DNA from: Austropuccinia psidii
Taxonomy: Eukaryota > Basidiomycota > Pucciniomycetes > Pucciniales > Sphaerophragmiaceae
Reading direction: 5' to 3'
Length of the DNA stretch: 64,000 bases
Assembly (NCBI GenBank): GCA_023105745.1
Contig: JALGQZ010000011.1
Coordinates: 32,994,094-33,058,093, forward strand
This document shows, one piece after another, positions 1 through 64,000 of this stretch (position 1 is its first letter; each line of letters starts with the position of its first letter). The notes beneath the pieces were generated by a model. It was not told the origin of the DNA. It saw only the letters and a program-made list of their open reading frames with translations, and did not search any database. The translations under genes and the position numbers were made by a program.

Positions 1-1354
1 AAAATCTGGAAATCTCAAAAACCTCAAGTTACCTCACACCAAGCTTGGTGGAAACTATGAATTTTTTTGTTTAAATTAAGGTTTCATGTGTAGCTTAGAA
101 GCTATGAGGAACGGAAGTATGTTCAATTTAAATGTCAAAATTTGCGCATGTATTACATAATTGAACCTCAATTTACATTTGAGTAATTAAGAATCACAGT
201 TGTGTAATTTTATTTATCAATTCAATTAAATATTATAATCTGAATTATAATTAATGTCGAGGAATCAAACAAAAAATAAATTGTAAATATTAAATTTTTG
301 GGGAAAGGGAATCTTGACTCACTGGGTTTCACACTCCTTCAAATTGCTTTCTGAGGTGCATTTTATGTTAAACTAAATACAAATGTTCATCACTTTTGGT
401 CTGTGATTAAGTCCCAGAGTCTGTAACTCAATTTAGTATGAGCTTTAGATACCAACCAGGGAAGTTTCAACTGTTGCCAAGGGGGTAAAATAACTCTTAA
501 GCTCAAATAAAATTCACCAATAAGATTTTAGCTGTTTCCAAGGGTTCTTAAGAACATTATAATGCTTACTGAAGACTATCAACCAGCTATTACTATAGAA
601 ATTTCTGTTTTTTAGGACTAAAATGGCTAAATCCATCCCTTTTTTGGTTAAAACCAGGGGTCAATGATGACATAATTGGCTTTTATGTTTCCAAAGTGTT
701 TCTAAAACATTTTGAAAGAAACTTTAACTTATTTGAGGAAGAAAAAATGGTGGCAATAAAGTAATGTCTTCTTTTCCCCATCTTTTCTGCTCATGTTAGG
801 ATCTTTTCCTTTTATAATTAGTTTAAAAACAGTTAAAAAATCAATATTATATTCCAACAAAGCTTTTAAAATAATTTTAAGCCTTTTAAAAAAATTTAAA
901 TTTAATAATAATCCCTTTTTGTTACTAATTATAATAGCTTTACCCTTAAACCACCCCAGAAGTGAATTAAAGCATCTTTTGTCATTGTAGATGTTGTCAC
1001 TTTGGTTCAAAATTCACTATGGTCACTTTTGGGTGTTTTTTCTCTTCAATATGAATTTTGAACACTCTTCTCTGAAACATATTTCAAGAAGTCCTTTTCT
1101 TAATTCATTCCAATTGAAATTTTTCTTGAATAATTTTTTTTGTTACAATGAATATTCCTTGAAGAGTATCTTTGGTAAAAACAATTTTTTTTAAGCTATT
1201 GTCTTATACTGATAGAGTTAGGAAATAAAAATTATGTTTTTCTCTTTCAAAACTCTTAAATTTACTATCATTTTCTTGATTTTAGCTTATAAAGGGTTTC
1301 AGGACAGGAAAAGTACTTGATTTTATTAACAAAGCTTCAAATCCACATGCTACA
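1..1354 (+). repeat. Truncated, diverged LTR (same family as the LTRs at 9.0 and 27.4 kb, opposite orientation)
   Basis: The block matches the reverse complement of the LTR at 9013-10842 with many substitutions and indels. Shared landmarks are the stretch around the 790-830 AAGGATCTTTTCC-type segment, the GGACAGGAAAAGTA segment near 1301-1314, and the terminal GCTACA at 1349-1354 (CCTTACA in the intact copy). In this orientation it reads as the 3' part of an LTR whose beginning lies outside the window. A TTAGGGGG stretch just after 1354 resembles the start of the primer-binding region of the 9-29 kb element. Short reading frames here are by-products of the LTR. Confidence 0.75.
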
Positions 1355-3139
1355 TGATCTTAGGGGGTAACATAAATCTATCAGAATTTATTTACAAACT
1401 ACTACAAGCTCAAATACATTATCACTTTTCAAAAACTTATTTCAGTTCACTATTGGATCACAATTTATATGGTGGGAAGTCACTTTGAAATATCTATGGA
1501 TAAATATCAATTGAATTTACTTTCATCATATCATCACCCTTGACTTGTTAAGTTAATTTTAAATGATATTAATTTCATGTATTCTTATAGAGGAATATAT
1601 TTTATTCAAAATATTCCAATTAATTTGGAGAAATTCTGTAATTATAATCAAAAGAATTATCCTTATTTATTTGGAATATTTAATTGATTTACACTAGCCT
1701 GATCCATTTTCTTAATTGAATTAACATATACTTCCAAGATTATTTTAGCATGCCTTGGTTCTTTCAATTGCTTCCTATTCAAGCTCCAAGCTTGATTCTA
1801 TCTTGATATTGATCCACAGAAATTAGATTCACACATCAATTTTAATTTATTTAATTACTTTGTATATAAATAAATCTTAAGTAATAATATTATGAATTCT
1901 CCATTTGGTATTTTAATTTTGGGCTTTCAAAACTTCCTTCTCATTCTCTAATTTTCCAAATAATTTAAGAAAATCAAAATTATATTCACATGGAATTATG
2001 TAACTAGACCTGTCAGCCTGTGACTCAAAACTGGAGCACAAGCATGACAGCCAAAATACCATAAACCAATGGTAGAGTAAAATACCACCAAAACATGGAG
2101 CTGAGCCTAAAAAGCTAAAAGTGTATCAAAAAAAGAGGAAACTGACCCTTTTCCAAAAATACAAGTCCCATAATCATAGGATAAAGAATAACAAGGTTCT
2201 TCAGGCTCAAAGCAGTTTCTGAGCATAAACCTTAATTTTGACCTCTCATCTAAAATCCAGAGAAAGAGGATGAACCGCATCAAATTGGTGCTCAAGTTAA
2301 AGCTCTCAGTCAGGGATATCCAATCGTATTAGCCAAACTTAGCTAGCACCAAAAATACAGAAGTTGTGGCCAAATTAAAGACAAATGAGGGTGAATAAAA
2401 TATTCACCTCTCATCAAGCTTCTACAGCTTTAGCTTAAGATACTTGAAGTGTGGTCATTTTGGAAAGCGCACAAGAGGGGCTATCTGAGGGCTCCAACCA
2501 TTTCCCCATAATGCATCTGGAACCGAATTCATGGAGCAAACAATTCCTATACAGGATTTGATCAAAATCCATATTTGGATACTGGGAATTGAACATGGCA
2601 TAACTTTTCCATATTTAATTCTACCCATACCAAATGAGGTACCATTGTGTAGACCTCATCTAGGGATACAAAATGAACCAAATTTTAGCTCAATATCTTG
2701 AAAACTGTAAGTTTTATGGCAGTTTTAAGGGTAAGATCCCATATTTGAGCCAATACACCTTTACTATGGGATACTTCTCCATATCTTTTGAATATGAGGT
2801 GTCAATAAGATGAAGGATACTGTTTATCCTTCAATACCTCATAGTTGGTGAAATACTGGGGTCTCATACAGGTTCTTTACAGCATTCTATGCATAATACA
2901 CATCAGAAGAGGGCTAAGTGTTCCCTAGATGAATATCTTCACTCTGTATTGGTGAAAACTACCCAGATGTGGTTTCAAAGCTACATCTGAGCCCAATACA
3001 GGATACACAGGCATTTTGAAAGCCACAACCCAGTCCTTGGAAGTCAAAAATCTCCATTTCCTATATTTGAAATGGTTTAGAGGGCCTTTTCACCCATTTT
3101 CAGGATAAAAGGGATCCTTTCTCTGCCCAAAAGAGAACT
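1355..3139. other. Gene-free stretch, probably element leader and LTR-like DNA
   Basis: No coding region with recognisable domains. From about 2011 the base composition becomes less AT-rich and the style (AATACAGG-type motifs, a pyrimidine-rich run before 3160) resembles fungal Gypsy LTR U3/R regions, but I found no paired copy or convincing boundaries. Confidence 0.4.
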
Positions 3140-3545
3140 CCCCATCCTTCTCTCAAATTCCTATATAGTAAAACTTCCAAGAACAGCTATACTCTTGGAA
3201 AATCATCAGGTGTAGTTTTAATTAAATTATTTTGTCTTTTATTATAATAAACCAATTAATAAAGCTGCATCCAGGGCTTTCAATAGCGCTCACCACCACC
3301 AATGATTCATAGTAAATTCCTGAAAACTTATTAGAAACTCTTTTTTTGACTCATTTTCCTGTTTCACAGTCATATTTTGAGCTGTATATACTATTTTTAT
3401 AGCTCCTTCATAGACCCAGCCTTGAAAGTCCTTTTTCCTTGAATAAATTCTAGATAACTTCAAAGGAGCACTTAACTGATCTTGATTGAATTCGATGGTG
3501 CTTAAACAACCATTTCTTAAAATTCTTGGAGACTGTTCCAAAACT
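3140..3545 (+). repeat. LTR-end plus leader repeat, copy A
   Basis: Matches copy B at 6934-7340 in the same orientation. Shared blocks are TCTCAAATTCCTAT / TCTCACATTCCTAT, then GCATCCAGGGCTTTC / GCATCCTGGGCTTTC, then CTCACCACCAC, then a leader with TTTATAGCT and a conserved TAACTT..ACAACCA block. Because copy B lies directly upstream of a broken gag, this is best read as the end of a 5' LTR and the start of an internal region from a related older element. No gag follows copy A, so it is a fragment. Confidence 0.6.
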
Positions 3546-5939
3546 AGGTACTGATGTATTGTTTCAAGATCAGATTTATATTTGAGCTTGAAATGATTTC
3601 TACTGAGATACTAAAATCTCAATACATAAAGTTCTGGATGGATCAAACCTTCTTGAAATAATGTGTCAAATTTTTGAATATATCAAAAATTGCAAACATT
3701 GGCATATATAAATCTCTATCAATGAAAACTAACTTAATTTTTTGAGTTGAATACTATGAAGAAGGCATATAAACATTCCCTAAAGCTTCCTTATTTTTCA
3801 GAGAAGTATCAATCAGTTTAAAACATGAAATCAGAGGCCTCAGATCTCCTTAACAGGTAACATAATGGATACAGGTTATATTCAGGGAAAAATGGAATAA
3901 TTGGTAAAATATAACATTTAATCTAACAATAATTCAAAATTTAAATGGATCATTCTTTTCTAGAAGGAGACATTAGTCTCTGATTGAAATGCCAATCATA
4001 TTTGAATCCTAGAAGAAAATGAAAATTCTTCCCATTATTCCTACCCTTTCATATGAACATATATTTGCCATGCAATTGAAATGAATTGTTATTTTAAAGG
4101 GATATATATTGAAATTTATCGCCCTCCATGAATAAATTTCTCTCTCATAAATTATTACAAGGAAAAAGCCTTCCAAAGGCCATTCATAATCTTCAGGGAA
4201 GATAAGATGTGTCAATCATCTTGAAAAAGGAGAATTATTCACCCGCATGAATGAAATATATGGGTTTATTGAAAAAAATATATTGCAAAAATGATGCATG
4301 AAAACCATTGTTTGGAATGTTGATCTTGAAAGTGGAATTTGAAATTATTATTCAGAAAGCTCAAAAATTTCGCAAAGTTGGAAATTTGAAAGTCTATAAG
4401 TCAAATAATATTTTTTTATTTTAAGGTGTTCGCAATTAAAAAGTGCATAGATGAAGATAAAAATGAATTATCCTTGGGTTAAAAAATAACTGAGGTTCTC
4501 TGAACTATCTATATGCAATTATAATAGCAAAAGATGGCCAATATAATTCCACATTAAGGACCGTTCAATCTTCATATATCACAATATTAAGTGCAGGTTG
4601 AACAAATCTTTTGGAGAAAGGCCCAAAGATAAAACTACCAAAGGATTACTCTTGTATGAAGGAGTGACTGAAATTCCCTAGAAAATCTATATGGAGTTAT
4701 GAAACTTAAAAATTTTCCTTTCATTACCAAGCCTAGAGCTTTGTTATTGGTATGCATTACCATGACAAAAACACTACCCCTTCCAGTGGTAGTAGCAGGT
4801 CCAGCCTTCTTTTAACCTGAGTCTAAACCTTCTTTCTACCCTTGAAATGTTTTTGCAGATACTTTCAGACACAGCTTTGGGAATTCAGAATTTTTCTCAA
4901 TTGAAATATAATATTATGTATTTTCCATTATCTTTGTTTGTCTCCTCATATATAAAAACCCACCATTCATTAATTCAAGAGGCTTTAAAATGAAACTCCT
5001 TTCCAACAGAAAAAGACACTTCTCTAATTCATATATGTGGAGAATATTCATATTAATTCCATTTCCCTTTCCAATCAAAAAGAATTAACTCACTTCATAT
5101 GTACCCACTATTACCAAAACATTAATATTCAACATTTTTTGAATTCAAAAATTCAACATATGAAAAGGAACTTTTAAATAAATGAAAGGTTCTGCAGCCA
5201 AATATTTGGTAATATGAACTTTCTCTATGCTATTACATAGTTTAAATACCTTTGAAAAGGTATTACCCAAGTATGAAAATTCTTCTTTCTGAATACATAC
5301 CTTTCTTTCATATTACCCATTAATATCCCATATTTATGTTGAAAACATTTTTTCTGGAAGTATTTTAAGCTTAATTCATAGCTATTTATTTTTGTAACTC
5401 AGGAGGAGTATTATTACTTTTAAATATTTTTATTCTTGTTATAATCATTAAAATTATTCATTACTGTCTATTATTACAGTCTCATAAGAGCTTTTTCAAT
5501 TTATTGAAGAATGCTTATCATAAAAGGTATTTTTCAATTTAAAGTTCCTTGTATTTTCATTCTATGTGTTCTTGAAATCAAGAACAATGGTAATCATGAT
5601 AATTAACTCAATTTTTTGTAAAATTGTTCAATTTCCTTTTGAATAACACATAATCATTCACACTCAATCCATTTCCTCCATAATTTCCTATATGCAAGCT
5701 TGCAAAGTATGCAAGTACTGAATTTTCACAGTTACAATTTCTGTTCAACCCTATCCATCTTTCAGCTCAGTTTTTTATTTGAATATTTGTTAATTTATTC
5801 TTTTCAGTTTTTCTCATTTGTCCATTATAAAATTTCCCTTGAAGAAATTTCAAAATATCAACATGAGAAATCTTGATCAAAAGGAACAATAGCTGTTTTT
5901 CAAAATTTCAATTCTTTCTGTTGGTTTTCACTGTTTTGT
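3546..5939. other. AT-rich stretch with nothing recognisable
   Basis: No reading frame above about 70 codons with any family resemblance, and no paired repeat identified by eye. Probably decayed transposon DNA. Confidence 0.4.
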
Positions 5940-6933
5940 TGGAACTTGATTTTTTTTTATTACTTTTTTGGTTTTTAATACATGTCTATACTGATTTGCA
6001 CATCAATGATGAGAAAGAATAAATTTTTGTGCCCAATTGTTTCTCATTTTGTTCAAATTTTTAGTTTTTTTCATTTCTCAGAATTTTGTTGAAATTTTTC
6101 TAAATTTTTTCTTTTCCTTTGATATTTTTATATTTTTTGTAATTCATCATTTTTCTTTTATTATTTTAAGAATTTTTTTCAATTTTTTTATTTCAATTGA
6201 TCTATTTTTTTTAGTTTTTTATTTTTCTTTTTCACATTATTCTATTGTGAGTTTGATTTTTTAATAGCTTTTTATTTCTCTATTTTTTTCCATAATTTGA
6301 ATTCCTTTATGTTTAATCTTACTCATTTTATTGGATTTTTTTGAGTTTTTTCATTTCTTTTTAATTATAATTTATTTATTTATACATTTGTTTTTGCGGT
6401 GCAAATGCTCCAAATTAAGACTTGTGCACTAATTTGGAGTTTTTTCACTGCAAAAACAGAAAATTAAAATTTGAATTCAGAAAATAAATAAATTCAAATT
6501 TAAAAAAACAGTATATTTAAAAAAAATAAAATTAATGAAATGCAAGATAAAATAATTAATAAAATTAAAAAAAAATGATAAAATACTTACTAAACTTAGA
6601 ATTAGAAAAGTTATAAAGGAAAATTTTAAAAATTTGAAAGAAATTAAAATAAAAATTAAAAGTAAAAAGATAAAAAAATTGAGATTGTAGAGTTGCAAAA
6701 TGAAAAAATCTAAAAGAAATCACATAAAAATGAAAGAAAATTACCAAAAATGATTTAAAATGAACAAAACTGACAAAAAATGAAATAAACAAATGAAATG
6801 AATAATTAAAAAGAGCCATAAATTAAAAAAGGGAAAAAAGAAAGAAAATAAGAGAATTTTAATTCAAAAAAATGAAGGAAAATAATGACAAAAACCCTAT
6901 GCAAATTGAGAAAATCAATAGTACTCATTGTTC
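5940..6933. repeat. T-rich / A-rich fold-back region centred on a hairpin
   Basis: About 450 bp of strongly T-rich DNA (5940-6390) is followed by a hairpin at 6390-6457 and about 450 bp of strongly A-rich DNA. The hairpin has outer arms GTTTTTGCGGTG and CACTGCAAAAAC (one mismatch) and inner arms CTCCAAATTA and TAATTTGGAG (perfect). The flanks can pair only loosely. Low-complexity reading frames rich in F, L, I and S on both strands are composition artefacts. A similar T-rich/hairpin/A-rich arrangement lies near 56.57-57.56 kb. Confidence 0.6.
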
Positions 6934-7340
6934 TCTCACATTCCTATGTAGTACAGCTATCAAAAACAGTTTAGCTCTTGAAGATAATCAGATTATACTC
7001 TAAGCTTAGTATTGTATTGCTTATTATATTTAATCAACTTATAGCATATGCATCCTGGGCTTTCAGAAGTTCTCACCACCACTATTATCCATAGTTAAGC
7101 CCTTATTAGTATTATTAAAACTATTTTCTATTATGAATTACCATTTCAAATTCAGAATTAATGTTGAATATACTACTTTATAGCTTTATTATAAGCTTAG
7201 CCTGACCAAGGTACACTTTTTGTAAAAAGACTTATATTTATTTTTCTTTTTTAGTATTTGAAAATAACTTAACAGAGGACAATCAAACCACTGTTGAATA
7301 ATTTTTGGAAGAAACTTTCTAAAACTCCCAAACACCAGTT
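6934..7340 (+). repeat. LTR-end plus leader repeat, copy B (5' side of old Gypsy element)
   Basis: Homologous to copy A at 3140-3545. It sits immediately upstream of the decayed plus-strand gag at about 7440-9012, so it probably contains the end of that element's 5' LTR (near 7080) and its leader. A T-rich run ending TTTTTTAG near 7255 looks like a splice acceptor in the leader. The upstream LTR boundary could not be fixed. Confidence 0.5.
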
Positions 7341-7439
7341 GTTACCAAGAAAAGAAAATCTAAGAAATTAGTTTTTCCAGGACCCACTATTCACAACTCT
7401 AAAAGTGAGCACCTTTCTTTACATTCAATAAAAGAATAG

Positions 7440-9012
7440 ATCTTTCTAAAATATTTTATTTTATCATTTTATTTCAATTATGACTACTAGAAGAATGCTA
7501 CTAATAACCCATCTAATCAGATGGAGGTGGGCTCCAAGGTAGAAATGATCCCAAAAAAGGGAAAAGAAGGGGCAAAATCACCTGTGGAATAGAATCTACA
7601 CAAGGAAGTGTCATATCCCAAAGGAAAGTCCCACAAGCTCCCATAATCTCTGAACCCGAATTGGGAAAAAGTATGAGTAATTACAAAAGGGACAAATTAC
7701 ATTCAGATTCCTCAGATAGAAATCTACATGAGCTATTACAAACAGTAATACACAGTGTAAAAAGACAAAGATTGGGAAATTCTGCCACAAATGTACCAAG
7801 GAGTGATAAAATCCTGGAACATACTCAAAACGTTCCTCAAAGAGGAGAAAATAGTGAAATACTCAAATGGATGGAATCCACTATCATCCTGACCTCAAAT
7901 TAAAAAGATAAAGGATTTGTACAGAAAAAAGAGGGATGAAAGCAAGTAAAAGCCCCAGTAGCATCTACCAAAAAGCCACAAACCAGCCAAGCTCTCCAAT
8001 AGGGGAAGAAGAAGAAAAATAACTGGAGGAAACCATATTCCCCAGGCTACAGGATTGCAATAATTCAAAAAGATGCCATGTACAATTTCTTCAACATGGC
8101 CAGAGACTTGATGGAATTCAGGGACAAAGAACAGAAAATAATGATAAAACCATATTACCCAAAGAAATAACTCTTTCTTCTGATGTTTTAAATACTTTAA
8201 CAGAAATTAAGAGTAGTATATTACCTTTAAAAGAAATTAAAGAAAGCTTATTATCACTGAAAGAGAAAAACAATAGTATATTATCTTTAACTCAAATTTT
8301 TGTACAAAACAAGAAAGAAATAGAAATATTAAATTTATGGTTGAAAATCATAAACCAAAGGCTTTAATTTAAAATACTCAAAAAATTAATTCAACGGAAA
8401 AAAAAGCTGTATAAGTACATAGAAGATATCAAAGAAGAAACTTTGACAATCAATTATGACCAAAGTATTGAAAAATTGACAGAAAAATTAAACAAATTAT
8501 CAATTCCTGTTAAAGACTTCAAAGAAAAGACATAATGATACCAAAAGCTACTTTTAAACCATTTAGAAGAAAGTTATTAAGCAAGAATTAATCATAAAGA
8601 TGAAATTAAAAGTGAAATCAGACTTATTACTGAGAAAATGGATAAAATAAATGAGACCAATTTAAATATGCCAAATTTGTCAACCCCATTTTCCCATATA
8701 AGAAGCCCTGTAAAGACAAAATAGGAATATAAAAACACTCCATAAAAGACTCAAACCATAATGACAATAACCAAGTCTTAATGAGAAAATTCCAGAAACT
8801 TGAAGAATGGCCAACATTCACAGGAGAAGGAGAATATTACAACATGTTGTTTATTAAAACAATTGACATGTTACAAGGATATTATGCCATTCAAGATGAA
8901 TTAATCACTGAAATATTAAATTCTTCATTTGAAAAATCTCAAAAAAGATGTTAGTATGGCATAAGAAAAGGAAATGGTGATTATACCTGGTATTTGTGGA
9001 AAATTATGAAAT
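7440..9012 (+). pseudogene. Old Ty3/Gypsy gag, N-terminal and central part (broken)
   Basis: The plus strand reads, in shifting frames, as a distant relative of the Gag encoded on the minus strand at 24.7-26.96 kb. Aligned landmarks are LKWMES (QWMASF in the relative) near 7865, a SPGYRI..IQKDAM..F..MARDLMEF block near 8035-8120, a long lysine/asparagine-rich central region, and GEGEYYNM (GEGEYDHM) near 8824. Many stops and frameshifts are present. The reading stops at 9012 within a W-rich Gag segment and resumes at 29266 after the nested insertion, with no target bases missing. It is therefore an inactive ancestral layer that served as the target for the 9013-29265 element. Confidence 0.75.
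9008..9012. other. 5-bp target-site duplication GAAAT (left copy)
   Basis: GAAAT directly precedes the TG of the LTR at 9013 and recurs at 29266-29270, directly after the CA of the far LTR. Five bp is the usual Ty3/Gypsy duplication length. The interrupted old gag reads on across it. Confidence 0.9.
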
Positions 9013-10842
9013 TGTAAGGTGTGGATATGAAACTTTGATTAAAAATCAATTACTTTTCCTGTCCTCAAAATTTGTATAAGGTAAAATTCAATTAAAAATA
9101 GTAAAGAATATTATTTTTAAGAGAAAAACACGCCAATTTTATTGTTTATAGCTTGATTAGTATAAAACAATAATATTATAAAAATCTATTGTTTTACCAA
9201 CAATAAAAATTTATCCAAAAAATACTCTACAAGAGATATTTTAAGTCTACAAAAGAAATTTCTTCAAGAGCAATTTCAATTGGAATTAATTGAGCAAAGA
9301 ACTGCAAGCAATTAATTAAAGAACAAAGTCTTTAAAAAGGATATTAAAGAGAAAACACGCCCAAAAGTGACCAGAGTGAATTTGGAAACGAAGTGACAAA
9401 GTTTACAGTGATGAAAGATGCTTTATTTCACTTTTGGGGTGGTTCAGGGGTAAAAATGATTATAAAATTCACAAACAATGATTAGAATGATTTTTTCACG
9501 TGGTTGAAAGGTTTAAAATGATTTAAAAAAAGGTGGTTGGAATCTTTTATTGATTGGCTTAACAATGTTTAAACTAATTATAAAAGGAAAAGATTCTAAC
9601 ATGAAGAGAAAAGTGGGGCAAAGAAGACATTCTTTTATAGCCATCAATTCTCTTACTCCAAAAGTAAAATTTACTCTTGTCAGTCGTGAAAAACAGTCTG
9701 ACAACAGAAAAGCCAATTATGGCATCATTGAACCCTGGTTTAGACCAAAAGGGGCTGGTTTCAGCCATTTTTAGCCATTTTTAGACCCTTAAATCAGCCA
9801 TTACTATAGCAATACCAGGCCTAGAGCCTTCAAAACACGTCAGAATGTGTGTCAGAGGCGTAGAAACCAGTTAAAACTGTTTTTACTATGATTGTTTTAT
9901 CTTAAGGGTAGTTTTACCCTCTTGGCAACAGCTAAAACTACCCCAGTTGGTATCAAAACCTCATCATCAATTGAGTCCACAGACCCTGTAGCTCAATTCC
10001 AGGCCAAAAGTGATGAACGTTTGCGTAAATTTTGACATCCCACACCTTTCAGCAAGGATTTTGGGGGTCTAGCTCCCCCTTAGAGCTGGAGTTCCTTTTC
10101 CCCCCCAAATTTAATCTTTCCAATTTATTTTTCCTTTAATTCCTCATCATGTATTATACTTATAATTTACATATGTAATTCAATTCAATTGTACAGTACG
10201 ATACATTAATAATTGACACCTCATATGTAAATCAAAGTTCACTTATGTAATACACACACACATTTTGACATTTCAATTGAATTCAATTGAAAATACTTCA
10301 ATTCCTCATAACTTCTGAACTAAACACAACACCTCAATTTTAACACAAAAATTGATGGTTAACACCACATGTGGTGTGAATTGAATTAAAGTTTTGAGGA
10401 TTCTCAACTTTTGTATTGAAAATACTAAAAACTTAATTTAAGCTTATTTAGAGTTGAGTTACAAGAATTTCACTCAGAGGTGACCCCACCTGATTTTTTA
10501 TGAGGAATCCAATGGTGAAATAATTTTCATATGTTTATTTATTGGATAAAAAGTTATAATAAATTTTATTTAACTTTTTTCCAAATTTATTTATTTTTTC
10601 CCAATTTTGTTAAAATTTCATTTTTACTTAATTTTTTCAAGTATAAATGTAATTTTACACTTACAAAATTTAATGTATTTTTATTTTTAAATTTTAATTA
10701 ATTTTTTTATTTTTAATATAATTTTATATTTATATTTTGATTTTTATTTTAATAATATAAATAAATTTATTTTATTTATATTAATATGTTATTTTTGTAT
10801 TTGTGGTCTTTTGGGTATATGAAATTACCTCTAAGGCTCACA
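9013..10842 (-). repeat. LTR (3' LTR in element orientation)
   Basis: Begins TGTAAGGTGTG and ends AGGCTCACA on the plus strand, giving TG..CA ends. It is equal in length to the copy at 27436-29265 with no net indel. Small reading frames at 9513-9774 are shared with the other LTR only because the LTRs are recent duplicates, and they carry no recognisable domain. Confidence 0.93.
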
Positions 10843-10855
10843 TTCCCTCCCCCTA
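10843..10855 (-). other. Polypurine tract of the minus-strand Gypsy element
   Basis: On the minus strand the bases just before the 3' LTR read TAGGGGGAGGGAA, following a T-run. This is the expected primer site for plus-strand DNA synthesis and fixes the element's orientation. Confidence 0.85.
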
Positions 10856-10858
10856 AAA

Positions 10859-12200
10859 AAGAATATTCCTTTGTAATATTGGTATTTCTAGTGTGTCTGA
10901 ATCTTCTGAGGAGTTTGGTAGCTTCTGGTATATCTTTTTCTTCTAACCATTAATCTTCACAAGTTGGGTCACTGTACCTAACAAGGTATTCCCTTACTTT
11001 CTTGGTTCTTAATTTCCTTTCTTTAAGAACTTTGGTAATTTTCTCAGTACCAGATGTCTCAATAGGAGGTATAACTTGGGGAATCGTATTCCTCAAGGGA
11101 AATTTCTCAGCATCACTAGATTTATATGGCTTTATCAAGCTCACTGGAAATGTAGGATGCTTATTGCTAAGTTCTTCAGATAACTCTACTTCAACAGCAT
11201 TTTCTCCATGGAGGGCTTTAATCACACAAGGTCCTGCAAACGAGTCTTTCAACTTTTTACATCCTTTGATGTTATTGAAGTTAGTGGTGGATACCAGAAC
11301 TAGGTTCCCCAATTTGAAATCTGGAGTTGCATGTGATTTATCCCATTTGTCTTTAGAATATGCAAAAGAGTCCTCCATGCACCTTACTGCATGCTTTCTA
11401 GCTTTGTCTAGAATTCCTTTGAAGCTAGCAGCTGTGGGATGTATTTCAATCAAGTCTTTCCTCAAGGAATCTTGGGGTAACTTGGGGTTCCATCCTTTTT
11501 CTAGAATAGCAGGAGTCTGATTGGTACTGGCATGGATTGATGTTTTATATTCTAATTCCAGTGCTGGAAACAGAGTACACCAATAATGGGTAAATCCATC
11601 ACAATCTTTGAGTTCAAGGCCATATGCACAAAATCTTCTCACCATGTCCTCTAAGGTTTGGATCATCCTTTCAGCCAGGCCATCAGTTTGTGGGTGGTAG
11701 GCTGTAGGGAAAGACAGTTTAGTGCCAAATAATTGGTGAAGATTTGTCCATAGTGCTGAAGTGAATTTGGGATCCCTATCACTAATGATATTTGTAAATA
11801 TCCCAGTCCATGACACTACTCTATTCCATATCAGAAGAGCTGTATCCATGGCTGTATCATCTTTGTGACATGGTTAAAAGATTGGAGCTTTACTGAATCT
11901 GTCCACAATTACTAGGCAAGAATTATAGCTTCTGTCACCTCCTGGTGGTAGGCCAGTTACCCAATCCATATGGACAATTTCCCAAGGTCTGCTTAGTTCT
12001 TGGATTTTTATCACATTTCCAGGTCTCTTGCCAGTGTACGTATTTGCCTTTTGGCATCTGTCACAGGTTTTGTAATACTCTGCAACATCTTTCTGCCACA
12101 TTGGCCACCATATGCAGGTCTTTACTTTCTCTCTTGTTCTGTCTTCAGACAGATGTCCTGAAAAGGGACTATCATGGCATTCCTTCAGTACAAGATTGAT
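10859..12200 (-). pseudogene. Integrase region of the minus-strand Gypsy pol (with in-frame stops)
   Basis: A single minus-strand frame contains a Ty3/Gypsy integrase. It has a zinc-binding HHCC module (ECHD, SGHL, CDRCQ), the core acidic residues in HMDWVTG, ISDRDPKF and LAERMIQ, and a C-terminal part ending in a chromodomain-like segment (EYLVRYSD .. WLEEKDI .. LLRRFR). In-frame stops split it: TGA at about 12198-12200, TAA near 11871-11873, and TAA at 10950-10952 before the conserved WLEE segment. The frame then runs towards the polypurine tract. The longest intact piece, 10950-11849, covers the second and third catalytic residues and the C-terminal domain. It continues from the RNase H region upstream and is inactive as it stands. 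Confidence 0.88.
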
Positions 12201-13512
12201 TCATGACCTGTCTACAACTGTTATGACACATGTGTGCTTGGTTCTGTGGTAAATTATACCATCCAGTAGGTGAAATCTTCCTTCATCATAAGATTTTCTC
12301 CATACTTCATCCAAGGCATATATTAGAGAGTTGTCTTTACAGTCTTTGTTAAGTAATTGGCATAAGATGCTACAATTTTTATCTTGAGTGTAACTACTTC
12401 TGACTTCTTCAAAGAAGGTGGTGTTCAAGTCTGTAACACTTATTCCTTCTATTGAAATTTGTGGTGAAGCTTCTTCTAGCACATAAGCAGGATTATCAAT
12501 ATTATTTGGTAATGGCCATCTGCTTAGTCCATCTGCATTCTTATGAATATTCCCATCTTTATGAACAATAGTCATATTGCCTCTGTATTCTTGTATGGCT
12601 ATTTGCCATCTGAGCATATGTCTGGTGGGTGTTTTCATGTTCAAAAGTGATTTGACAGCTGTGCAATCTGTTATCACCTCAAAAACACATCCCTCTAAGA
12701 AGTAGCTCAATTTTTCCAAGGCCCAGACAAGGCATAGAAATTCCATCTGACTTGCTCCATATCTGGCTTCAGTTGGTTTGATTTGCCTGGATATGAAACA
12801 TATGGGTCCTTCTACAGGTTTATCATTTATGATCTGAACTTGGTGAAGTGCAGCACCTAGTCAATCCCCTGATGCATCAATATACAGTTTGAAAGGCAAT
12901 TTAAAGTCTGGCATCAGTAAGAATGGAGCAGTGGTCAATGCTTCTCTTAGAGACTCAAAAGCTTTGACTCTGTCAACAGTCATTTCAAATACTGTGTCTT
13001 TGTCATACAATTTATAAAGTGGTCTTGCTATAGATGCAAAATCTTTAATGTGCTGCCTGTAATATCCTGCAAAACCTAAGAATGACTGAATTTCCTTTTT
13101 GTTCTGAGGCATGGGTTTTAGAAATACTGCTGCAGCTTTGTTTTGGTCAATTCCAAGGGATAAACCAGATACAACATGTACTAGTGCCTTAAGTTCTTTA
13201 AATCCGAAATGGGATTTCTTCAAGGAGATTTTCATGTTGACTGATTGAATTTTTGTCAAAACTCTGGACAATCTGTACATGTGCTCCTCCCAAGTCTTGG
13301 AACAGACAATAATGTCATCAATGTAAATGATTAACCATTCCTCTGAGAGTTCTTCAGGGAAGATTTCATTCATCATTATTTGGAAGTGTGAAGGTGCATA
13401 TTTGATACCAAAGGGCATCCTCAAGTATGCATACACTCCACAATGAACAATAATTCTCAATTATTTTCTTGCTCTTGGTGTCACCACATTTTGATGGAAT
13501 CCTTTAAGGGCA
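12201..13512 (-). pseudogene. RT C-terminal half and RNase H of the minus-strand Gypsy pol
   Basis: Reading on the minus strand from the nested-element junction, the frame gives LKGFHQ (RT), YLRMPFGI, the catalytic YIDDII at about 13325-13340, [10 protein letters not shown], and LYIDAS, which starts RNase H. RNase H continues with [34 protein letters not shown] and ADGLSRW. In-frame stops occur at about 13462-13464 (TAA, just before LRIIVHC) and at 12858-12860 (TGA, between IDASGD and LGAAL). The part before LKGFHQ lies on the other side of the insertion and ends MDA at about 23686. Confidence 0.9.
13508..13512. other. 5-bp target-site duplication GGGCA (left copy)
   Basis: GGGCA precedes the TG of the inner LTR at 13513 and recurs at 23681-23685, after CTGTGACA. 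Removing the inner element and one copy restores the RT motif MDALKGFHQ on the minus strand, so both ends are exact. Confidence 0.93.
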
Positions 13513-14216
13513 TGTAACAACCATCCATCAGGGGTAAGGGTATTCATTCATACACCCACTCAAACACCTCAAATCAGCAAATCCAGTATCTGCATCAGCA
13601 GTCAGTTTCAGCAATCCTCATTCTGAAACATGCATACAGTTTGGTACATCAATACAGCCTGTCAATACTTGTACAGGATGGATTCACCCAATACAGTTTC
13701 AATACACCAGTATGAAACTGTATGATCACTCAAATACACCACACCTCTTGTACAGGTTCTGTACAGCTGTACAAGACCTGTATTGGCCAGACTCAATTCA
13801 ACAATCAATTATTCTCATGAAAATTCTTCTCTGGATCAAGGCTGGTGATTCTCACATATACCAGCCCCTCTTTCTCCCCCCTGGGGACTTTTCCCCAGTT
13901 AATTAATTTAGTTTATTTATCATTTCATAATTATTCTTATCCTTATTTTGGGTATTATAATTATTTAATTTTAAGTTAGTCTTTGCATTTCTCTCTTCGC
14001 CTGTACAGTATGAGTTGGGTGGCCATATCCTTATTAACCCTTCTCTTTCCATTCTGACAGGTTGAAACAGTGGACTTGGACTTGTTTGTGGTTGGCTCTT
14101 CTATTTCTTATTCTTATTTCTTTTGTTGCTGCTTTTCTTATATTCATTCTTTTAGTAATTCATCTTTAACACTCTTAAGTGTATCTCATCTTATCATATC
14201 CTTGAGCCCTCCATAA
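13513..14216 (+). repeat. 5' LTR of the young Gypsy element (3' end missing)
   Basis: Starts TGTAACAACC and matches 22920-23623 with two substitutions and no gaps, including a pyrimidine-rich block near 13865-13900. After CCATAA at 14216 the match stops: here A-CCTTTTC follows, whereas the 3' LTR continues 57 bp to CTGTGACA. The 64-codon reading frame in each LTR is identical because the LTRs are, and is not evidence of a gene. Confidence 0.9.
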
Positions 14217-14838
14217 ACCTTTTCATGATTTTATGATTTTTATGATTTTTTATGAATTTCCTCTCTCATCAATTTTCATCTCATTCTTTTCATTCTTATG
14301 AAAATTGATTCTTTTCCTTTCTTAATCATTGCTGACCATTTCATCACTTCATTTTACTTTTATCAATCAAATTTTTTCGGTGTTCTTATTCAGGTTTTAT
14401 CTAGGGATTATTGATTGGTTTGATTGATTGGATTATTCATTGGGATTCATTTGGGTTATTGATTCAGGATTTATTGGATTTATTGACTTTGAACTCTCAA
14501 GATATTGATTGATCCTCAAGAATTGATTTTGATTATTGATTTGATTTGACTCATCAAGATATTGAATTGATTTCTGAAGATTTTGAACTGATTGATTGAT
14601 TCCTCAAGACTTGATTTCATATTGAAGACACTTATTGATTGATTATTGATTTCCTCAAGATTATTGATATTTGATTGAATTGATTGTTGATTGATTGAAT
14701 TTATTTGACTGTTGATTGAATTTGATTCCTCAAGATTTGAATTGATTCCTCAAGATTCATCAAGATTTTATTGTGATTGATTTGGCCAAGCCTGATTATT
14801 CTTCTTAATACCATCAAGTTATTTTAATTCTTTTCATA
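14217..14838 (+). repeat. Leader of the young Gypsy element with imperfect short repeats
   Basis: Untranslated leader between the LTR and gag. From about 14400 to 14780 it is built from degenerate short units based on TTGATTGATT and CCTCAAGAT, forming an imperfect minisatellite. No TGG-type primer-binding site complementary to a tRNA 3' end is evident directly after 14216. Gag starts at the first ATG after the repeats. Confidence 0.7.
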
Positions 14839-16200
14839 ATGCCAGTCCAGCATAGCCCCCCAGCAAAGAATACTAGATCCCAGAAAATTCCAGCTGTTCT
14901 CACTCCTACAGCAAGGGCTCCTCTTGACCGCACACCATCAGTTCATCAACTGAGTGCAAATTTGGACAGAGGACCACCAATGGAAGGAGCAGCACCCTCA
15001 AGAAGAGGTGGAATGAAATCTAGAAGATCAAGATCCTTTTCTGGACTTTTGGGTGGCTACCCTGGCATGTCTGAAGGTGCAAGAGCAAGATTAGGGGAAG
15101 TAGAAGATGAAGAGGGGGAAGAGTCTGTGGAAGAGGAAGATTCTGGGGAAACTGAAGTGGCAGATGCCTTGGCAAATGCTCCAGAGGTACCTCAGGGTTC
15201 TAATCTAGCCCTTTCTAGTCAACCTCTTGTCTCTCAAACTGATCCAAGTCTCCTCAAGATGATGGAGCAGATGACTCAATTCATGGGACAACTCACTCAA
15301 GCAGTTGCCCCCAGGGACAATTCCAAAGCCCCTGCTTTCAAGACTCCATCCATGAAGGCACCTGATTCTTTTGATGGTACTCAAGCTCATAAGTTGAGAG
15401 GATTTATCCAATCCTGTCAACTAATCTTCCATAATGATCCAGCAAACTTCTTCTCTGACAGGAAGAAGGTTTTGTACTCAACTTCTTTTCTTACTGGTAG
15501 AGCTGGCAAATGGATTGAACCCTATCTCTCAAATATTTCCAATGAAGACCCTTCCTACCTCCTCAATAATTGGCCATTGTTTGAATCTCAATTATTCACT
15601 CTGTTTGGTGACCCCAATGAAGTCAGGAAAGCTGAACAAGAGTTGGACAATTTGAGGATGAAGGAAAGTGGTCATGTTTCCTTGTACATAGCAGATTTCA
15701 GAAGCTTAATGTCAAGAATTGGAGATTGGGGGGAAAGAGCTTATATCCATGTTTACAGAAGAGGATTGGCATCAAGATTATTGGATCAGTTGGCCTCTCA
15801 CCCTGGAACTTTTGATACTCTTCAAGAACTTATGGATGTCACTCTAGAATTAGACACAAGATATCATGAGAGGCAAAAGGAAAAGGGTGGCAATCAAGAA
15901 AAGAAGCCTCCAGTCAGTGGATCCAATCAGTCTAGGCCTCCTCAAAACTCATTTCAAAAGAGGCCTCATCAGAAGAAGAATAAGAAGGGCAAGCAATTTC
16001 AATCTTCAAAGGACAAACCCCATGCTGCTCTCCTCAATAAGGACAATAAGTTAATCGGTTCTGAAAAGGAGAGGAGGATTCAAGCAGGGCTGTGTACTTA
16101 TTGTGGTGGCAAGCACCCAATTGAAAAATGCTTCAAGAGACCTCAGAACAAGCCTGGGTCATCATCAAAAGGCTTCCCTAGCAAGCAGGGAAAAGCCTGA
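14839..16200 (+). CDS. gag: Gag polyprotein (453 aa), intact
   Basis: Structural capsid/nucleocapsid protein of the young Gypsy element. Residues 1-110 are a low-complexity N-terminus with an acidic run (EDEEGEESVEEE near 93-104). Residues about 175-340 form the retrotransposon Gag core, including APDSFDGT, WIEPYL and DFRSLMSRIG..A..YRRGL. A basic linker follows. A zinc knuckle at about 419-431 has spacing C-x2-C-x3-H-x4-C (CTYCGGKHPIEKC), one residue shorter than the usual CCHC. The ATG at 14839 is the first in frame after the repetitive leader. The frame ends in TGA at 16198-16200, four codons after a -1 slippery site. Matches a Gag family I recall from A. psidii. Confidence 0.93.
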   Translation: MPVQHSPPAKNTRSQKIPAVLTPTARAPLDRTPSVHQLSANLDRGPPMEGAAPSRRGGMKSRRSRSFSGLLGGYPGMSEGARARLGEVEDEEGEESVEEEDSGETEVADALANAPEVPQGSNLALSSQPLVSQTDPSLLKMMEQMTQFMGQLTQAVAPRDNSKAPAFKTPSMKAPDSFDGTQAHKLRGFIQSCQLIFHNDPANFFSDRKKVLYSTSFLTGRAGKWIEPYLSNISNEDPSYLLNNWPLFESQLFTLFGDPNEVRKAEQELDNLRMKESGHVSLYIADFRSLMSRIGDWGERAYIHVYRRGLASRLLDQLASHPGTFDTLQELMDVTLELDTRYHERQKEKGGNQEKKPPVSGSNQSRPPQNSFQKRPHQKKNKKGKQFQSSKDKPHAALLNKDNKLIGSEKERRIQAGLCTYCGGKHPIEKCFKRPQNKPGSSSKGFPSKQGKA

Positions 16201-19200
16201 GTGGGGATCATGATGTGTTCAATGGTTCTCACTTATTTCCTTCAAGAGCACAATTGTGCACTCTGAATACTAGTGTCAAGAAATCTTTAAAATTTCTTAT
16301 TTTCTCTTCTGTCTCTGATATTTTTTATAGTATTCTCATTGATTCTGGTGCTACAAACTCTTTTATTGCAAAGAATTTTGTTCTCAAGTACTCATTGACT
16401 CTGTCAGAGCTCCCTGAAAAGATTCCTCCTTTCATTTTGGATTCTAATGAATCCCCTGCCTTGTTCATCACCCATTATACCAAGTGGGTAGTTGACTTGC
16501 CTTCCTTCCCAAGCTTTGAATGGGATTTCTTTATCATAGATTCACCCAAAGGAGAAGACCTGATATTGGGCTATGATTTCCTTTACCATTTCAATCCCAT
16601 TATTGATTGGAAAAATGGATTGATCACCTATGATTCTAATCATAAGGATTCTAGTGGTATTATTCCTTCTACTAGTAATGACTTAGCCACTGCTTTCAAC
16701 AGTGTTGCTCTGGCTGGTGAACTTAAGACACCTTCCATCCCTTCTTCTGTCCATATCCCTTCCATAATTCCCTCTCAGTCATTACTTCCATCAAGAGATG
16801 AAGTCTTCAAAGAGATAAAGGATGTTGGAGAAGATGTTGCCATATCTTCACTTCATCTCTTCCAAGGGGATATGGACCTTCCTCCCTTATCTTTTCATGC
16901 ATCCCTGGAGGAGCAGTGGGATGAGGAGGAAGAGCCAGAAGAAATTGAAACTGTGCTGAAGGTTGTTCCTCCTGCTTATCACCAATATTTGGATGTATTC
17001 TCCAAGGTGAAAGCAGAGAAACTTCCTCCACACCGCGCCTGTGATCACCATATCGAATTGGAGGGTCTTCTACCTCCAATTGGTGTTATCTACTCATTAT
17101 CAAATCAAGAGTCAGAAACACTGCGGGCCTACATTTCAGAGAATTTAGAGAAAGGTTTCATTAGACCAAGCTCCTCTTCAACAGGAGCACCTGTCCTTTT
17201 TGTCAAGAAAAAGGATGGAGGTCTTCGTTTGTGTGTTGACTACCGCAAACTCAATGCTGTGACTAGGAAGAACAGATACCCTGTTCCTCCTATGAACCAG
17301 CTTCTTACCGTATTCAACGGTTCCACTATCTTCTCCAAGATAGATTTGCGTGGTGCATATAACCTTCTGAGAATCAAAGAGGGGGATGAGCACTTAACTG
17401 CCTTTAGAACCAAATATGGCAGTTATGAGTATTTGGTCATGCCATTTGGTTTGACCAATGCTCCTGCTTCTTTCCAAAATCTAGTAAATGATATCTTTGC
17501 AGATTTTTTGGATGTGTTTGTTGTGGTTTATCTAGATGATATTATGGTCTTTTCCAGTTCTGAGGAGGAACATGTCAAACATGTGGCCTCTGTCCTCCAA
17601 AGACTGAGGGACAATAATCTATTTGCCAAAGCCTCCAAGTGTGTATTCCATGCCTCAAGTGTGGAATACTTGGGCTATGTTGTTTCAAGTGATGGCCTCA
17701 AGATGGATTCTTCAAAAGTTCAGCAAATCCTCAATTGGCCTCAGCCCAGAAACATCAAGGCTCTTCAATCTTTTCTTGGCTTTGCCAATTTTTATCGACG
17801 TTTCATTAAAAATTATTCCAAAAAAATCACTTCTCTCACTTCCCTCCTTAAAAAAGATTCTCCCTTTATCTTCAATGAGGAAGCTCTTAGTCAGTTTCAA
17901 GCACTCAAAGAAGCTTTCACCTCTGCTCCTATCTTATCTCATTTTGATCCTTCTCTACCTACTATAGTAGAGACTGATGCTTCTGATTATGCATTGGGCA
18001 CCGTACTGAGTCAGGTGAATGACTCTGGAAAGCATCCCATTGCATTTGATAGTCGCAAGCTCTTACCAGCTGAACTCAACTATGAAATTCATGACAAGGA
18101 ACTCCTTGGCATAGTTTGGGCTCTCAAGCGCTGGAGGGCATTTCTTCTTTCTCTTTCCAATCCTTTTGAGGTCTTGACAGACCACTCTTCCTTGCAGTTT
18201 TTCATGTCTTCTAAAGTTCTTACTCGTCGTCAGGCCCGTTGGGCTGAATTTCTCTCAGAATTTCATTTCACTATCACTTACCGCCCAGGCAGGCTGGCCA
18301 CTTTGCCGGATGCCTTGTCACGTCGGGACGACGTGTACCCAGAGAGGGGGGTGGACTTCATCAGCAAGAATCCTCACAATTTTCATCAAATACTTAAGCA
18401 AGATGGAATTCAAGAGTCAAGATTCTTCTCAATCAAAGTGGAAATTTTCTCAGATTTAGTTGACAAGATTCAAGAAGAAGTATGGCAAGACAAAGACTAT
18501 AAAGAAATACTCAAGCAACTAGCAAGAGGTGAATCAGTTCCAGATTATTCTCTTGAACCTCAAGCCAAGTTATTATTATTCAAAGATAGAGTGGTAATCC
18601 CAAGCAATGAAGAACTTCAACTCAATATTCTTCAAAAGCGTCATGACTCACCATTGGCTGGCCATCCTGGCCAGGAGAAGACCCTCAAGCTCATCAAGAG
18701 GGATTTTTATTGGGCTGGCATGAATCAATTCATCAAGGACTATGTGTCCTCATGTCAGCAATGTTCAAGAAACAAGAACATCCATCACAAGAAGTTTGGA
18801 TTACTCAAGCCTCTTTCAATTCCATCTGGTCCTTGGAATTCATTATCAATGGACTTTATCACTCAATTGCCACTTTCCAACAACTTTGATTCAATTTTAG
18901 TAGTTGTGGACAGATTCTCAAAAATGGCAATCTTCATTCCAACTTATGGCACAATCACTGCTCTGGATTTAGCTCAAATATTCATTAGCCATGTATTTTC
19001 CAAGCATGGACTCCCAGTCAGTATTGTAAGTGATAGAGGATCCTTATTTGTTTCATCATTCTGGACTCAATTGTGTCAGCAGCTCAAGATATCAAGAGAT
19101 CTTTCAACTGCCTTTCACCCTGAAACAGATGGACAGAGAGAGAGGGTAAATCAGATACTAGAACAGTACCTTCGGATGTATGTCAGCTATCATCAAGATG

Positions 19201-19916
19201 ACTGGTACACCTGGCTCCCTCTGGCTGAATTTGCCTATAATAATGCAGAACATTCATCAACCAAGCAATCACCCTTTTTCACCATTTATGGAAGAAATCC
19301 CAGCTTTGACTCAATCCATATTTCTCAAGACTCACCTGCTGGAAAGTTATCAACAAAACTCCAATCAGTACAGCAAGTTGTCAAAGAAGAATTAGAGTCA
19401 GCAATAAGGAGATTCAAGAAGTATGCAGATAGAAATAGGGCAATTCCACCTGATTTCCAACCTGGGGACAAAGTATGGCTAGCTTCCAAGAACATCAAGA
19501 CAACAAGACCCACCAAGAAATTATCAGAAAGATGGTTGGGACCCTTTGAAGTTCTTAAGAAGATTGGCAGCCATGCATATCACCTCAAGTTGCCTCAGCA
19601 ATGGAAGACAGTTCACCCTGTATTCCATGTGTCCTTATTAGAACCAGTCAAGCATTCAACTATCCGAAATCGTCATCAATTGCCGCCACCACCAGTTTTA
19701 GTGGAAGAGCAAGAAGAATGGGAAGTGGCTCAGGTTCTGGACTCAAAACTCAAAAGAGGTAATTTATGGTATCTTGTAGAGTGGAAAGGATTCAGTGAAG
19801 ACCCAGAAAGAACCACTTGGGAACCAGCTTCCAACCTTACCAACTCACCAGACCTTGTCAAGGATTTCCACTCATTGTATCCAGACAAGCCTGGTCCAAA
19901 TACCTCAAGAGTTTGA
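16182..19916 (+). CDS. pol: Pol polyprotein: protease, RT, RNase H, integrase, chromodomain; intact, -1 frame to gag
   Basis: The pol frame is open from 16182 and overlaps the end of gag, so translation is expected by -1 frameshifting at 16188-16194; the first ATG-like codon at 16215 is GTG. Numbering from 16215: aspartic protease DSGA at 43-46; RT with VDYRKLNA 341-348, MPFGLTNAP and YLDD 439-442; RNase H acidic residues D588, E629, D656 and D699 (TDAS, DKEL, TDHS, LPDALSR); integrase zinc module H810, H817, C847, C850; DDE residues D880, D940 and E976 with D-x59-D-x35-E spacing; GPF motif at 1109-1111; chromodomain about 1168-1215 (VEWKGF, TWEPASNL). The domain order and chromodomain identify a Ty3/Gypsy chromovirus-type Pol. 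No stop or missing catalytic residue is seen. Confidence 0.95.
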   Translation, partial: QAGKSLSGDHDVFNGSHLFPSRAQLCTLNTSVKKSLKFLIFSSVSDIFYSILIDSGATNSFIAKNFVLKYSLTLSELPEKIPPFILDSNESPALFITHYTKWVVDLPSFPSFEWDFFIIDSPKGEDLILGYDFLYHFNPIIDWKNGLITYDSNHKDSSGIIPSTSNDLATAFNSVALAGELKTPSIPSSVHIPSIIPSQSLLPSRDEVFKEIKDVGEDVAISSLHLFQGDMDLPPLSFHASLEEQWDEEEEPEEIETVLKVVPPAYHQYLDVFSKVKAEKLPPHRACDHHIELEGLLPPIGVIYSLSNQESETLRAYISENLEKGFIRPSSSSTGAPVLFVKKKDGGLRLCVDYRKLNAVTRKNRYPVPPMNQLLTVFNGSTIFSKIDLRGAYNLLRIKEGDEHLTAFRTKYGSYEYLVMPFGLTNAPASFQNLVNDIFADFLDVFVVVYLDDIMVFSSSEEEHVKHVASVLQRLRDNNLFAKASKCVFHASSVEYLGYVVSSDGLKMDSSKVQQILNWPQPRNIKALQSFLGFANFYRRFIKNYSKKITSLTSLLKKDSPFIFNEEALSQFQALKEAFTSAPILSHFDPSLPTIVETDASDYALGTVLSQVNDSGKHPIAFDSRKLLPAELNYEIHDKELLGIVWALKRWRAFLLSLSNPFEVLTDHSSLQFFMSSKVLTRRQARWAEFLSEFHFTITYRPGRLATLPDALSRRDDVYPERGVDFISKNPHNFHQILKQDGIQESRFFSIKVEIFSDLVDKIQEEVWQDKDYKEILKQLARGESVPDYSLEPQAKLLLFKDRVVIPSNEELQLNILQKRHDSPLAGHPGQEKTLKLIKRDFYWAGMNQFIKDYVSSCQQCSRNKNIHHKKFGLLKPLSIPSGPWNSLSMDFITQLPLSNNFDSILVVVDRFSKMAIFIPTYGTITALDLAQIFISHVFSKHGLPVSIVSDRGSLFVSSFWTQLCQQLKISRDLSTAFHPETDGQRERVNQILEQYLRMYVSYHQDDWYTWLPLAEFAYNNAEHSSTKQSPFFTIYGRNPSFDSIHISQDSPAGKLSTKLQSVQQVVKEELESAIRRFKKYADRNRAIPPDFQPGDKVWLASKNIKTTRPTKKLSERWLGPFEVLKKIGSHAYHLKLPQQWKTVHPVFHVSLLEPVKHSTIRNRHQLPPPPVLVEEQEEWEVAQVLDSKLKRGNLWYLVEWKGFSEDPERTTWEPASNLTNSPDLVKDFHSLYPDKPGPNTSRV
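16188..16194 (+). promoter_or_regulatory. -1 ribosomal frameshift site GGGAAAA
   Basis: The heptamer fits X-XXY-YYZ with gag-frame codons GGA AAA. A -1 slip puts ribosomes on GGG AAA and exactly into the pol frame, which has a stop (TAG at 16179-16181) just upstream. The gag stop follows at 16198. A downstream stimulatory structure was not computed. Confidence 0.8.
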
Positions 19917-19917
19917 T

Positions 19918-20690
19918 TTTATGGTGCTTGGTGGGGAGAAGAAGTTATGAAAGTAAGTTCCTCTCCTGGCATGCACCTTTAAGGGGGTATTCTACCCATA
20001 TGTTGTTGTAAGCATCACCTTGGCCACTTTGTGAGCACTTGTCAATTCTTTGGACAGGTTCAGGAAGCATACAACATCAATACCCTCCATTTGGACCTTA
20101 TCAAGATATGGCCAAATGTCTCTTTCTTTCTTTTGTTTTCATTTTCTTTCTTTATTATCATTTCATTTTATGCCAATCATCATAATTCAAGACATTCATT
20201 ACTTCAAGTCATTTACGGCAATTCATTTCAGTAGTCATTTATGGCAAATCATTTCAGAAGGCATTTATGGCAATTTATTTCAGTCTTATGGTGCTTGGTG
20301 GGGAGTGGAAGTTATGAAAGTAAGTTCCATCTCCTGGTATGCATCCCTGAGGGTTCTACTTCTTGTAAAACATCACCTTGGCCACTCTGTGAGCATCAAA
20401 TGCTTGGTTTCCATTTTTCAGACACTTCTTGGCCAGAATCAAGCAACTCACCACAAGAAGGACCAGCCATCAGGAATTTTTCTTTATTTCTTTCTTTACT
20501 CTCATTTTCTCTTATTCTTTCATTTTTTCTTTCTTTCTTTACTTGTATAATTTTCTTCTTTTATTTCTTTAAAGCAGCAGCATCCCCTCCCCAAATCATG
20601 TATTGGGAGGTTCCATTATCTTTTTTATTTTTTATTTTTTTAGTAGTTATAAGAGTGGGGATAGAAGTCAAACCAAACACAAACAAGGAA
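19918..20690 (+). repeat. Duplicated 3' internal segment after pol, plus short tandem repeats
   Basis: The segment starting TTATGGTGCTTGGTGGGGAG at 19918 recurs at 20286, again followed by GTTATGAAAGTAAGTTCC, a CTGG-ATGCA block and CATCACCTTGGCCACT..GTGAGCA, so about 150 bp is duplicated. Between them, units of roughly 25 bp (CATTTATGGCAATTCATTTCAG-like) repeat three times at 20208-20282. The overlapping plus-strand frames here (20031-20807) have no recognisable domain. Confidence 0.7.
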
Positions 20691-20697
20691 AAGGAAA

Positions 20698-21992
20698 CTA
20701 GTTATCTCTACCCAAGTCATCAAAAGTTCTCTGGAAGTCATTTATCAACTCATCTTCATACCAGGCAAATTTTGCAGCCATCTCTTCAGAAGCAGTACCT
20801 GGAATAGTCCTGTCATTGGCATACATAATCACCTCTCTGCTATTTCTATCAACCCTCCTGAACAATCTGGCCACAGCATCTTGATTTTCACTAGCCGCGT
20901 TGGGATCTTCTCTGGTAACCCGGATAGGCCAACGTTCTCTTCTTTGGAAGACTTGGGCGGCAGGAAACGGCAAAGGGGATAATCCATCTCTTCTTCTGCT
21001 GGAGCTGGCCACAGGTTGGAGTTGACGGGAGGTGGTTATGGGTGAGTTTCTAGGCTGTTGAACTGGTGATGGTCTTACTGCTGGAATCAAGGCAGGCCTG
21101 GTGGTATGGGAAGTAGTTGGTGAAGGAGGAGGAAGGGTTGTAGGAATAGAGGCAAGCATTGGTTGAAAGGTTCTTGGAGTACTGGGAATGACTTGACTTT
21201 GGAATCTGGTGTTGGCAAGAGGTTGAGAGGAGGAATTGCTGGATGGATGGCCACTTGAATGGGGAATAACTTGAACTTCTTCACCATCCAACTCATCACT
21301 TCCTTCAGCATCTGGATCTGATGGGGAATCAACAATTCTTCTTAGCTTCTTCACTACTTTCACCACTCCATCAGCATTGGTCCTTGAAATTGGAACTTCT
21401 GAGCTGTAGTGGATGGGCCTACCACCAATTGGAATGGACCCTCCAACATTAGTCCATCTGGCCACATCCCTCTGCCTGGAACCAGTCACTACATCAAGAT
21501 ATCAGCACCAATTCAATCAAAATATGCAAAGCACTCACATTGAGAAAATCCAGAAGTGGCATCAGGGGTAGGCTCCTCAAGAATGGGGAATTCCTGCCCA
21601 TAAGGCCCATCCTTCCTACTCCACAAGTGTCTCTTGACCCGGGACAAAGTTGATCCGGTACGGCGGCATGGCTTCTTCCCAATAAAGCAGAAATGGCATT
21701 TTGACGATCGAGGATTGTAATGTTGAAAGCAATCCTTACCCCTGGCCAAACACTCAGTACAGGCAGGATCAAGAACTTCAACTGCTCTGAACCCATCATA
21801 TGTTTGGGAGGGGTCAAAATGGCCAGAAGACGCCATGGAGGGAGAAGACAATCGACTGAAGACGCCAGAACCATGAAGAACAGACGGTGGCGGTGCAGAA
21901 GGGGAAGATTCAGTGAGTTCAGTCAGTTTGGAACTCATAACTGAAGAAAGTGCAAGCAGAAGATTCAAGACGTCAGAATCAATCCACTCCAC
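20698..21992 (-). CDS. Antisense spliced gene: protein with a Zn2Cys6-like cysteine cluster
   Basis: Encoded opposite to gag-pol, between pol and the 3' LTR. Exon 1 is 21539-21992, exon 2 is 20698-21488. A 50-nt intron (21489-21538) has a GTGAGT donor and TAG acceptor and joins the frames cleanly across the GFSQ/TGSRQ boundary. The product is 414 aa from the first ATG, or 396 aa if translation starts at Met19 (21936-21938), which fits relatives I recall better. Cys78-x2-Cys81-x6-Cys88-x10-Cys99-x2-Cys102-x6-Cys109 has the spacing of a fungal Zn(II)2Cys6 binuclear cluster, followed by RR. The middle is Ser/Pro-rich and disordered-looking; the C-terminal about 90 residues look folded (QVFQRRERWPIRV .. 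EEMAAKFAWYEDEL .. F..TFDDLG). Probably a nuclear DNA-binding accessory protein; this is inference. No lesions seen. Zn-cluster proteins often bind CGG triplets, and a CGG array lies at 22291-22332. Confidence 0.82.
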
Positions 21993-22906
21993 ATCAAGAA
22001 AAAGAAATTTGACTCAAGGAACTGGGGCCATAACTCAATTATGCCCCACCTCAAAGCCTCTAAGGTGAAGGTTCACACCCCTTTGGGGCTGAACTCATCA
22101 CCCAGGGCCTCCTCTGCAACTCTGGGGGAGGCCAAGATCTTGATGGTCCTGGACCCCTTCAATGGATCCAGGCCATATATGGTGAAATTTGGAATTGGGC
22201 CATTTTTTGGGCCCCTTGGTCACCCTGGGTCCCCAGCAAATTTGGGCCCAGGGGCTCCATTTTGGTCCTGGGGGCCTCCAATAGCCCCCACGGACCGCGG
22301 ACCGCGGCGTACGGCCCACGGACCGCGGACCGTAGGACCCCAAAACATCAAAAAGGCCTATTATGGCCAAAAAACCAGAAAAATCAAAAAATTGCCCTAA
22401 TCACCAAAACACCCAGCAAGGCCAAAAGGCCATAAAAAGCAAGATACATCAAGATCACTCAAGATGGAGGCCACAGTCCAAAACCCACTGGGAGGGCTGC
22501 CTGAGGCCAATTCCTTGGATCATGGGGACAAGACCCCTTGGAGGTTCATTGAATGGATTAAGTCTGGGCCAATGAGTACAAGTCATATACTCATTGGGCA
22601 CCAATTTTTGAGCACAAGTGCTCAATGGCCTTTATTCTGGGATATATCCCAAGGCCACATCCCAAGACATGGCTGATTGAATCAAAAGAAAAGAATTGCA
22701 TACTCTGGAAGGAATACTCACTCAAACTTGAAAAGAAAGGGGGGAATCAATTGAATTTGGCAGGGAAGAAGTAATGAAGGATTTTCAGGATAATGGTCAA
22801 GAGGAAAGAAAATTAAAAAGAAAATTTTTTTTGAAAAAATGTGGGGATATTGAGATGCCACTCAACAGTGGCAGGGTATTATGGTGTTCAGGAGCCCACC
22901 AGTTTC
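21993..22906. other. Non-coding 3' internal region of the young Gypsy element
   Basis: Between the antisense gene and the polypurine tract. It contains the CGG heptamer array and otherwise only short frames on both strands with no domain (for example 22041-22400 and 22098-22370, which overlap each other and the array). It probably holds the promoter of the antisense gene. Confidence 0.5.
22291..22332. promoter_or_regulatory. Six CGG triplets at exact 7-bp spacing
   Basis: CGG begins at 22291, 22298, 22305, 22312, 22319 and 22326, giving six CGGNNNN heptamers (CGGACCG four times, CGGCGTA and CGGCCCA). This GC spike stands out in the element. It lies about 300-355 bp upstream of the antisense gene's start codons, where a promoter would be. 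CGG is the classical half-site of Zn2Cys6 proteins, so an operator for the antisense product is a reasonable but untested reading. Confidence 0.6.
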
Positions 22907-22919
22907 AAGAGGGGGATAC
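22907..22919 (+). other. Polypurine tract of the young Gypsy element
   Basis: AAGAGGGGGATAC lies directly against the TGTAAC start of the 3' LTR. Confidence 0.85.
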
Positions 22920-23680
22920 TGTAACAACCATCCATCAGGGGTAAGGGTATTCATTCATACACCCACTCAAACACCTCAAATCAGCAAATCCAGTATCTGC
23001 ATCAGCAGTCAGTTTCAGCAATCCTCATTCTGAAACATGCATACAGTTTGGTACATCAATACAGCCTGTCAATACTTGTACAGGATGGATTCACCCAATA
23101 CAGTTTCAATACACCAGTATGAAACTGTATGATCACTCAAATACACCACACCTCTTGTACAGGTTCTGTACAGCTGTACAAGACCTGTATTGGCCAGACT
23201 CAATTCAACAATCAATTATTCTCATGAAAATTCTTCTCTGGATCAAGGCTGGTGATTCTCACATATACCAGCCCCTCTTTCTCCCCCCTGGGGACTTTTC
23301 CCCAGTTAATTAACTTAGTTTATTTATCATTTCATAATTATTCTTATCCTTATTTTGGGTATTATAATTATTTAATTTTACGTTAGTCTTTGCATTTCTC
23401 TCTTCGCCTGTACAGTATGAGTTGGGTGGCCATATCCTTATTAACCCTTCTCTTTCCATTCTGACAGGTTGAAACAGTGGACTTGGACTTGTTTGTGGTT
23501 GGCTCTTCTATTTCTTATTCTTATTTCTTTTGTTGCTGCTTTTCTTATATTCATTCTTTTAGTAATTCATCTTTAACACTCTTAAGTGTATCTCATCTTA
23601 TCATATCCTTGAGCCCTCCATAAGTGAGTCCCAGTTTACTGAGTGCCAGGCCCTCTTCACTTCGAAGAGCCCCTGTGACA
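22920..23680 (+). repeat. 3' LTR of the young Gypsy element (complete, 761 bp)
   Basis: Starts TGTAACAACC and ends CCTGTGACA. The end is fixed by the GGGCA duplication at 23681-23685. It matches the 5' LTR over 704 bp with two substitutions; its last 57 bp (23624-23680) have no counterpart at the 5' end. Confidence 0.93.
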
Positions 23681-24700
23681 GGGCATCCATAGTGGTTATA
23701 TACACTGCCTGAGATATTTGAGTAAGGGCAATTTGGATTTTTGGTATTGGGTATCTTTCTGGAAAAGTGTAAGTGTTCAGAGCTCTAAAGTCCCCAACCA
23801 TTCTGGATTTTCCATTATGCCACGCCACTATGACTGGTGTAGTTATTTCTACTTCTTCATTGTGGCCTACTTTTCTTATTACACCAAGGTCCAGAAGTTC
23901 TTTGATATGAATTTCTAGAGCTTCTCTTGATTTTGGACTTGCTGGATATGCAGGTCTTCTTAAGAGTGGTTGATAAGGTCTCTCAATGTTAAGAATGATG
24001 TCAACTTCATGACCAAAAATTGTTCCTAGAGGTTCTTTGTCTGAAGCAAATGCGCCTCTGTGGTCATACAAAAGGGAAGAAAGTTCATTTTCTTGTTTAT
24101 CAGTCAGATGAAGGCTTATTTCAGCCTCATTTAACTGTTCAGACTTGAATTTCTCTAACTCTAAGTTGACTGGTGATACTTTGTTTACTGTAATTTGTCT
24201 TTTAAATGGTAAAAGGGCAAATTTTTGGCGCTTATTGTCTCCAATAGTAAAGTATCTGTATTTGTTATTATGTAAATCTATCCCATACATGATTAAATAG
24301 TCATTTCCCAATATAAAAGGGTACTAGAGAAATTTTGAATAACAACAAATTCAACTGTGATTCTTAAATTCCCATTTATGTGTGGGAATATGACATTGTT
24401 CTCAAAGATTCCTAATGCTTTCATTGAGTTACTTGCACTGTTGAATTTTATACCATCAATTGGTAACAATTGGTCTTCAAAATTTGGTACACAAGTCTTA
24501 AGAAAAGATTTTCCAAAACAAGAGCAGAAGGCTCCTGGGTCAAGCAAAAGTTTGGTGGGCTTGTTGTCAATCACCACTTCTGTTATACAGGAGTTACCAG
24601 CTGTATAACCTTTCCCTCTGTTTGGTTTTGTCTTCATAAGTTGTGCATCTTGAACTTTTGATAAATCAACTTGACCATTGCTCAATTGTGGCAAGTGGGA
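23681..24700 (-). pseudogene. Protease and RT N-terminal half of the minus-strand Gypsy pol
   Basis: The minus strand encodes an aspartic-protease region followed by RT (GAFASDKEPLG, RRPAYPASP, LLDLGVIRK, TTPVIVAWHNGKSR, GDFRALN, YPIPKI, TTMDA), then meets the inner element. The protease active-site motif reads LLLDPGA instead of D-S/T-G-A, with the catalytic triad's second residue replaced by Pro. A one-base loss in a T-run near 24318-24323 shifts the frame between the protease end and GNDYLIMYGID. Together with the segments at 12201-13512 and 10859-12200 this is one split, dead pol. Confidence 0.88.
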
Positions 24701-26962
24701 ATAAGATTCCATGATGTCAAAAGTGGCATTGATATTTTCTATATCTTTTGAAGATTCAGAAAATATGGATGACTTATCATCTGAATTGTCTTCAATTATG
24801 TCTTCTTTTTCAACATCTGGTTCCTTTTCAATGTCAATTTCATTGATTTTCCCCCTTTTTGGACATTTATTGGCTAAATGGGTGGTGCTTTGGCAAATAT
24901 GGCACTTTCTGACTGTATCTGCAGATTTATACTTAATGTTACTAGAATTTTCTTTGGGGTTTTTGTCCACAGAATCTTTCCAAGGTGTATTAAGCCTTGT
25001 TTTGAGATTTACCCTACTAGAACCAATTTTGGTTCTGGTGGTTACTTCTTCTAGTATACTGATAATATCCTCTGCTGAAGATTGTTCAGTAGTCCTGCTT
25101 TTGATAGCATGCTCTAAGTCACCTCCACATTGTCTCAGAATTTTTCTATGGATCATAAATTCTGACATGTCAGGATATAATGCTGTTAATCTGTCTTTTT
25201 GTTGGCAAAACCATGGTAAAGCTTTGTCTTTATCAGCATTAAATTTGGCAGATTCAAAGGCTTTTCCAACTTCAAACCTCCAAGCATCATTTGCCCATTT
25301 GTTTATGATCTGGGTTTTCCACCAAGTCCAACTCTGGTCTCCATGTGCATGTCTTATTTTGATGTACCATCTGTGAGCTGATCTGGTAAGCAAGGTGTTA
25401 AACCTGGCTGTTACCAATCTTTCTGGTAATTAAAAATCCTCTTTGATCATGTCAATACCTCTAATGAGTTCCATATGGTCATACTCTCCTTCACCACTGA
25501 AGTGAGGCCATTCTTTAAGTTTTGGAACTTCTTTCAAGAGTGCTTGGCCCATTGATGGTTCCAGGTTATGAAAAGAAGTGGATAATTCATTTTTTAATTG
25601 TGAATTATCAGGATCCAATACTTGTGGATTTGAAATTCTTGTGCCCTCATTTTGATTTAGAGGTGTAGACATTCTTGGTAAGGTGTTCAGTATTTGTTCA
25701 ATGTCATTCATTTTACTGTTGCTACACCTTTGGGAATTTCTGTATTCATGTTGGAAGCTTTGTATTAAATTTATTACTTCAATTTTATACATGCCTTCCT
25801 TATGTGTCAGTTCTTGCCATAACTCTGTCTGTCTTGTATTATCAGCAGTGACTTGATTCAATTTCATTGATGATTTTGATACTTCTTCTTGTGAAGCATC
25901 AAAACACTTTTTCAAGGCAATGGTATATGTCTTTACTTCAGTAAATGAATTTGAAATGTCATCAAGGACTTTCTTGTTATCTGTCTTGATAATATTTATG
26001 GCTTGTTTAATTCTTGTTTCAATTATGTCATCAATATTGAATTTAGAATATTTATCTGTTAATTCTTTAATAATGGCATATTGTTCATTTATTTTATTGC
26101 CAAAAGAATTATCATTATTGCAAATCTTAATTGTTCTTAAAACCTTTTCAAAACACATAAGTGTTTCATTAATTTGGCACAGACTCAGGCTGTTTGTTTT
26201 AATGTTGTTAAAAATGGTTTCATTTTTATCAGAAAGATGTTTTTTCACGACATTTATAGCATCATACAATTCTGGGATGGAATCAAATATATCAGAAATC
26301 ATTTCTGGAATCTTAATCTGGCTTCCTCCTTCTTCTGTAATTCCATCATGGTTCTGGCCATCTGAAATACATTTTCCATGGCATCCTGTTGAATCTTTGG
26401 GATTCTGTAGCCCTGGCTGTAAGGTTTTGGGGCTGGTGCCTTCCCTTTGCCCTTTTTTGGAGTTTGTGGCTGCTTTTTCACGTTGGAATTTCTGCTGCTG
26501 GCCACTGGGGCTGTTTTTGGCACTGGTTTGGGTGGTGGAGGGTTGTTTTTCCTCCATTCTAGTGTCAAAAGCATCATGTTTTTCTTCTCCATCAAAGGAT
26601 GCCATCCATTGAGCAATTTTCAAGTGCTGGGATGGCCCAGAAATTTTCTTACTGTCAGGTAAGAATTCATGCAATTCTTCCACAGGTATGCAAGGATCTG
26701 GTACTCCTTGAATTGAAGTGCATTGTTGTATGCACTGTGGCTGGCTTTGTATATGTCCACAGAGGCTTGTTGTGGCAGTGTCAGCTCTTTTTGAAGGTAA
26801 AATAGTATTATCAGCTTCAGAATGACCCAATTTAGTTGTTTGGAAGTCATCAACTGACCCTTTTCCTTCTGTACCTGATTGGCCTCTGCCATAATCACGT
26901 CTATTACCTTTTTGGGAGCTGCTTGAGGGGCTGTAGCTGGCTCCTGACCTGGTTGAAGGCAT
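24700..26962 (-). pseudogene. Gag of the minus-strand Gypsy element (one in-frame stop)
   Basis: Starts MPSTRSGAS at 26962 and runs 510 codons to an in-frame TAA at 25430-25432, then continues in the same frame from 25417. The first part is low-complexity and K/N/Q-rich, with helical, coiled-coil-like stretches. The second part is the Gag core (WPHFSGEGEYDHMEL, W..WWKTQIINKWAND) with a canonical zinc knuckle C-x2-C-x4-H-x4-C (CHICQSTTHLANKC) at about 24863-24904, then an acidic linker into protease. The stop replaces a codon between IKEDF and LPERLVTARF. A small upstream frame at 26982-27233 in the leader is followed by a GTAAGT, so the leader may be spliced. Confidence 0.88.
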
Positions 26963-27435
26963 AATTATGGTTTAAAAAGGCTTAAAATAGTATTTTTACA
27001 TCAAAAAACTTACTATTGGCCAAATTCTTAGCTTTCTGAAGGGTATTACCTATGTCCAAGTTAATCAATTCACAAGATATTGGTTCAGGTTGGTTATTTT
27101 GAGTCACAATACCAGTACTATTATGGTCTGAATTAATAGTACTAGCAGGAATAATGCTGGTGACTGTTGAGGCTGTTTCAATGTTTTCTTGTCTTACCAC
27201 GTTGTTAGACACTAAAATTAAAGAAAAAACCAATTACTTAAGTAAAAAAAAAGATATTTCAAAAAAGAAATAAAAATATAAGCCTCACTTATAATATGAA
27301 AAAAATTATTTTTTATGGATTTTTTGAATTATAAGTATTTTTTGTATGTTTTTAAATTTTCCAATATAAGAAAAAAGATTTAAAAAGAGTAAAAAAAATA
27401 TTTCACAGGTAAAATATCACAGCTGGGCCCCCAAA
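26963..27435 (-). other. 5' leader of the minus-strand Gypsy element with candidate primer-binding site
   Basis: Untranslated leader between the 27-kb LTR and gag. Directly next to the LTR the minus strand reads TTTGGGGGCCCAGCTGTGA; TGG followed by complementarity to a tRNA 3' end is expected, but I could not assign the tRNA. An 83-codon frame (26982-27233) has no recognisable domain; a T-rich AG acceptor precedes it and a GTAAGT lies near its end. Confidence 0.55.
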
Positions 27436-29265
27436 TGTAAGGTGTGAATATGAAACTTTGATTAAAAATCAAGTACTTTTCCTGTCCTCAAAATTTGTAA
27501 AAGGTAAAATTCAATTAAAAATAGTAAAGAATATTATTTTTAGGAGAAAAACACGCCAATTTTATTGTTTATAACTTTATTAGTATAAAACAATAATATT
27601 ATAAAAATTTATTGTTTTACCAACAATAAACATTTATCCAAAAAATACTCTACAAGAGATATTTTAAGGCTACAAAAGAAATTTCTTCAAGAGCAATTTC
27701 AATTGGAATTAATTGAGCAAAGAGCTGCAAGCAATTAATTAAAGAACAAAGTCTTTAAAAAGAATATTAAAGAGAAAACACGCCCCAAAGTGACCAGAGT
27801 GAATTTGGAAACAAAGTGACAAAGTTTACAGTGATGAAAGATGCTTTAATTCACTTTTGGGGTGGTTCAGGGGTAAAAATGATTATAAAAGTTACAAACA
27901 ATGATTATAATGATTTTTTCATGTGGTTGAAAGGTTTAAAATGATTTAAAAAAAGGTGGTTGGAATCTTTTATTGATTGGCTTAACAATGTTTAAACTAA
28001 TTATAAAAGGAAAAGATTCTAACATGAAGAGAAAAGTGGGGCAAAGAAGACATTCTTTTATAGCCATCAATTCTCTTACTCCAAAAGTAAAAATTACTCT
28101 TTTCAGTCGTGAAAAACAGTCTGACAACAGAAAAGTCAATTATGGCATCATTGAACCCTGGTTTAGACCAAAAGGGGCTGGTTTAAGCCATTTTTAGCCA
28201 TTTTTAGACCCTTAAATCAGCTATTACTATAGCAATACCAGGCCTAGAGCCTTCAAAACACGTCAGAATGTGTTTCAGAGGCATAGAAACCAGTTAAAAC
28301 TGTTTTTACTATGATTTGTTTATCATAAGGGTAGTTTTACCCTCTTGGCAACAGCTAAAACTACCCCAGTTGGTATCAAAACCTCATCATCAATTGAGTC
28401 CACAGACCCTGTAACTCAATTCCAGGCCAAAAGTGATGAACTTTTGCATGAATTTTGACACCACACGCCTGTCAGCAAGGATTTTGGGGGTCTAGCTCCC
28501 CCTTAGAGCTGGAGTTCCTTTTCCCCCCCAAATTTAATCTTTCCAATTTATTTTTCCTTTAATTCCTCATCATGTGTTATACTTATAATTTACATATGTA
28601 ATTCAATTCAATTGTACAGTACAATACAGTAATAATTGACACCTCATATGTAAATCAAAGTTCACTTATGTAATACATGCGCACATTTTGACATTTCAAT
28701 TGAATTCAATTGAAAATACTTCAATTCCTCATAACTTCTAAACTAAACACAACACCTCAATTTTAACACAAAAATTGATGGTTAACACCACATGTGGTGT
28801 GAATTAAATTAAAGTTTTGAGGATTTTCAACTTTTGTATTGAAAATACTAAAAACTTAATTTAAGCTTATTTAGAGTTGAGTTACAAGAATTTCACTCAG
28901 AGGTGACCCCACCTGATTTTTTATGAGGAATCCAATGGTGAAATAATTTTTATATGTTTATTTATTGGATAAAAAGTTATAATGATTTTTATTTAACTTT
29001 TTTCAAAATATATTTATTTTTTCCCAATTTTGTTAAAATTTCATTTTTACTTAATTTTTTCAAGTATAAATGTAATTTTACACTTACAAAATTTAATGTA
29101 TTTTTATTTTTAAATTTTAATTAATTTTTTTATTTTTAATATAATTTTATATTTATATTTTGATCTTTATTTTAATAATATAAATAAATTTATTTTATTT
29201 ATATTAATATGTTATTTTTGTATTTGTGGTCTTTTGGGTGTATGAAATTACCTCTAAGGCTCACA
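27436..29265 (-). repeat. LTR (5' LTR in element orientation)
   Basis: Same 1830-bp length and TG..CA ends as 9013-10842. It is followed by GAAAT at 29266-29270, the right target duplication. Confidence 0.93.
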
Positions 29266-29990
29266 GAAATAATCACCAAGTGGGAAAATGATTCCTGGAG
29301 GTATAGAATAGAAAATGCATTCAAAACCTCATTTGTTGACCAAGAAAAATAAAAACCTTTAACTTTGTTTGTAAAGCAATTTGAAATACCAGATTCATTA
29401 TATCCAGAAATTTCACAAAAAAGATGCATATTGAAATACTCAGAAAGTGTGTAGGAGAACTCAAACATACCCTAAGAAGCAGGTGCATAGAGCCATGTTC
29501 CGCTTAATGATGTACCAATGCACTAGAGGAAATTGTTACAAGAACCAGAATTGGAAATAAAAAGCCCAAATAAACTGTTCATTAAAAAGTAAAAAGCAAA
29601 CAAGCCTTTAAAAACCAATAACACCAATGAGAAAAGTAAATTCCATAAATGTGGTGGTATTGGGCACTTAGCTCATAATTGTCTCAAAAAGGCAAAAATT
29701 AATGAAATTGTGGAAAATGAAAGCCACAATGATAAAGAGGAAGAGTCTGACTCTTGAAAGGATTTTGAAGAATAATAAACTTCTGAAAGTGATGAAATTA
29801 ACATAATTAATGCCCAAATGAATAATTTTGATTTAATATATGAATTACTAGGTGTAAACCCAAATTTTCTACAAATTTAAACATCTTATACATGCCTTAC
29901 AAAAATACAGGATTCCACATTGCATAGAACTAAAACTGAAAAAGGAATGGTATATACTTCTGGAAAATCAAGTAAAAGTATTGTTATGTA
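29266..29990 (+). pseudogene. Old Ty3/Gypsy gag, C-terminal part (broken)
   Basis: Continues the gag interrupted at 9012: EIITKWENDSWRY corresponds to QIINKWANDAWRF of the minus-strand relative. The nucleocapsid knuckle near 29640-29690 reads FHKCGGIGHLAHNC, so the first zinc-binding Cys is Phe. An acidic region with stops follows. Clearly decayed. Confidence 0.8.
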
Positions 29991-32900
29991 AAATAACCAA
30001 GAGGCAATAGTAGATCTGGACACAGGAGCATACTGCACATTTTCTGGAAAAATTATCTACAAACACTTGTACCATATTGGGAAAAGAAACTTATACCAAT
30101 ACAAGGAGTCAAGAGTAGTAGTGCAAGTGAAATCATGAAATCCCTTGGAATAAATGACTTGATATTTATTTTTCCATATCCATCTCAATTTATAAGAATG
30201 AAAGTGGAGTTTGTAACAATGGACAATTTTACTAGTAACCATTTCATACTTGAGAATTATTACTTATCAATTTATGGCATAGATATCTCCAACAAAAAAG
30301 ATGGATATTTTACCATAGGAGATAATAAAAGACAAAAATTTGGCTTCTTGATTGATAAGAAACAAATTACTGTAATAAAAGATGAGGACGAAATGCCATA
30401 GAAACACTTATTCATAATTGAACAGCTAAAAGAAGCAGAATTGAATAATTAATTAACAGAAAAACTGAAAGAAAACTTGATTGACCTCTTATATAAATAC
30501 AAAAGTTCCTTTGAAACTGACAAAGAACCACTAGGTGCAATCATTGGACATGAGGTCAATATTATTCTAAATGTAGATAAACCTTATCCACCCCTGTTCA
30601 GAAGACCAGCTTTTCCAGCCATCCCAAGAGCTATAGAAGCCTTAGATGTACATGTTATGTAGTTAATGGACCTAGGGGTTTAAAAAAATTAGGCCATAAT
30701 GAAAAATTAGAAGTAAATACACCAGTCATTATAACCTGGAACAATGGTAAATCAGGGATGGTAGGGAACTTTATAGATTTAAATACCTATACTATCCCCA
30801 AAATATATCCAATGCAACTGTCACAAGCTAAGTTCATTAAAGCCATGGATTACCTTGAAGTTTTTCACTAAAATGTCTTAACATATAATTCCAGAAAACT
30901 ACTGTGGAATATATTAATATCTAAGAGTGCCATTTGGTATGAAAAATCCTCCTCCCTATTACCAAAGAATGATTAACACTATATTCCCTGAAGAATTATC
31001 AGAGGGGTGGATAGTTATCTATATTCATTATATCATAATTTCTCATAAAACTGAGAAAATCACCTGACAAGACTTGTAAGAGTATCACAGAAGATAGCTC
31101 AAGTAATTATGAAAATATCATTAAAGAAATTTCATCTTTCATACAGTGAACTAAAAGCACTAGGACATGTAGTGTCTGGAATAAGTTTTGGTATAGATAA
31201 AAAGAAAGTAGAAAAATTACTACTCAAACCAATGCCCCAAATTGATAAATAAATTCAATCATTCTTAAGATTTTCTGGATATTACAGGAAACAGATAAAA
31301 TATTTTTCCAAAAATTCAAAATCTTTGTATAAACTCTGTTCCCACCAGAGCTTTTATGTAATTCCTGAGTAAATAGTCAAATTATATGAGGAACTGAAAA
31401 AATCCCTCAAGAATTCCCCTTTTATCTTAATGCCAGATTGTAAACTACCCTCCAAACTATAAATTGATTCTTTTGTAAAAGGATTAGGAGCTGCAGTACA
31501 CTAAACACAGATCATAAATGATAAACCTGTTTAAGGACAAATTTTCTTTATTTCAAGACAAATTAATCCAACAGAAGTAAGGTATGGAGAAAGCCAAATA
31601 GAATTAATTTTCTTATTTTGGGCCCTATAAAAACTACACTTTCACTTTGATGGAACAGTCTTTGATGTCATTTCAGACTGTAAGTCTGTAAGATCAACAC
31701 TAAATATGAAAACACCAAATATACATATTCTGAGATTGCAGATTTCTATCCAAGAATATAGAGAAGATATTACTATAGTCTATAAATCTTGAAATATATA
31801 CAAAAATGCAAGTGGTCTCAGAAGATGGGATCTAGCAAATATATCTGAAAACCCAGCATGGGTGCCACAGGAAGAAAATCATATGGAAGTAATATGTGTT
31901 ACAGAAATTAGCACAGAATTCTTTAGTAAGCTCAAAGAAAGCTATAAGATGGAAAATAATTTTCATCTCTTATGCCAACTCTTAATGAAATATTGCAAAG
32001 ACCCATAATTATCTTCCAAAGTAGATGAAAGATGGAAAAAATCATATTATGAAGGTAAATTCCACCTCCTTGATGGAATCATTTATCATAGGACCAAGAA
32101 CACGTGTGTTATGGCCTTGACAGATAGATTTTTAATAAACATCATACTACATTAATGCCATGATAGTGTTGTATCTGGAAATCTCTCAGAAGATAGGACA
32201 CTAGAAAGAGTAAGACCATTCCCTTGGTGTCCAAATTGGACAAAGGATGTTTCAAAAATTCTGCCAAACTTGTGACAGGTGAAAAGAATTAAATAAAGCC
32301 ACAGCCAATAAATTTGGTATGGCGACCCAAATTCAAGATCCAAAATCCCCATGGGAAATAGTTCATATGGATTGGGTAGCAGCTCTACCTCCAGGAGTAG
32401 AAAGAAGCTTCAATTCATGCGTAGTCTTAGCTTATAGGTACAGTAAATCCCCAATGTTCTTACCATCTTCTAAAGATGACACATCTATGGACAAAGCTAT
32501 AGATATATAGAATAGAGCTATTAGCCACACATTCTTATTACAAAATATCCCAAGTGATAGAGATCCCAAATTCACTCCAGCCCTATGGACAAGTATCCAT
32601 AATTTGTTTGGCACAAAGTGATAATTTTCAACAGCATATCACCCTCAAACTGATGGACTAGGATAGAGAAGGATACCAACTCTGGAAGATGTGATCAGAA
32701 GATCCTTTTCTTATGGCTTAGAATTCAAATAATCTGATTTTTTTGCCCATGATTCATGTACTATGATACCAGCTCTTGAACTGGCATATAAGACATCAAT
32801 TCATTCATCAACTATTAAAGCACCTGCAATGTTGGAAAAAGGTTGGAACCCAATACTATCTTATGAAACACTCAAAAGGGACTTAGTTGGTATACATCCA

Positions 32901-33288
32901 ACAGGAAGTAGTTCTAATATAATTCTTGACAAAAGAAGAAATCCTGAAAATAGATTTATGCAAGATTATTTCAAATATTCAAAAGAAAGATGGGACAAAA
33001 GTCATAAACCACCTGACTTTAGAATAAAAGACTTAGTCTTAGTATTAAATTTATACTTGAACAAAATTAAATTACTAAATAAACTAAAAGATTCCCTTGC
33101 ATTACCTTTTATGATAAAAGCCCTGCATGGCCCTAATGCTGTACAACTGGAGTTGATAGGTGAATCAATGAAAAACACCCAACCTTCCCTGTAAGTCTAA
33201 TAAAGCCTTACAGCTCAAGTGATAAGTAACTATTCCCTTTGATAAATATACCACAACTTATAATTCTCCCTCTAGAGGAAAGAGAATA
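29991..33288 (+). pseudogene. Old Ty3/Gypsy pol: protease, RT, RNase H, integrase (broken)
   Basis: In shifting frames with many stops the plus strand shows, in order: protease DLDTGAYCT near 30010-30045; RT start (KEPLGAIIGHEVN, RRPAFPAIP) near 30520-30640; GNFIDLN; an RT active-site region near 31000-31040 in which YIDD has become an altered IHYII; SFLRFSGYYR; RNase H near 31440-31830; and integrase pieces near 32085-33200 (HMDWVAALPPG; SDRDPKFT; ELAYKTSIHSST; DKSHKPPDFRIKDLVLV). It is the same family as the minus-strand element but far more diverged. It stops at 33288, at the inverted repeat of the giant DNA transposon, and its C-terminus reappears at 53198. Confidence 0.85.
33281..33288. 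other. 8-bp flanking duplication AGAGAATA (left; right copy AGAAAATA at 53198-53205)
   Basis: The eight bases before the left inverted repeat match the eight after the right one at 7 of 8 positions. The old pol reading continues on the right side, which supports true insertion boundaries. Eight bp is longer than the 2-3 bp typical of plant CACTA elements. Confidence 0.7.
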
Positions 33289-33334
33289 CACCAGGGCGAA
33301 TCTTGTGTAAATTGTCAGCGATTGACTTCACATC
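33289..33334 (+). repeat. Left terminal inverted repeat
   Basis: Pairs with 53152-53197 in inverted orientation, with six mismatches over 46 bp. Weaker similarity continues inward (GTCA..TATAAAA-type blocks). Confidence 0.85.
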
Positions 33335-33984
33335 AAGCAAACGTCAAGCAGGATAAAAGTCAAGCTCACGTCAAGCGAATGTCAAGCACACGTCCTACTC
33401 TTGTCTTACACCAAATCCTGTGACATCCACCAATATTGGTTCCCCTGTGCCTTCAACTCAGATTCCTCACCACCTGATCATCCCGCAACCATCCAATGGT
33501 TGGTAAAAATTACACAAGACCCGCCTGTTTGCACAAACACACATCAAAGAGGTCCTTCAGCCAGTCTTGATGTAGGCAGGGGGTTTGACTTCACCAGGTC
33601 ATCCATAAAAGGACTCCGCCTGAGCGGGATTGTCATTTTGCAGGTGACACTTGTAGAGCCCGCCGCACAATACCGCGTGTGCAGGTGCGCTTGTGTGTGC
33701 ATTGGCGTGTGCGCATCTGGGTGCGCAAGGGCCGCTTCCCCTTCCAACATGATGATGGCGCAGTTAGAAATTTTGGCTGCTGTGAAAGGTGAGTGTGTGG
33801 GTCATTTGATCATTGAACTTGGCTTATTCACACTGTACCCAATGTCAAAATAGTAAGTTCTTTGTGGAAATTTGAAATGATGGGCTTTGCTTGTCACAAT
33901 GGCATGTCTCTGTCACTAAATTTTGAGGCAGTTATTTCACTAGCAAAATTGCTAATGAATCTGAGAGATTTGCATTTCTGTAGA
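33335..33984. other. Left subterminal region with GTCAAGC repeats
   Basis: GTCAAGC occurs at 33343, 33359, 33370 and 33381, and ATCAAGC at 33332; clustered short motifs just inside a terminal repeat are typical transposase-binding sites. The rest, including a GT-rich stretch near 33675-33725, has no convincing gene; the 150-codon plus frame at 33401-33853 has no domain. Confidence 0.6.
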
Positions 33985-36900
33985 CTAAATTTCATGAAAT
34001 AATGGCTTTATCATTACAAGCAGCCCACATGACAGAACTTTGTTATCATACAATCCACAGTTACCTTCTATTTCTTCTTCAGATATAATCAAGTGTCCAT
34101 CATCAAAACCAACAGCTTTATAAATATTCAGATGTGGCCAATCTGGTAAGAAATTCACATCAATCTTCAAAGTTTTTAAGATCAGAAAGTTATTGTTCAG
34201 TATGCTAGATGGCTCAGAGACTTTAAAAATCCTAATAATAATACCAAATCGTCGTGAGTTGGCCCTCAGAAAACATATCACACTGTTGCTGACATTTTTG
34301 GATTCAGTTGAAAATATATTGTTCCCAATATTAATGTTTGAAACTGGAAAATACCAAGGTGAGACAATCCTTGAAGTTGGAGGACTTGTGGATTGCACAG
34401 TAGTGTCTAAGCTGATCCAATCAACTATTTCCCTTGTTGCATGAAAATTCTGTAAGTACTCAACCAGGCAATCATAATTTTCTTGGTCATGGCGGGATGG
34501 TTTGTTATATTTATGGTCATTGAACAGGGCAGGTGGCTGTGATTCAAAAAGCTGTTTTATTTCACATGGCACGGATGGGGATTTCAGGAGAACGGAAAGG
34601 TTGGAACATCGACAGATATGTTGAAGTAAGGTTTTATCTATATCATCTATTCAGAGTTGCAAGAAGTTAATCTTATTCAGTTCAGGTGTTTAATCAATGT
34701 GAATATATTGATCTTATTAATTGATGTACATATTTTGTTATTTGTTGGCATTTTTGCAAATACTCCAATCAAGCGCTCATAACCCCATGTGGCTGAGGCT
34801 TGTGCTGGGCCCCAACGTTGGAAGAGTTCGGGAATATGATCAGCAAAATGATGATTTGGTTTACTTTTCTGTTTTGGGAACAGGAGTCGATTGGAAAGGC
34901 GGAATTTTTTCCAATGTTCAGCAAATGCAGTTGCATCATCTATTGAAACAGTCCAACTTGTGGCAATGTTGATAGCACTAATCAAATGGAATGTATTCTT
35001 GGCTAGTTCATTTGCAAGTTCTTCTGACTGACCCATTTTTCTTTGAGTGTTCGCATATTGGTGTACATCTAATGACATCTGTTTACTGAGCATTAAAAAT
35101 GGAATATAGACCTTATATAAGAGAGCCCATTCAGCGGCTTTTAAGCTACCATGAGAGGGGGAACCCATGTTGCGAGGTACTCTTGTCCATGATGAGGGAA
35201 TTATCGTCTCAGATATGATTTGTCGGAGATGCTCCAGAGACTCACCCTTGATCTGGTGATCACTCAGTGCAGTGATATCCAATTCAGTGGGGATGTAATC
35301 CGCATCAAATGAAGGAATCTCTGCAGAACCACTAGATGGATGTTCTGTGTGAGGGGTGGGCATTGGGAAGTAGTTTTTTCGGGTGGAAGTAGTGGGGAGT
35401 GGCTCATTTATTATTTTTGCTGCGTCTCTTCTCAGGGAGCGGGCCTCTCTCAATGTGATTTTATCAAGAGAGCTGTTGGAGGTCATGGAATCTGAGTCTG
35501 AACTGTTGGTGTCATTGGATTTCCTGGCGGACCTGAGGTAAATTTTTGATTTGGACTCTGGAATGCACAATTTGAAAGTTGCATGATCCTTCAAAATTCC
35601 AAGTATTAAATTATGCATTATGTCAAGATTAACCATTCTGGTTGCATCCCAATACAGAAGGTCTTCTAAAATTGAATACCGCACTCCATACTCAGAGAAA
35701 ATTGCTTGTCTTTGTTGTGGGGTTGCCCGAAGCAATTTGGCAATGGTTGATTTATGATTTTGATATGAGCGTGTGTAGTGAAATTGAGGACCAATTTCTT
35801 CAATTTGAGCTTTGTGAATGGTGCAAAAATTACAAAAGTGGTTGCCTGAATGGGAAATAAATCCAGTAAGCTTGCGCATGGCAACCACATCCGCAATGGC
35901 TGTGAGAATGGCAACACGGATAAAGGATCCTGAAGGACCTGTTGAGGTGGGTGAAAAATGGTAACCTTGCCATAGCTCTTTGAGCTCGTTGATGAGTGGC
36001 ATTAATAGATAATTCAATTGAAGGGAAGTTGGCTCCTTCGGACCAGGGATGATTCCTGCAACATAGACATTCTCTGGCTTCAATCTTTCACTTGGGGGGA
36101 GATTAAGACAAATAGGCATGATAGGTCCAATTCTGGCCAACCGGGTGGACTTTCCATGTGCATTAAACCAATCCACATAAATGGAGAAGGCCAATGCACC
36201 AGGAATGGATATTTCTAGTGCCAGTGAAGCGTCTCCAGACCAATCCATCCCAGACGTCACGTTTTTGGGGAATCTTCGGGAGTTTGGGATTGTTGATGTT
36301 GATGCAGAATGTCCATAATTCCAGCCCGCTGGAGAAATCTGGCAAGCCAATTTTTGAATGGTTGATAAATGAAATGTTTTGTTGGTATAAATTTTTGCTT
36401 CATGTTGGTTGTTTTTTGGGTGCGGGGTTCAAATGAATAGATGAATTTTCCTAATGATTGTGTGCAAGGGGGATCATGATCATTTGGGTCATTATGGCAT
36501 TGACAGTGGGGTTGGTCAGTTGTGACTGATTCAGTAAGGCCATTAAGAGAGAAACATTGAGGACAACATATATAGTTTTGAATCACTGGCTCCAATTGGA
36601 GATGTTCAAATATGGTACTCAGATCTTGAGGAATATGGAATGCAGGAATGGGGGGACCACTGGAGCTTGAGATGCTGGACTTGATCAGCAGGTTGAGGGC
36701 GGGGTTGAGAATGCGTGAAGCCCTGCGGGGTATATTATACCTTAATGATAGAATGGCAGATATTATCATTCCAAGGTCTTGTGGAGGAAGGGTTTGACTG
36801 CTGCTGTATGGTTTCTGTGCAATTGAATTGAGCCCCGGTGCTGTGGAGAAGGTGCTTTGGGTCAATGGTGAATAATCAGCTGGGGATATTTGATCCAATA

Positions 36901-37111
36901 GAAGTTGTGGGCACTCAGATCCTGATGCAGAAGTAGGGATGTTTGGAAGAGATGTGGGTGCAATGGTTGATTTGAGCTTTTTAATGTGCTGTTTATATTG
37001 GAAAGGTTTGAAGGCAACTCCAGGCCTATCACCCTCAGGGGAAGAGTGTGTTTGAGTTGAGCAGTGTTGACACATGCATATACGCATTGAGGAATAGCGG
37101 CGGGTTGTCAT
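33985..37111 (-). pseudogene. CACTA/TNP2-like transposase (two frameshifts)
   Basis: N-terminal part 36257-37111 starts MTTRRYSSM with a CMCQHC zinc-ribbon-like motif and a second Cys-rich patch (YICCPQC). Next come a conserved RDVWDG..WRRF piece in a different frame (36250-36300) and the core 34730-36300: LAFSIYVDWFN, PICLNLPPSER, IIPGPKEP, LLMPLINELKELWQG, a GNHFCNFC zinc motif, LDIMHNLILGI and HGSLKAAEWALLY, then PNHHFADHIPELFQRWG and GYERLIG. An 83-nt intron (34647-34729, GTACAT..TAG) leads to the C-terminal exon 33985-34646. The motif series matches the TNP2/Plavaka-like transposases of basidiomycetes. Two frameshifts within about 100 bp near 36240-36350 break it. Probably the mobilising enzyme of the 33289-53197 element; exact clade unresolved. 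Confidence 0.82.
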
Positions 37112-38072
37112 TGTTGCAGGAATTGGGAGTACGGTTGGTTTGTGTACAAATATCTATGGCTGATGTGAAAGTGTTTAGGAGTGTTATTAATTGGAAAAAA
37201 AATTGAGTGATTATTTATGAAGGGGGAGATGATTCGAGCCATCTGAGAATTTTATCCCATTTGTAATGGTGCGTGAGCTGCAGCTGATGGAGTGTAACAT
37301 GTCTCATCTGGATGGCGGAATTGGTTAGGAGTTTAATTGGGTAAAATGCCATGCTGCTCAATTCTCATACATATTCTATTTTATTTACACATGGCGATAC
37401 TGCGGTTTTGACCCTTGAGGGGTGTTCCAATAGGGATGTGTCAACATTGATTTGAGGGGATTGACATTCAAACCATGTACGCTGGCATGCCATCGTACAT
37501 GACTTAAACCTTATTACAGACATAATGATATAACTCTATTACATAAGGGGTTGGAGTGCAGCTAAAGTCTTGGTATTTGGTTTGAGTGCAGCAGGCTTTT
37601 AATCGGTTGGAATGTGATTTGGATTGTCTCGCCTTTATTGAAAAGGTGATGTCTCTTTTGTGGGTAAATCCTTCATGAATATACCCCTTTACAGATGTAC
37701 AATGCTGTGGAATTTTGATGCATATATTGGCAGTTTGGATAATTCACAAAATGTGACAATGGGGAGGCAGAAATTTTACCAAATATGATTACTCATGGAT
37801 GATGGGTCCCCTTTGAGATCAAGGAAATATTACATTATATGGTGGTAGGCCGTGCCGGGTGGTTTCCGATAAAAGCGGAGGAGCTCAAGAGGAGGCAGGG
37901 AGGATTCTCCTAAAAAGAGGCTTATTGGACTTCCACGCAACACTTAGTTCCAGCTATTAATAGAATTTCTCTATTCTAAATTTGAAAATATTTCATCTCA
38001 TATCACTCTATTTTATCATAATACTGAGGTGTTTTATCTAGTTAAAAATATTAGTGTACTTTTTCGGCCCTT
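37112..38072. other. Divergent promoter spacer between transposase and the next gene
   Basis: No coding region. It separates the minus-strand transposase and the plus-strand gene at 38073 and contains the palindrome at 37475-37500. Confidence 0.5.
37475..37500. repeat. 26-bp palindrome, member a
   Basis: ATGTACGCTGGCATG pairs with CATGCCATCGTACAT, with one mismatched pair, around a GGCATGCC core. Related palindromes lie at 43355, 47713 and 49612. Confidence 0.75.
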
Positions 38073-40131
38073 ATGTCATCTTTCAAGTCACATAAATCCC
38101 GTTCAGGTTCTGTTCATGACTCAGATAGTGAATCTAGCATAGAATATGTTCAAACACAGTCACCATTGAGTCCCAACATTCCTCTCACAACCCCTATCAC
38201 ATCCTTCATGAATTTATCAGGTCTTAACATTGATGTGGGCAATCCAAAGGCTCCAACTTCAAGCACTTGGTTGATCCCAAATATTTCCGTCACTCCAATT
38301 CCCCCAAATCCCACTAATACACAAACGCATGTGTCTCAGGGGCCAGAAGGCACACCTCAAATCTCATCACACGCTAATCCCCAATCAAAATTTCCACGTG
38401 AGTTCCTCCTTAATCCCGGTCGGAATCCAGTCGCATCCCAGGATCCCTTTGGCCAAAGTAAACAGCCAACCCTCAATATTCCATCAGGATCTCAGGTTCA
38501 TGTGGGTGATGAAAGGCGCGTGGATGGGGGGCAACAAAAAAGACCATTGGAGAATGTAACTTGGAGTGGTCTGTTGGAGGGAAATCCAGGATTGACGCTT
38601 CATCAAAGTAAGTCATTTTAATTTCGGAGTATAACCTTTTTCACAATTTGATATGTTTGTTTCATGGGTTAGATATGGCACCTAAAGGCAAGTCAGTCCG
38701 ATCTCAGGAGCCAATTGAAGATTGTGAGTATGACCAGTCTTCATTAATTTTTTGATGTGTTAACTGAGGATGTGCATGGCAGGTGATGAACTTTATGCAT
38801 CTTCACCTCTGGTCCATAAAGAGAAAGTCACTGGACGTCATCATCCATATGCCTCCAAACCAAGAACAGCTCATGCCAGTTCATCAAGAGAAAAAATGGT
38901 GGATGATGAGGATGAGAACATGTCTCCGACTCAAATGGAAACAAATGATGAATCAAGGAGGGACAATTTCACGCCGCATGAGCATGGCACTCAGTCAAAT
39001 GAGTTCACCCATCCTCAAATGGGCCTTGCCCAGAGTATGCTTGAACAATCCGAGGTCAGACAGCAAAGGAACCAGGCTCATAAAGCTCACAATGTGGCGA
39101 AACGTGCAAGCCAGAAGGAGCAACAAAAATGGCTGAAAGCAGAACTTCCAGAGAATGTCCATGGAATGAGATCAGCAGTACATGCACATTGCCTGTTCCT
39201 ACTCAAAGTTAGGGATAAGGATTTTTCCTCACTACCAGCACCACCAAGCACAGAAGAGCGTGAAATTGCAATTCAAGTGGCTGGTCATCTTGGTTATGTC
39301 CCCAAGGATGCTTTCAATGAGCCATCAACACAGGTTCAGTCTCAGGGCTTCCAAAGCTACTGCAAAAATGAGCTCCACAAGCTAGGACTAAAGCGATTCA
39401 CTTGGGACTGGGAGAGCTCATGGCAACATCCGTTCAATGAGCTGATGTCTATGGTGTTTTACCGTACATTCCGTCTTGCACTGGTCAGCACCGAGTATCA
39501 TCATTACTGTTGGAACAAGGATCATAATAACTATGGGGTTGTGGCGGCTTTAATGGAGCGATATTTCACTTATTTGAAAAGATAATGGAAGTCTATTCAA
39601 AAGGATGCCGAGTATTTGGTTAAAAAGAAGGAGAATCAAAAGCTCGCGAAGATTTGTCAAAGGGTTAGCTAATGTATCTCTTCTTCATTGTGAGCAAAGA
39701 CTGATGATGATCTACTTGATTATGTGCAGACCTGTGAGCGCCGTCGTGAATGGTGTGATATGGCTAATTTTCCCATTCTAGCATCACAATTCAATGACCC
39801 TCCAGTATGTTCAGATACTGAGGAGGTACTGGAAAATGGCCGTCAAGTTTACTGCAAAGTGGGATTATGCTGGTGCTCCCAGTTATTTAATGAATTGGTA
39901 TTAAAAATGGATCGAGACATAGAGTTTTGTAATCGCATTAAAAAAAAGGGTAAAAAAACTATTGATAGATTGCCAGAATTACGATCGACAGATGATGGTG
40001 ATATTCCGGAAGGCTTATCATTTCAGGTATTTGATCAAGATTGGCTCAAAGGCTGTAGTAAGATGCAGACTAGCGCCCTCAAGATACTTGACATGCCAGT
40101 TATTAGGCCGAATGGTGATGCTCTGCAATAA
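38073..40131 (+). pseudogene. Rust-type transposon-borne protein of unknown function (one in-frame stop)
   Basis: Exons: 38073-38607, 38673-38723, 38783-about 39665, and from about 39731 to 40131. Introns have GTAAGT..TAG (38608-38672), GTGAGT..CAG (38724-38782) and GTTAGC..CAG (ending at 39730) borders, and the frame is kept across the first two. The N-terminus is Ser/Pro/Asn-rich with an acidic SDSESS patch. The third exon holds a folded-looking region (HCLFLLKVRDKD .. GFQSYCKNELHKLGL .. TWDWESSWQHPFNELMSMVFYRTFR .. LMERYFTYLKR). An in-frame TAA at 39583-39585 interrupts it before WKSIQKDAEYL; the last exon starts TCERRREWCD. I recall this family as abundant and transposon-linked in A. psidii and Puccinia, without a known function. 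It diverges from the transposase across the 37.1-38.07 kb spacer. Confidence 0.75.
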
Positions 40132-40469
40132 CTTAGTAAGATAAATGTATAGCACCGTTACAAATTAACATTTTGTGAATTATTTGTGCAGGTATAATAC
40201 AATCTGAGTATTATTTCTTAAAGATGCAACAACTTGCTAAATATGTCAGAATATAGACAATATGAATTGGAATGTATCACCGTCTCCCTTAGAAATAAGA
40301 CTCTATTGCTCATTTTCATTGAGGAAATATTGAAGGAGTTTGATCCAGCTCATGGTGTTCATAATTGTGGACCTATGCCAGGTTGAACAAGAGTTATCAA
40401 CTTGGTCAAACACAAATTATATAATATCAGTAAGGCTCACGCATTTAATGATTTTTTCTTTTCTTGGAC

Positions 40470-42854
40470 CTATTGGTGTTTGGAAAATGGCATTTCCATA
40501 AGGAAGGATTTTAGAATAGCAATACAATTAGGGTCAAAGATGATCTTGAAAGGTACCTTCCGCATGTTGACCTCAACTGAATGAGGAGTGATATAGTGGA
40601 TGACCTTTACAGGTTGTTGTTGGCCAATATGATGGAGTCGATCAACAGCCTGAGCCTCAATGGCTGGGTTCCAATTGGGCTCCTGGAAATGTGGATGTCA
40701 GGGGCCGCAAATCAGGGCAGAATTTTGGGGGTCCCCTCACCATTAAATAGACCGTATTAGCACAAGTTATATTGAGGCCAGCTCCAGCTGCGGCAATGGA
40801 TGCAATCAGTACTTCACATTCAGGATTATTGAAGAAATTCTCCAGTGCCTTCTCCTGTGCTCGTGCTGTAATTGTTCCATCAATTCGTGCGGAAAGGATA
40901 GAGTGATGGGCAAGTGCAATACCAATTCTACAATATGAAAAAGTCAGATGTATTCAATTGGTAATGGATGCATATTAGAATTAATGCACAAATCTAGAAA
41001 TTGGGTCCATTGGGTATAAACCACTGATTTGGTTGGACCACACCTTGTTTGTTTGTTCTTCATTAAGCTTTGTAGGAGGTGTGCAATTTTACTACTCATC
41101 ATGCATGTTTCCACATCCACAATAGTTTGTGTGATTGTTGGCGAGTTATCCTGAGTGCTCCTGCCCTTGGGGTCTTCCAAATCCGCCTCCACAATTGTGT
41201 TAAGCATGATGTGATGGTTACAACATATTCGCAGCTTATTAATATTTCTGAAAAATTCTCCTGGTCCTTTGCTTTTGGATTATAGGAATTCTTCATATAA
41301 TATGGAATATTCTTGCTGCATGGTCAGGTTGAGTGGGAGCAGCTCATAATGATGGCTAATAGTGGGGAGGGATTCGAGATGTGTGGTTTTGGTGCGGCGC
41401 AAACTTAAATGCCGCAACGCCAAATGCAAGATATCATTGCAACCTTTGGATAGACTACTCAGGATGAATGGTGACCAGTTATCTTGATCGGCGCTCTGGG
41501 GCTGAGTGATGAATGATATTATGCCCAAAAGGTCATAAATGGTGTTGTGAATAGGTGTGCCCGTTAAACATATTCGACGGGATGAAAGGAGGCTATTAAT
41601 GGCACGGTGAGTGGCAGTGTATTGAGAGTGAATATAGCTATAAGATGGGGCAGAGGTTATTGGATATAAAAGGTAATTTGAATCATTTAAGATCAGACAC
41701 TCACTGTGCTTCATCCAAAATTATATGATGCCAATTGATTTGAAAAATGAATGATGTAGAGGTATTGGTTTGCTTAAATTCTTGGGTGATATTATTGTAA
41801 GAAGTGATGATGATATCATTTTTTAAGATGTCGTCTTTTGATAATGAGTGAGGAGTGGGACCATGGTAGATTTTGGAATGCAGCGCTCCAGCCTGAGCAT
41901 GCTTGGATATTTCTGATTGCCAGTTGGTAATTAAGCAAGGGGGGCAGATGATCATGGTGGGCGTGGAGCGATGGGGGTTTGCAATCATCCGCTCCTTGGA
42001 GGTACCAATTGGAGCAATGGCCTGAATGGTTTTACCTAATCCCATATGATCCGCAAGCAGTCCTCCAAGAGGGGTATTGGCCGAAAGGGATTCAAATGAG
42101 CTAACGACCTTGTTTGTAATGATGTGCCTGGCATTGAAAGTGGATCCTGGGGGTGAGGTGGCCCAAAGGTTACGGGCTGATTGGCCATTGGGGATTTCTC
42201 AATCCCAGAGAAAAGCTAGTCCGGTCTTTTGATGAGGGAGGAGGGGGGTTTGAATAATGGCATGGGGAGGTCTGATCCACTGGGTAATTGTATCAGTTTT
42301 TGCTTGGAAATCAATGATGAAACAGCAGGATATGAAACTGGCGTCAAGTTTGAACCTGGAAATGTCGGAGTAAAGAGTTGACATTGACTATGAGTATTAC
42401 AGTCATATTCTTTGGGCATTTTAAGCTTGAAATCTTGTGTTCGAAAGCTTTCCATTATGAATAAAATGTTTGGATACCATGTGAAGAACATCAATGCTAG
42501 ATTGGGTTTCTGAGATGAGGAGGGATCATTTGCATCAGTCATAAATACTCCCTCAACAAATAATATTTGAGAAGGATTGGATTGGCAATTTTCAATCCAT
42601 GCCCCACCAGGACCACAGTGCATGAACATTTTTGGTGCCCCAAGGAATGGTATCAACGTTTTGGAAAGGGTTCCAGGTAGAGAGCCAATAGCATGCTGGT
42701 GATTGGGGAGATAAACAAATATGTTGTGTTGATTGTGCCATATGATAATCCAAGAAGCTAAGTGGGAATCCTCAGAATTTAAGGCTATATCACTATTTAT
42801 TTGAATACGAATATTAATCATCCCAATGCAAAGTGGTTGTGAAGGGGTTGACAT
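40470..42854 (-). pseudogene. SNF2-family DNA-dependent ATPase/helicase (broken)
   Basis: N-terminal region 42216-42854 (MSTPSQPLC..) frameshifts near 42270 into LLPHQKTGLAFLWD, followed by an in-frame TGA at 42199-42201. The helicase motifs follow: GLLADHMGLGKT (usual ADDMGLGKT, so one Asp is His), TMIICPPCLITNW, IIITSY, and ILDEA, completed to DEAH-Y by removing a GTGAGT..TAG intron at 41638-41704. Then LTGTPIHN, an in-frame TAA at about 41277-41279, KSVVYTQWTQFLDL, an intron 40928-40989, SARIDGT, ASIAAAGAGLN, an intron 40683-40740, and EPNWNPAIEAQAVDRLHHIGQ, ending at TAG 40470-40472. Looks Rad5/Rad16-like, without an obvious RING. A chromatin-remodelling cargo protein, inactive here. Confidence 0.87.
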
Positions 42855-43221
42855 GATGGCTATTTTAAATTATTTGGGGACAGTTGGAAATTATATGATC
42901 GGGAGGGGTTAGCTAAACGGAATGAAGACAAATAGGCGCAGGTGGGGAACTTATATGAGAGGCAGCAATGGGGTCAAGGGGGGATGGCCTGTGGTTACGT
43001 GCATGGTCTTGATGGGGGTGGGCCTCTTGGGATCATAATTTTCATATCCAATTTGGGGCATATATCAAGGCAAGGTGGCCAAAATGTGGGTGCACTGATA
43101 TGACTGCTGGATCTGCAGCAAGGTACGAAACCTTTGGTGGAACAAGGTTGACATTAGCATATCCGAAAGTGGGTGGGTTGTAGCAACTTATTGTGGAGGG
43201 CATATTAGAGGCATGCAGTCA

Positions 43222-43245
43222 TGTTCGCTGGTGTGACAGCGAACA
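43222..43245. repeat. Inverted repeat with 9-bp perfect arms
   Basis: TGTTCGCTG, six-base loop, CAGCGAACA. It lies 110 bp from the perfect palindrome at 43355 and has a similar layout. Confidence 0.7.
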
Positions 43246-43354
43246 ATGAGCGTATCCTCCCCAGGTTAATTGTTCACAGGGACCTACTGGGCAATGTTTG
43301 CGGTTTCAAAGGGCAATCTCACTGTGGGGATGTTTGTGTGTGGGCGGGTGAGAT

Positions 43355-43380
43355 ATGTTTGGTGGCATGCCACCAAACAT
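43355..43380. repeat. 26-bp perfect palindrome, member b
   Basis: ATGTTTGGTGGCA followed by its exact reverse complement, with a GGCATGCC core. It is followed by GACTT, as is member a at 37501. Confidence 0.85.
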
Positions 43381-44305
43381 GACTTTGGTTTTGCCTGAAG
43401 TTTTTTGCTGACTGATGCCTACTGGGCTTCCAGGGGGGAATGTGTGGGATGATCAAAGGGGGCGCCAGCCGTGAGCCGTGATCCACATATACATTCACCC
43501 CTATTGCGTTTGAGGCGAGTACTAATCCACCAAGATTGGCATCCAGGTCTTTGCCTCACGCGCGTACAAAACTCCGGCGAAAGAGGCCACCCACCCAAGG
43601 GAATTTTTGGCTGCAAGCCAGGTGCCACAACTTGCACGGGGCGTGTGAGAACGTGAAGAAAATGACACGCGGTGGGAGATACCCACGCAAACATAGGCTG
43701 GGATTATTCTAATGTGGATGAGGCTCAAGCAAATCCACACTGATTGGCCTCAGGTTTCCACGCGCAAGCAGGTGAGCGTCTGCAGTCAAGCTGACCACCC
43801 GACCAAGAAACTAGCCGGTCGGAACACTTGCAGTAAAATGTCTTCCAGGCGTGTGAAAGTTGCCTGTGTATGACCCGTTGGGGGGTGCGTATGAAAGCGT
43901 GTGGCTGCCCGACAATGAGCACACGCAATGAACAAGCAGGGCCAGTCATTGTTTGCCCCGAAAATGGCACCGGATGGAATCCACTGTTTGTGTATGACCC
44001 AAATAAACAGTCATCCCACTATGACCCACTTACATTAACTTAGATTACATGCGCATCTGTGCCATAGTTAGGCAGAGCTGTCCAGCAAGGTGCATCAAAG
44101 GGATGCAGGTGAGATATATGACTCAATGGCTTGACGTGATTGGATGTTACATCGTTGAACAACTTTTTCTCTGCCCTGCAGCATTCATTTACAAAGGTGT
44201 ACTGCGTACTACAGTGTTGGCTGTACAGATTAGGAAGGTGTAATACTACTTGAGCCTGCATGCACCTTCCGATCTTTTGCATATACGTAGCTCATGTGCC
44301 ACATG

Positions 44306-45049
44306 CTCAGCATTGTGTTTCACCTGATTTGCACATGCAAGCTGAGCATGTCATGGTCAAACGCACTGTGTGGAAGTGCTCAGTAAAGCCATGGAATGAA
44401 CTTTTTTTGCAATAGTTCATTGGAAGGCTCAGTTTGGAGCACTTTACCAAAGCGTGTGAAATGCTGCACCTGGCTGAAATGTCACCCGATGCTGTGCCAA
44501 ATGCTCAGATTGTGGGCATACAAAAACGACTGAGCAATGGCTCAGCACGGCGCATTTTATATTGTTATATCGATTGTTCAATTACTGTGCAATTAAAATG
44601 TTCAGCCACTGAGCATTTCAATTATGACCCGAAAGCAAACCTGAGCAATGGGTCGAGGCAAGCTCACACTGTATTCACTTGTCTTACAGCCCCCCCCCTT
44701 TGTTCAAACAATATGACCAGGCCATACGGCCGGTAATCTCCCTGCGGTCATTTGTGACCAAATGCACCGGGTGCATTTCTGCATGGGTCACTTGTGCAAT
44801 GCACACTCAACAAGGGCCTCACGACCACCCTCCTGGGTGATTGGGTTGCTATTTAAGGAAACAAAGGGGATTTGACTGAGCTTGACAATTCAATAAATTG
44901 CAATACTCAGCCAGACCCCCATTCTTCTTCTGCCTCATGCGAGCATTTCACTTCTCAGTTGCAGCATTCACTGAGACTCAGCTTCAATTTTGCCCATACG
45001 CCTTGAAGCTGAGACTTTTGCGGGTGCTGCAACTGCTGAGATCGTCTCA
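44306..45049. promoter_or_regulatory. Dense cluster of CTGAG/CTCAG pentamers
   Basis: About 16 copies of CTGAG or its complement CTCAG, often extended to CTGAGCA or GCTCAGC, occur in roughly 745 bp; chance would give one or two. The cluster ends about 440 bp before the start codon of the zinc-cluster gene at 45492. The copies face both ways and are not in a fixed tandem unit, so this looks like a binding-site cluster rather than a satellite. Confidence 0.6.
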
Positions 45050-45491
45050 GCTTCACCATGGTATAAAAGAAGATCTTCACACAACACGCCCTTCACTTTC
45101 TTTCTCACCCGCTCCACTTTGTTCAACCTCACCCGCGTTTATCCTTCTTGTGCGTATTCCCCTTGGTCTTCCTGCCTTTCTACTTTTGTCTTTCGCACTC
45201 CACTAAACCCACTCCCCTTCCTTTTGCCTGTTTGTTTCTTCTTCTGATCCTTTCAGAACCTCCCTTCTATCCACCTTGTGCATTACCTCTTTTTTTAACT
45301 TTTGTCAACATTATGTACCGATATTAATACTTATTTTTCTTCACAACTCTTTTCCAGACTTTTAAAAACTTCGGACTAGAGCATTCTTATTTTGTTTCCG
45401 TTTTAAATTTATAATTCATCGTATGTCTTCATTTTCTCTCTTGATTGTTTACTTTGTATGCAGTTACTAACCTCAATTGTTTTGTTTTTAG

Positions 45492-46823
45492 ATGTTGTGC
45501 AATTTATGCACCAAGCGGGGTATCCCCTGCATTCGTTCCTCGACGACGAATGACGCTTGTGATGCTTGCCGACAAGCACACAAGAAATGTTTGTTTGTTG
45601 TCCGCCCCTTCCGACCACGAGGCCAGAGGAGCTTGCGAGGACTCCTTTGTGGTCGACAATGACGAAACCATTTCCGAGCGTGAATGGATGCCAGGCCCCC
45701 AAACAGGCCAACGGGAACAATTCCGGACGATTAGCCCTGTCCCCTCCAGTATTGATTTGTCCACTCCCCCTCCTAGGCCACCATCCGATGGTCACTTCAC
45801 TCCTTGACCAGAGCAAAGTGATTATCCGGCCGATGAAGGATGGCAATGGCAAGAGGACATTTGAGCTTGGGCTGATCATCACCATGTCTTGTCACCAATG
45901 GGATTCAAACACCAAAGTAAGTTTTCTTTCTCCTCCTTATCTCATTTCTCTTCACGCAATAATACTGACTTTTTTCCATTACTCATAGAACAAAACCCCC
46001 CAAATCCCCCCCGACATGACTCTCCCGTTCCTAGTTTGCCTCGCGAGCAAACCCCCCGGCAACCCACTCCAGGCCCGAGTGGCACCTGATGGTCTGAGGA
46101 ATTATTCCGCGGTAAGCAGCCAAAGTTTCATTTCATTTTCACTTTCACTTTTGAGTCGAATGAACTGACTCTTACTCCTTTTTGAGAACCCTCCCGAACC
46201 GAAGAGCCACCTATTCCTGGCCCAATTCCATCGTCCCAACCATCTGAGGACAATACGGCTCGTGAGCCAGAACCTGAGGTGGCTCCTACGCAATCCACGG
46301 AGGAACCTTATGGTAAGTCACCCCTTCTTTCTCTTTGATCCATATCCACTTTTCCTCATTTTTTCTTTGACCGTCTCCAGATCGTCCCGTCACTCCTCGC
46401 TCAATAATCATCATCGACGATACGCCCGTCGGATCCCCCCTTCTTCTTCACCGACTCCACCATCTTCCCCTCCACTCCTACCCCGGTTCCTTCCCAGGAT
46501 CTTCCTCCCATTGCCCCCGAGAACCCAACCTCCTCCTCCCCCCGGTGCCAAGCTCCTCTCATTCCCATGAGGACGCTCGCCAGGAATTCACCAACCTGCG
46601 ACCGACCCTAATGATTCCTCGAGCCATCGTCCACGAATCGATTAACCAAATCTTGTTGGAGCATCGCCGCTTGCTCCACATGATTCCTTTCGTGGATGCA
46701 ACTCATCGAAATGAGATGCACCGGGAATTCCGGGAGGAACTAAACTCCCTCCTTGCCCAGGCACTGGAGGCTTATCCAAAGGAGGACATCACCGGGATAG
46801 TCTCGAAATTCTTAGAAAAATAA
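45492..46823 (+). pseudogene. Small Zn2Cys6-like protein gene of the transposon (frameshifts and a stop)
   Basis: The ATG at 45492 follows a TTTTTAG acceptor. Cys3-x2-Cys6-x6-Cys13-x9-Cys23-x2-Cys26-x6-Cys33 has Zn2Cys6 spacing (CNLC..CDAC..KKC). A one-base shift between about 45600 and 45640 diverts this frame to a stop at 45660-45662; the family sequence continues in another frame (EDSFVVDNDE .. PPRPPSDGHFTP), then another. Further exons are joined by introns 45917-45988 (GTAAGT..TAG), 46112-46186 (GTAAGC..GAG) and 46313-46380 (GTAAGT..CAG). An in-frame TGA lies at 46087-46089. The last exon 46381-46823 is open, with IIIIDDTPVGSP, then LRPTLMIPRAIVHESI and FREELNSLLAQ, ending at TAA. I recall relatives in A. 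psidii. Probably a DNA-binding cargo protein, inactive here. Confidence 0.75.
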
Positions 46824-47221
46824 AAATTTAAAAAAAATGTCATTATTTCCACTTTTTATAATTTGTAATACTTTCTTTTAAATAAATTATTTGTATTCAA
46901 TTATTATTATGTTGAATTTCTATTACATTCTTTGTTCACGTAAAAATTACTTATTTCTTCCTTAGAGAAAAACCCTGATTGTGTGAGAATTATTTTTGTA
47001 AGTGCCCCACCAAGAGTTTGAGTGAGTATTTGTTTTCGTGAACCTCTTTTTCCCAAAATGAGCCAATAGTGGCCGTTACCGTCTCCTATATTTTCTTCTT
47101 CCATGGTTTAGAGCCATATCCATTCTTAACTGTAAAAAAGCGGGAGCTTCCCGCATGTGAGCAATCCACTCCAGATTTGTGAAACATGGCCTTTCCTACG
47201 GTCACACGCTATTGATATTAC
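46824..47221. other. AT-rich spacer after the zinc-cluster gene
   Basis: Contains AATAAA-type polyadenylation-like sequence near 46880 and no supported gene. Confidence 0.4.
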
Positions 47222-47700
47222 TCATGTATTGAATTGTTTAAATTGTCTGGAACCTTCACAAGCGTAAGGATTGGCGTGTGACTTGTCTGGATCCTGCACA
47301 GGCATAAGGATTGGCGTGTGAATTGTTGGGAGCCTGCACAGGCGTAAGGATTGGCGTGTGAATTGTTGGGAGCCTGCACAGGCGTAAGAATTGGCGTGTG
47401 AATTCTCGGGATCCTGCACAGGCCAAGAAATTTTCAGCATTGTGGGGAACCTTCACAAGCGTAAGGATTGGTGTGTGAATCGTCAAAAGCCTGTACAGGC
47501 GTAAGAAATTTTTAGCATTTTTGGGAACCTTCACAAGCATAAGGATTGGCGTGTAAATTTTTGGGAGCCTGCACAGGCGTAAGGATTGGCGTGTGTAGCG
47601 TTGGCACCCCGCATAGGCGTAAGGAACTTTTAGCATTGTCGGAACCTGCACAAGCATAATGATTCGCATGTGAAGCATTGGCATCCTGGACAATAGCAAC
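47222..47700. repeat. Minisatellite with a 40-bp unit (about 11 copies)
   Basis: Units carry GCGTAAGGATTGGCGTGTGA, then TTGTTGGGAGCCTGCACAG or variants; some units have AATTTTTAGCATT instead of the middle. The overlapping frames predicted here only reflect the repeat. Confidence 0.9.
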
Positions 47701-47712
47701 AAACCAGGACAT

Positions 47713-47738
47713 ATGTACGATGGCATGCCACCATACAT
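47713..47738. repeat. 26-bp palindrome, member c
   Basis: ATGTACGATGGCATG pairs with CATGCCACCATACAT (two mismatched pairs), with a GGCATGCC core, directly after the minisatellite. Confidence 0.75.
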
Positions 47739-47850
47739 AATCCACTTCACCCCTTTTTCATGTGAGACACCCCATCTCCCGCACTTGAATCCATCCAATC
47801 CTGGTGTCTATTGTTCCCTGCCTTACCCAACACACATTCAAATCTCCTCA

Positions 47851-49059
47851 TTATTTGAATTGGCATGAGATTGTATTACCATCCCTGATTTGATAGCCGG
47901 CTCTCTCCCCAATCTCATAATAGCCATGGCTTTTTTGGCACATTGTTTTTGCTAACCTGCTTGAGCATTGTGCGGACATACCCACTAGTGTTGTGCTTTC
48001 GTTGTCCTGTGCTGGATCAGTATAATGAACAAATGTACTACTGGCCCACACTACCTGAATGAGCCCATGACATGCGGATAGATCAATCCAAAAATGCTCA
48101 TTTGGGAAAATCAATTTTCCCCCTGTACACCGCTTTTACGCATGTCTTTGAATTTGGCCAGTCCGCTTATCAGCTTGAAACCACCATCCCGAAGCATAGA
48201 GCGATGCATCCTTATCAACATGAGGTGCGTTTTTGAATCCATTCATGGTGAAAGTGAATGCGGAAGCAAACTCGAATGCACCCTGATTTGCGGGCATATT
48301 GGCTTCATAGTTCACTTGATCAAAAGATGGAACCCCCAATGAACTGTAGAAATTTTGAATCTTCTCAAATAAATTATCCCCAACATATTGTAAGGATTGA
48401 CCTAGAATGCAACCCACCGAGCTAAGATTGGCACCTTGGTTCTGCCATTCATCTTTTGCGTTTTCAATTTTCCCAACACTCCCATACAGACCAAATTGCT
48501 CATTCTTTGTGCTGCATTTGCGCCACCCAATTGCGAAAATAAATCCCTCCAGTAATGCTCCATTGGTTGCAATCGGGTCGGTGAATCTCTTTTCGCGAAA
48601 TAAGAATTGTGATAATTCATTCCATTGATTGACCTCAACTTCCCTCATTGTTGTGAATGGTCGGAATTCGACAAGGGCAATGAGTAATCTGGTTGAAGAG
48701 AAAATTTCCACACGGCCAAAGTGAATGCGTTTGATCTGATTGACATCCACAAGCCTCCGAATTTCACTTGGGGTCATATTTGCTGATACTGGCATTGATA
48801 TTTGTGCTGTTGGGCGAGAGGAGGAAAACAACCTATTCATTCGGGTCGTTTTGCGCTCATTTGTCTTTTGGGATCTGCTACTATTCCCGAGTGGTTGAGG
48901 GATCACTATGTGTTGAAGCACACAAGATATCAGATACTGCCAAGGAGCTTTCTTCGGCACACATCCTTTGACTTCCCTGTTGGAGCCCACATGACATTGG
49001 CACAATCTGAACTGACTAAAGCCAATGTTCTTCCGTGGGGCCCAATGAGGGTTCCACAT
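47851..49059 (-). pseudogene. TET/JBP-like 2-oxoglutarate/Fe(II) dioxygenase (one in-frame stop)
   Basis: One minus-strand frame of about 402 codons, broken only by TAA at 48136-48138. The double-stranded beta-helix signature is present: FTMNGFKNAPHVDKDAS gives the H-x-D iron ligands His280 and Asp282 (codons at about 48216-48222), and the distal ligand is likely the His in TFVHYTDP (about 48025-48027). WIDLSACHGLIQVVW precedes it. This matches the Tet-like 2OG-Fe(II) oxygenase family expanded in rust fungi. Family members oxidise 5-methyl-pyrimidines in DNA or RNA; the substrate here is unknown. The N-terminal about 75 residues look less conserved, and the true start may be internal (MNRLFSS). 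The stop lies between the two halves of the catalytic fold and would remove the last ligand. Confidence 0.8.
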
Positions 49060-49781
49060 AAATGTGGAAGCATATATACACTGAGATTAAGCAAGAAACT
49101 CACACTTTCCTTCCTCAGCCTGACGCTTTCTCGCCAGTTACCTTTTACGCTCTTTTCCTTTTTTTGTGAATGGCATGCTTTCAGCAGAAAATGAAATGAA
49201 ACCGAATGATTACTGATTTATTAATATCACCTAAATTGAATTGCGGTTGATGAATCTTTTTTGATTGCGGCTAAAAAGAAAGATCACACCTGACCTTGGC
49301 AAATTCACGATCTCAAATACCTGAACCTGAAAATTGCAGTGGATAGTGCATTATTCAATTTTACACATTGATGTTCCCATGCAATCACTTTCCAATCCAA
49401 CCATTTGGAATATTGCAAGCACACGCAAATGCAATATGCATCCTGCTGCGGATCCCTAGCTATCCTAGTCCTCTTGAAAGAAACAGGAACATTTGGCCTA
49501 TTATGGGCTGGCAGGAAGTGATAAACGCGACTTCCCGCAATGCCCCCGCGTGTGCTACTCGCGGGCACAATGCCTGACTCAGCTTGCGTCTTGTCGGAGT
49601 CTTTGCAATGATGTACGGAGGCATTCCGCCGTACAATTACTATTGGTACTCAGACTGTGGCATCCGGGCAGTAGTAGGATAGGAAGTCATGATTATTAAA
49701 TTCATAAATCACTTTGTAAAATTAAATTACAATCTATCTAGTACAAAGCTAATCTAAAACGGGTCAATCCTGGTTGTGAGT
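49060..49781. other. Spacer upstream of the dioxygenase gene
   Basis: No supported gene; small frames on both strands overlap. Contains the palindrome at 49612-49635. Confidence 0.4.
49612..49635. repeat. 24-bp imperfect palindrome, member d
   Basis: TGTACGGAGGCA pairs with TTCCGCCGTACA (two mismatched pairs). The outer arms TGTACG/CGTACA are those of members a and c. Confidence 0.65.
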
Positions 49782-51946
49782 TTAGCTGACCTGGGTACCG
49801 TCAAGGTGACCGCGTTTCGCCACCCAGGCATCACCAAAGTCTAATACTAAGCATCGTGCAAATTCAAATCTAAGAGGTACAGTGGGTTTAAAAGACTCTG
49901 ATGAGAAGAAACTTTTATTCAGTAAATTACATATATACTTATTAGTACATAGCCACACTGGCTCCACTAGATTCTTACCCTCTGAAAGTTTTGCGGAAAT
50001 GTAAATTAGTGATAAAGCCCCTTTAACTGAGCTTGTTCTCCAGTCATCTGAGCATACCATCAAACCACAAACCCCCGCCGCACAGAATGCCGCTAATATA
50101 CCATAGCAAATTTGATTTATTCCAAGATTCTTGTGACACGCCAAAAGATCTTTGATGGCCTCATTTTTTTTGAGTTTGTGAGTTTGCCTTTGATGCCATT
50201 AACTTCGACCTTTGTATGTGCACATACCATGTTGTACGCAATCATCAAATGGATAACTGTATCCATTAGATCCTCCAGGTTCTTGTGCGGCTTTGTGGAT
50301 ATCTCATTGTCAGCCCCGCCACCTTCAATGCTGAGTTGGGTTGCACGTTGCTTCAATTTACTCAAGCAGGAGGCAAGGTATTCAACTGCCCCTGTTAGAG
50401 TCCAAGAGGATCGGTCAAATTTGATGTTGGTGCAATCACATCGTATGAGACTAAGCTAATGGATTCAAATATAACATTTGCCCAAAGATGTTTAACTGGA
50501 TTGGCGGGGTAAAGAAGGCTCTGAACCATTTTGAAGAAGGAGTGTTCAGATTTTGGGAGATTCTCTGGAGGTTTAGCTGATTCCTTCATCAATTTGAGAT
50601 TCCAAATGTTGTGATCAAAAAACGCTTCTGTTTCGGTTGGCTTAAAAAAATCTAACCCTGTATATTGCAATTTATATCACCAGTCAACAGCCAATAAACA
50701 TGTATCACGCACAAAGATAAAACTCACCTCCCATCTCAAGGTCCTCCAGCCAGGCCGACATTTTAAGCTCTTGGTTACTGATCACCTTAATACCAACAGG
50801 CAGGAATGTATGAGCATCTTTTGTTGGTAAATTGTCCCATCGATTTTTGTAAATACTATTGATATTATCAATCCCCCTTTTCCATGATTGTTGAGTAATA
50901 TTGGAATGATAATTCAAAATGCCTGCAAACTCTTCCATGCGGGATAAAAATATTCCTTGAAAAGTAGCAGACGATGACACTTCGGGCTCAGGGTCAGGAA
51001 CTATATCAGTAATATCTTGTCCCATTGTATCATGTTTAATTGTTTCCCTTTCTTGAAAGGCTTGAATATTCCGAGAGGCGGGAGGGGTTGCATCATGCAT
51101 TGTTTCATTTGGTATCGGGGGGCTTTCAGTATGTGGAGCTTCATCATGGATTTTTTCATTGAGTATTGGGGGGGTTCAGTATGCGGAGGTTGATTATCAA
51201 TATGGTCCTCTTCAACATTGATAATTTCATGACCTTGATCGCAAGAATTGTTTGCGGCTTCAAAGGTACGGCGTTTTTTGTTTGGTTTTTTGGTCGCATG
51301 TATATTTGGTCTTTTTCCTAATCCTTTGCCTGGAAATCCAATGACGACTCGAGATCCTTTAGGTAGAGATTCTCCTACGTCCACACCTGCCCATATATTG
51401 TAAGAAGCTATTTTTATCAACTTTGTTTTGAATTAGTAATGGACTTACGGTTCAAATCCATTTTGAGCAGGCTCATGGCTTCAGCAATCTTTTGACGCAC
51501 ATAATCAGGAATTTTACTATCATTTTGGATTTTTTCGAGCCTTGGGATTGTTTGAGCAATGTTGGGAACAAATTGTTCCTTGGATATAATTTCCACCTCC
51601 CCACTGAAAATTACATCATCTTGCCCATCATCTTCTGTCGGTGCACAAGGTTCAACAGTCTTTTCCTTCTCATAACTTTTGAAATTCGGTTTCTGAGAGC
51701 TTGGAGGCTGATCTGAAATAAAGGCTATGACACAATATCAGGTTTTGGGAGATTAGAAATATTCAAGATGGATGCATACTCACATTCTGGAAGAACTGGT
51801 GGATCTTGATTATCTTCATGAGACTGGCTCTCTACTTCAATGCCTGATTCACGACTACTGGCAATATCAGAGATTTCACTTCCACTCTCTGGGGCTGAAG
51901 TTGGTCGTTCATTGAATTCATGTGAATTTCCCGGGGTTTGGGCCAT
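49782..51946 (-). pseudogene. Transposon-borne multi-exon gene of unknown function (frameshifts)
   Basis: Exon 1 starts MAQTPGNSHEFNERP at 51946 and is acidic and Ser-rich. Introns with clean borders follow: a GTGAGT..TAG intron near 51727-51785, a GTAAGT..CAG intron near 51384-51449, and a GTGAGT..CAG intron near 50658-50727. The middle contains a basic, NLS-like KKPNKKRR and a tandem PHTEPP / PHTESPP repeat. Folded-looking parts are FFDHNIWNLKLMKES and the C-terminal VCGLMVCSDDWRTSSVKGALSLIYIS .. ARCLVLDFGDAWVAKRG. Frameshifts lie at a run of seven C on the coding strand (51168-51174), near 50400-50430, and at a run of eight A (50164-50171). The homopolymer shifts could be assembly errors. 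I do not know a function; it is the right-most cargo gene. Confidence 0.65.
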
Positions 51947-52479
51947 AGCGGAGGTAGTTTATTAAGCAAATAGATGGTGACAAGTTGATTGATAACTTGT
52001 TTGAAGATTTTTGAATAAAAAGATCCAAATTGAAGAAAAAAGGTGCAAGTAAAATAATTGCATTTGCAAAATGCAATTTGTCGGGAAATTGAAGGAGGTG
52101 ATGTTTTGCAAATTATTTCATATCATGCAAATGAAATCACTTCCCTGTGAGACATTGAATAAAGTTGACTAGTGAGAAACCTACTAAAGTCAACTTTTGA
52201 ACTATTCAACGCTCATGAGGTAAGGACTAAGCAAAGTGTTCCATTTGAATGATATGAAATAAAATGGTTTTGTCGGGGAAACAGGAGACACAATTCTTGT
52301 CTTAAATAGTCCACTTATTAGGTTTTAATTTGTGAGTCTCATGATTTAAACCCTAACCACAACATTGTGAATATACTGACCAATTTCCCCTTAGGTCCTG
52401 TTGGCAGAGAAGGCCACTCAGCATATTTCGCCGATTGCGTTCATTGTGTACGCCAACAAGCCACCATACACTATGGATG
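51947..52479. other. Promoter-side spacer with an inverted repeat
   Basis: Upstream of the minus-strand gene ending at 49782. At 52056-52078 AATTGCAT and ATGCAATT flank TTGCAAA, a 23-bp inverted repeat. No gene. Confidence 0.5.
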
Positions 52480-52860
52480 TAGGACGGAAGCGTAAGGATA
52501 AGTCATGTCGGGAGCATGTTGAGAGGCACTCCGCGAGCGTAAGGATAAGTGGTGTCGGGAGCATGTCGGGAGGGCACCACACAAGCGTAAGGATAAGTGG
52601 TGTCGGGAGGGCACTACACAAGCATAATGATAAGTGGTGTCGCGAGCATGTCGGGAGTGCACTCCACAAGCGTAAGTATGGTAAGCAGTGTCTGGAGGAT
52701 GTTGGGAGGGCACTACACAAGCGTAAGGTTAAGTGGTGTCGGGAGCATGTCAGGAGGGCACTACACAAGCGTAAGGATAAGTGGTGTCGGGAGCATGTCG
52801 GGAGTGCACCACGTGAGCATAAAGATGGTAAGGGCAGGGGTGTGAAAGCGTAAGGAGTGG
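52480..52860. repeat. Minisatellite with a 48-bp unit (about 7 copies)
   Basis: Units carry CGTAAGGATAAGTGGTGTC, GGGAGCATGTCGGGAGGGCA and CTACACAAG, with length variants of 37-51 bp. Reading frames on both strands here come from the repeat. It shares the AAGCGTAAGGAT core with the array at 47222-47700. Confidence 0.88.
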
Positions 52861-53151
52861 TGAGGACGGAGATGGGGGGGCAGTGTCGGAGTCTCATCTG
52901 GAGGGCGGTGCGGGCTTGTAAGCATGCGAAGCATCAGGGAGGATTAGGTGGGGATGCGGAAGCCAATGAGGCAAAATTACCCAAACATTGTGAATAGTGT
53001 TGAAATGGGTTTGGGCTTTGAGTGACATTCTCATGTGACACATGTGACGATTGACATTGTCTTGACGCTGACGTGATGTGACCCACTAAATCCAGTGACT
53101 ATAAAGTGACACTAACGCGACTGAAGCAAGATTTTATACTGACAGCGGTGC
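52861..53151. other. Right subterminal region
   Basis: Contains ATTGAC/CTTGAC-type motifs near 53047-53070, related to but weaker than the left-end GTCAAGC cluster in inverse orientation. No gene. Confidence 0.45.
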
Positions 53152-53197
53152 GACGTGAAGTCAATCGCCGAAGATTGACACGAGATTCGCCCTGGTG
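53152..53197 (-). repeat. Right terminal inverted repeat
   Basis: Ends TTCGCCCTGGTG at 53197; reverse complement matches 33289-33334 at 40 of 46 bases. The flanking duplication AGAAAATA follows. Confidence 0.85.
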
Positions 53198-53375
53198 AGA
53201 AAATAAAGATTTAAAAGTCCTTCAAAAAATGATGACACAGAAAAAAAGGTAATACCTTGTAATGTAGTTAAACCTAACTCAATAAGATTAATGGCTGCTT
53301 GACAAAGATATATCTAGTTCTGATAAACTATTAAGGAGGGTAAGACATAAAAGAAAACCCAAAGAATAAGAGAAT
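53198..53375 (+). pseudogene. Old Ty3/Gypsy pol, C-terminal tail
   Basis: Resumes the pol cut at 33288: KDLKVLQK (ITKVLKER in the minus-strand relative), then WLLDKDISSSDKLLRRVRHKRK (read in two parts), matching WLEEKDIPEATKLLRRFRHTRN. It ends near 53375. This shows that the giant DNA transposon landed inside the pol gene. Confidence 0.82.
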
Positions 53376-53412
53376 TAATCATTATTGAGCTTAAAGACTA
53401 AAAAAGTCTCTT

Positions 53413-54650
53413 GAGGAGGTAGAACAGTGGATGATAGCCTAATTAACTATATCAGATTGTAGTAAAAACAAATTTGGTGGTAGGGAAGGTGAGAGTTTGA
53501 GATATGACACATATCCAAATATTTCACCAAAAAACTTTACAAAACTTATTTTTATAATAAGAATTTAAATTACAATCTTAAAATAAGGAAACATTCCATA
53601 AAAAAGCATAAATTCTTGATTATCACATAGACAGAATAATCAACAATTTCAATAAATTACCCCATTGGATTTCCCATGAAAACTACATATATTACTCTTT
53701 TATGTAACATCTATAAGCTCAATACTTTCTGAGATAACATGAATATATGAACTTTTATGATCAGTGCATATATTCATGGCTTTTAGCTCATAGCTTTTGA
53801 ACTTCACATGATAAAGAGTTGATTAAAGTATTAAGTTACTACAAAATAACTGTAACAATAAATATATATGATTTATTTGGCAATCTATAAAAAAGTTAAA
53901 CCTTGTAAGGGGAGATTGGGAAAATAGCAATAGCAGTTGACCACTTTGAATTAAAAGTGGTCCAAGCTTAAAAAAAGATATATTCAGATTTTACTAGCTC
54001 AAATTTAAAGAATTATGTAATTTCAATCATGATATTCAAGTTAAAGCCCTATTAAATAATGGTTTGAAGGCCAAAATAGAAACTTTTGACAGAAAAGATG
54101 AGCTACAAGAAAAATCATCAAAAATGGAGTTTTGATTATGTAAGAAGTCCTCTTGGCAACTCATTAATCATATGCAACTCTACCATAATTCACTCTCCTA
54201 AAACTTTAAGCTTATTAATGATCAAAGTTAAGGCTCAAAAATAATTATTTATGATCAATAACTCTAATCTTATTTTATGTTTAGCTATTTGATAAGAGAT
54301 AAAGCTGGCAAATATTAGTAATTTATTATCAAAACTACTATAATACACAAAATTGAATTATTTTCCAAGAGTATGATGTCAGAAAATTAGATTCATAGTG
54401 ATAAATCTAATAAATGGCATAATAGTGAGATAAAAAGGTTTGATAATGATGTAATCATCACCAAAACTCAAAATACTGATCAATTCTGGTGGATAAAATA
54501 ATTAAAGGTCCACTAGAGGGAAGGATATTTACTATGAAAGTACCCCTTCTTCCTCTATTTCCCCCTCAGCCACAACAAAAACAATAAAATGGTGAATTTT
54601 TTTATTTGTTATATAAAACTCTTATATCATTAAATACCAAAGCTGTATTT
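53413..54650 (+). repeat. Candidate 3' LTR of the old Gypsy element (with polypurine tract)
   Basis: A purine-rich GAGGAGGTAGAACAG (53413-53427) follows the pol tail, then TGGATGATAGCC. The next about 1.2 kb resembles 62523-63790: TTAACTATAT.AGATT, GGTTTGATAATGAT, and a TTTACTAT.AAAG.ACCCCTTCTTCCTCT block near 54530 that looks like a core promoter. The right end is not fixed; similarity fades near 54650. Confidence 0.65.
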
Positions 54651-57600
54651 CATATTAATAATTGTTTCATATTTGATTAAATCAATTTTTTTTCTCTTCA
54701 TTTTTTAAAATCTCTCAAAATCTCTAAATACACATAAAGATAGTATAATTTGTAATTTTCTCTACTTTTTATTATGAATACAATTTAAATAAGTTTTATT
54801 TACATTCTTAGGCATAAAAGCATTCAAATTTATTATTCTAAGTTCTAAAAGGAGGTTATTTTCTCTTCATTATTATTTTCAATAGTTATAATATTAATAT
54901 TGATAAATATCTTTAATATTAGTAGCATTACTGTTATTGATCGATATTTATTATTAAATATTAATTCTTTATGCATTTATTAATTGTTGGTAACATCACT
55001 AGATTTCCATAAATATATTAATATATTTAATTTATTATATGATATAATTATCTATTAATAATATAAACAATTTATGCCATAACTATAATATACCTTAATT
55101 ATTATAATTCTTTTTAATCTTATTATTCATTAAATTAGGACATTAAGAGTACAATAAGTAAAATATTGGTAATTTTAACTTATTTTTTCATAGTCAGAAA
55201 TTACATCCTTTTTGAAAATGATGCTACTTTTATCATACCTCCCATTTTTTCTTTAATCTGGGTATCAATTACTTATCTAAAGGAAAATATTAGGTTTACT
55301 AAGGGAAATATTTGATATCTAAGGTGGGGTTTGTTTACTTTACCTTTTTAGAAATATTTATACTTATTTTCTTTTGAAATATCTAAATGTAAATAGGACT
55401 CCAATATGTATATCATATTTAGATAGAAAAAAGGAAATTATTCAATAATGGAGGAATATAATTTATTTTCACCACCAAATGAAGTAAACTACTTCAAAAC
55501 GGGGGAAAACTTAGTAATTAACTTGGAATATACTATAAGAAAAAAAATTAACTCATACTTCTTAATTTGAAAATATTAACCCTCATATACAATGCTTAAT
55601 TATCCCAGCTAAAAATTGATATACTCATAATTATTCTAGAGAATTATACCTATGAGTAGATTGAAAATAATTCTTTATCCTAATCACTATTTGTATAATA
55701 TTCCAAAATCTTGTCAAATTAATATTTTTTGGAATAATTCTCTCATTATTAAATAAAAATCAGCTTTACTCCAGACTCAACCTCAAAGCTCCAAATATAT
55801 ACCCTCATAATCCGCACTTTTTATTATATAAATTCTCAAAGCCTCTTCTTGATGGGACCCATAAGGGGGATGATTATGTGTCCAACCAAATTTTAAATAA
55901 GCTTCAAACATGGGTTGAATGAATTTTAAGACCATTTTTGGAAGCAAAAGGACTCTTGAAAATGCGGTTTGCCAAGTAGGAGAGAGTTTCTATAAATCAT
56001 TATTAGCTCAAGGATCATGAAATTTTGAATAATTTTGAATAATATAGCTAAAAGGCAAGAAAAAAGGCTCAAATATATATATATTATCTTATAATATTGA
56101 GTTATGGGTGCTAATATGCTTTCAGAATTCAAAAATAATTTTTGAAATTTGGGAAAATATTGTTTTCACCAGAAGCTTTAATCAATTTTTGCACTGAAAT
56201 TTTCTGAGAATTTCTAAAGTATCATTAGATGGGTTAAGAAAATTCTTTGAAAAGCTCCAAGAGAATATTAATATAAAACCTTTCTTGACTCAAAACTTTT
56301 CTTCTGTATTTTTCCATTATATTCTATATCTAAATGAAACAAATTACACACTTCTCCTACAATATTGCAGGCTATCACAAAGTTACTGTATTTAAATGAG
56401 TAATTTAAAGCAATTAATATGTAAGAAATATCAAAAACAACAATAAAAATTCTTAAATCCCACATTGATAAATACTGTGAGAATCTTAAGAATTTTCTAT
56501 ATTTCTCACATGAGCTCAACTATTTCAGGGATTATATCTCATGGTCTTTATTATAATAGTTTCCTTTCCTTATGTAAATAGCTCTTCTGAATCCTTTTAT
56601 AATTTAATTTAACATATTTTTCCCTTTTTCCTTCTCCTTATATTTTATTATCTTTCCTTGTCAAATTGTTTATTTTTATTTAATTATTTCAAAAAAAAAA
56701 TTCTTATTGGCTTTTTTTAATTTATTTGCATTCCACAATAATTTCCAAAAATTTCAACTCTTCTCCATTTTGTTAATATTTTTTGATTCTTTTCATTTCC
56801 TTTTAAATTTTTGTTATTTTTGGAGTTTATATTATTTTGTGCCTGTACATCTGGAATACATCTATACAGGGAATGCAGGGAGAATTGATAAAATTCAACA
56901 AATCAAACAGATTGAATAAATTCAAAAAAAATGGAAATTGAAAACAATTCAAAAATATAATTAAGATCAAATATCAAAGAATTTGAAAATAAAATTCCTC
57001 CAAAATTGAGAAAAGAAATTAAATGAAAATTTCAGAATTTCATCAAATTTTTACTTCAAATGAAAAAAAAAGAATAACTACCATTTTAAAAATGATAGAG
57101 AATAAGAGATGACAAAAAAAACTCAAAAAGGTAAAGAAATCAGAAGAAAGGGAAAAAATCAAGAAATATATTAATAAAAAAATAAACCAAAATTACCAAT
57201 ATATCAAATCAGAAACATTAAAAAGATTTTATTAATAAGTTTGCAAATTCCTTCCAAAATTAATAAAAACTCTATAATTAATCAAAAATCAAAAAGGACC
57301 AAAATATGAAGCTTAATATATGAATCTCTAAATTAATTTATATAAAAAGAAAGAAAAGGTTATAAAATGAAATAAATGCTCTAAAGTTGAAGATAAATAT
57401 GTATAAACAAATTCAAGCCATAAAGGGTAAAAAGTAAGCAATAAATATATAAGAAATTAATAGTTATTTCAGGAAAATCAAAGGAAAAAATTAATAATCA
57501 ATTCATTCTAAATTATTAAAACCAATCAAAAAATAATAAAAGAAAAATTTGTCTCACAGGTTAAAAAACATAGAAAAGGGAAAACACAGAGCTCAAAATC

Positions 57601-60600
57601 TACAAACCCATTTATTATTGAAGATATATGTTTTAATTTTCCCACAAAAAAAGCTGAAAAATTTGCTTCAAGGGTAAAAATTGTGCTTTTGGAAGGTATC
57701 AAATTATCGAGGTCTGGCTGAATTAATTTATGTTTGAATTTTCAAAAAAGGATAGTGCTTGAAGTATAATTTTGATACAAAATGAATCTTAATTTGATGA
57801 ATATCTTGAGAGCTCCTTTTTGAAGATTCCCTACTTCCATAATCATCTTGGTAAAAAAATTTTAGGAGTGATTTCTATAGGCTGTTTGAGAAGGAAAAAT
57901 TTTAATTCTTCAACAATTATTATTTTTTTGGAAATAAATGAAATTTTTTGTTACTTAATTCAAAAGAAAAACTATGAAACTATTTTAACAGCTTTTTAAA
58001 CAATTAGAAGGCAAATTCTTCTATCAAATAGTTACTTGATTCACCTTATCTTCATACACATTTATTTAAAGTAAGAAAGACCCTTTTCTAAATTTTTTCA
58101 AGCATTATGATACATTTTAATATATTTTCTGTTAAAGATCTCATTATTTGGGTAATATGGCTCATATTACCATTTCTATAGGTCTGCTTTCAGCTTCTAA
58201 ATATTATTAGTGTCAACTGTCTCAGTGAAAAAGGAAAAAAATTGTAACTGATATGAAAATTTAAATCCAAAGCTTATATTAAAGATTTATATCACATTCA
58301 TTGGAAATTTTAAATCTTCCAAATCCTAACTTCTATCAGAAATTGGGGCACATATTTATATTTTCAATTCAAAATTTTCAATATTGAAGTTTATTAAATA
58401 TATATAATCTTCAATTGAAATACCTCCTTAAGTCTGGGTATCAACCAAAAAAGATAAGATATATTATAGAAATATTGGGTAAAGATGATGTGAATTTAGA
58501 ATAAAAGTGACTCATTAGGATCAGAAATCCAAAAGAGATTTTTAGGTCTTGAGGTAAGATATTGAGTTGTTTATACTTTTTATCAATGCAAAAATAAAGA
58601 CAGATATTTTCAACATTCTTCCTTCTTTTCATTGAATAATTTTGTTAAAAATTTATTTTTTAAACTTTCTAAAATATCCATCATGTAATATTCCCCTTAT
58701 TCATATATTTCAAATTTGAGGCTTTCTTCATGAATTCACAATTATTTTTCAGTAATTTGTTATTTCTAAATGACAAATAAGATGATCAATATATCTTCAA
58801 AAAGAACAAATAATTTCATATACAGAATCTATTAGCTCAAAGTGGTATAAGCTACTCTGATAAAAAGAATTAAATTGATTTCTCCCTCAATTTCCCTAAT
58901 TTCTATTCCTTTAATGAAAATTTAGAATATCAGCTTTGGACAAAAGTTCATCAAATTAAACACATAATTTGGAAAGCTTTTTTTTCTTGATGTTCATCAT
59001 ATCTCACATATTATGTGGGTTAATTATTTTTTTAATTAGAGAAATAAATTTTTATCTCATATTGAATTCCTCATTTCAGCTAGTTTGCAATTAAATATAT
59101 CTTATGTAGGGATAAAAATACTTTACACAGGAAAATATTAAGGAAAATTTAAGTATTTATAGCTTTAGTGTGAAATCTTACATATCAATGAATTAAAACA
59201 AGAGGAATGAAGAAATTATAGTTTGAAAAGGAGATTTATGTTGATATATGAATTATATAGAGAGAAATATATTAAGAGATAATTAGCTTAATTAAATTTC
59301 TATTTCCTCCAGATTAGAAATTTTCAAGCTTTAATTTATTTATGTAGCTTTAAATGGATGGTTTTTTCATCCCAAAGAAAATTTGTTCTTCAATTAGTTG
59401 AATTAACTTAATTAATCAAGATTTGAAATAGTTTTATCTTAAAAGAAAAAAAACTTCTATTCCTGATAGATAATTACGATTTTTATTAATTAATTAATTA
59501 ATATTTAATATTAATTAAATATTTATTTTCATATAAAAGAAATTTTTATACAAAAATATTGAGGAATGCATAAAAACTATGCTTTTCTTATTTAATTAAA
59601 ATGAAAAAAAAATGTTTTAAATTTATATAAATAAAAAATATTAAATAAGGAAGAACCTTATGAAAAATGTAATAAACTTTTGGTAGAACTCAAAAAAGGA
59701 AAAACCCATCTCTAATTTAAGTAGTTTAGAAATTACCCTACAATAAAAACCTTATAAATTAAAAATAGGCTATAAAAAAAATAAAAATTTTGATATATAT
59801 TCCTACCACATAGATTCTTTGCTAGATGTTTTCTTTTAATCTTATTATTTCCTATTGAGGGATAATACAACTCAAGAAAAAATCTTGAGACATTTTTTTC
59901 AAGAAAAAATCTCTTTATTTAAAAAATTTAAATCAATATTAGATATAATTTATAAATAATTTTTTCGCTCAAATTATTTCCATAAATAATTTTTTAAGAA
60001 TAATCTTTAATAACCAGAAATCATATGGGTTAAATTAAAAATAATTTTCCAAAAATAGAATTAATTAAAGGCTTAATTTTTATTATTTTTTAAATTAATT
60101 GAACAATTGATATCTACATATAATTTATAATTTCCAAAAACCTTCACCAAAATAATAAAGATTGAATATTTCCCAAAATTAATAGTTTTTTTTAAAAAAT
60201 GAAAATAAGTTTAAAGAATTTCTTTAATGGAATATTCCTCAAAAAAAGGATATCTTATATTGATTTAAGTAAAATGATAAAAAATGTGATAAAAACAATA
60301 AAAGATTTTTCTTATAAATAGCTTAAGATAAGATAATAATGAAAATATTCCTCTATTATTTAATTTTTATCTAGATTTATTATTCTTTTTATTGTTTGAA
60401 AACTTTAAAAAAAAAAAAAAAAAAAAAAAAAACTTAGATATTGTTGAAAAATTTCAAACAAAAAAAATGTTTAAAGACTCATAATATGAAAAAAATTTAT
60501 GATAAGGAATAATTCCTAAGAAGAGAATTAAATACCTTTTTTTTTTCAATTATATGAATTTTAAGAATAATTTTAAATATTTTTATCTTTTTTTATTTTT

Positions 60601-62049
60601 TTTTATTATTTTTAAAATGGAAATTAAATTTTTTTAATTTTTATTTTCTATTTTAAAAAAAAAAAAAAAAAAAAAAATATTTTTCATACTAAAATAATTT
60701 TTTTAAAAAAAAAAAGATTTTTAAGTTTTTTTTTTTTTTCTCAAAAATTATTTTTTTAAAAAAAAAAAAAAGAAAAGAAAATTTTAGAATTCCTTCCACC
60801 ATATGTATATATATATATATATTTAAAATTTCAAATCAATAAATTAAAAAAAACTTTCTTATAAAAGTACTAAAATATCAATTCTTAATCAAATCTAAAA
60901 ATCAGAATATTATAATTATTGATATTAGATTAATTTATTATTTTCATCAAATAAATGTACCCTTAAGATCTTATTTATATTCTTATTTGAAATTAGGACA
61001 ATTAAACCAATCTGAAATTTATAATTTTCACTAAAATAATATCATTTCTAATAATTCTTCAGTAGTTTAATTGAGGATTTATTAGATTAATTTTGAATAT
61101 TAAATATACTTTAAAAATTCTGTTAGTAATAAAATTAAAAATAAAATAAATAAAATTCAAATTTTGTTTTATTATTTATTCCTTTAATTTATTTTCATTA
61201 CTCTTTTCTATGTTAAAATAATTGCTTGAAGTTCTGGTTTTGATTAGTTACTTATTTTTAAAATTTTAAATTAATTAATTTCTAAAATTAGATTAATTAT
61301 CAAATAATTCAATTGAAATTCTATTTTAAAATAATTAAATTCAATTAGGGACTTAATATTTTATTATTTATAACATTCTCAAAAATTACAAATCTTATAT
61401 AGAACTTAAAAAATCTCCCTTAATTATTTCCCAAATTTGAATTTCAATGAGTTCTTGAATCTATAATGATGAAATATTTTAATCCCATAAATTTTGAAAT
61501 ACTTAATTTATATATATTTAAAATCAAATTTTTCCTCATTATTTATAATTAAAAAAAAAAAACTTTCAATAAAAATTATGATTTTTTCCTATTCTATGGA
61601 GTTAGATCAAAACCTCTTATATCTATTTTTAGTATTTCCATTTTTAGATATTTTTTATTTTTGAGATTTGGATGTTTTTTTTTTATGAAAAAGAAGTAGG
61701 ATTAATAATTTGTCTTCAATTAAAAAAGCGGTATAATTAATAAGGATTCATTATATATATTAATTTTTCTTATAATATCAATTTTATAAATGAGATTAAT
61801 AATTTTTTTTTGAAGAAATATTAATCTGTTTTAAAATTTTAAATTCAATTCCATCTTGAATAGTTTTTCAATTTTTTCAAAAATCTTTTATAATATTACT
61901 TTCTTCAATTTAGTTATGTAATATTAAAATAGAATAAAAATAAAATCTAGATATTTCAAAAGATCTCAGTTTTATTAAATGAAATTAAATGATAAAAAAA
62001 TAAATCTAAACATTGAGCTTCCTAAAAAAAATTAATTTTTTGTTTTCAT
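54651..62049. other. Extremely AT-rich stretch without recognisable genes
   Basis: No frame above about 85 codons and none with a domain. Contains a T-rich / hairpin / A-rich arrangement near 56570-57560 (CCTGTA..TACAGG arms around 56840-56870), a 26-base A run at 60407-60432, long A/T runs at 60655-60770, and a TA microsatellite near 60806-60822. Confidence 0.6.
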
Positions 62050-62522
62050 GTTAAGATCATTCTTATTTAAGGTTGAAACCATGTTTTACCCACAGAACAT
62101 GACCCCAAGGTGTTCATTTTTTTCATTGTTAATTCTGTTAAACTAGAATTAACAAGTAATATAATGAATAAATATTCAAAATTTACTGGAATTTTTTATT
62201 AAACTTACATTTTAATTGATAAGAAATTATTTATTTCAAGAAATATACCACTAATTGAAATACCCCCTCTATTAGAAGTATAATAAAATGAAATTGTTAA
62301 ATTCATTGAAGAAAGAAGGAAAAGAAACAATAAAGAAATAGATTACCTTGTAAGTTATAGAAACCCAACTAAAGAAGATTAATGGCTAATTTTTTGAAGA
62401 TATAACTAATCTTAAAAATTGTTAAGAAGGTTAATAAATTGAATAATACAAAAATAATAAGAAATTTAAGAATTATTTCTTTTAAAAATAAATAAAAAAA
62501 GTCAATTGAAGAGGTAATACAT
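62050..62522 (+). pseudogene. Second decayed pol tail of the old Gypsy family
   Basis: DNA resembles 33115-33288 joined to 53198-53427: a CATG.CCC.A.G..GT block near 62096, CCACTAATT..ATAC.CCCTCTA near 62249, a TTAATGGCT..TT..AAGATATA.CTA block near 62380, and a purine-rich GAAGAGGTAATACAT before the LTR-like TGGATGAC. It has no DNA-transposon insertion at the equivalent site. Far too decayed to translate. Confidence 0.6.
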
Positions 62523-63790
62523 TGGATGACACATTAATTAACTATATAAGATTTTGGTAAAAGTTCTTTTTTTGGTGGTTTAAAATTTGAAACTTTTAGA
62601 TATTATCACATATCCAAAAAAAGAAAATTGAAAATAATATTATAAAACTTATTTTAATAATAAGAGCTAAAATTAAAATCTTAAAAACAATTAAAATAAA
62701 TAAAAAATTTAATAAAAAGGTATAAATTCTTTAATATTTCAAAAACAAATTAATAAAAATTTAAAATTGATTAAAAAAATTTAATCTTCATCCAAGAATA
62801 AATATATTAATATTTAATTTAATATTTTTAAAACCAATACTTAATTAGATACCTTAATAAATATGCACTTTTATAATAAATGTATATATATATATATATA
62901 TATTCATGATTTTTAACTCATATCTTTTAAACTAATAATTATAAATACATGATAAAAAAAATTAGATTTAAAATTTAATAATTATTATAATAAAAATATA
63001 ATTTTTAATAATAATAAAGAAAAATTAATCAAAATAGTAATAAAATTTGATTACTTTAAATTCAAATTTATTCAAAATTAATATTTAAATATTAAAATTA
63101 AATAAATAAATAATTATTTAATTATTTAATTTTTATTATTATTATTATATTAAATTTATAAACTTATTAAATAATTTTTTTTTTAAATTTTAAAATATAA
63201 AAATTTTAATATAAAAAAAAAAAATTATTTAAAAATAAAATCATTAAAAAATAGATTTTTTTTTTTTTTTTTTAATTAATTATTTAATAAAATTCACTTT
63301 AAAAAAACTTTATTAATTAAATTCCAAAATATTATAATTAACACTTATTAATTGAATTTTTTTTTTATAAATTTAAAATTCATTTATAATTAAATTTAAG
63401 AATTAAAAATGATCATTTATTTTTAATCTTTTTTTTTTTTAAGATTCAAAGTTGAATAAGAGATAAAAAATGTAATATATTTGTATTTTCTGATAAAAAA
63501 TAACTCAAACCATGAAATTAAATATTATTAAAAATCTTATGATATCAGGAGATTAGAGTTACAGTAATAACTCTTAAATATGGCTTAATAATGAGACAAA
63601 AAAGGTTTGATAATGATTTGATCATTACCAAACCTTATAATCTTGATGAATTGAATGGGATAAAATCAGTAAATGTATCTTAGAATGCATCTGTTCACTA
63701 AAAGGAAGATTATTTACTATATAAAGACCCCTTCTTCCTCTGTTTCCCCATCAAATACCTCAAATTCAAAATAATATTAAATAAAAAAAT
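62523..63790 (+). repeat. LTR-like repeat, second copy of the 53.4-kb LTR
   Basis: Diverged copy of 53428-54650 in the same orientation, including AGGTTTGATAATGATTTGATCAT near 63604 and TTACTATATAAAGACCCCTT near 63715-63734, where TATATAAAG is a plausible TATA box. The remainder to 64000 is AT-rich and may be the rest of the LTR or leader. Confidence 0.65.
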
Positions 63791-64000
63791 TAATTCAATT
63801 TATTATTTTAATATTATAAAAATACAAAGTCTTAAATTTTAGTAATAAATTAATTTTATTTGATTAAACAAATATTTTATTATTATTATTATTATTATTT
63901 TACAATCCCTTTTTAAAAAAAAAAATTAAATCAAGGTAAAAATAAGAAAAATTGTATTTCTCTCTTTTTTTTTTTTTTATTTTAATTACTTTATTAGTAA

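Follow-up and report, generated by a model that had tools for sequence, protein, structure and literature searches.

Transposons of the EnSpm superfamily that carry TET genes have been published from rust fungi, together with the same anti-silencing idea considered here (Kojima 2025, PMC12730594). As described in that paper, these elements share with the present locus CAC..GTG termini, 3-bp target duplications, a linked TET/JBP gene and a transposase that resembles Plavaka yet is classed as EnSpm. The three families named there come from P. striiformis, and related EnSpm families are reported from A. psidii. Other TET-bearing rust elements (IS3EU, PHISTA, hAT7, Dileera and ESTA) are alike in their PU-type TET gene, to which some add a third protein or an alpha-kinase, but differ in transposase lineage and in having duplications of 2, 6, 7 or 8 bp (PMC12730594). 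An anti-silencing role of transposon-borne TET genes has been proposed, and the same source states that this function is not experimentally validated.

We analyzed a window of 64,000 nucleotides from Austropuccinia psidii, in which a decayed transposon copy of 19,909 bp lies at 33289..53197. The copy was compared with others of its family, labeled c or y, of which y1 and y2 are younger. The features are as follows, with the strand after the coordinates and a dot where none is assigned.

33289..53197, strand. : whole EnSpm/CACTA-type element (terminal inverted repeats, interrupted Gypsy reading, colinearity with c1, c6 and y2)
33289..33334, strand + : left terminal inverted repeat, starting CACCAGGGCG
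33313..33384, strand + : left subterminal cluster of 5 GTCA repeats in 200 bp
33985..37111, strand - : transposase gene, tnp2/Plavaka-like (Pfam Transposase_21; frame changes near 36.2 kb in the window copy)
37476..37499, strand. : 24-bp palindrome in the transposase-X1 interval (pattern match)
38073..40131, strand + : gene X1 (one stop near 39.58 kb in the window copy)
40470..42854, strand - : gene for an ATPase/helicase of the SNF2 family, about 4 exons (interrupted in the window copy by stops near 42.2 and 41.3 kb)
43222..43245, strand. : palindrome upstream of SNF2 (departs from the pattern at 3 positions)
43356..43379, strand. : palindrome upstream of SNF2 (12/12 positions pair in the window copy, c6, y1 and y2)
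45492..46823, strand + : gene for a Zn2Cys6-like protein with a proline-rich middle, probably several introns (provisional gene model; cysteine spacing by eye)
47228..47692, strand. : degenerate ~40-bp tandem repeats, families D1-D3, in the interval from the zinc-cluster gene to TET
47714..47737, strand. : palindrome past the 3' end of TET (pattern match)
47852..48840, strand - : TET/JBP-like 2OG-Fe(II) dioxygenase gene, provisional start codon (with HxD; the window copy has one in-frame stop near 48.14 kb)
49612..49635, strand. : palindrome upstream of TET (pattern match)
49755..51946, strand - : gene X2, several exons (no Pfam match in the parts scanned)
52447..52470, strand. : weak palindrome match upstream of X2 (3 mismatches, 6/12 paired)
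52488..52841, strand. : degenerate ~48-bp tandem repeats close to the right end, families D4-D5
53020..53179, strand - : right subterminal cluster of 11 GTCA repeats in 260 bp, pointing inward
53152..53197, strand - : right terminal inverted repeat, ending CCCTGGTG

The interval 33289..53197 is a genuine insertion into an old Gypsy element, because the 46-bp inverted termini sit where the Gypsy reading stops and restarts. Matches to a related Gypsy polyprotein extend on the left as far as 33262 (residue 268, E 8.5e-9) and restart on the right at 53223 (residue 286, E 3.9e-6, 50% over 44 codons), and the 46-nt arms are complementary at 40/46 positions (87%), the highest-ranking of 16 inverted pairs recorded in this region. 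Both the inverted termini and the resumption of the pol reading beyond the element had been claimed in a first-pass annotation of this DNA and are confirmed. The outermost 312 bp recur elsewhere. Of 3399 candidates for the left end 40 were scored, and 39 of these are further matches at 93-96%; for the right end there were 2308 candidates, and 39 of the 40 that were scored are further matches at 96-97%. On a rough scaling, the family seems to comprise of the order of a thousand or more copies in this one-gigabase genome.

The first-pass annotation also described an 8-bp target duplication and thereby implied a KDZ-class affinity; neither withstood comparison with other copies. Examination of their flanks, where 8-bp duplications had been expected throughout, instead identified exact 3-bp duplications in 10/10 other records with both ends read, representing 9 independent insertions, and agreement over 8 bp at only 1-5 positions (nine records). 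The window copy itself has no exact 3-bp duplication (ATA/AGA). Its 7/8 flank match is the one observation favoring an 8-bp duplication and with it the KDZ type (Zisupton/Dileera), and such a match arises in 0.15% of random site pairs, or 1.0% for an equally good match at any length tried. When the left and right flanks were aligned to the related Gypsy at each duplication length from 0 to 12, no length was singled out. The KDZ assignment is refuted by the 3-bp duplications, at variance with the 7 or 8 bp of that class, and by the transposase, whose Pfam matches include tnp2 and Plavaka models but none for KDZ. Most of the records read have the termini CACC[AG]GGG..CCCTGGTG, of the CAC..GTG form of EnSpm/CACTA, and GTCA clusters occur at both ends against a mean of 0.72 per 200 bp (maximum 4) in the element body. 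Such subterminal repeats are typical of CACTA elements. On the basis of the CAC..GTG termini, the tnp2/Plavaka-like transposase and the 3-bp duplications, the element is an EnSpm/CACTA transposon, probably of the rust lineage of Kojima 2025, and not a KDZ element. A Plavaka assignment by termini was rejected, as the CATCA..TGATG or TGT..ACA ends are absent.

The transposase and five cargo genes of the first-pass annotation are all present, with tnp2, SNF2 and Tet-like domains recognized by Pfam, but the window copy is decayed. Its lesions in transposase, X1, SNF2 and TET were read by eye from the frames; some of the other copies have open frames there. Transposase_21 was matched at E 5.7e-12 in the window copy and at E 1.5e-14 in c2 (54.2 bits, cut-off 28.6), and the Plavaka model reached 28.3 bits in c2 (cut-off 26.3) and 24.3 bits, below the cut-off, in the window copy; comparison of the transposase with viral contigs gave no match. 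The SNF2 domain was found at E 5.8e-27 in the window copy and 3.7e-30 in c6, where Helicase_C follows at E 7.4e-7, so that both the N-terminal domain and Helicase_C are represented. The SNF2 frames contain GLGKT, DEA[H/Q] and QAVDRLH, which we take to be SNF2 ATPase motifs. For TET, PF20515 was matched at E 8.1e-34 in the window copy and E 8.2e-44 in c1 (150.6 bits, profile positions 3-207 of 211), and the HxD motif of Tet-like 2OG-Fe(II) enzymes reads in frame as HVD; a sequence search of the PDB returned a single match at E 3.9, taken as chance. The zinc-cluster protein shows by eye six suitably spaced cysteines (C-x2-C-x6-C-x9-C-x2-C-x6-C), and Pfam Zn_clus scored 13.4 bits in c3, below the cut-off of 21 (E 0.088). 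No Pfam match was found in the parts of X2 scanned, and a single-sequence AlphaFold2 model of X1 was discarded at pLDDT 44. A nested second transposon as the source of the cargo was also considered and rejected, since a scan for inverted repeats with target duplications inside the element yielded 2 candidates without supporting structure, and five shuffled versions yielded 0-1 each.

Copies c1, c6 and y2, read end to end, are colinear with the window copy and conserve the order of the six genes. This bears out the view that TET, SNF2, zinc-cluster and two unknown genes travel linked in one large unit; termini enclosing only a transposase, with the cargo scattered, were not seen in these three copies. 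The genes are decayed in the window copy and in the six other older copies read. In the younger copies y1 and y2, selected for open frames among the best-scoring SNF2 matches listed, transposase (836 and 221 aa), X1 (201 and 456 aa) and SNF2 are all open. However, a frame change interrupts TET in y2, y1 stops short at about 45.6 kb, and none among the copies read has all six genes intact. The palindrome pattern occurs at 6 sites in the element, against 0.04 expected, and nowhere else in the window. Genome-wide it is found at 3,180 sites, with recurrent spacings of 1.9 and 4.5-5.0 kb, whereas the reversed control gives 0. In the young copies each palindrome arm holds one CpG.

We consider it probable that this is an autonomous-type ~20-kb EnSpm/CACTA transposon whose transposase is accompanied by a co-selected package allowing it to remain expressed in a CpG-methylating genome. 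The transposase would cut and paste the element from its termini, the Zn2Cys6-like or another element protein would bind the palindromes upstream of the genes, SNF2 would open the chromatin, and the TET-like enzyme would oxidize 5-methylcytosine there, such that an active lineage may evade silencing and keep its CpG, with decay setting in once a copy is dead. More tentatively, it is possible that the zinc-cluster protein itself recognizes the 24-bp palindrome upstream of the element's own genes and recruits SNF2 and TET there, keeping the transposing lineage unmethylated and its CpGs retained over evolutionary time, unlike those of other mobile elements.

An alternative is that the cargo genes are passengers, captured once and copied along without function for the element. 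We compared changes fixed between the young (transposing) and old lineages with those private to old copies, counting CpG-type changes apart. Fixed non-CpG changes were conservative, with 72 nonsynonymous (N) among 152 against 116.1 expected (P 1e-14), and fixed CpG changes gave 8 N/24 against 15.0. Private changes in old copies were near neutral (388 N/528 non-CpG, 411.2 expected; 122 N/183 CpG, 123.7 expected), which, like the decay of every older copy read, would suit passengers. The fixed-change deficit is significant gene by gene for transposase, X1 (15 N/35, 27.2 expected) and SNF2 (11 N/29, 22.0 expected), and is not significant alone for X2 (P 0.07), the zinc-cluster gene (just 3 fixed changes) or TET (7 N/12, P 0.12). 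For TET, however, non-CpG variants shared among 21 sequences were conservative (15 N/30, 23.1 expected), unlike singletons (54 N/77, 57.0 expected), to which 5/5 stops belong; shared CpG-type variants showed no deficit (21 N/37, 23.3 expected). Variants common to the old copies, few as they are, showed a deficit in the transposase (7 N/17, 12.8 expected), little in X1 (5 N/7, 5.6 expected) and none in SNF2 (13 N/19, 13.4 expected), the last again in favor of passengers. Against this, 93/105 SNF2 and 92/108 TET matches among those scored and listed are stop-free by a hand count that includes the query, although such lists favor intact genes. At least four of the six genes, namely transposase, X1, SNF2 and TET, are, judged from their substitutions, under purifying selection on the transposing lineage, since changes of that lineage (for TET, shared variants) are conservative and those private to old copies near neutral. 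Passenger status, already disfavored, is therefore very improbable.

The CpG content bears on what the package does. The host genome is methylated and CpG-depleted (PMC12774611), and the element, at a CpG observed/expected ratio of 0.31-0.64, retains far more CpG than young LTR-like elements of the same genome; those inserted inside its copies, with best repeat pairs 98.8-99.8% alike, have ratios of 0.105-0.151. This retention would fit TET protection or the recent arrival of the lineage, by horizontal transfer or a late burst, in a CpG-depleting genome. The latter is a possible but doubtful reading. It agrees with ratios that span 0.31-0.62 in segments of older copies and 0.58-0.64 in the young pair, and with the CpG transitions that dead copies do gather (183/711 private coding changes); since these are common, protection, if any, fails to reach dead copies. 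Nevertheless, insertion age alone does not explain the CpG content, because the nested LTR-like insertions are younger than their host copies and lower in CpG. Additionally, CpG transitions look rarer among fixed than private changes, at synonymous (16/96 against 61/201, P 0.016) and noncoding sites (14/101 against 67/291, P 0.063), a comparison biased against CpG changes by the required agreement of old copies. It is less likely that TET and SNF2 do not demethylate but make a different modified base or aid DNA repair after excision. PU-type TETs are uncharacterized (PMC12730594), and a repair role is conceivable because the SNF2 N-terminal exon matches RAD5, a snf2/rad54 helicase and remodeler ATPases alike in the PDB; yet demethylation is the simplest benefit in a methylated, CpG-depleted host (PMC12774611). 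Selection and CpG retention together suggest that the element may spread by undoing host silencing.

The linked gene set had been thought possibly undescribed. TET-bearing EnSpm elements of rusts are published, which removes part of that novelty, but no account of the SNF2/zinc-cluster/X1/X2 package, of the palindrome array or of the CpG contrast was found in the literature searched, which included the main text of PMC12730594. Neither 'SNF2' nor 'zinc' occurs in the main text of that paper, and the A. psidii family may be listed in the supplement. The high copy number of the family, the selected TET package, the CpG contrast and existing methylation data for A. psidii (PMC12774611) make the anti-silencing hypothesis directly testable. 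The CpG content of the element is sharply unlike that of the younger elements inside it.

Maize Spm/En offers a likeness: this CACTA transposon also has subterminal repeats, and the TnpA protein that it encodes counteracts methylation of Spm/En itself; to our knowledge, TnpA is no TET-family enzyme and Spm/En has no SNF2 cargo. The VANDAL elements belong to a different superfamily, of the MULE type, and we know of no TET or SNF2 in them. They are alike in coding for a sequence-specific anti-silencing protein, VANC, as described for Arabidopsis (PMC10398659). In the element from A. psidii, TET travels with a chromatin remodeler and a possible regulator, and purifying selection on this package is measurable.

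The window (C11:32994094-33058093, GC 34.8%, in a genome of 1,015,390,075 bases in 84 contigs) contains an old Gypsy retrotransposon that is split by the element. The protein match of this Gypsy to a related copy stops at 33262 (E 8.5e-9) and restarts at 53223 (E 3.9e-6), and the 46-nt arms of the element are the top inverted pair among those listed for the region. Since inverted arms are present and the Gypsy is broken and then resumed, the 19,909 bp represent a single insertion. Old Gypsy remains in opposite orientations were also observed beside two 1.26-kb stretches (9578-10842 and 28001-29265) that are 97% identical and in the same orientation.

Features of the element in the window, with genes from left to right
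33289-53197: element, 19,909 bp, 46-nt inverted arms at both ends, 40/46 matching
Minus strand: transposase
Plus strand: X1, function unassigned
Minus strand: SNF2
Plus strand: zinc-cluster gene
Minus strand: TET (TET/JBP-like dioxygenase)
Minus strand: X2, function unassigned

The first-pass annotation had assigned the element an 8-bp target duplication. This was not upheld, as the window flanks give only a near match at that length and 1.0% of random site pairs match equally well at any length tried. Copies were sampled as six 25-kb stretches (the older copies c1-c6), the ends of ten further records and the c4 right end, and later as two young copies (y1 and y2), the ends of five more records and the y2 right end; the right end lay outside the fetched stretch in 8 of 11 records of one end set and 1 of 7 of another. 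Exact 3-bp duplications were present in all 10 records with both ends readable, nine of them independent (ATT in c1, c4 and a record on contig C5; TTA in c6; TCA in record C9b; ATA in y2 and in records on C10 and C2; TAA twice on C10, from one insertion in a duplicated segment). The window copy is flanked by ATA and AGA, so it lacks an exact 3-bp duplication. The termini read CACC(A/G)GGGC... in the majority of records read, and inward GTCA repeats occur at both ends (5 in 200 bp on the left and 11 in 260 bp on the right, against a mean of 0.72 per 200 bp in the body). The transposase was matched by the Pfam Transposase_21/tnp2 and Plavaka models. The element is of the EnSpm type described from rusts in the main text of Kojima 2025 (PMC12730594). 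The left termini of y1 and y2 read CACCG, with G as the fifth base, and the GT-rich tract in their first 0.6 kb is longer than in the window copy.

The proposal of one large unit with linked cargo genes was borne out by the other copies. c1 and c6 align end to end with the window element, with one nested insertion each, and y2 is colinear with it through a left 0.3 kb at 89%, a differing GT-rich tract, a match over element positions 387-19544 and a right terminus with ATA. Within the fetched extent, c4 and c5 are colinear on either side of a nested insertion, as is c2 until a second break near element position 7688; c3 is colinear up to element position 12609, and y1, 99.4% identical to y2 across 12.9 kb, breaks off at about 45.6 kb. 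At the c3 break, a sibling element sits in reverse inside the zinc-cluster gene region. Genome-wide, SNF2 exon 1 of c6 gave at least 105 scored matches and TET of c1 at least 108, with 93 and 92 stop-free among the matches listed (hand counts, query included), in lists biased towards intact genes. Among these, six same-strand SNF2-TET pairs lay within 9 kb, compared to 0.13 expected within 12 kb, two of the six being one duplicated segment. These two copies, at about 29.82 and 29.99 Mb of C10, probably arose by segmental duplication rather than two insertions, because they share flanks and target duplication and SNF2 and TET are both offset by 169,209 bp.

Domain assignments were supported by SNF2 (3.7e-30) and Helicase_C (7.4e-7) matches in c6 and a TET-like PF20515 match in c1 (8.2e-44). 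The zinc-cluster protein shows six cysteines spaced C-x2-C-x6-C-x9-C-x2-C-x6-C by eye, with a Pfam score under the cut-off, and nothing in the scanned portions of X1 and X2 exceeded a Pfam cut-off. The window copy is decayed, with a frame change in the transposase and stops in X1, SNF2 and TET. In y1 and y2, the transposase (836 + 221 aa), X1 (201 + 456) and the SNF2 exons are open; y2 also has long open frames in X2 and the zinc-cluster gene and one frame change in TET. No copy read has all six genes intact together. Two degenerate tandem-repeat arrays with 40- and 48-bp units lie within the element (47228-47692 and 52488-52841), and, judging by overlapping alignments, a stretch of about 370 bp at 44541-44911, single in the window copy, is a tandem double in the c3 sibling, c6, y1 and y2.

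Selection was assessed by contrasting the young lineage (y1 and y2, or only y2 in the case of TET, X2 and the zinc cluster) with 3-6 older copies including the window copy. Changes fixed between lineages were set against those found in a single old copy (private changes), with expectations matched by trinucleotide context and gapped columns dropped. Fixed non-CpG changes showed a strong nonsynonymous (N) deficit (72 N of 152 against 116.1 expected; ratio 0.28, P 1e-14), compared to a slight one for private changes (388 of 528 against 411.2; ratio 0.79, P 0.01). At CpG sites, the counts were 8 N of 24 fixed (15.0 expected) and 122 of 183 private (123.7 expected). The y copies were chosen from top-scoring matches with open SNF2, a choice that excludes stops and not amino-acid changes.

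Fixed non-CpG changes by gene (N/total, expected N, P)
Transposase: 25/54, 39.5, 2.6e-5
X1: 15/35, 27.2, 8.4e-6
SNF2: 11/29, 22.0, 1.7e-5
TET: 7/12, 9.2, 0.12
X2: 13/19, 15.9, 0.07
Zinc cluster: 1/3, 2.3

TET variants were further examined in 20 of the 108 listed matches plus c1. Non-CpG variants in two to three sequences were deficient in N changes (8 of 17 against 13.5, P 0.003), those in four or more gave 7 of 13 against 9.6 (P 0.09) and singletons 54 of 77 against 57.0; all five stops were singletons, and shared CpG variants across the 21 sequences showed no N deficit (21 of 37 against 23.3). In a separate test of variants common to old copies, a deficit was seen for the transposase (7 N of 17 against 12.8) and none for SNF2 (13 of 19 against 13.4). 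On balance, by these substitution patterns, the transposase, X1, SNF2 and TET have been kept up during movement of the element, and decay begins after insertion.

The element also differs from its surroundings in CpG content. The observed/expected ratio of CpG (CpG o/e) is 0.52 for the element, against 0.07-0.15 for the remainder of the window; all full element kilobases reach at least 0.30 and all flanking ones at most 0.31, and element segments range from 0.31 (c4) to 0.64 (y2). Recent insertion does not account for this, because three large, young nested insertions with LTR-like direct repeats (best pair in each 98.8-99.8% alike, second c2 pair 98.0%; stop-free stretches of 1,059-1,904 codons) have CpG o/e of only 0.105-0.151. 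Two small nested insertions of unassigned kind have 0.162 and 0.177. A young Gypsy-like LTR retrotransposon at 13513-23623 (LTRs 13513-14216 and 22920-23623, 99.7% identical), with long open frames at 14809-16197 and 16182-19913, has a coding-part CpG o/e of only 0.135. CpG transitions made up a smaller share of fixed than of private changes at synonymous (16/96 against 61/201, P 0.016) and noncoding sites (14/101 against 67/291, P 0.063; five of six regions, the sixth being without a young copy), a contrast that is partly bias since demanding agreement of all old copies preferentially drops CpG sites. Shielding of the active lineage by TET fits these data, as does recent arrival, the comparison being with LTR-like insertions.

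A palindrome pattern built from four sites in the element, TGTWYRNNGGCATGCCNNYRWACA, has six window matches at up to 3 mismatches (0.04 expected), all intergenic within the element. Five precede a gene start by roughly 350-770 bp, and the other is located past the 3' end of TET. At five of the six sites, the y2 copy retains CpG in the arms with 9-12 of 12 positions paired, and one site is poor. The strict form occurs at 3,180 sites genome-wide (reversed control, 0). The 50 places that head the listing lie on C1 at 4.4-22.5 Mb and form 27 clusters. Of their 23 neighbour spacings under 22 kb, 20 (hand count) fall close to 1.9 kb or to 4.5-5.0 kb, the spacings found inside the element. All six listed SNF2/TET matches in this interval lie within 6 kb of a palindrome, compared to 3% of random points. 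Scaled up to the whole genome, this amounts to about 1,700 copies holding one or more exact palindromes (floor 1,060 at up to 3 sites per copy), a rough estimate because related families could carry the same palindrome. Two y2 sites contain inverted CGG triplets, which Zn2Cys6 proteins often bind. The palindrome is a plausible candidate operator.

The element is an EnSpm unit carrying selected cargo. In the proposed mechanism, the zinc-cluster protein or the transposase would act at the palindromes, SNF2 would open nucleosomes and TET would oxidise 5mC, and the element could thereby be expressed and mobile in a host whose TEs, according to PMC12774611, are hypermethylated. The closest functional parallels are maize Spm TnpA and the VANC proteins, the latter with reference to PMC10398659. 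TET-bearing EnSpm transposons in rusts, related families in A. psidii and an escape-from-silencing proposal already appear in the main text of Kojima 2025 (PMC12730594), where the terms 'SNF2' and 'zinc' are absent, and the titles and abstracts found describe no package of SNF2 with an EnSpm transposon in rusts. The family itself may already be catalogued, this literature check having covered main text, titles and abstracts. Compared to known TET-bearing EnSpm transposons, the new features are the larger cargo, the operator-like array, the evidence of co-selection and the CpG signature, which makes the anti-silencing hypothesis testable.
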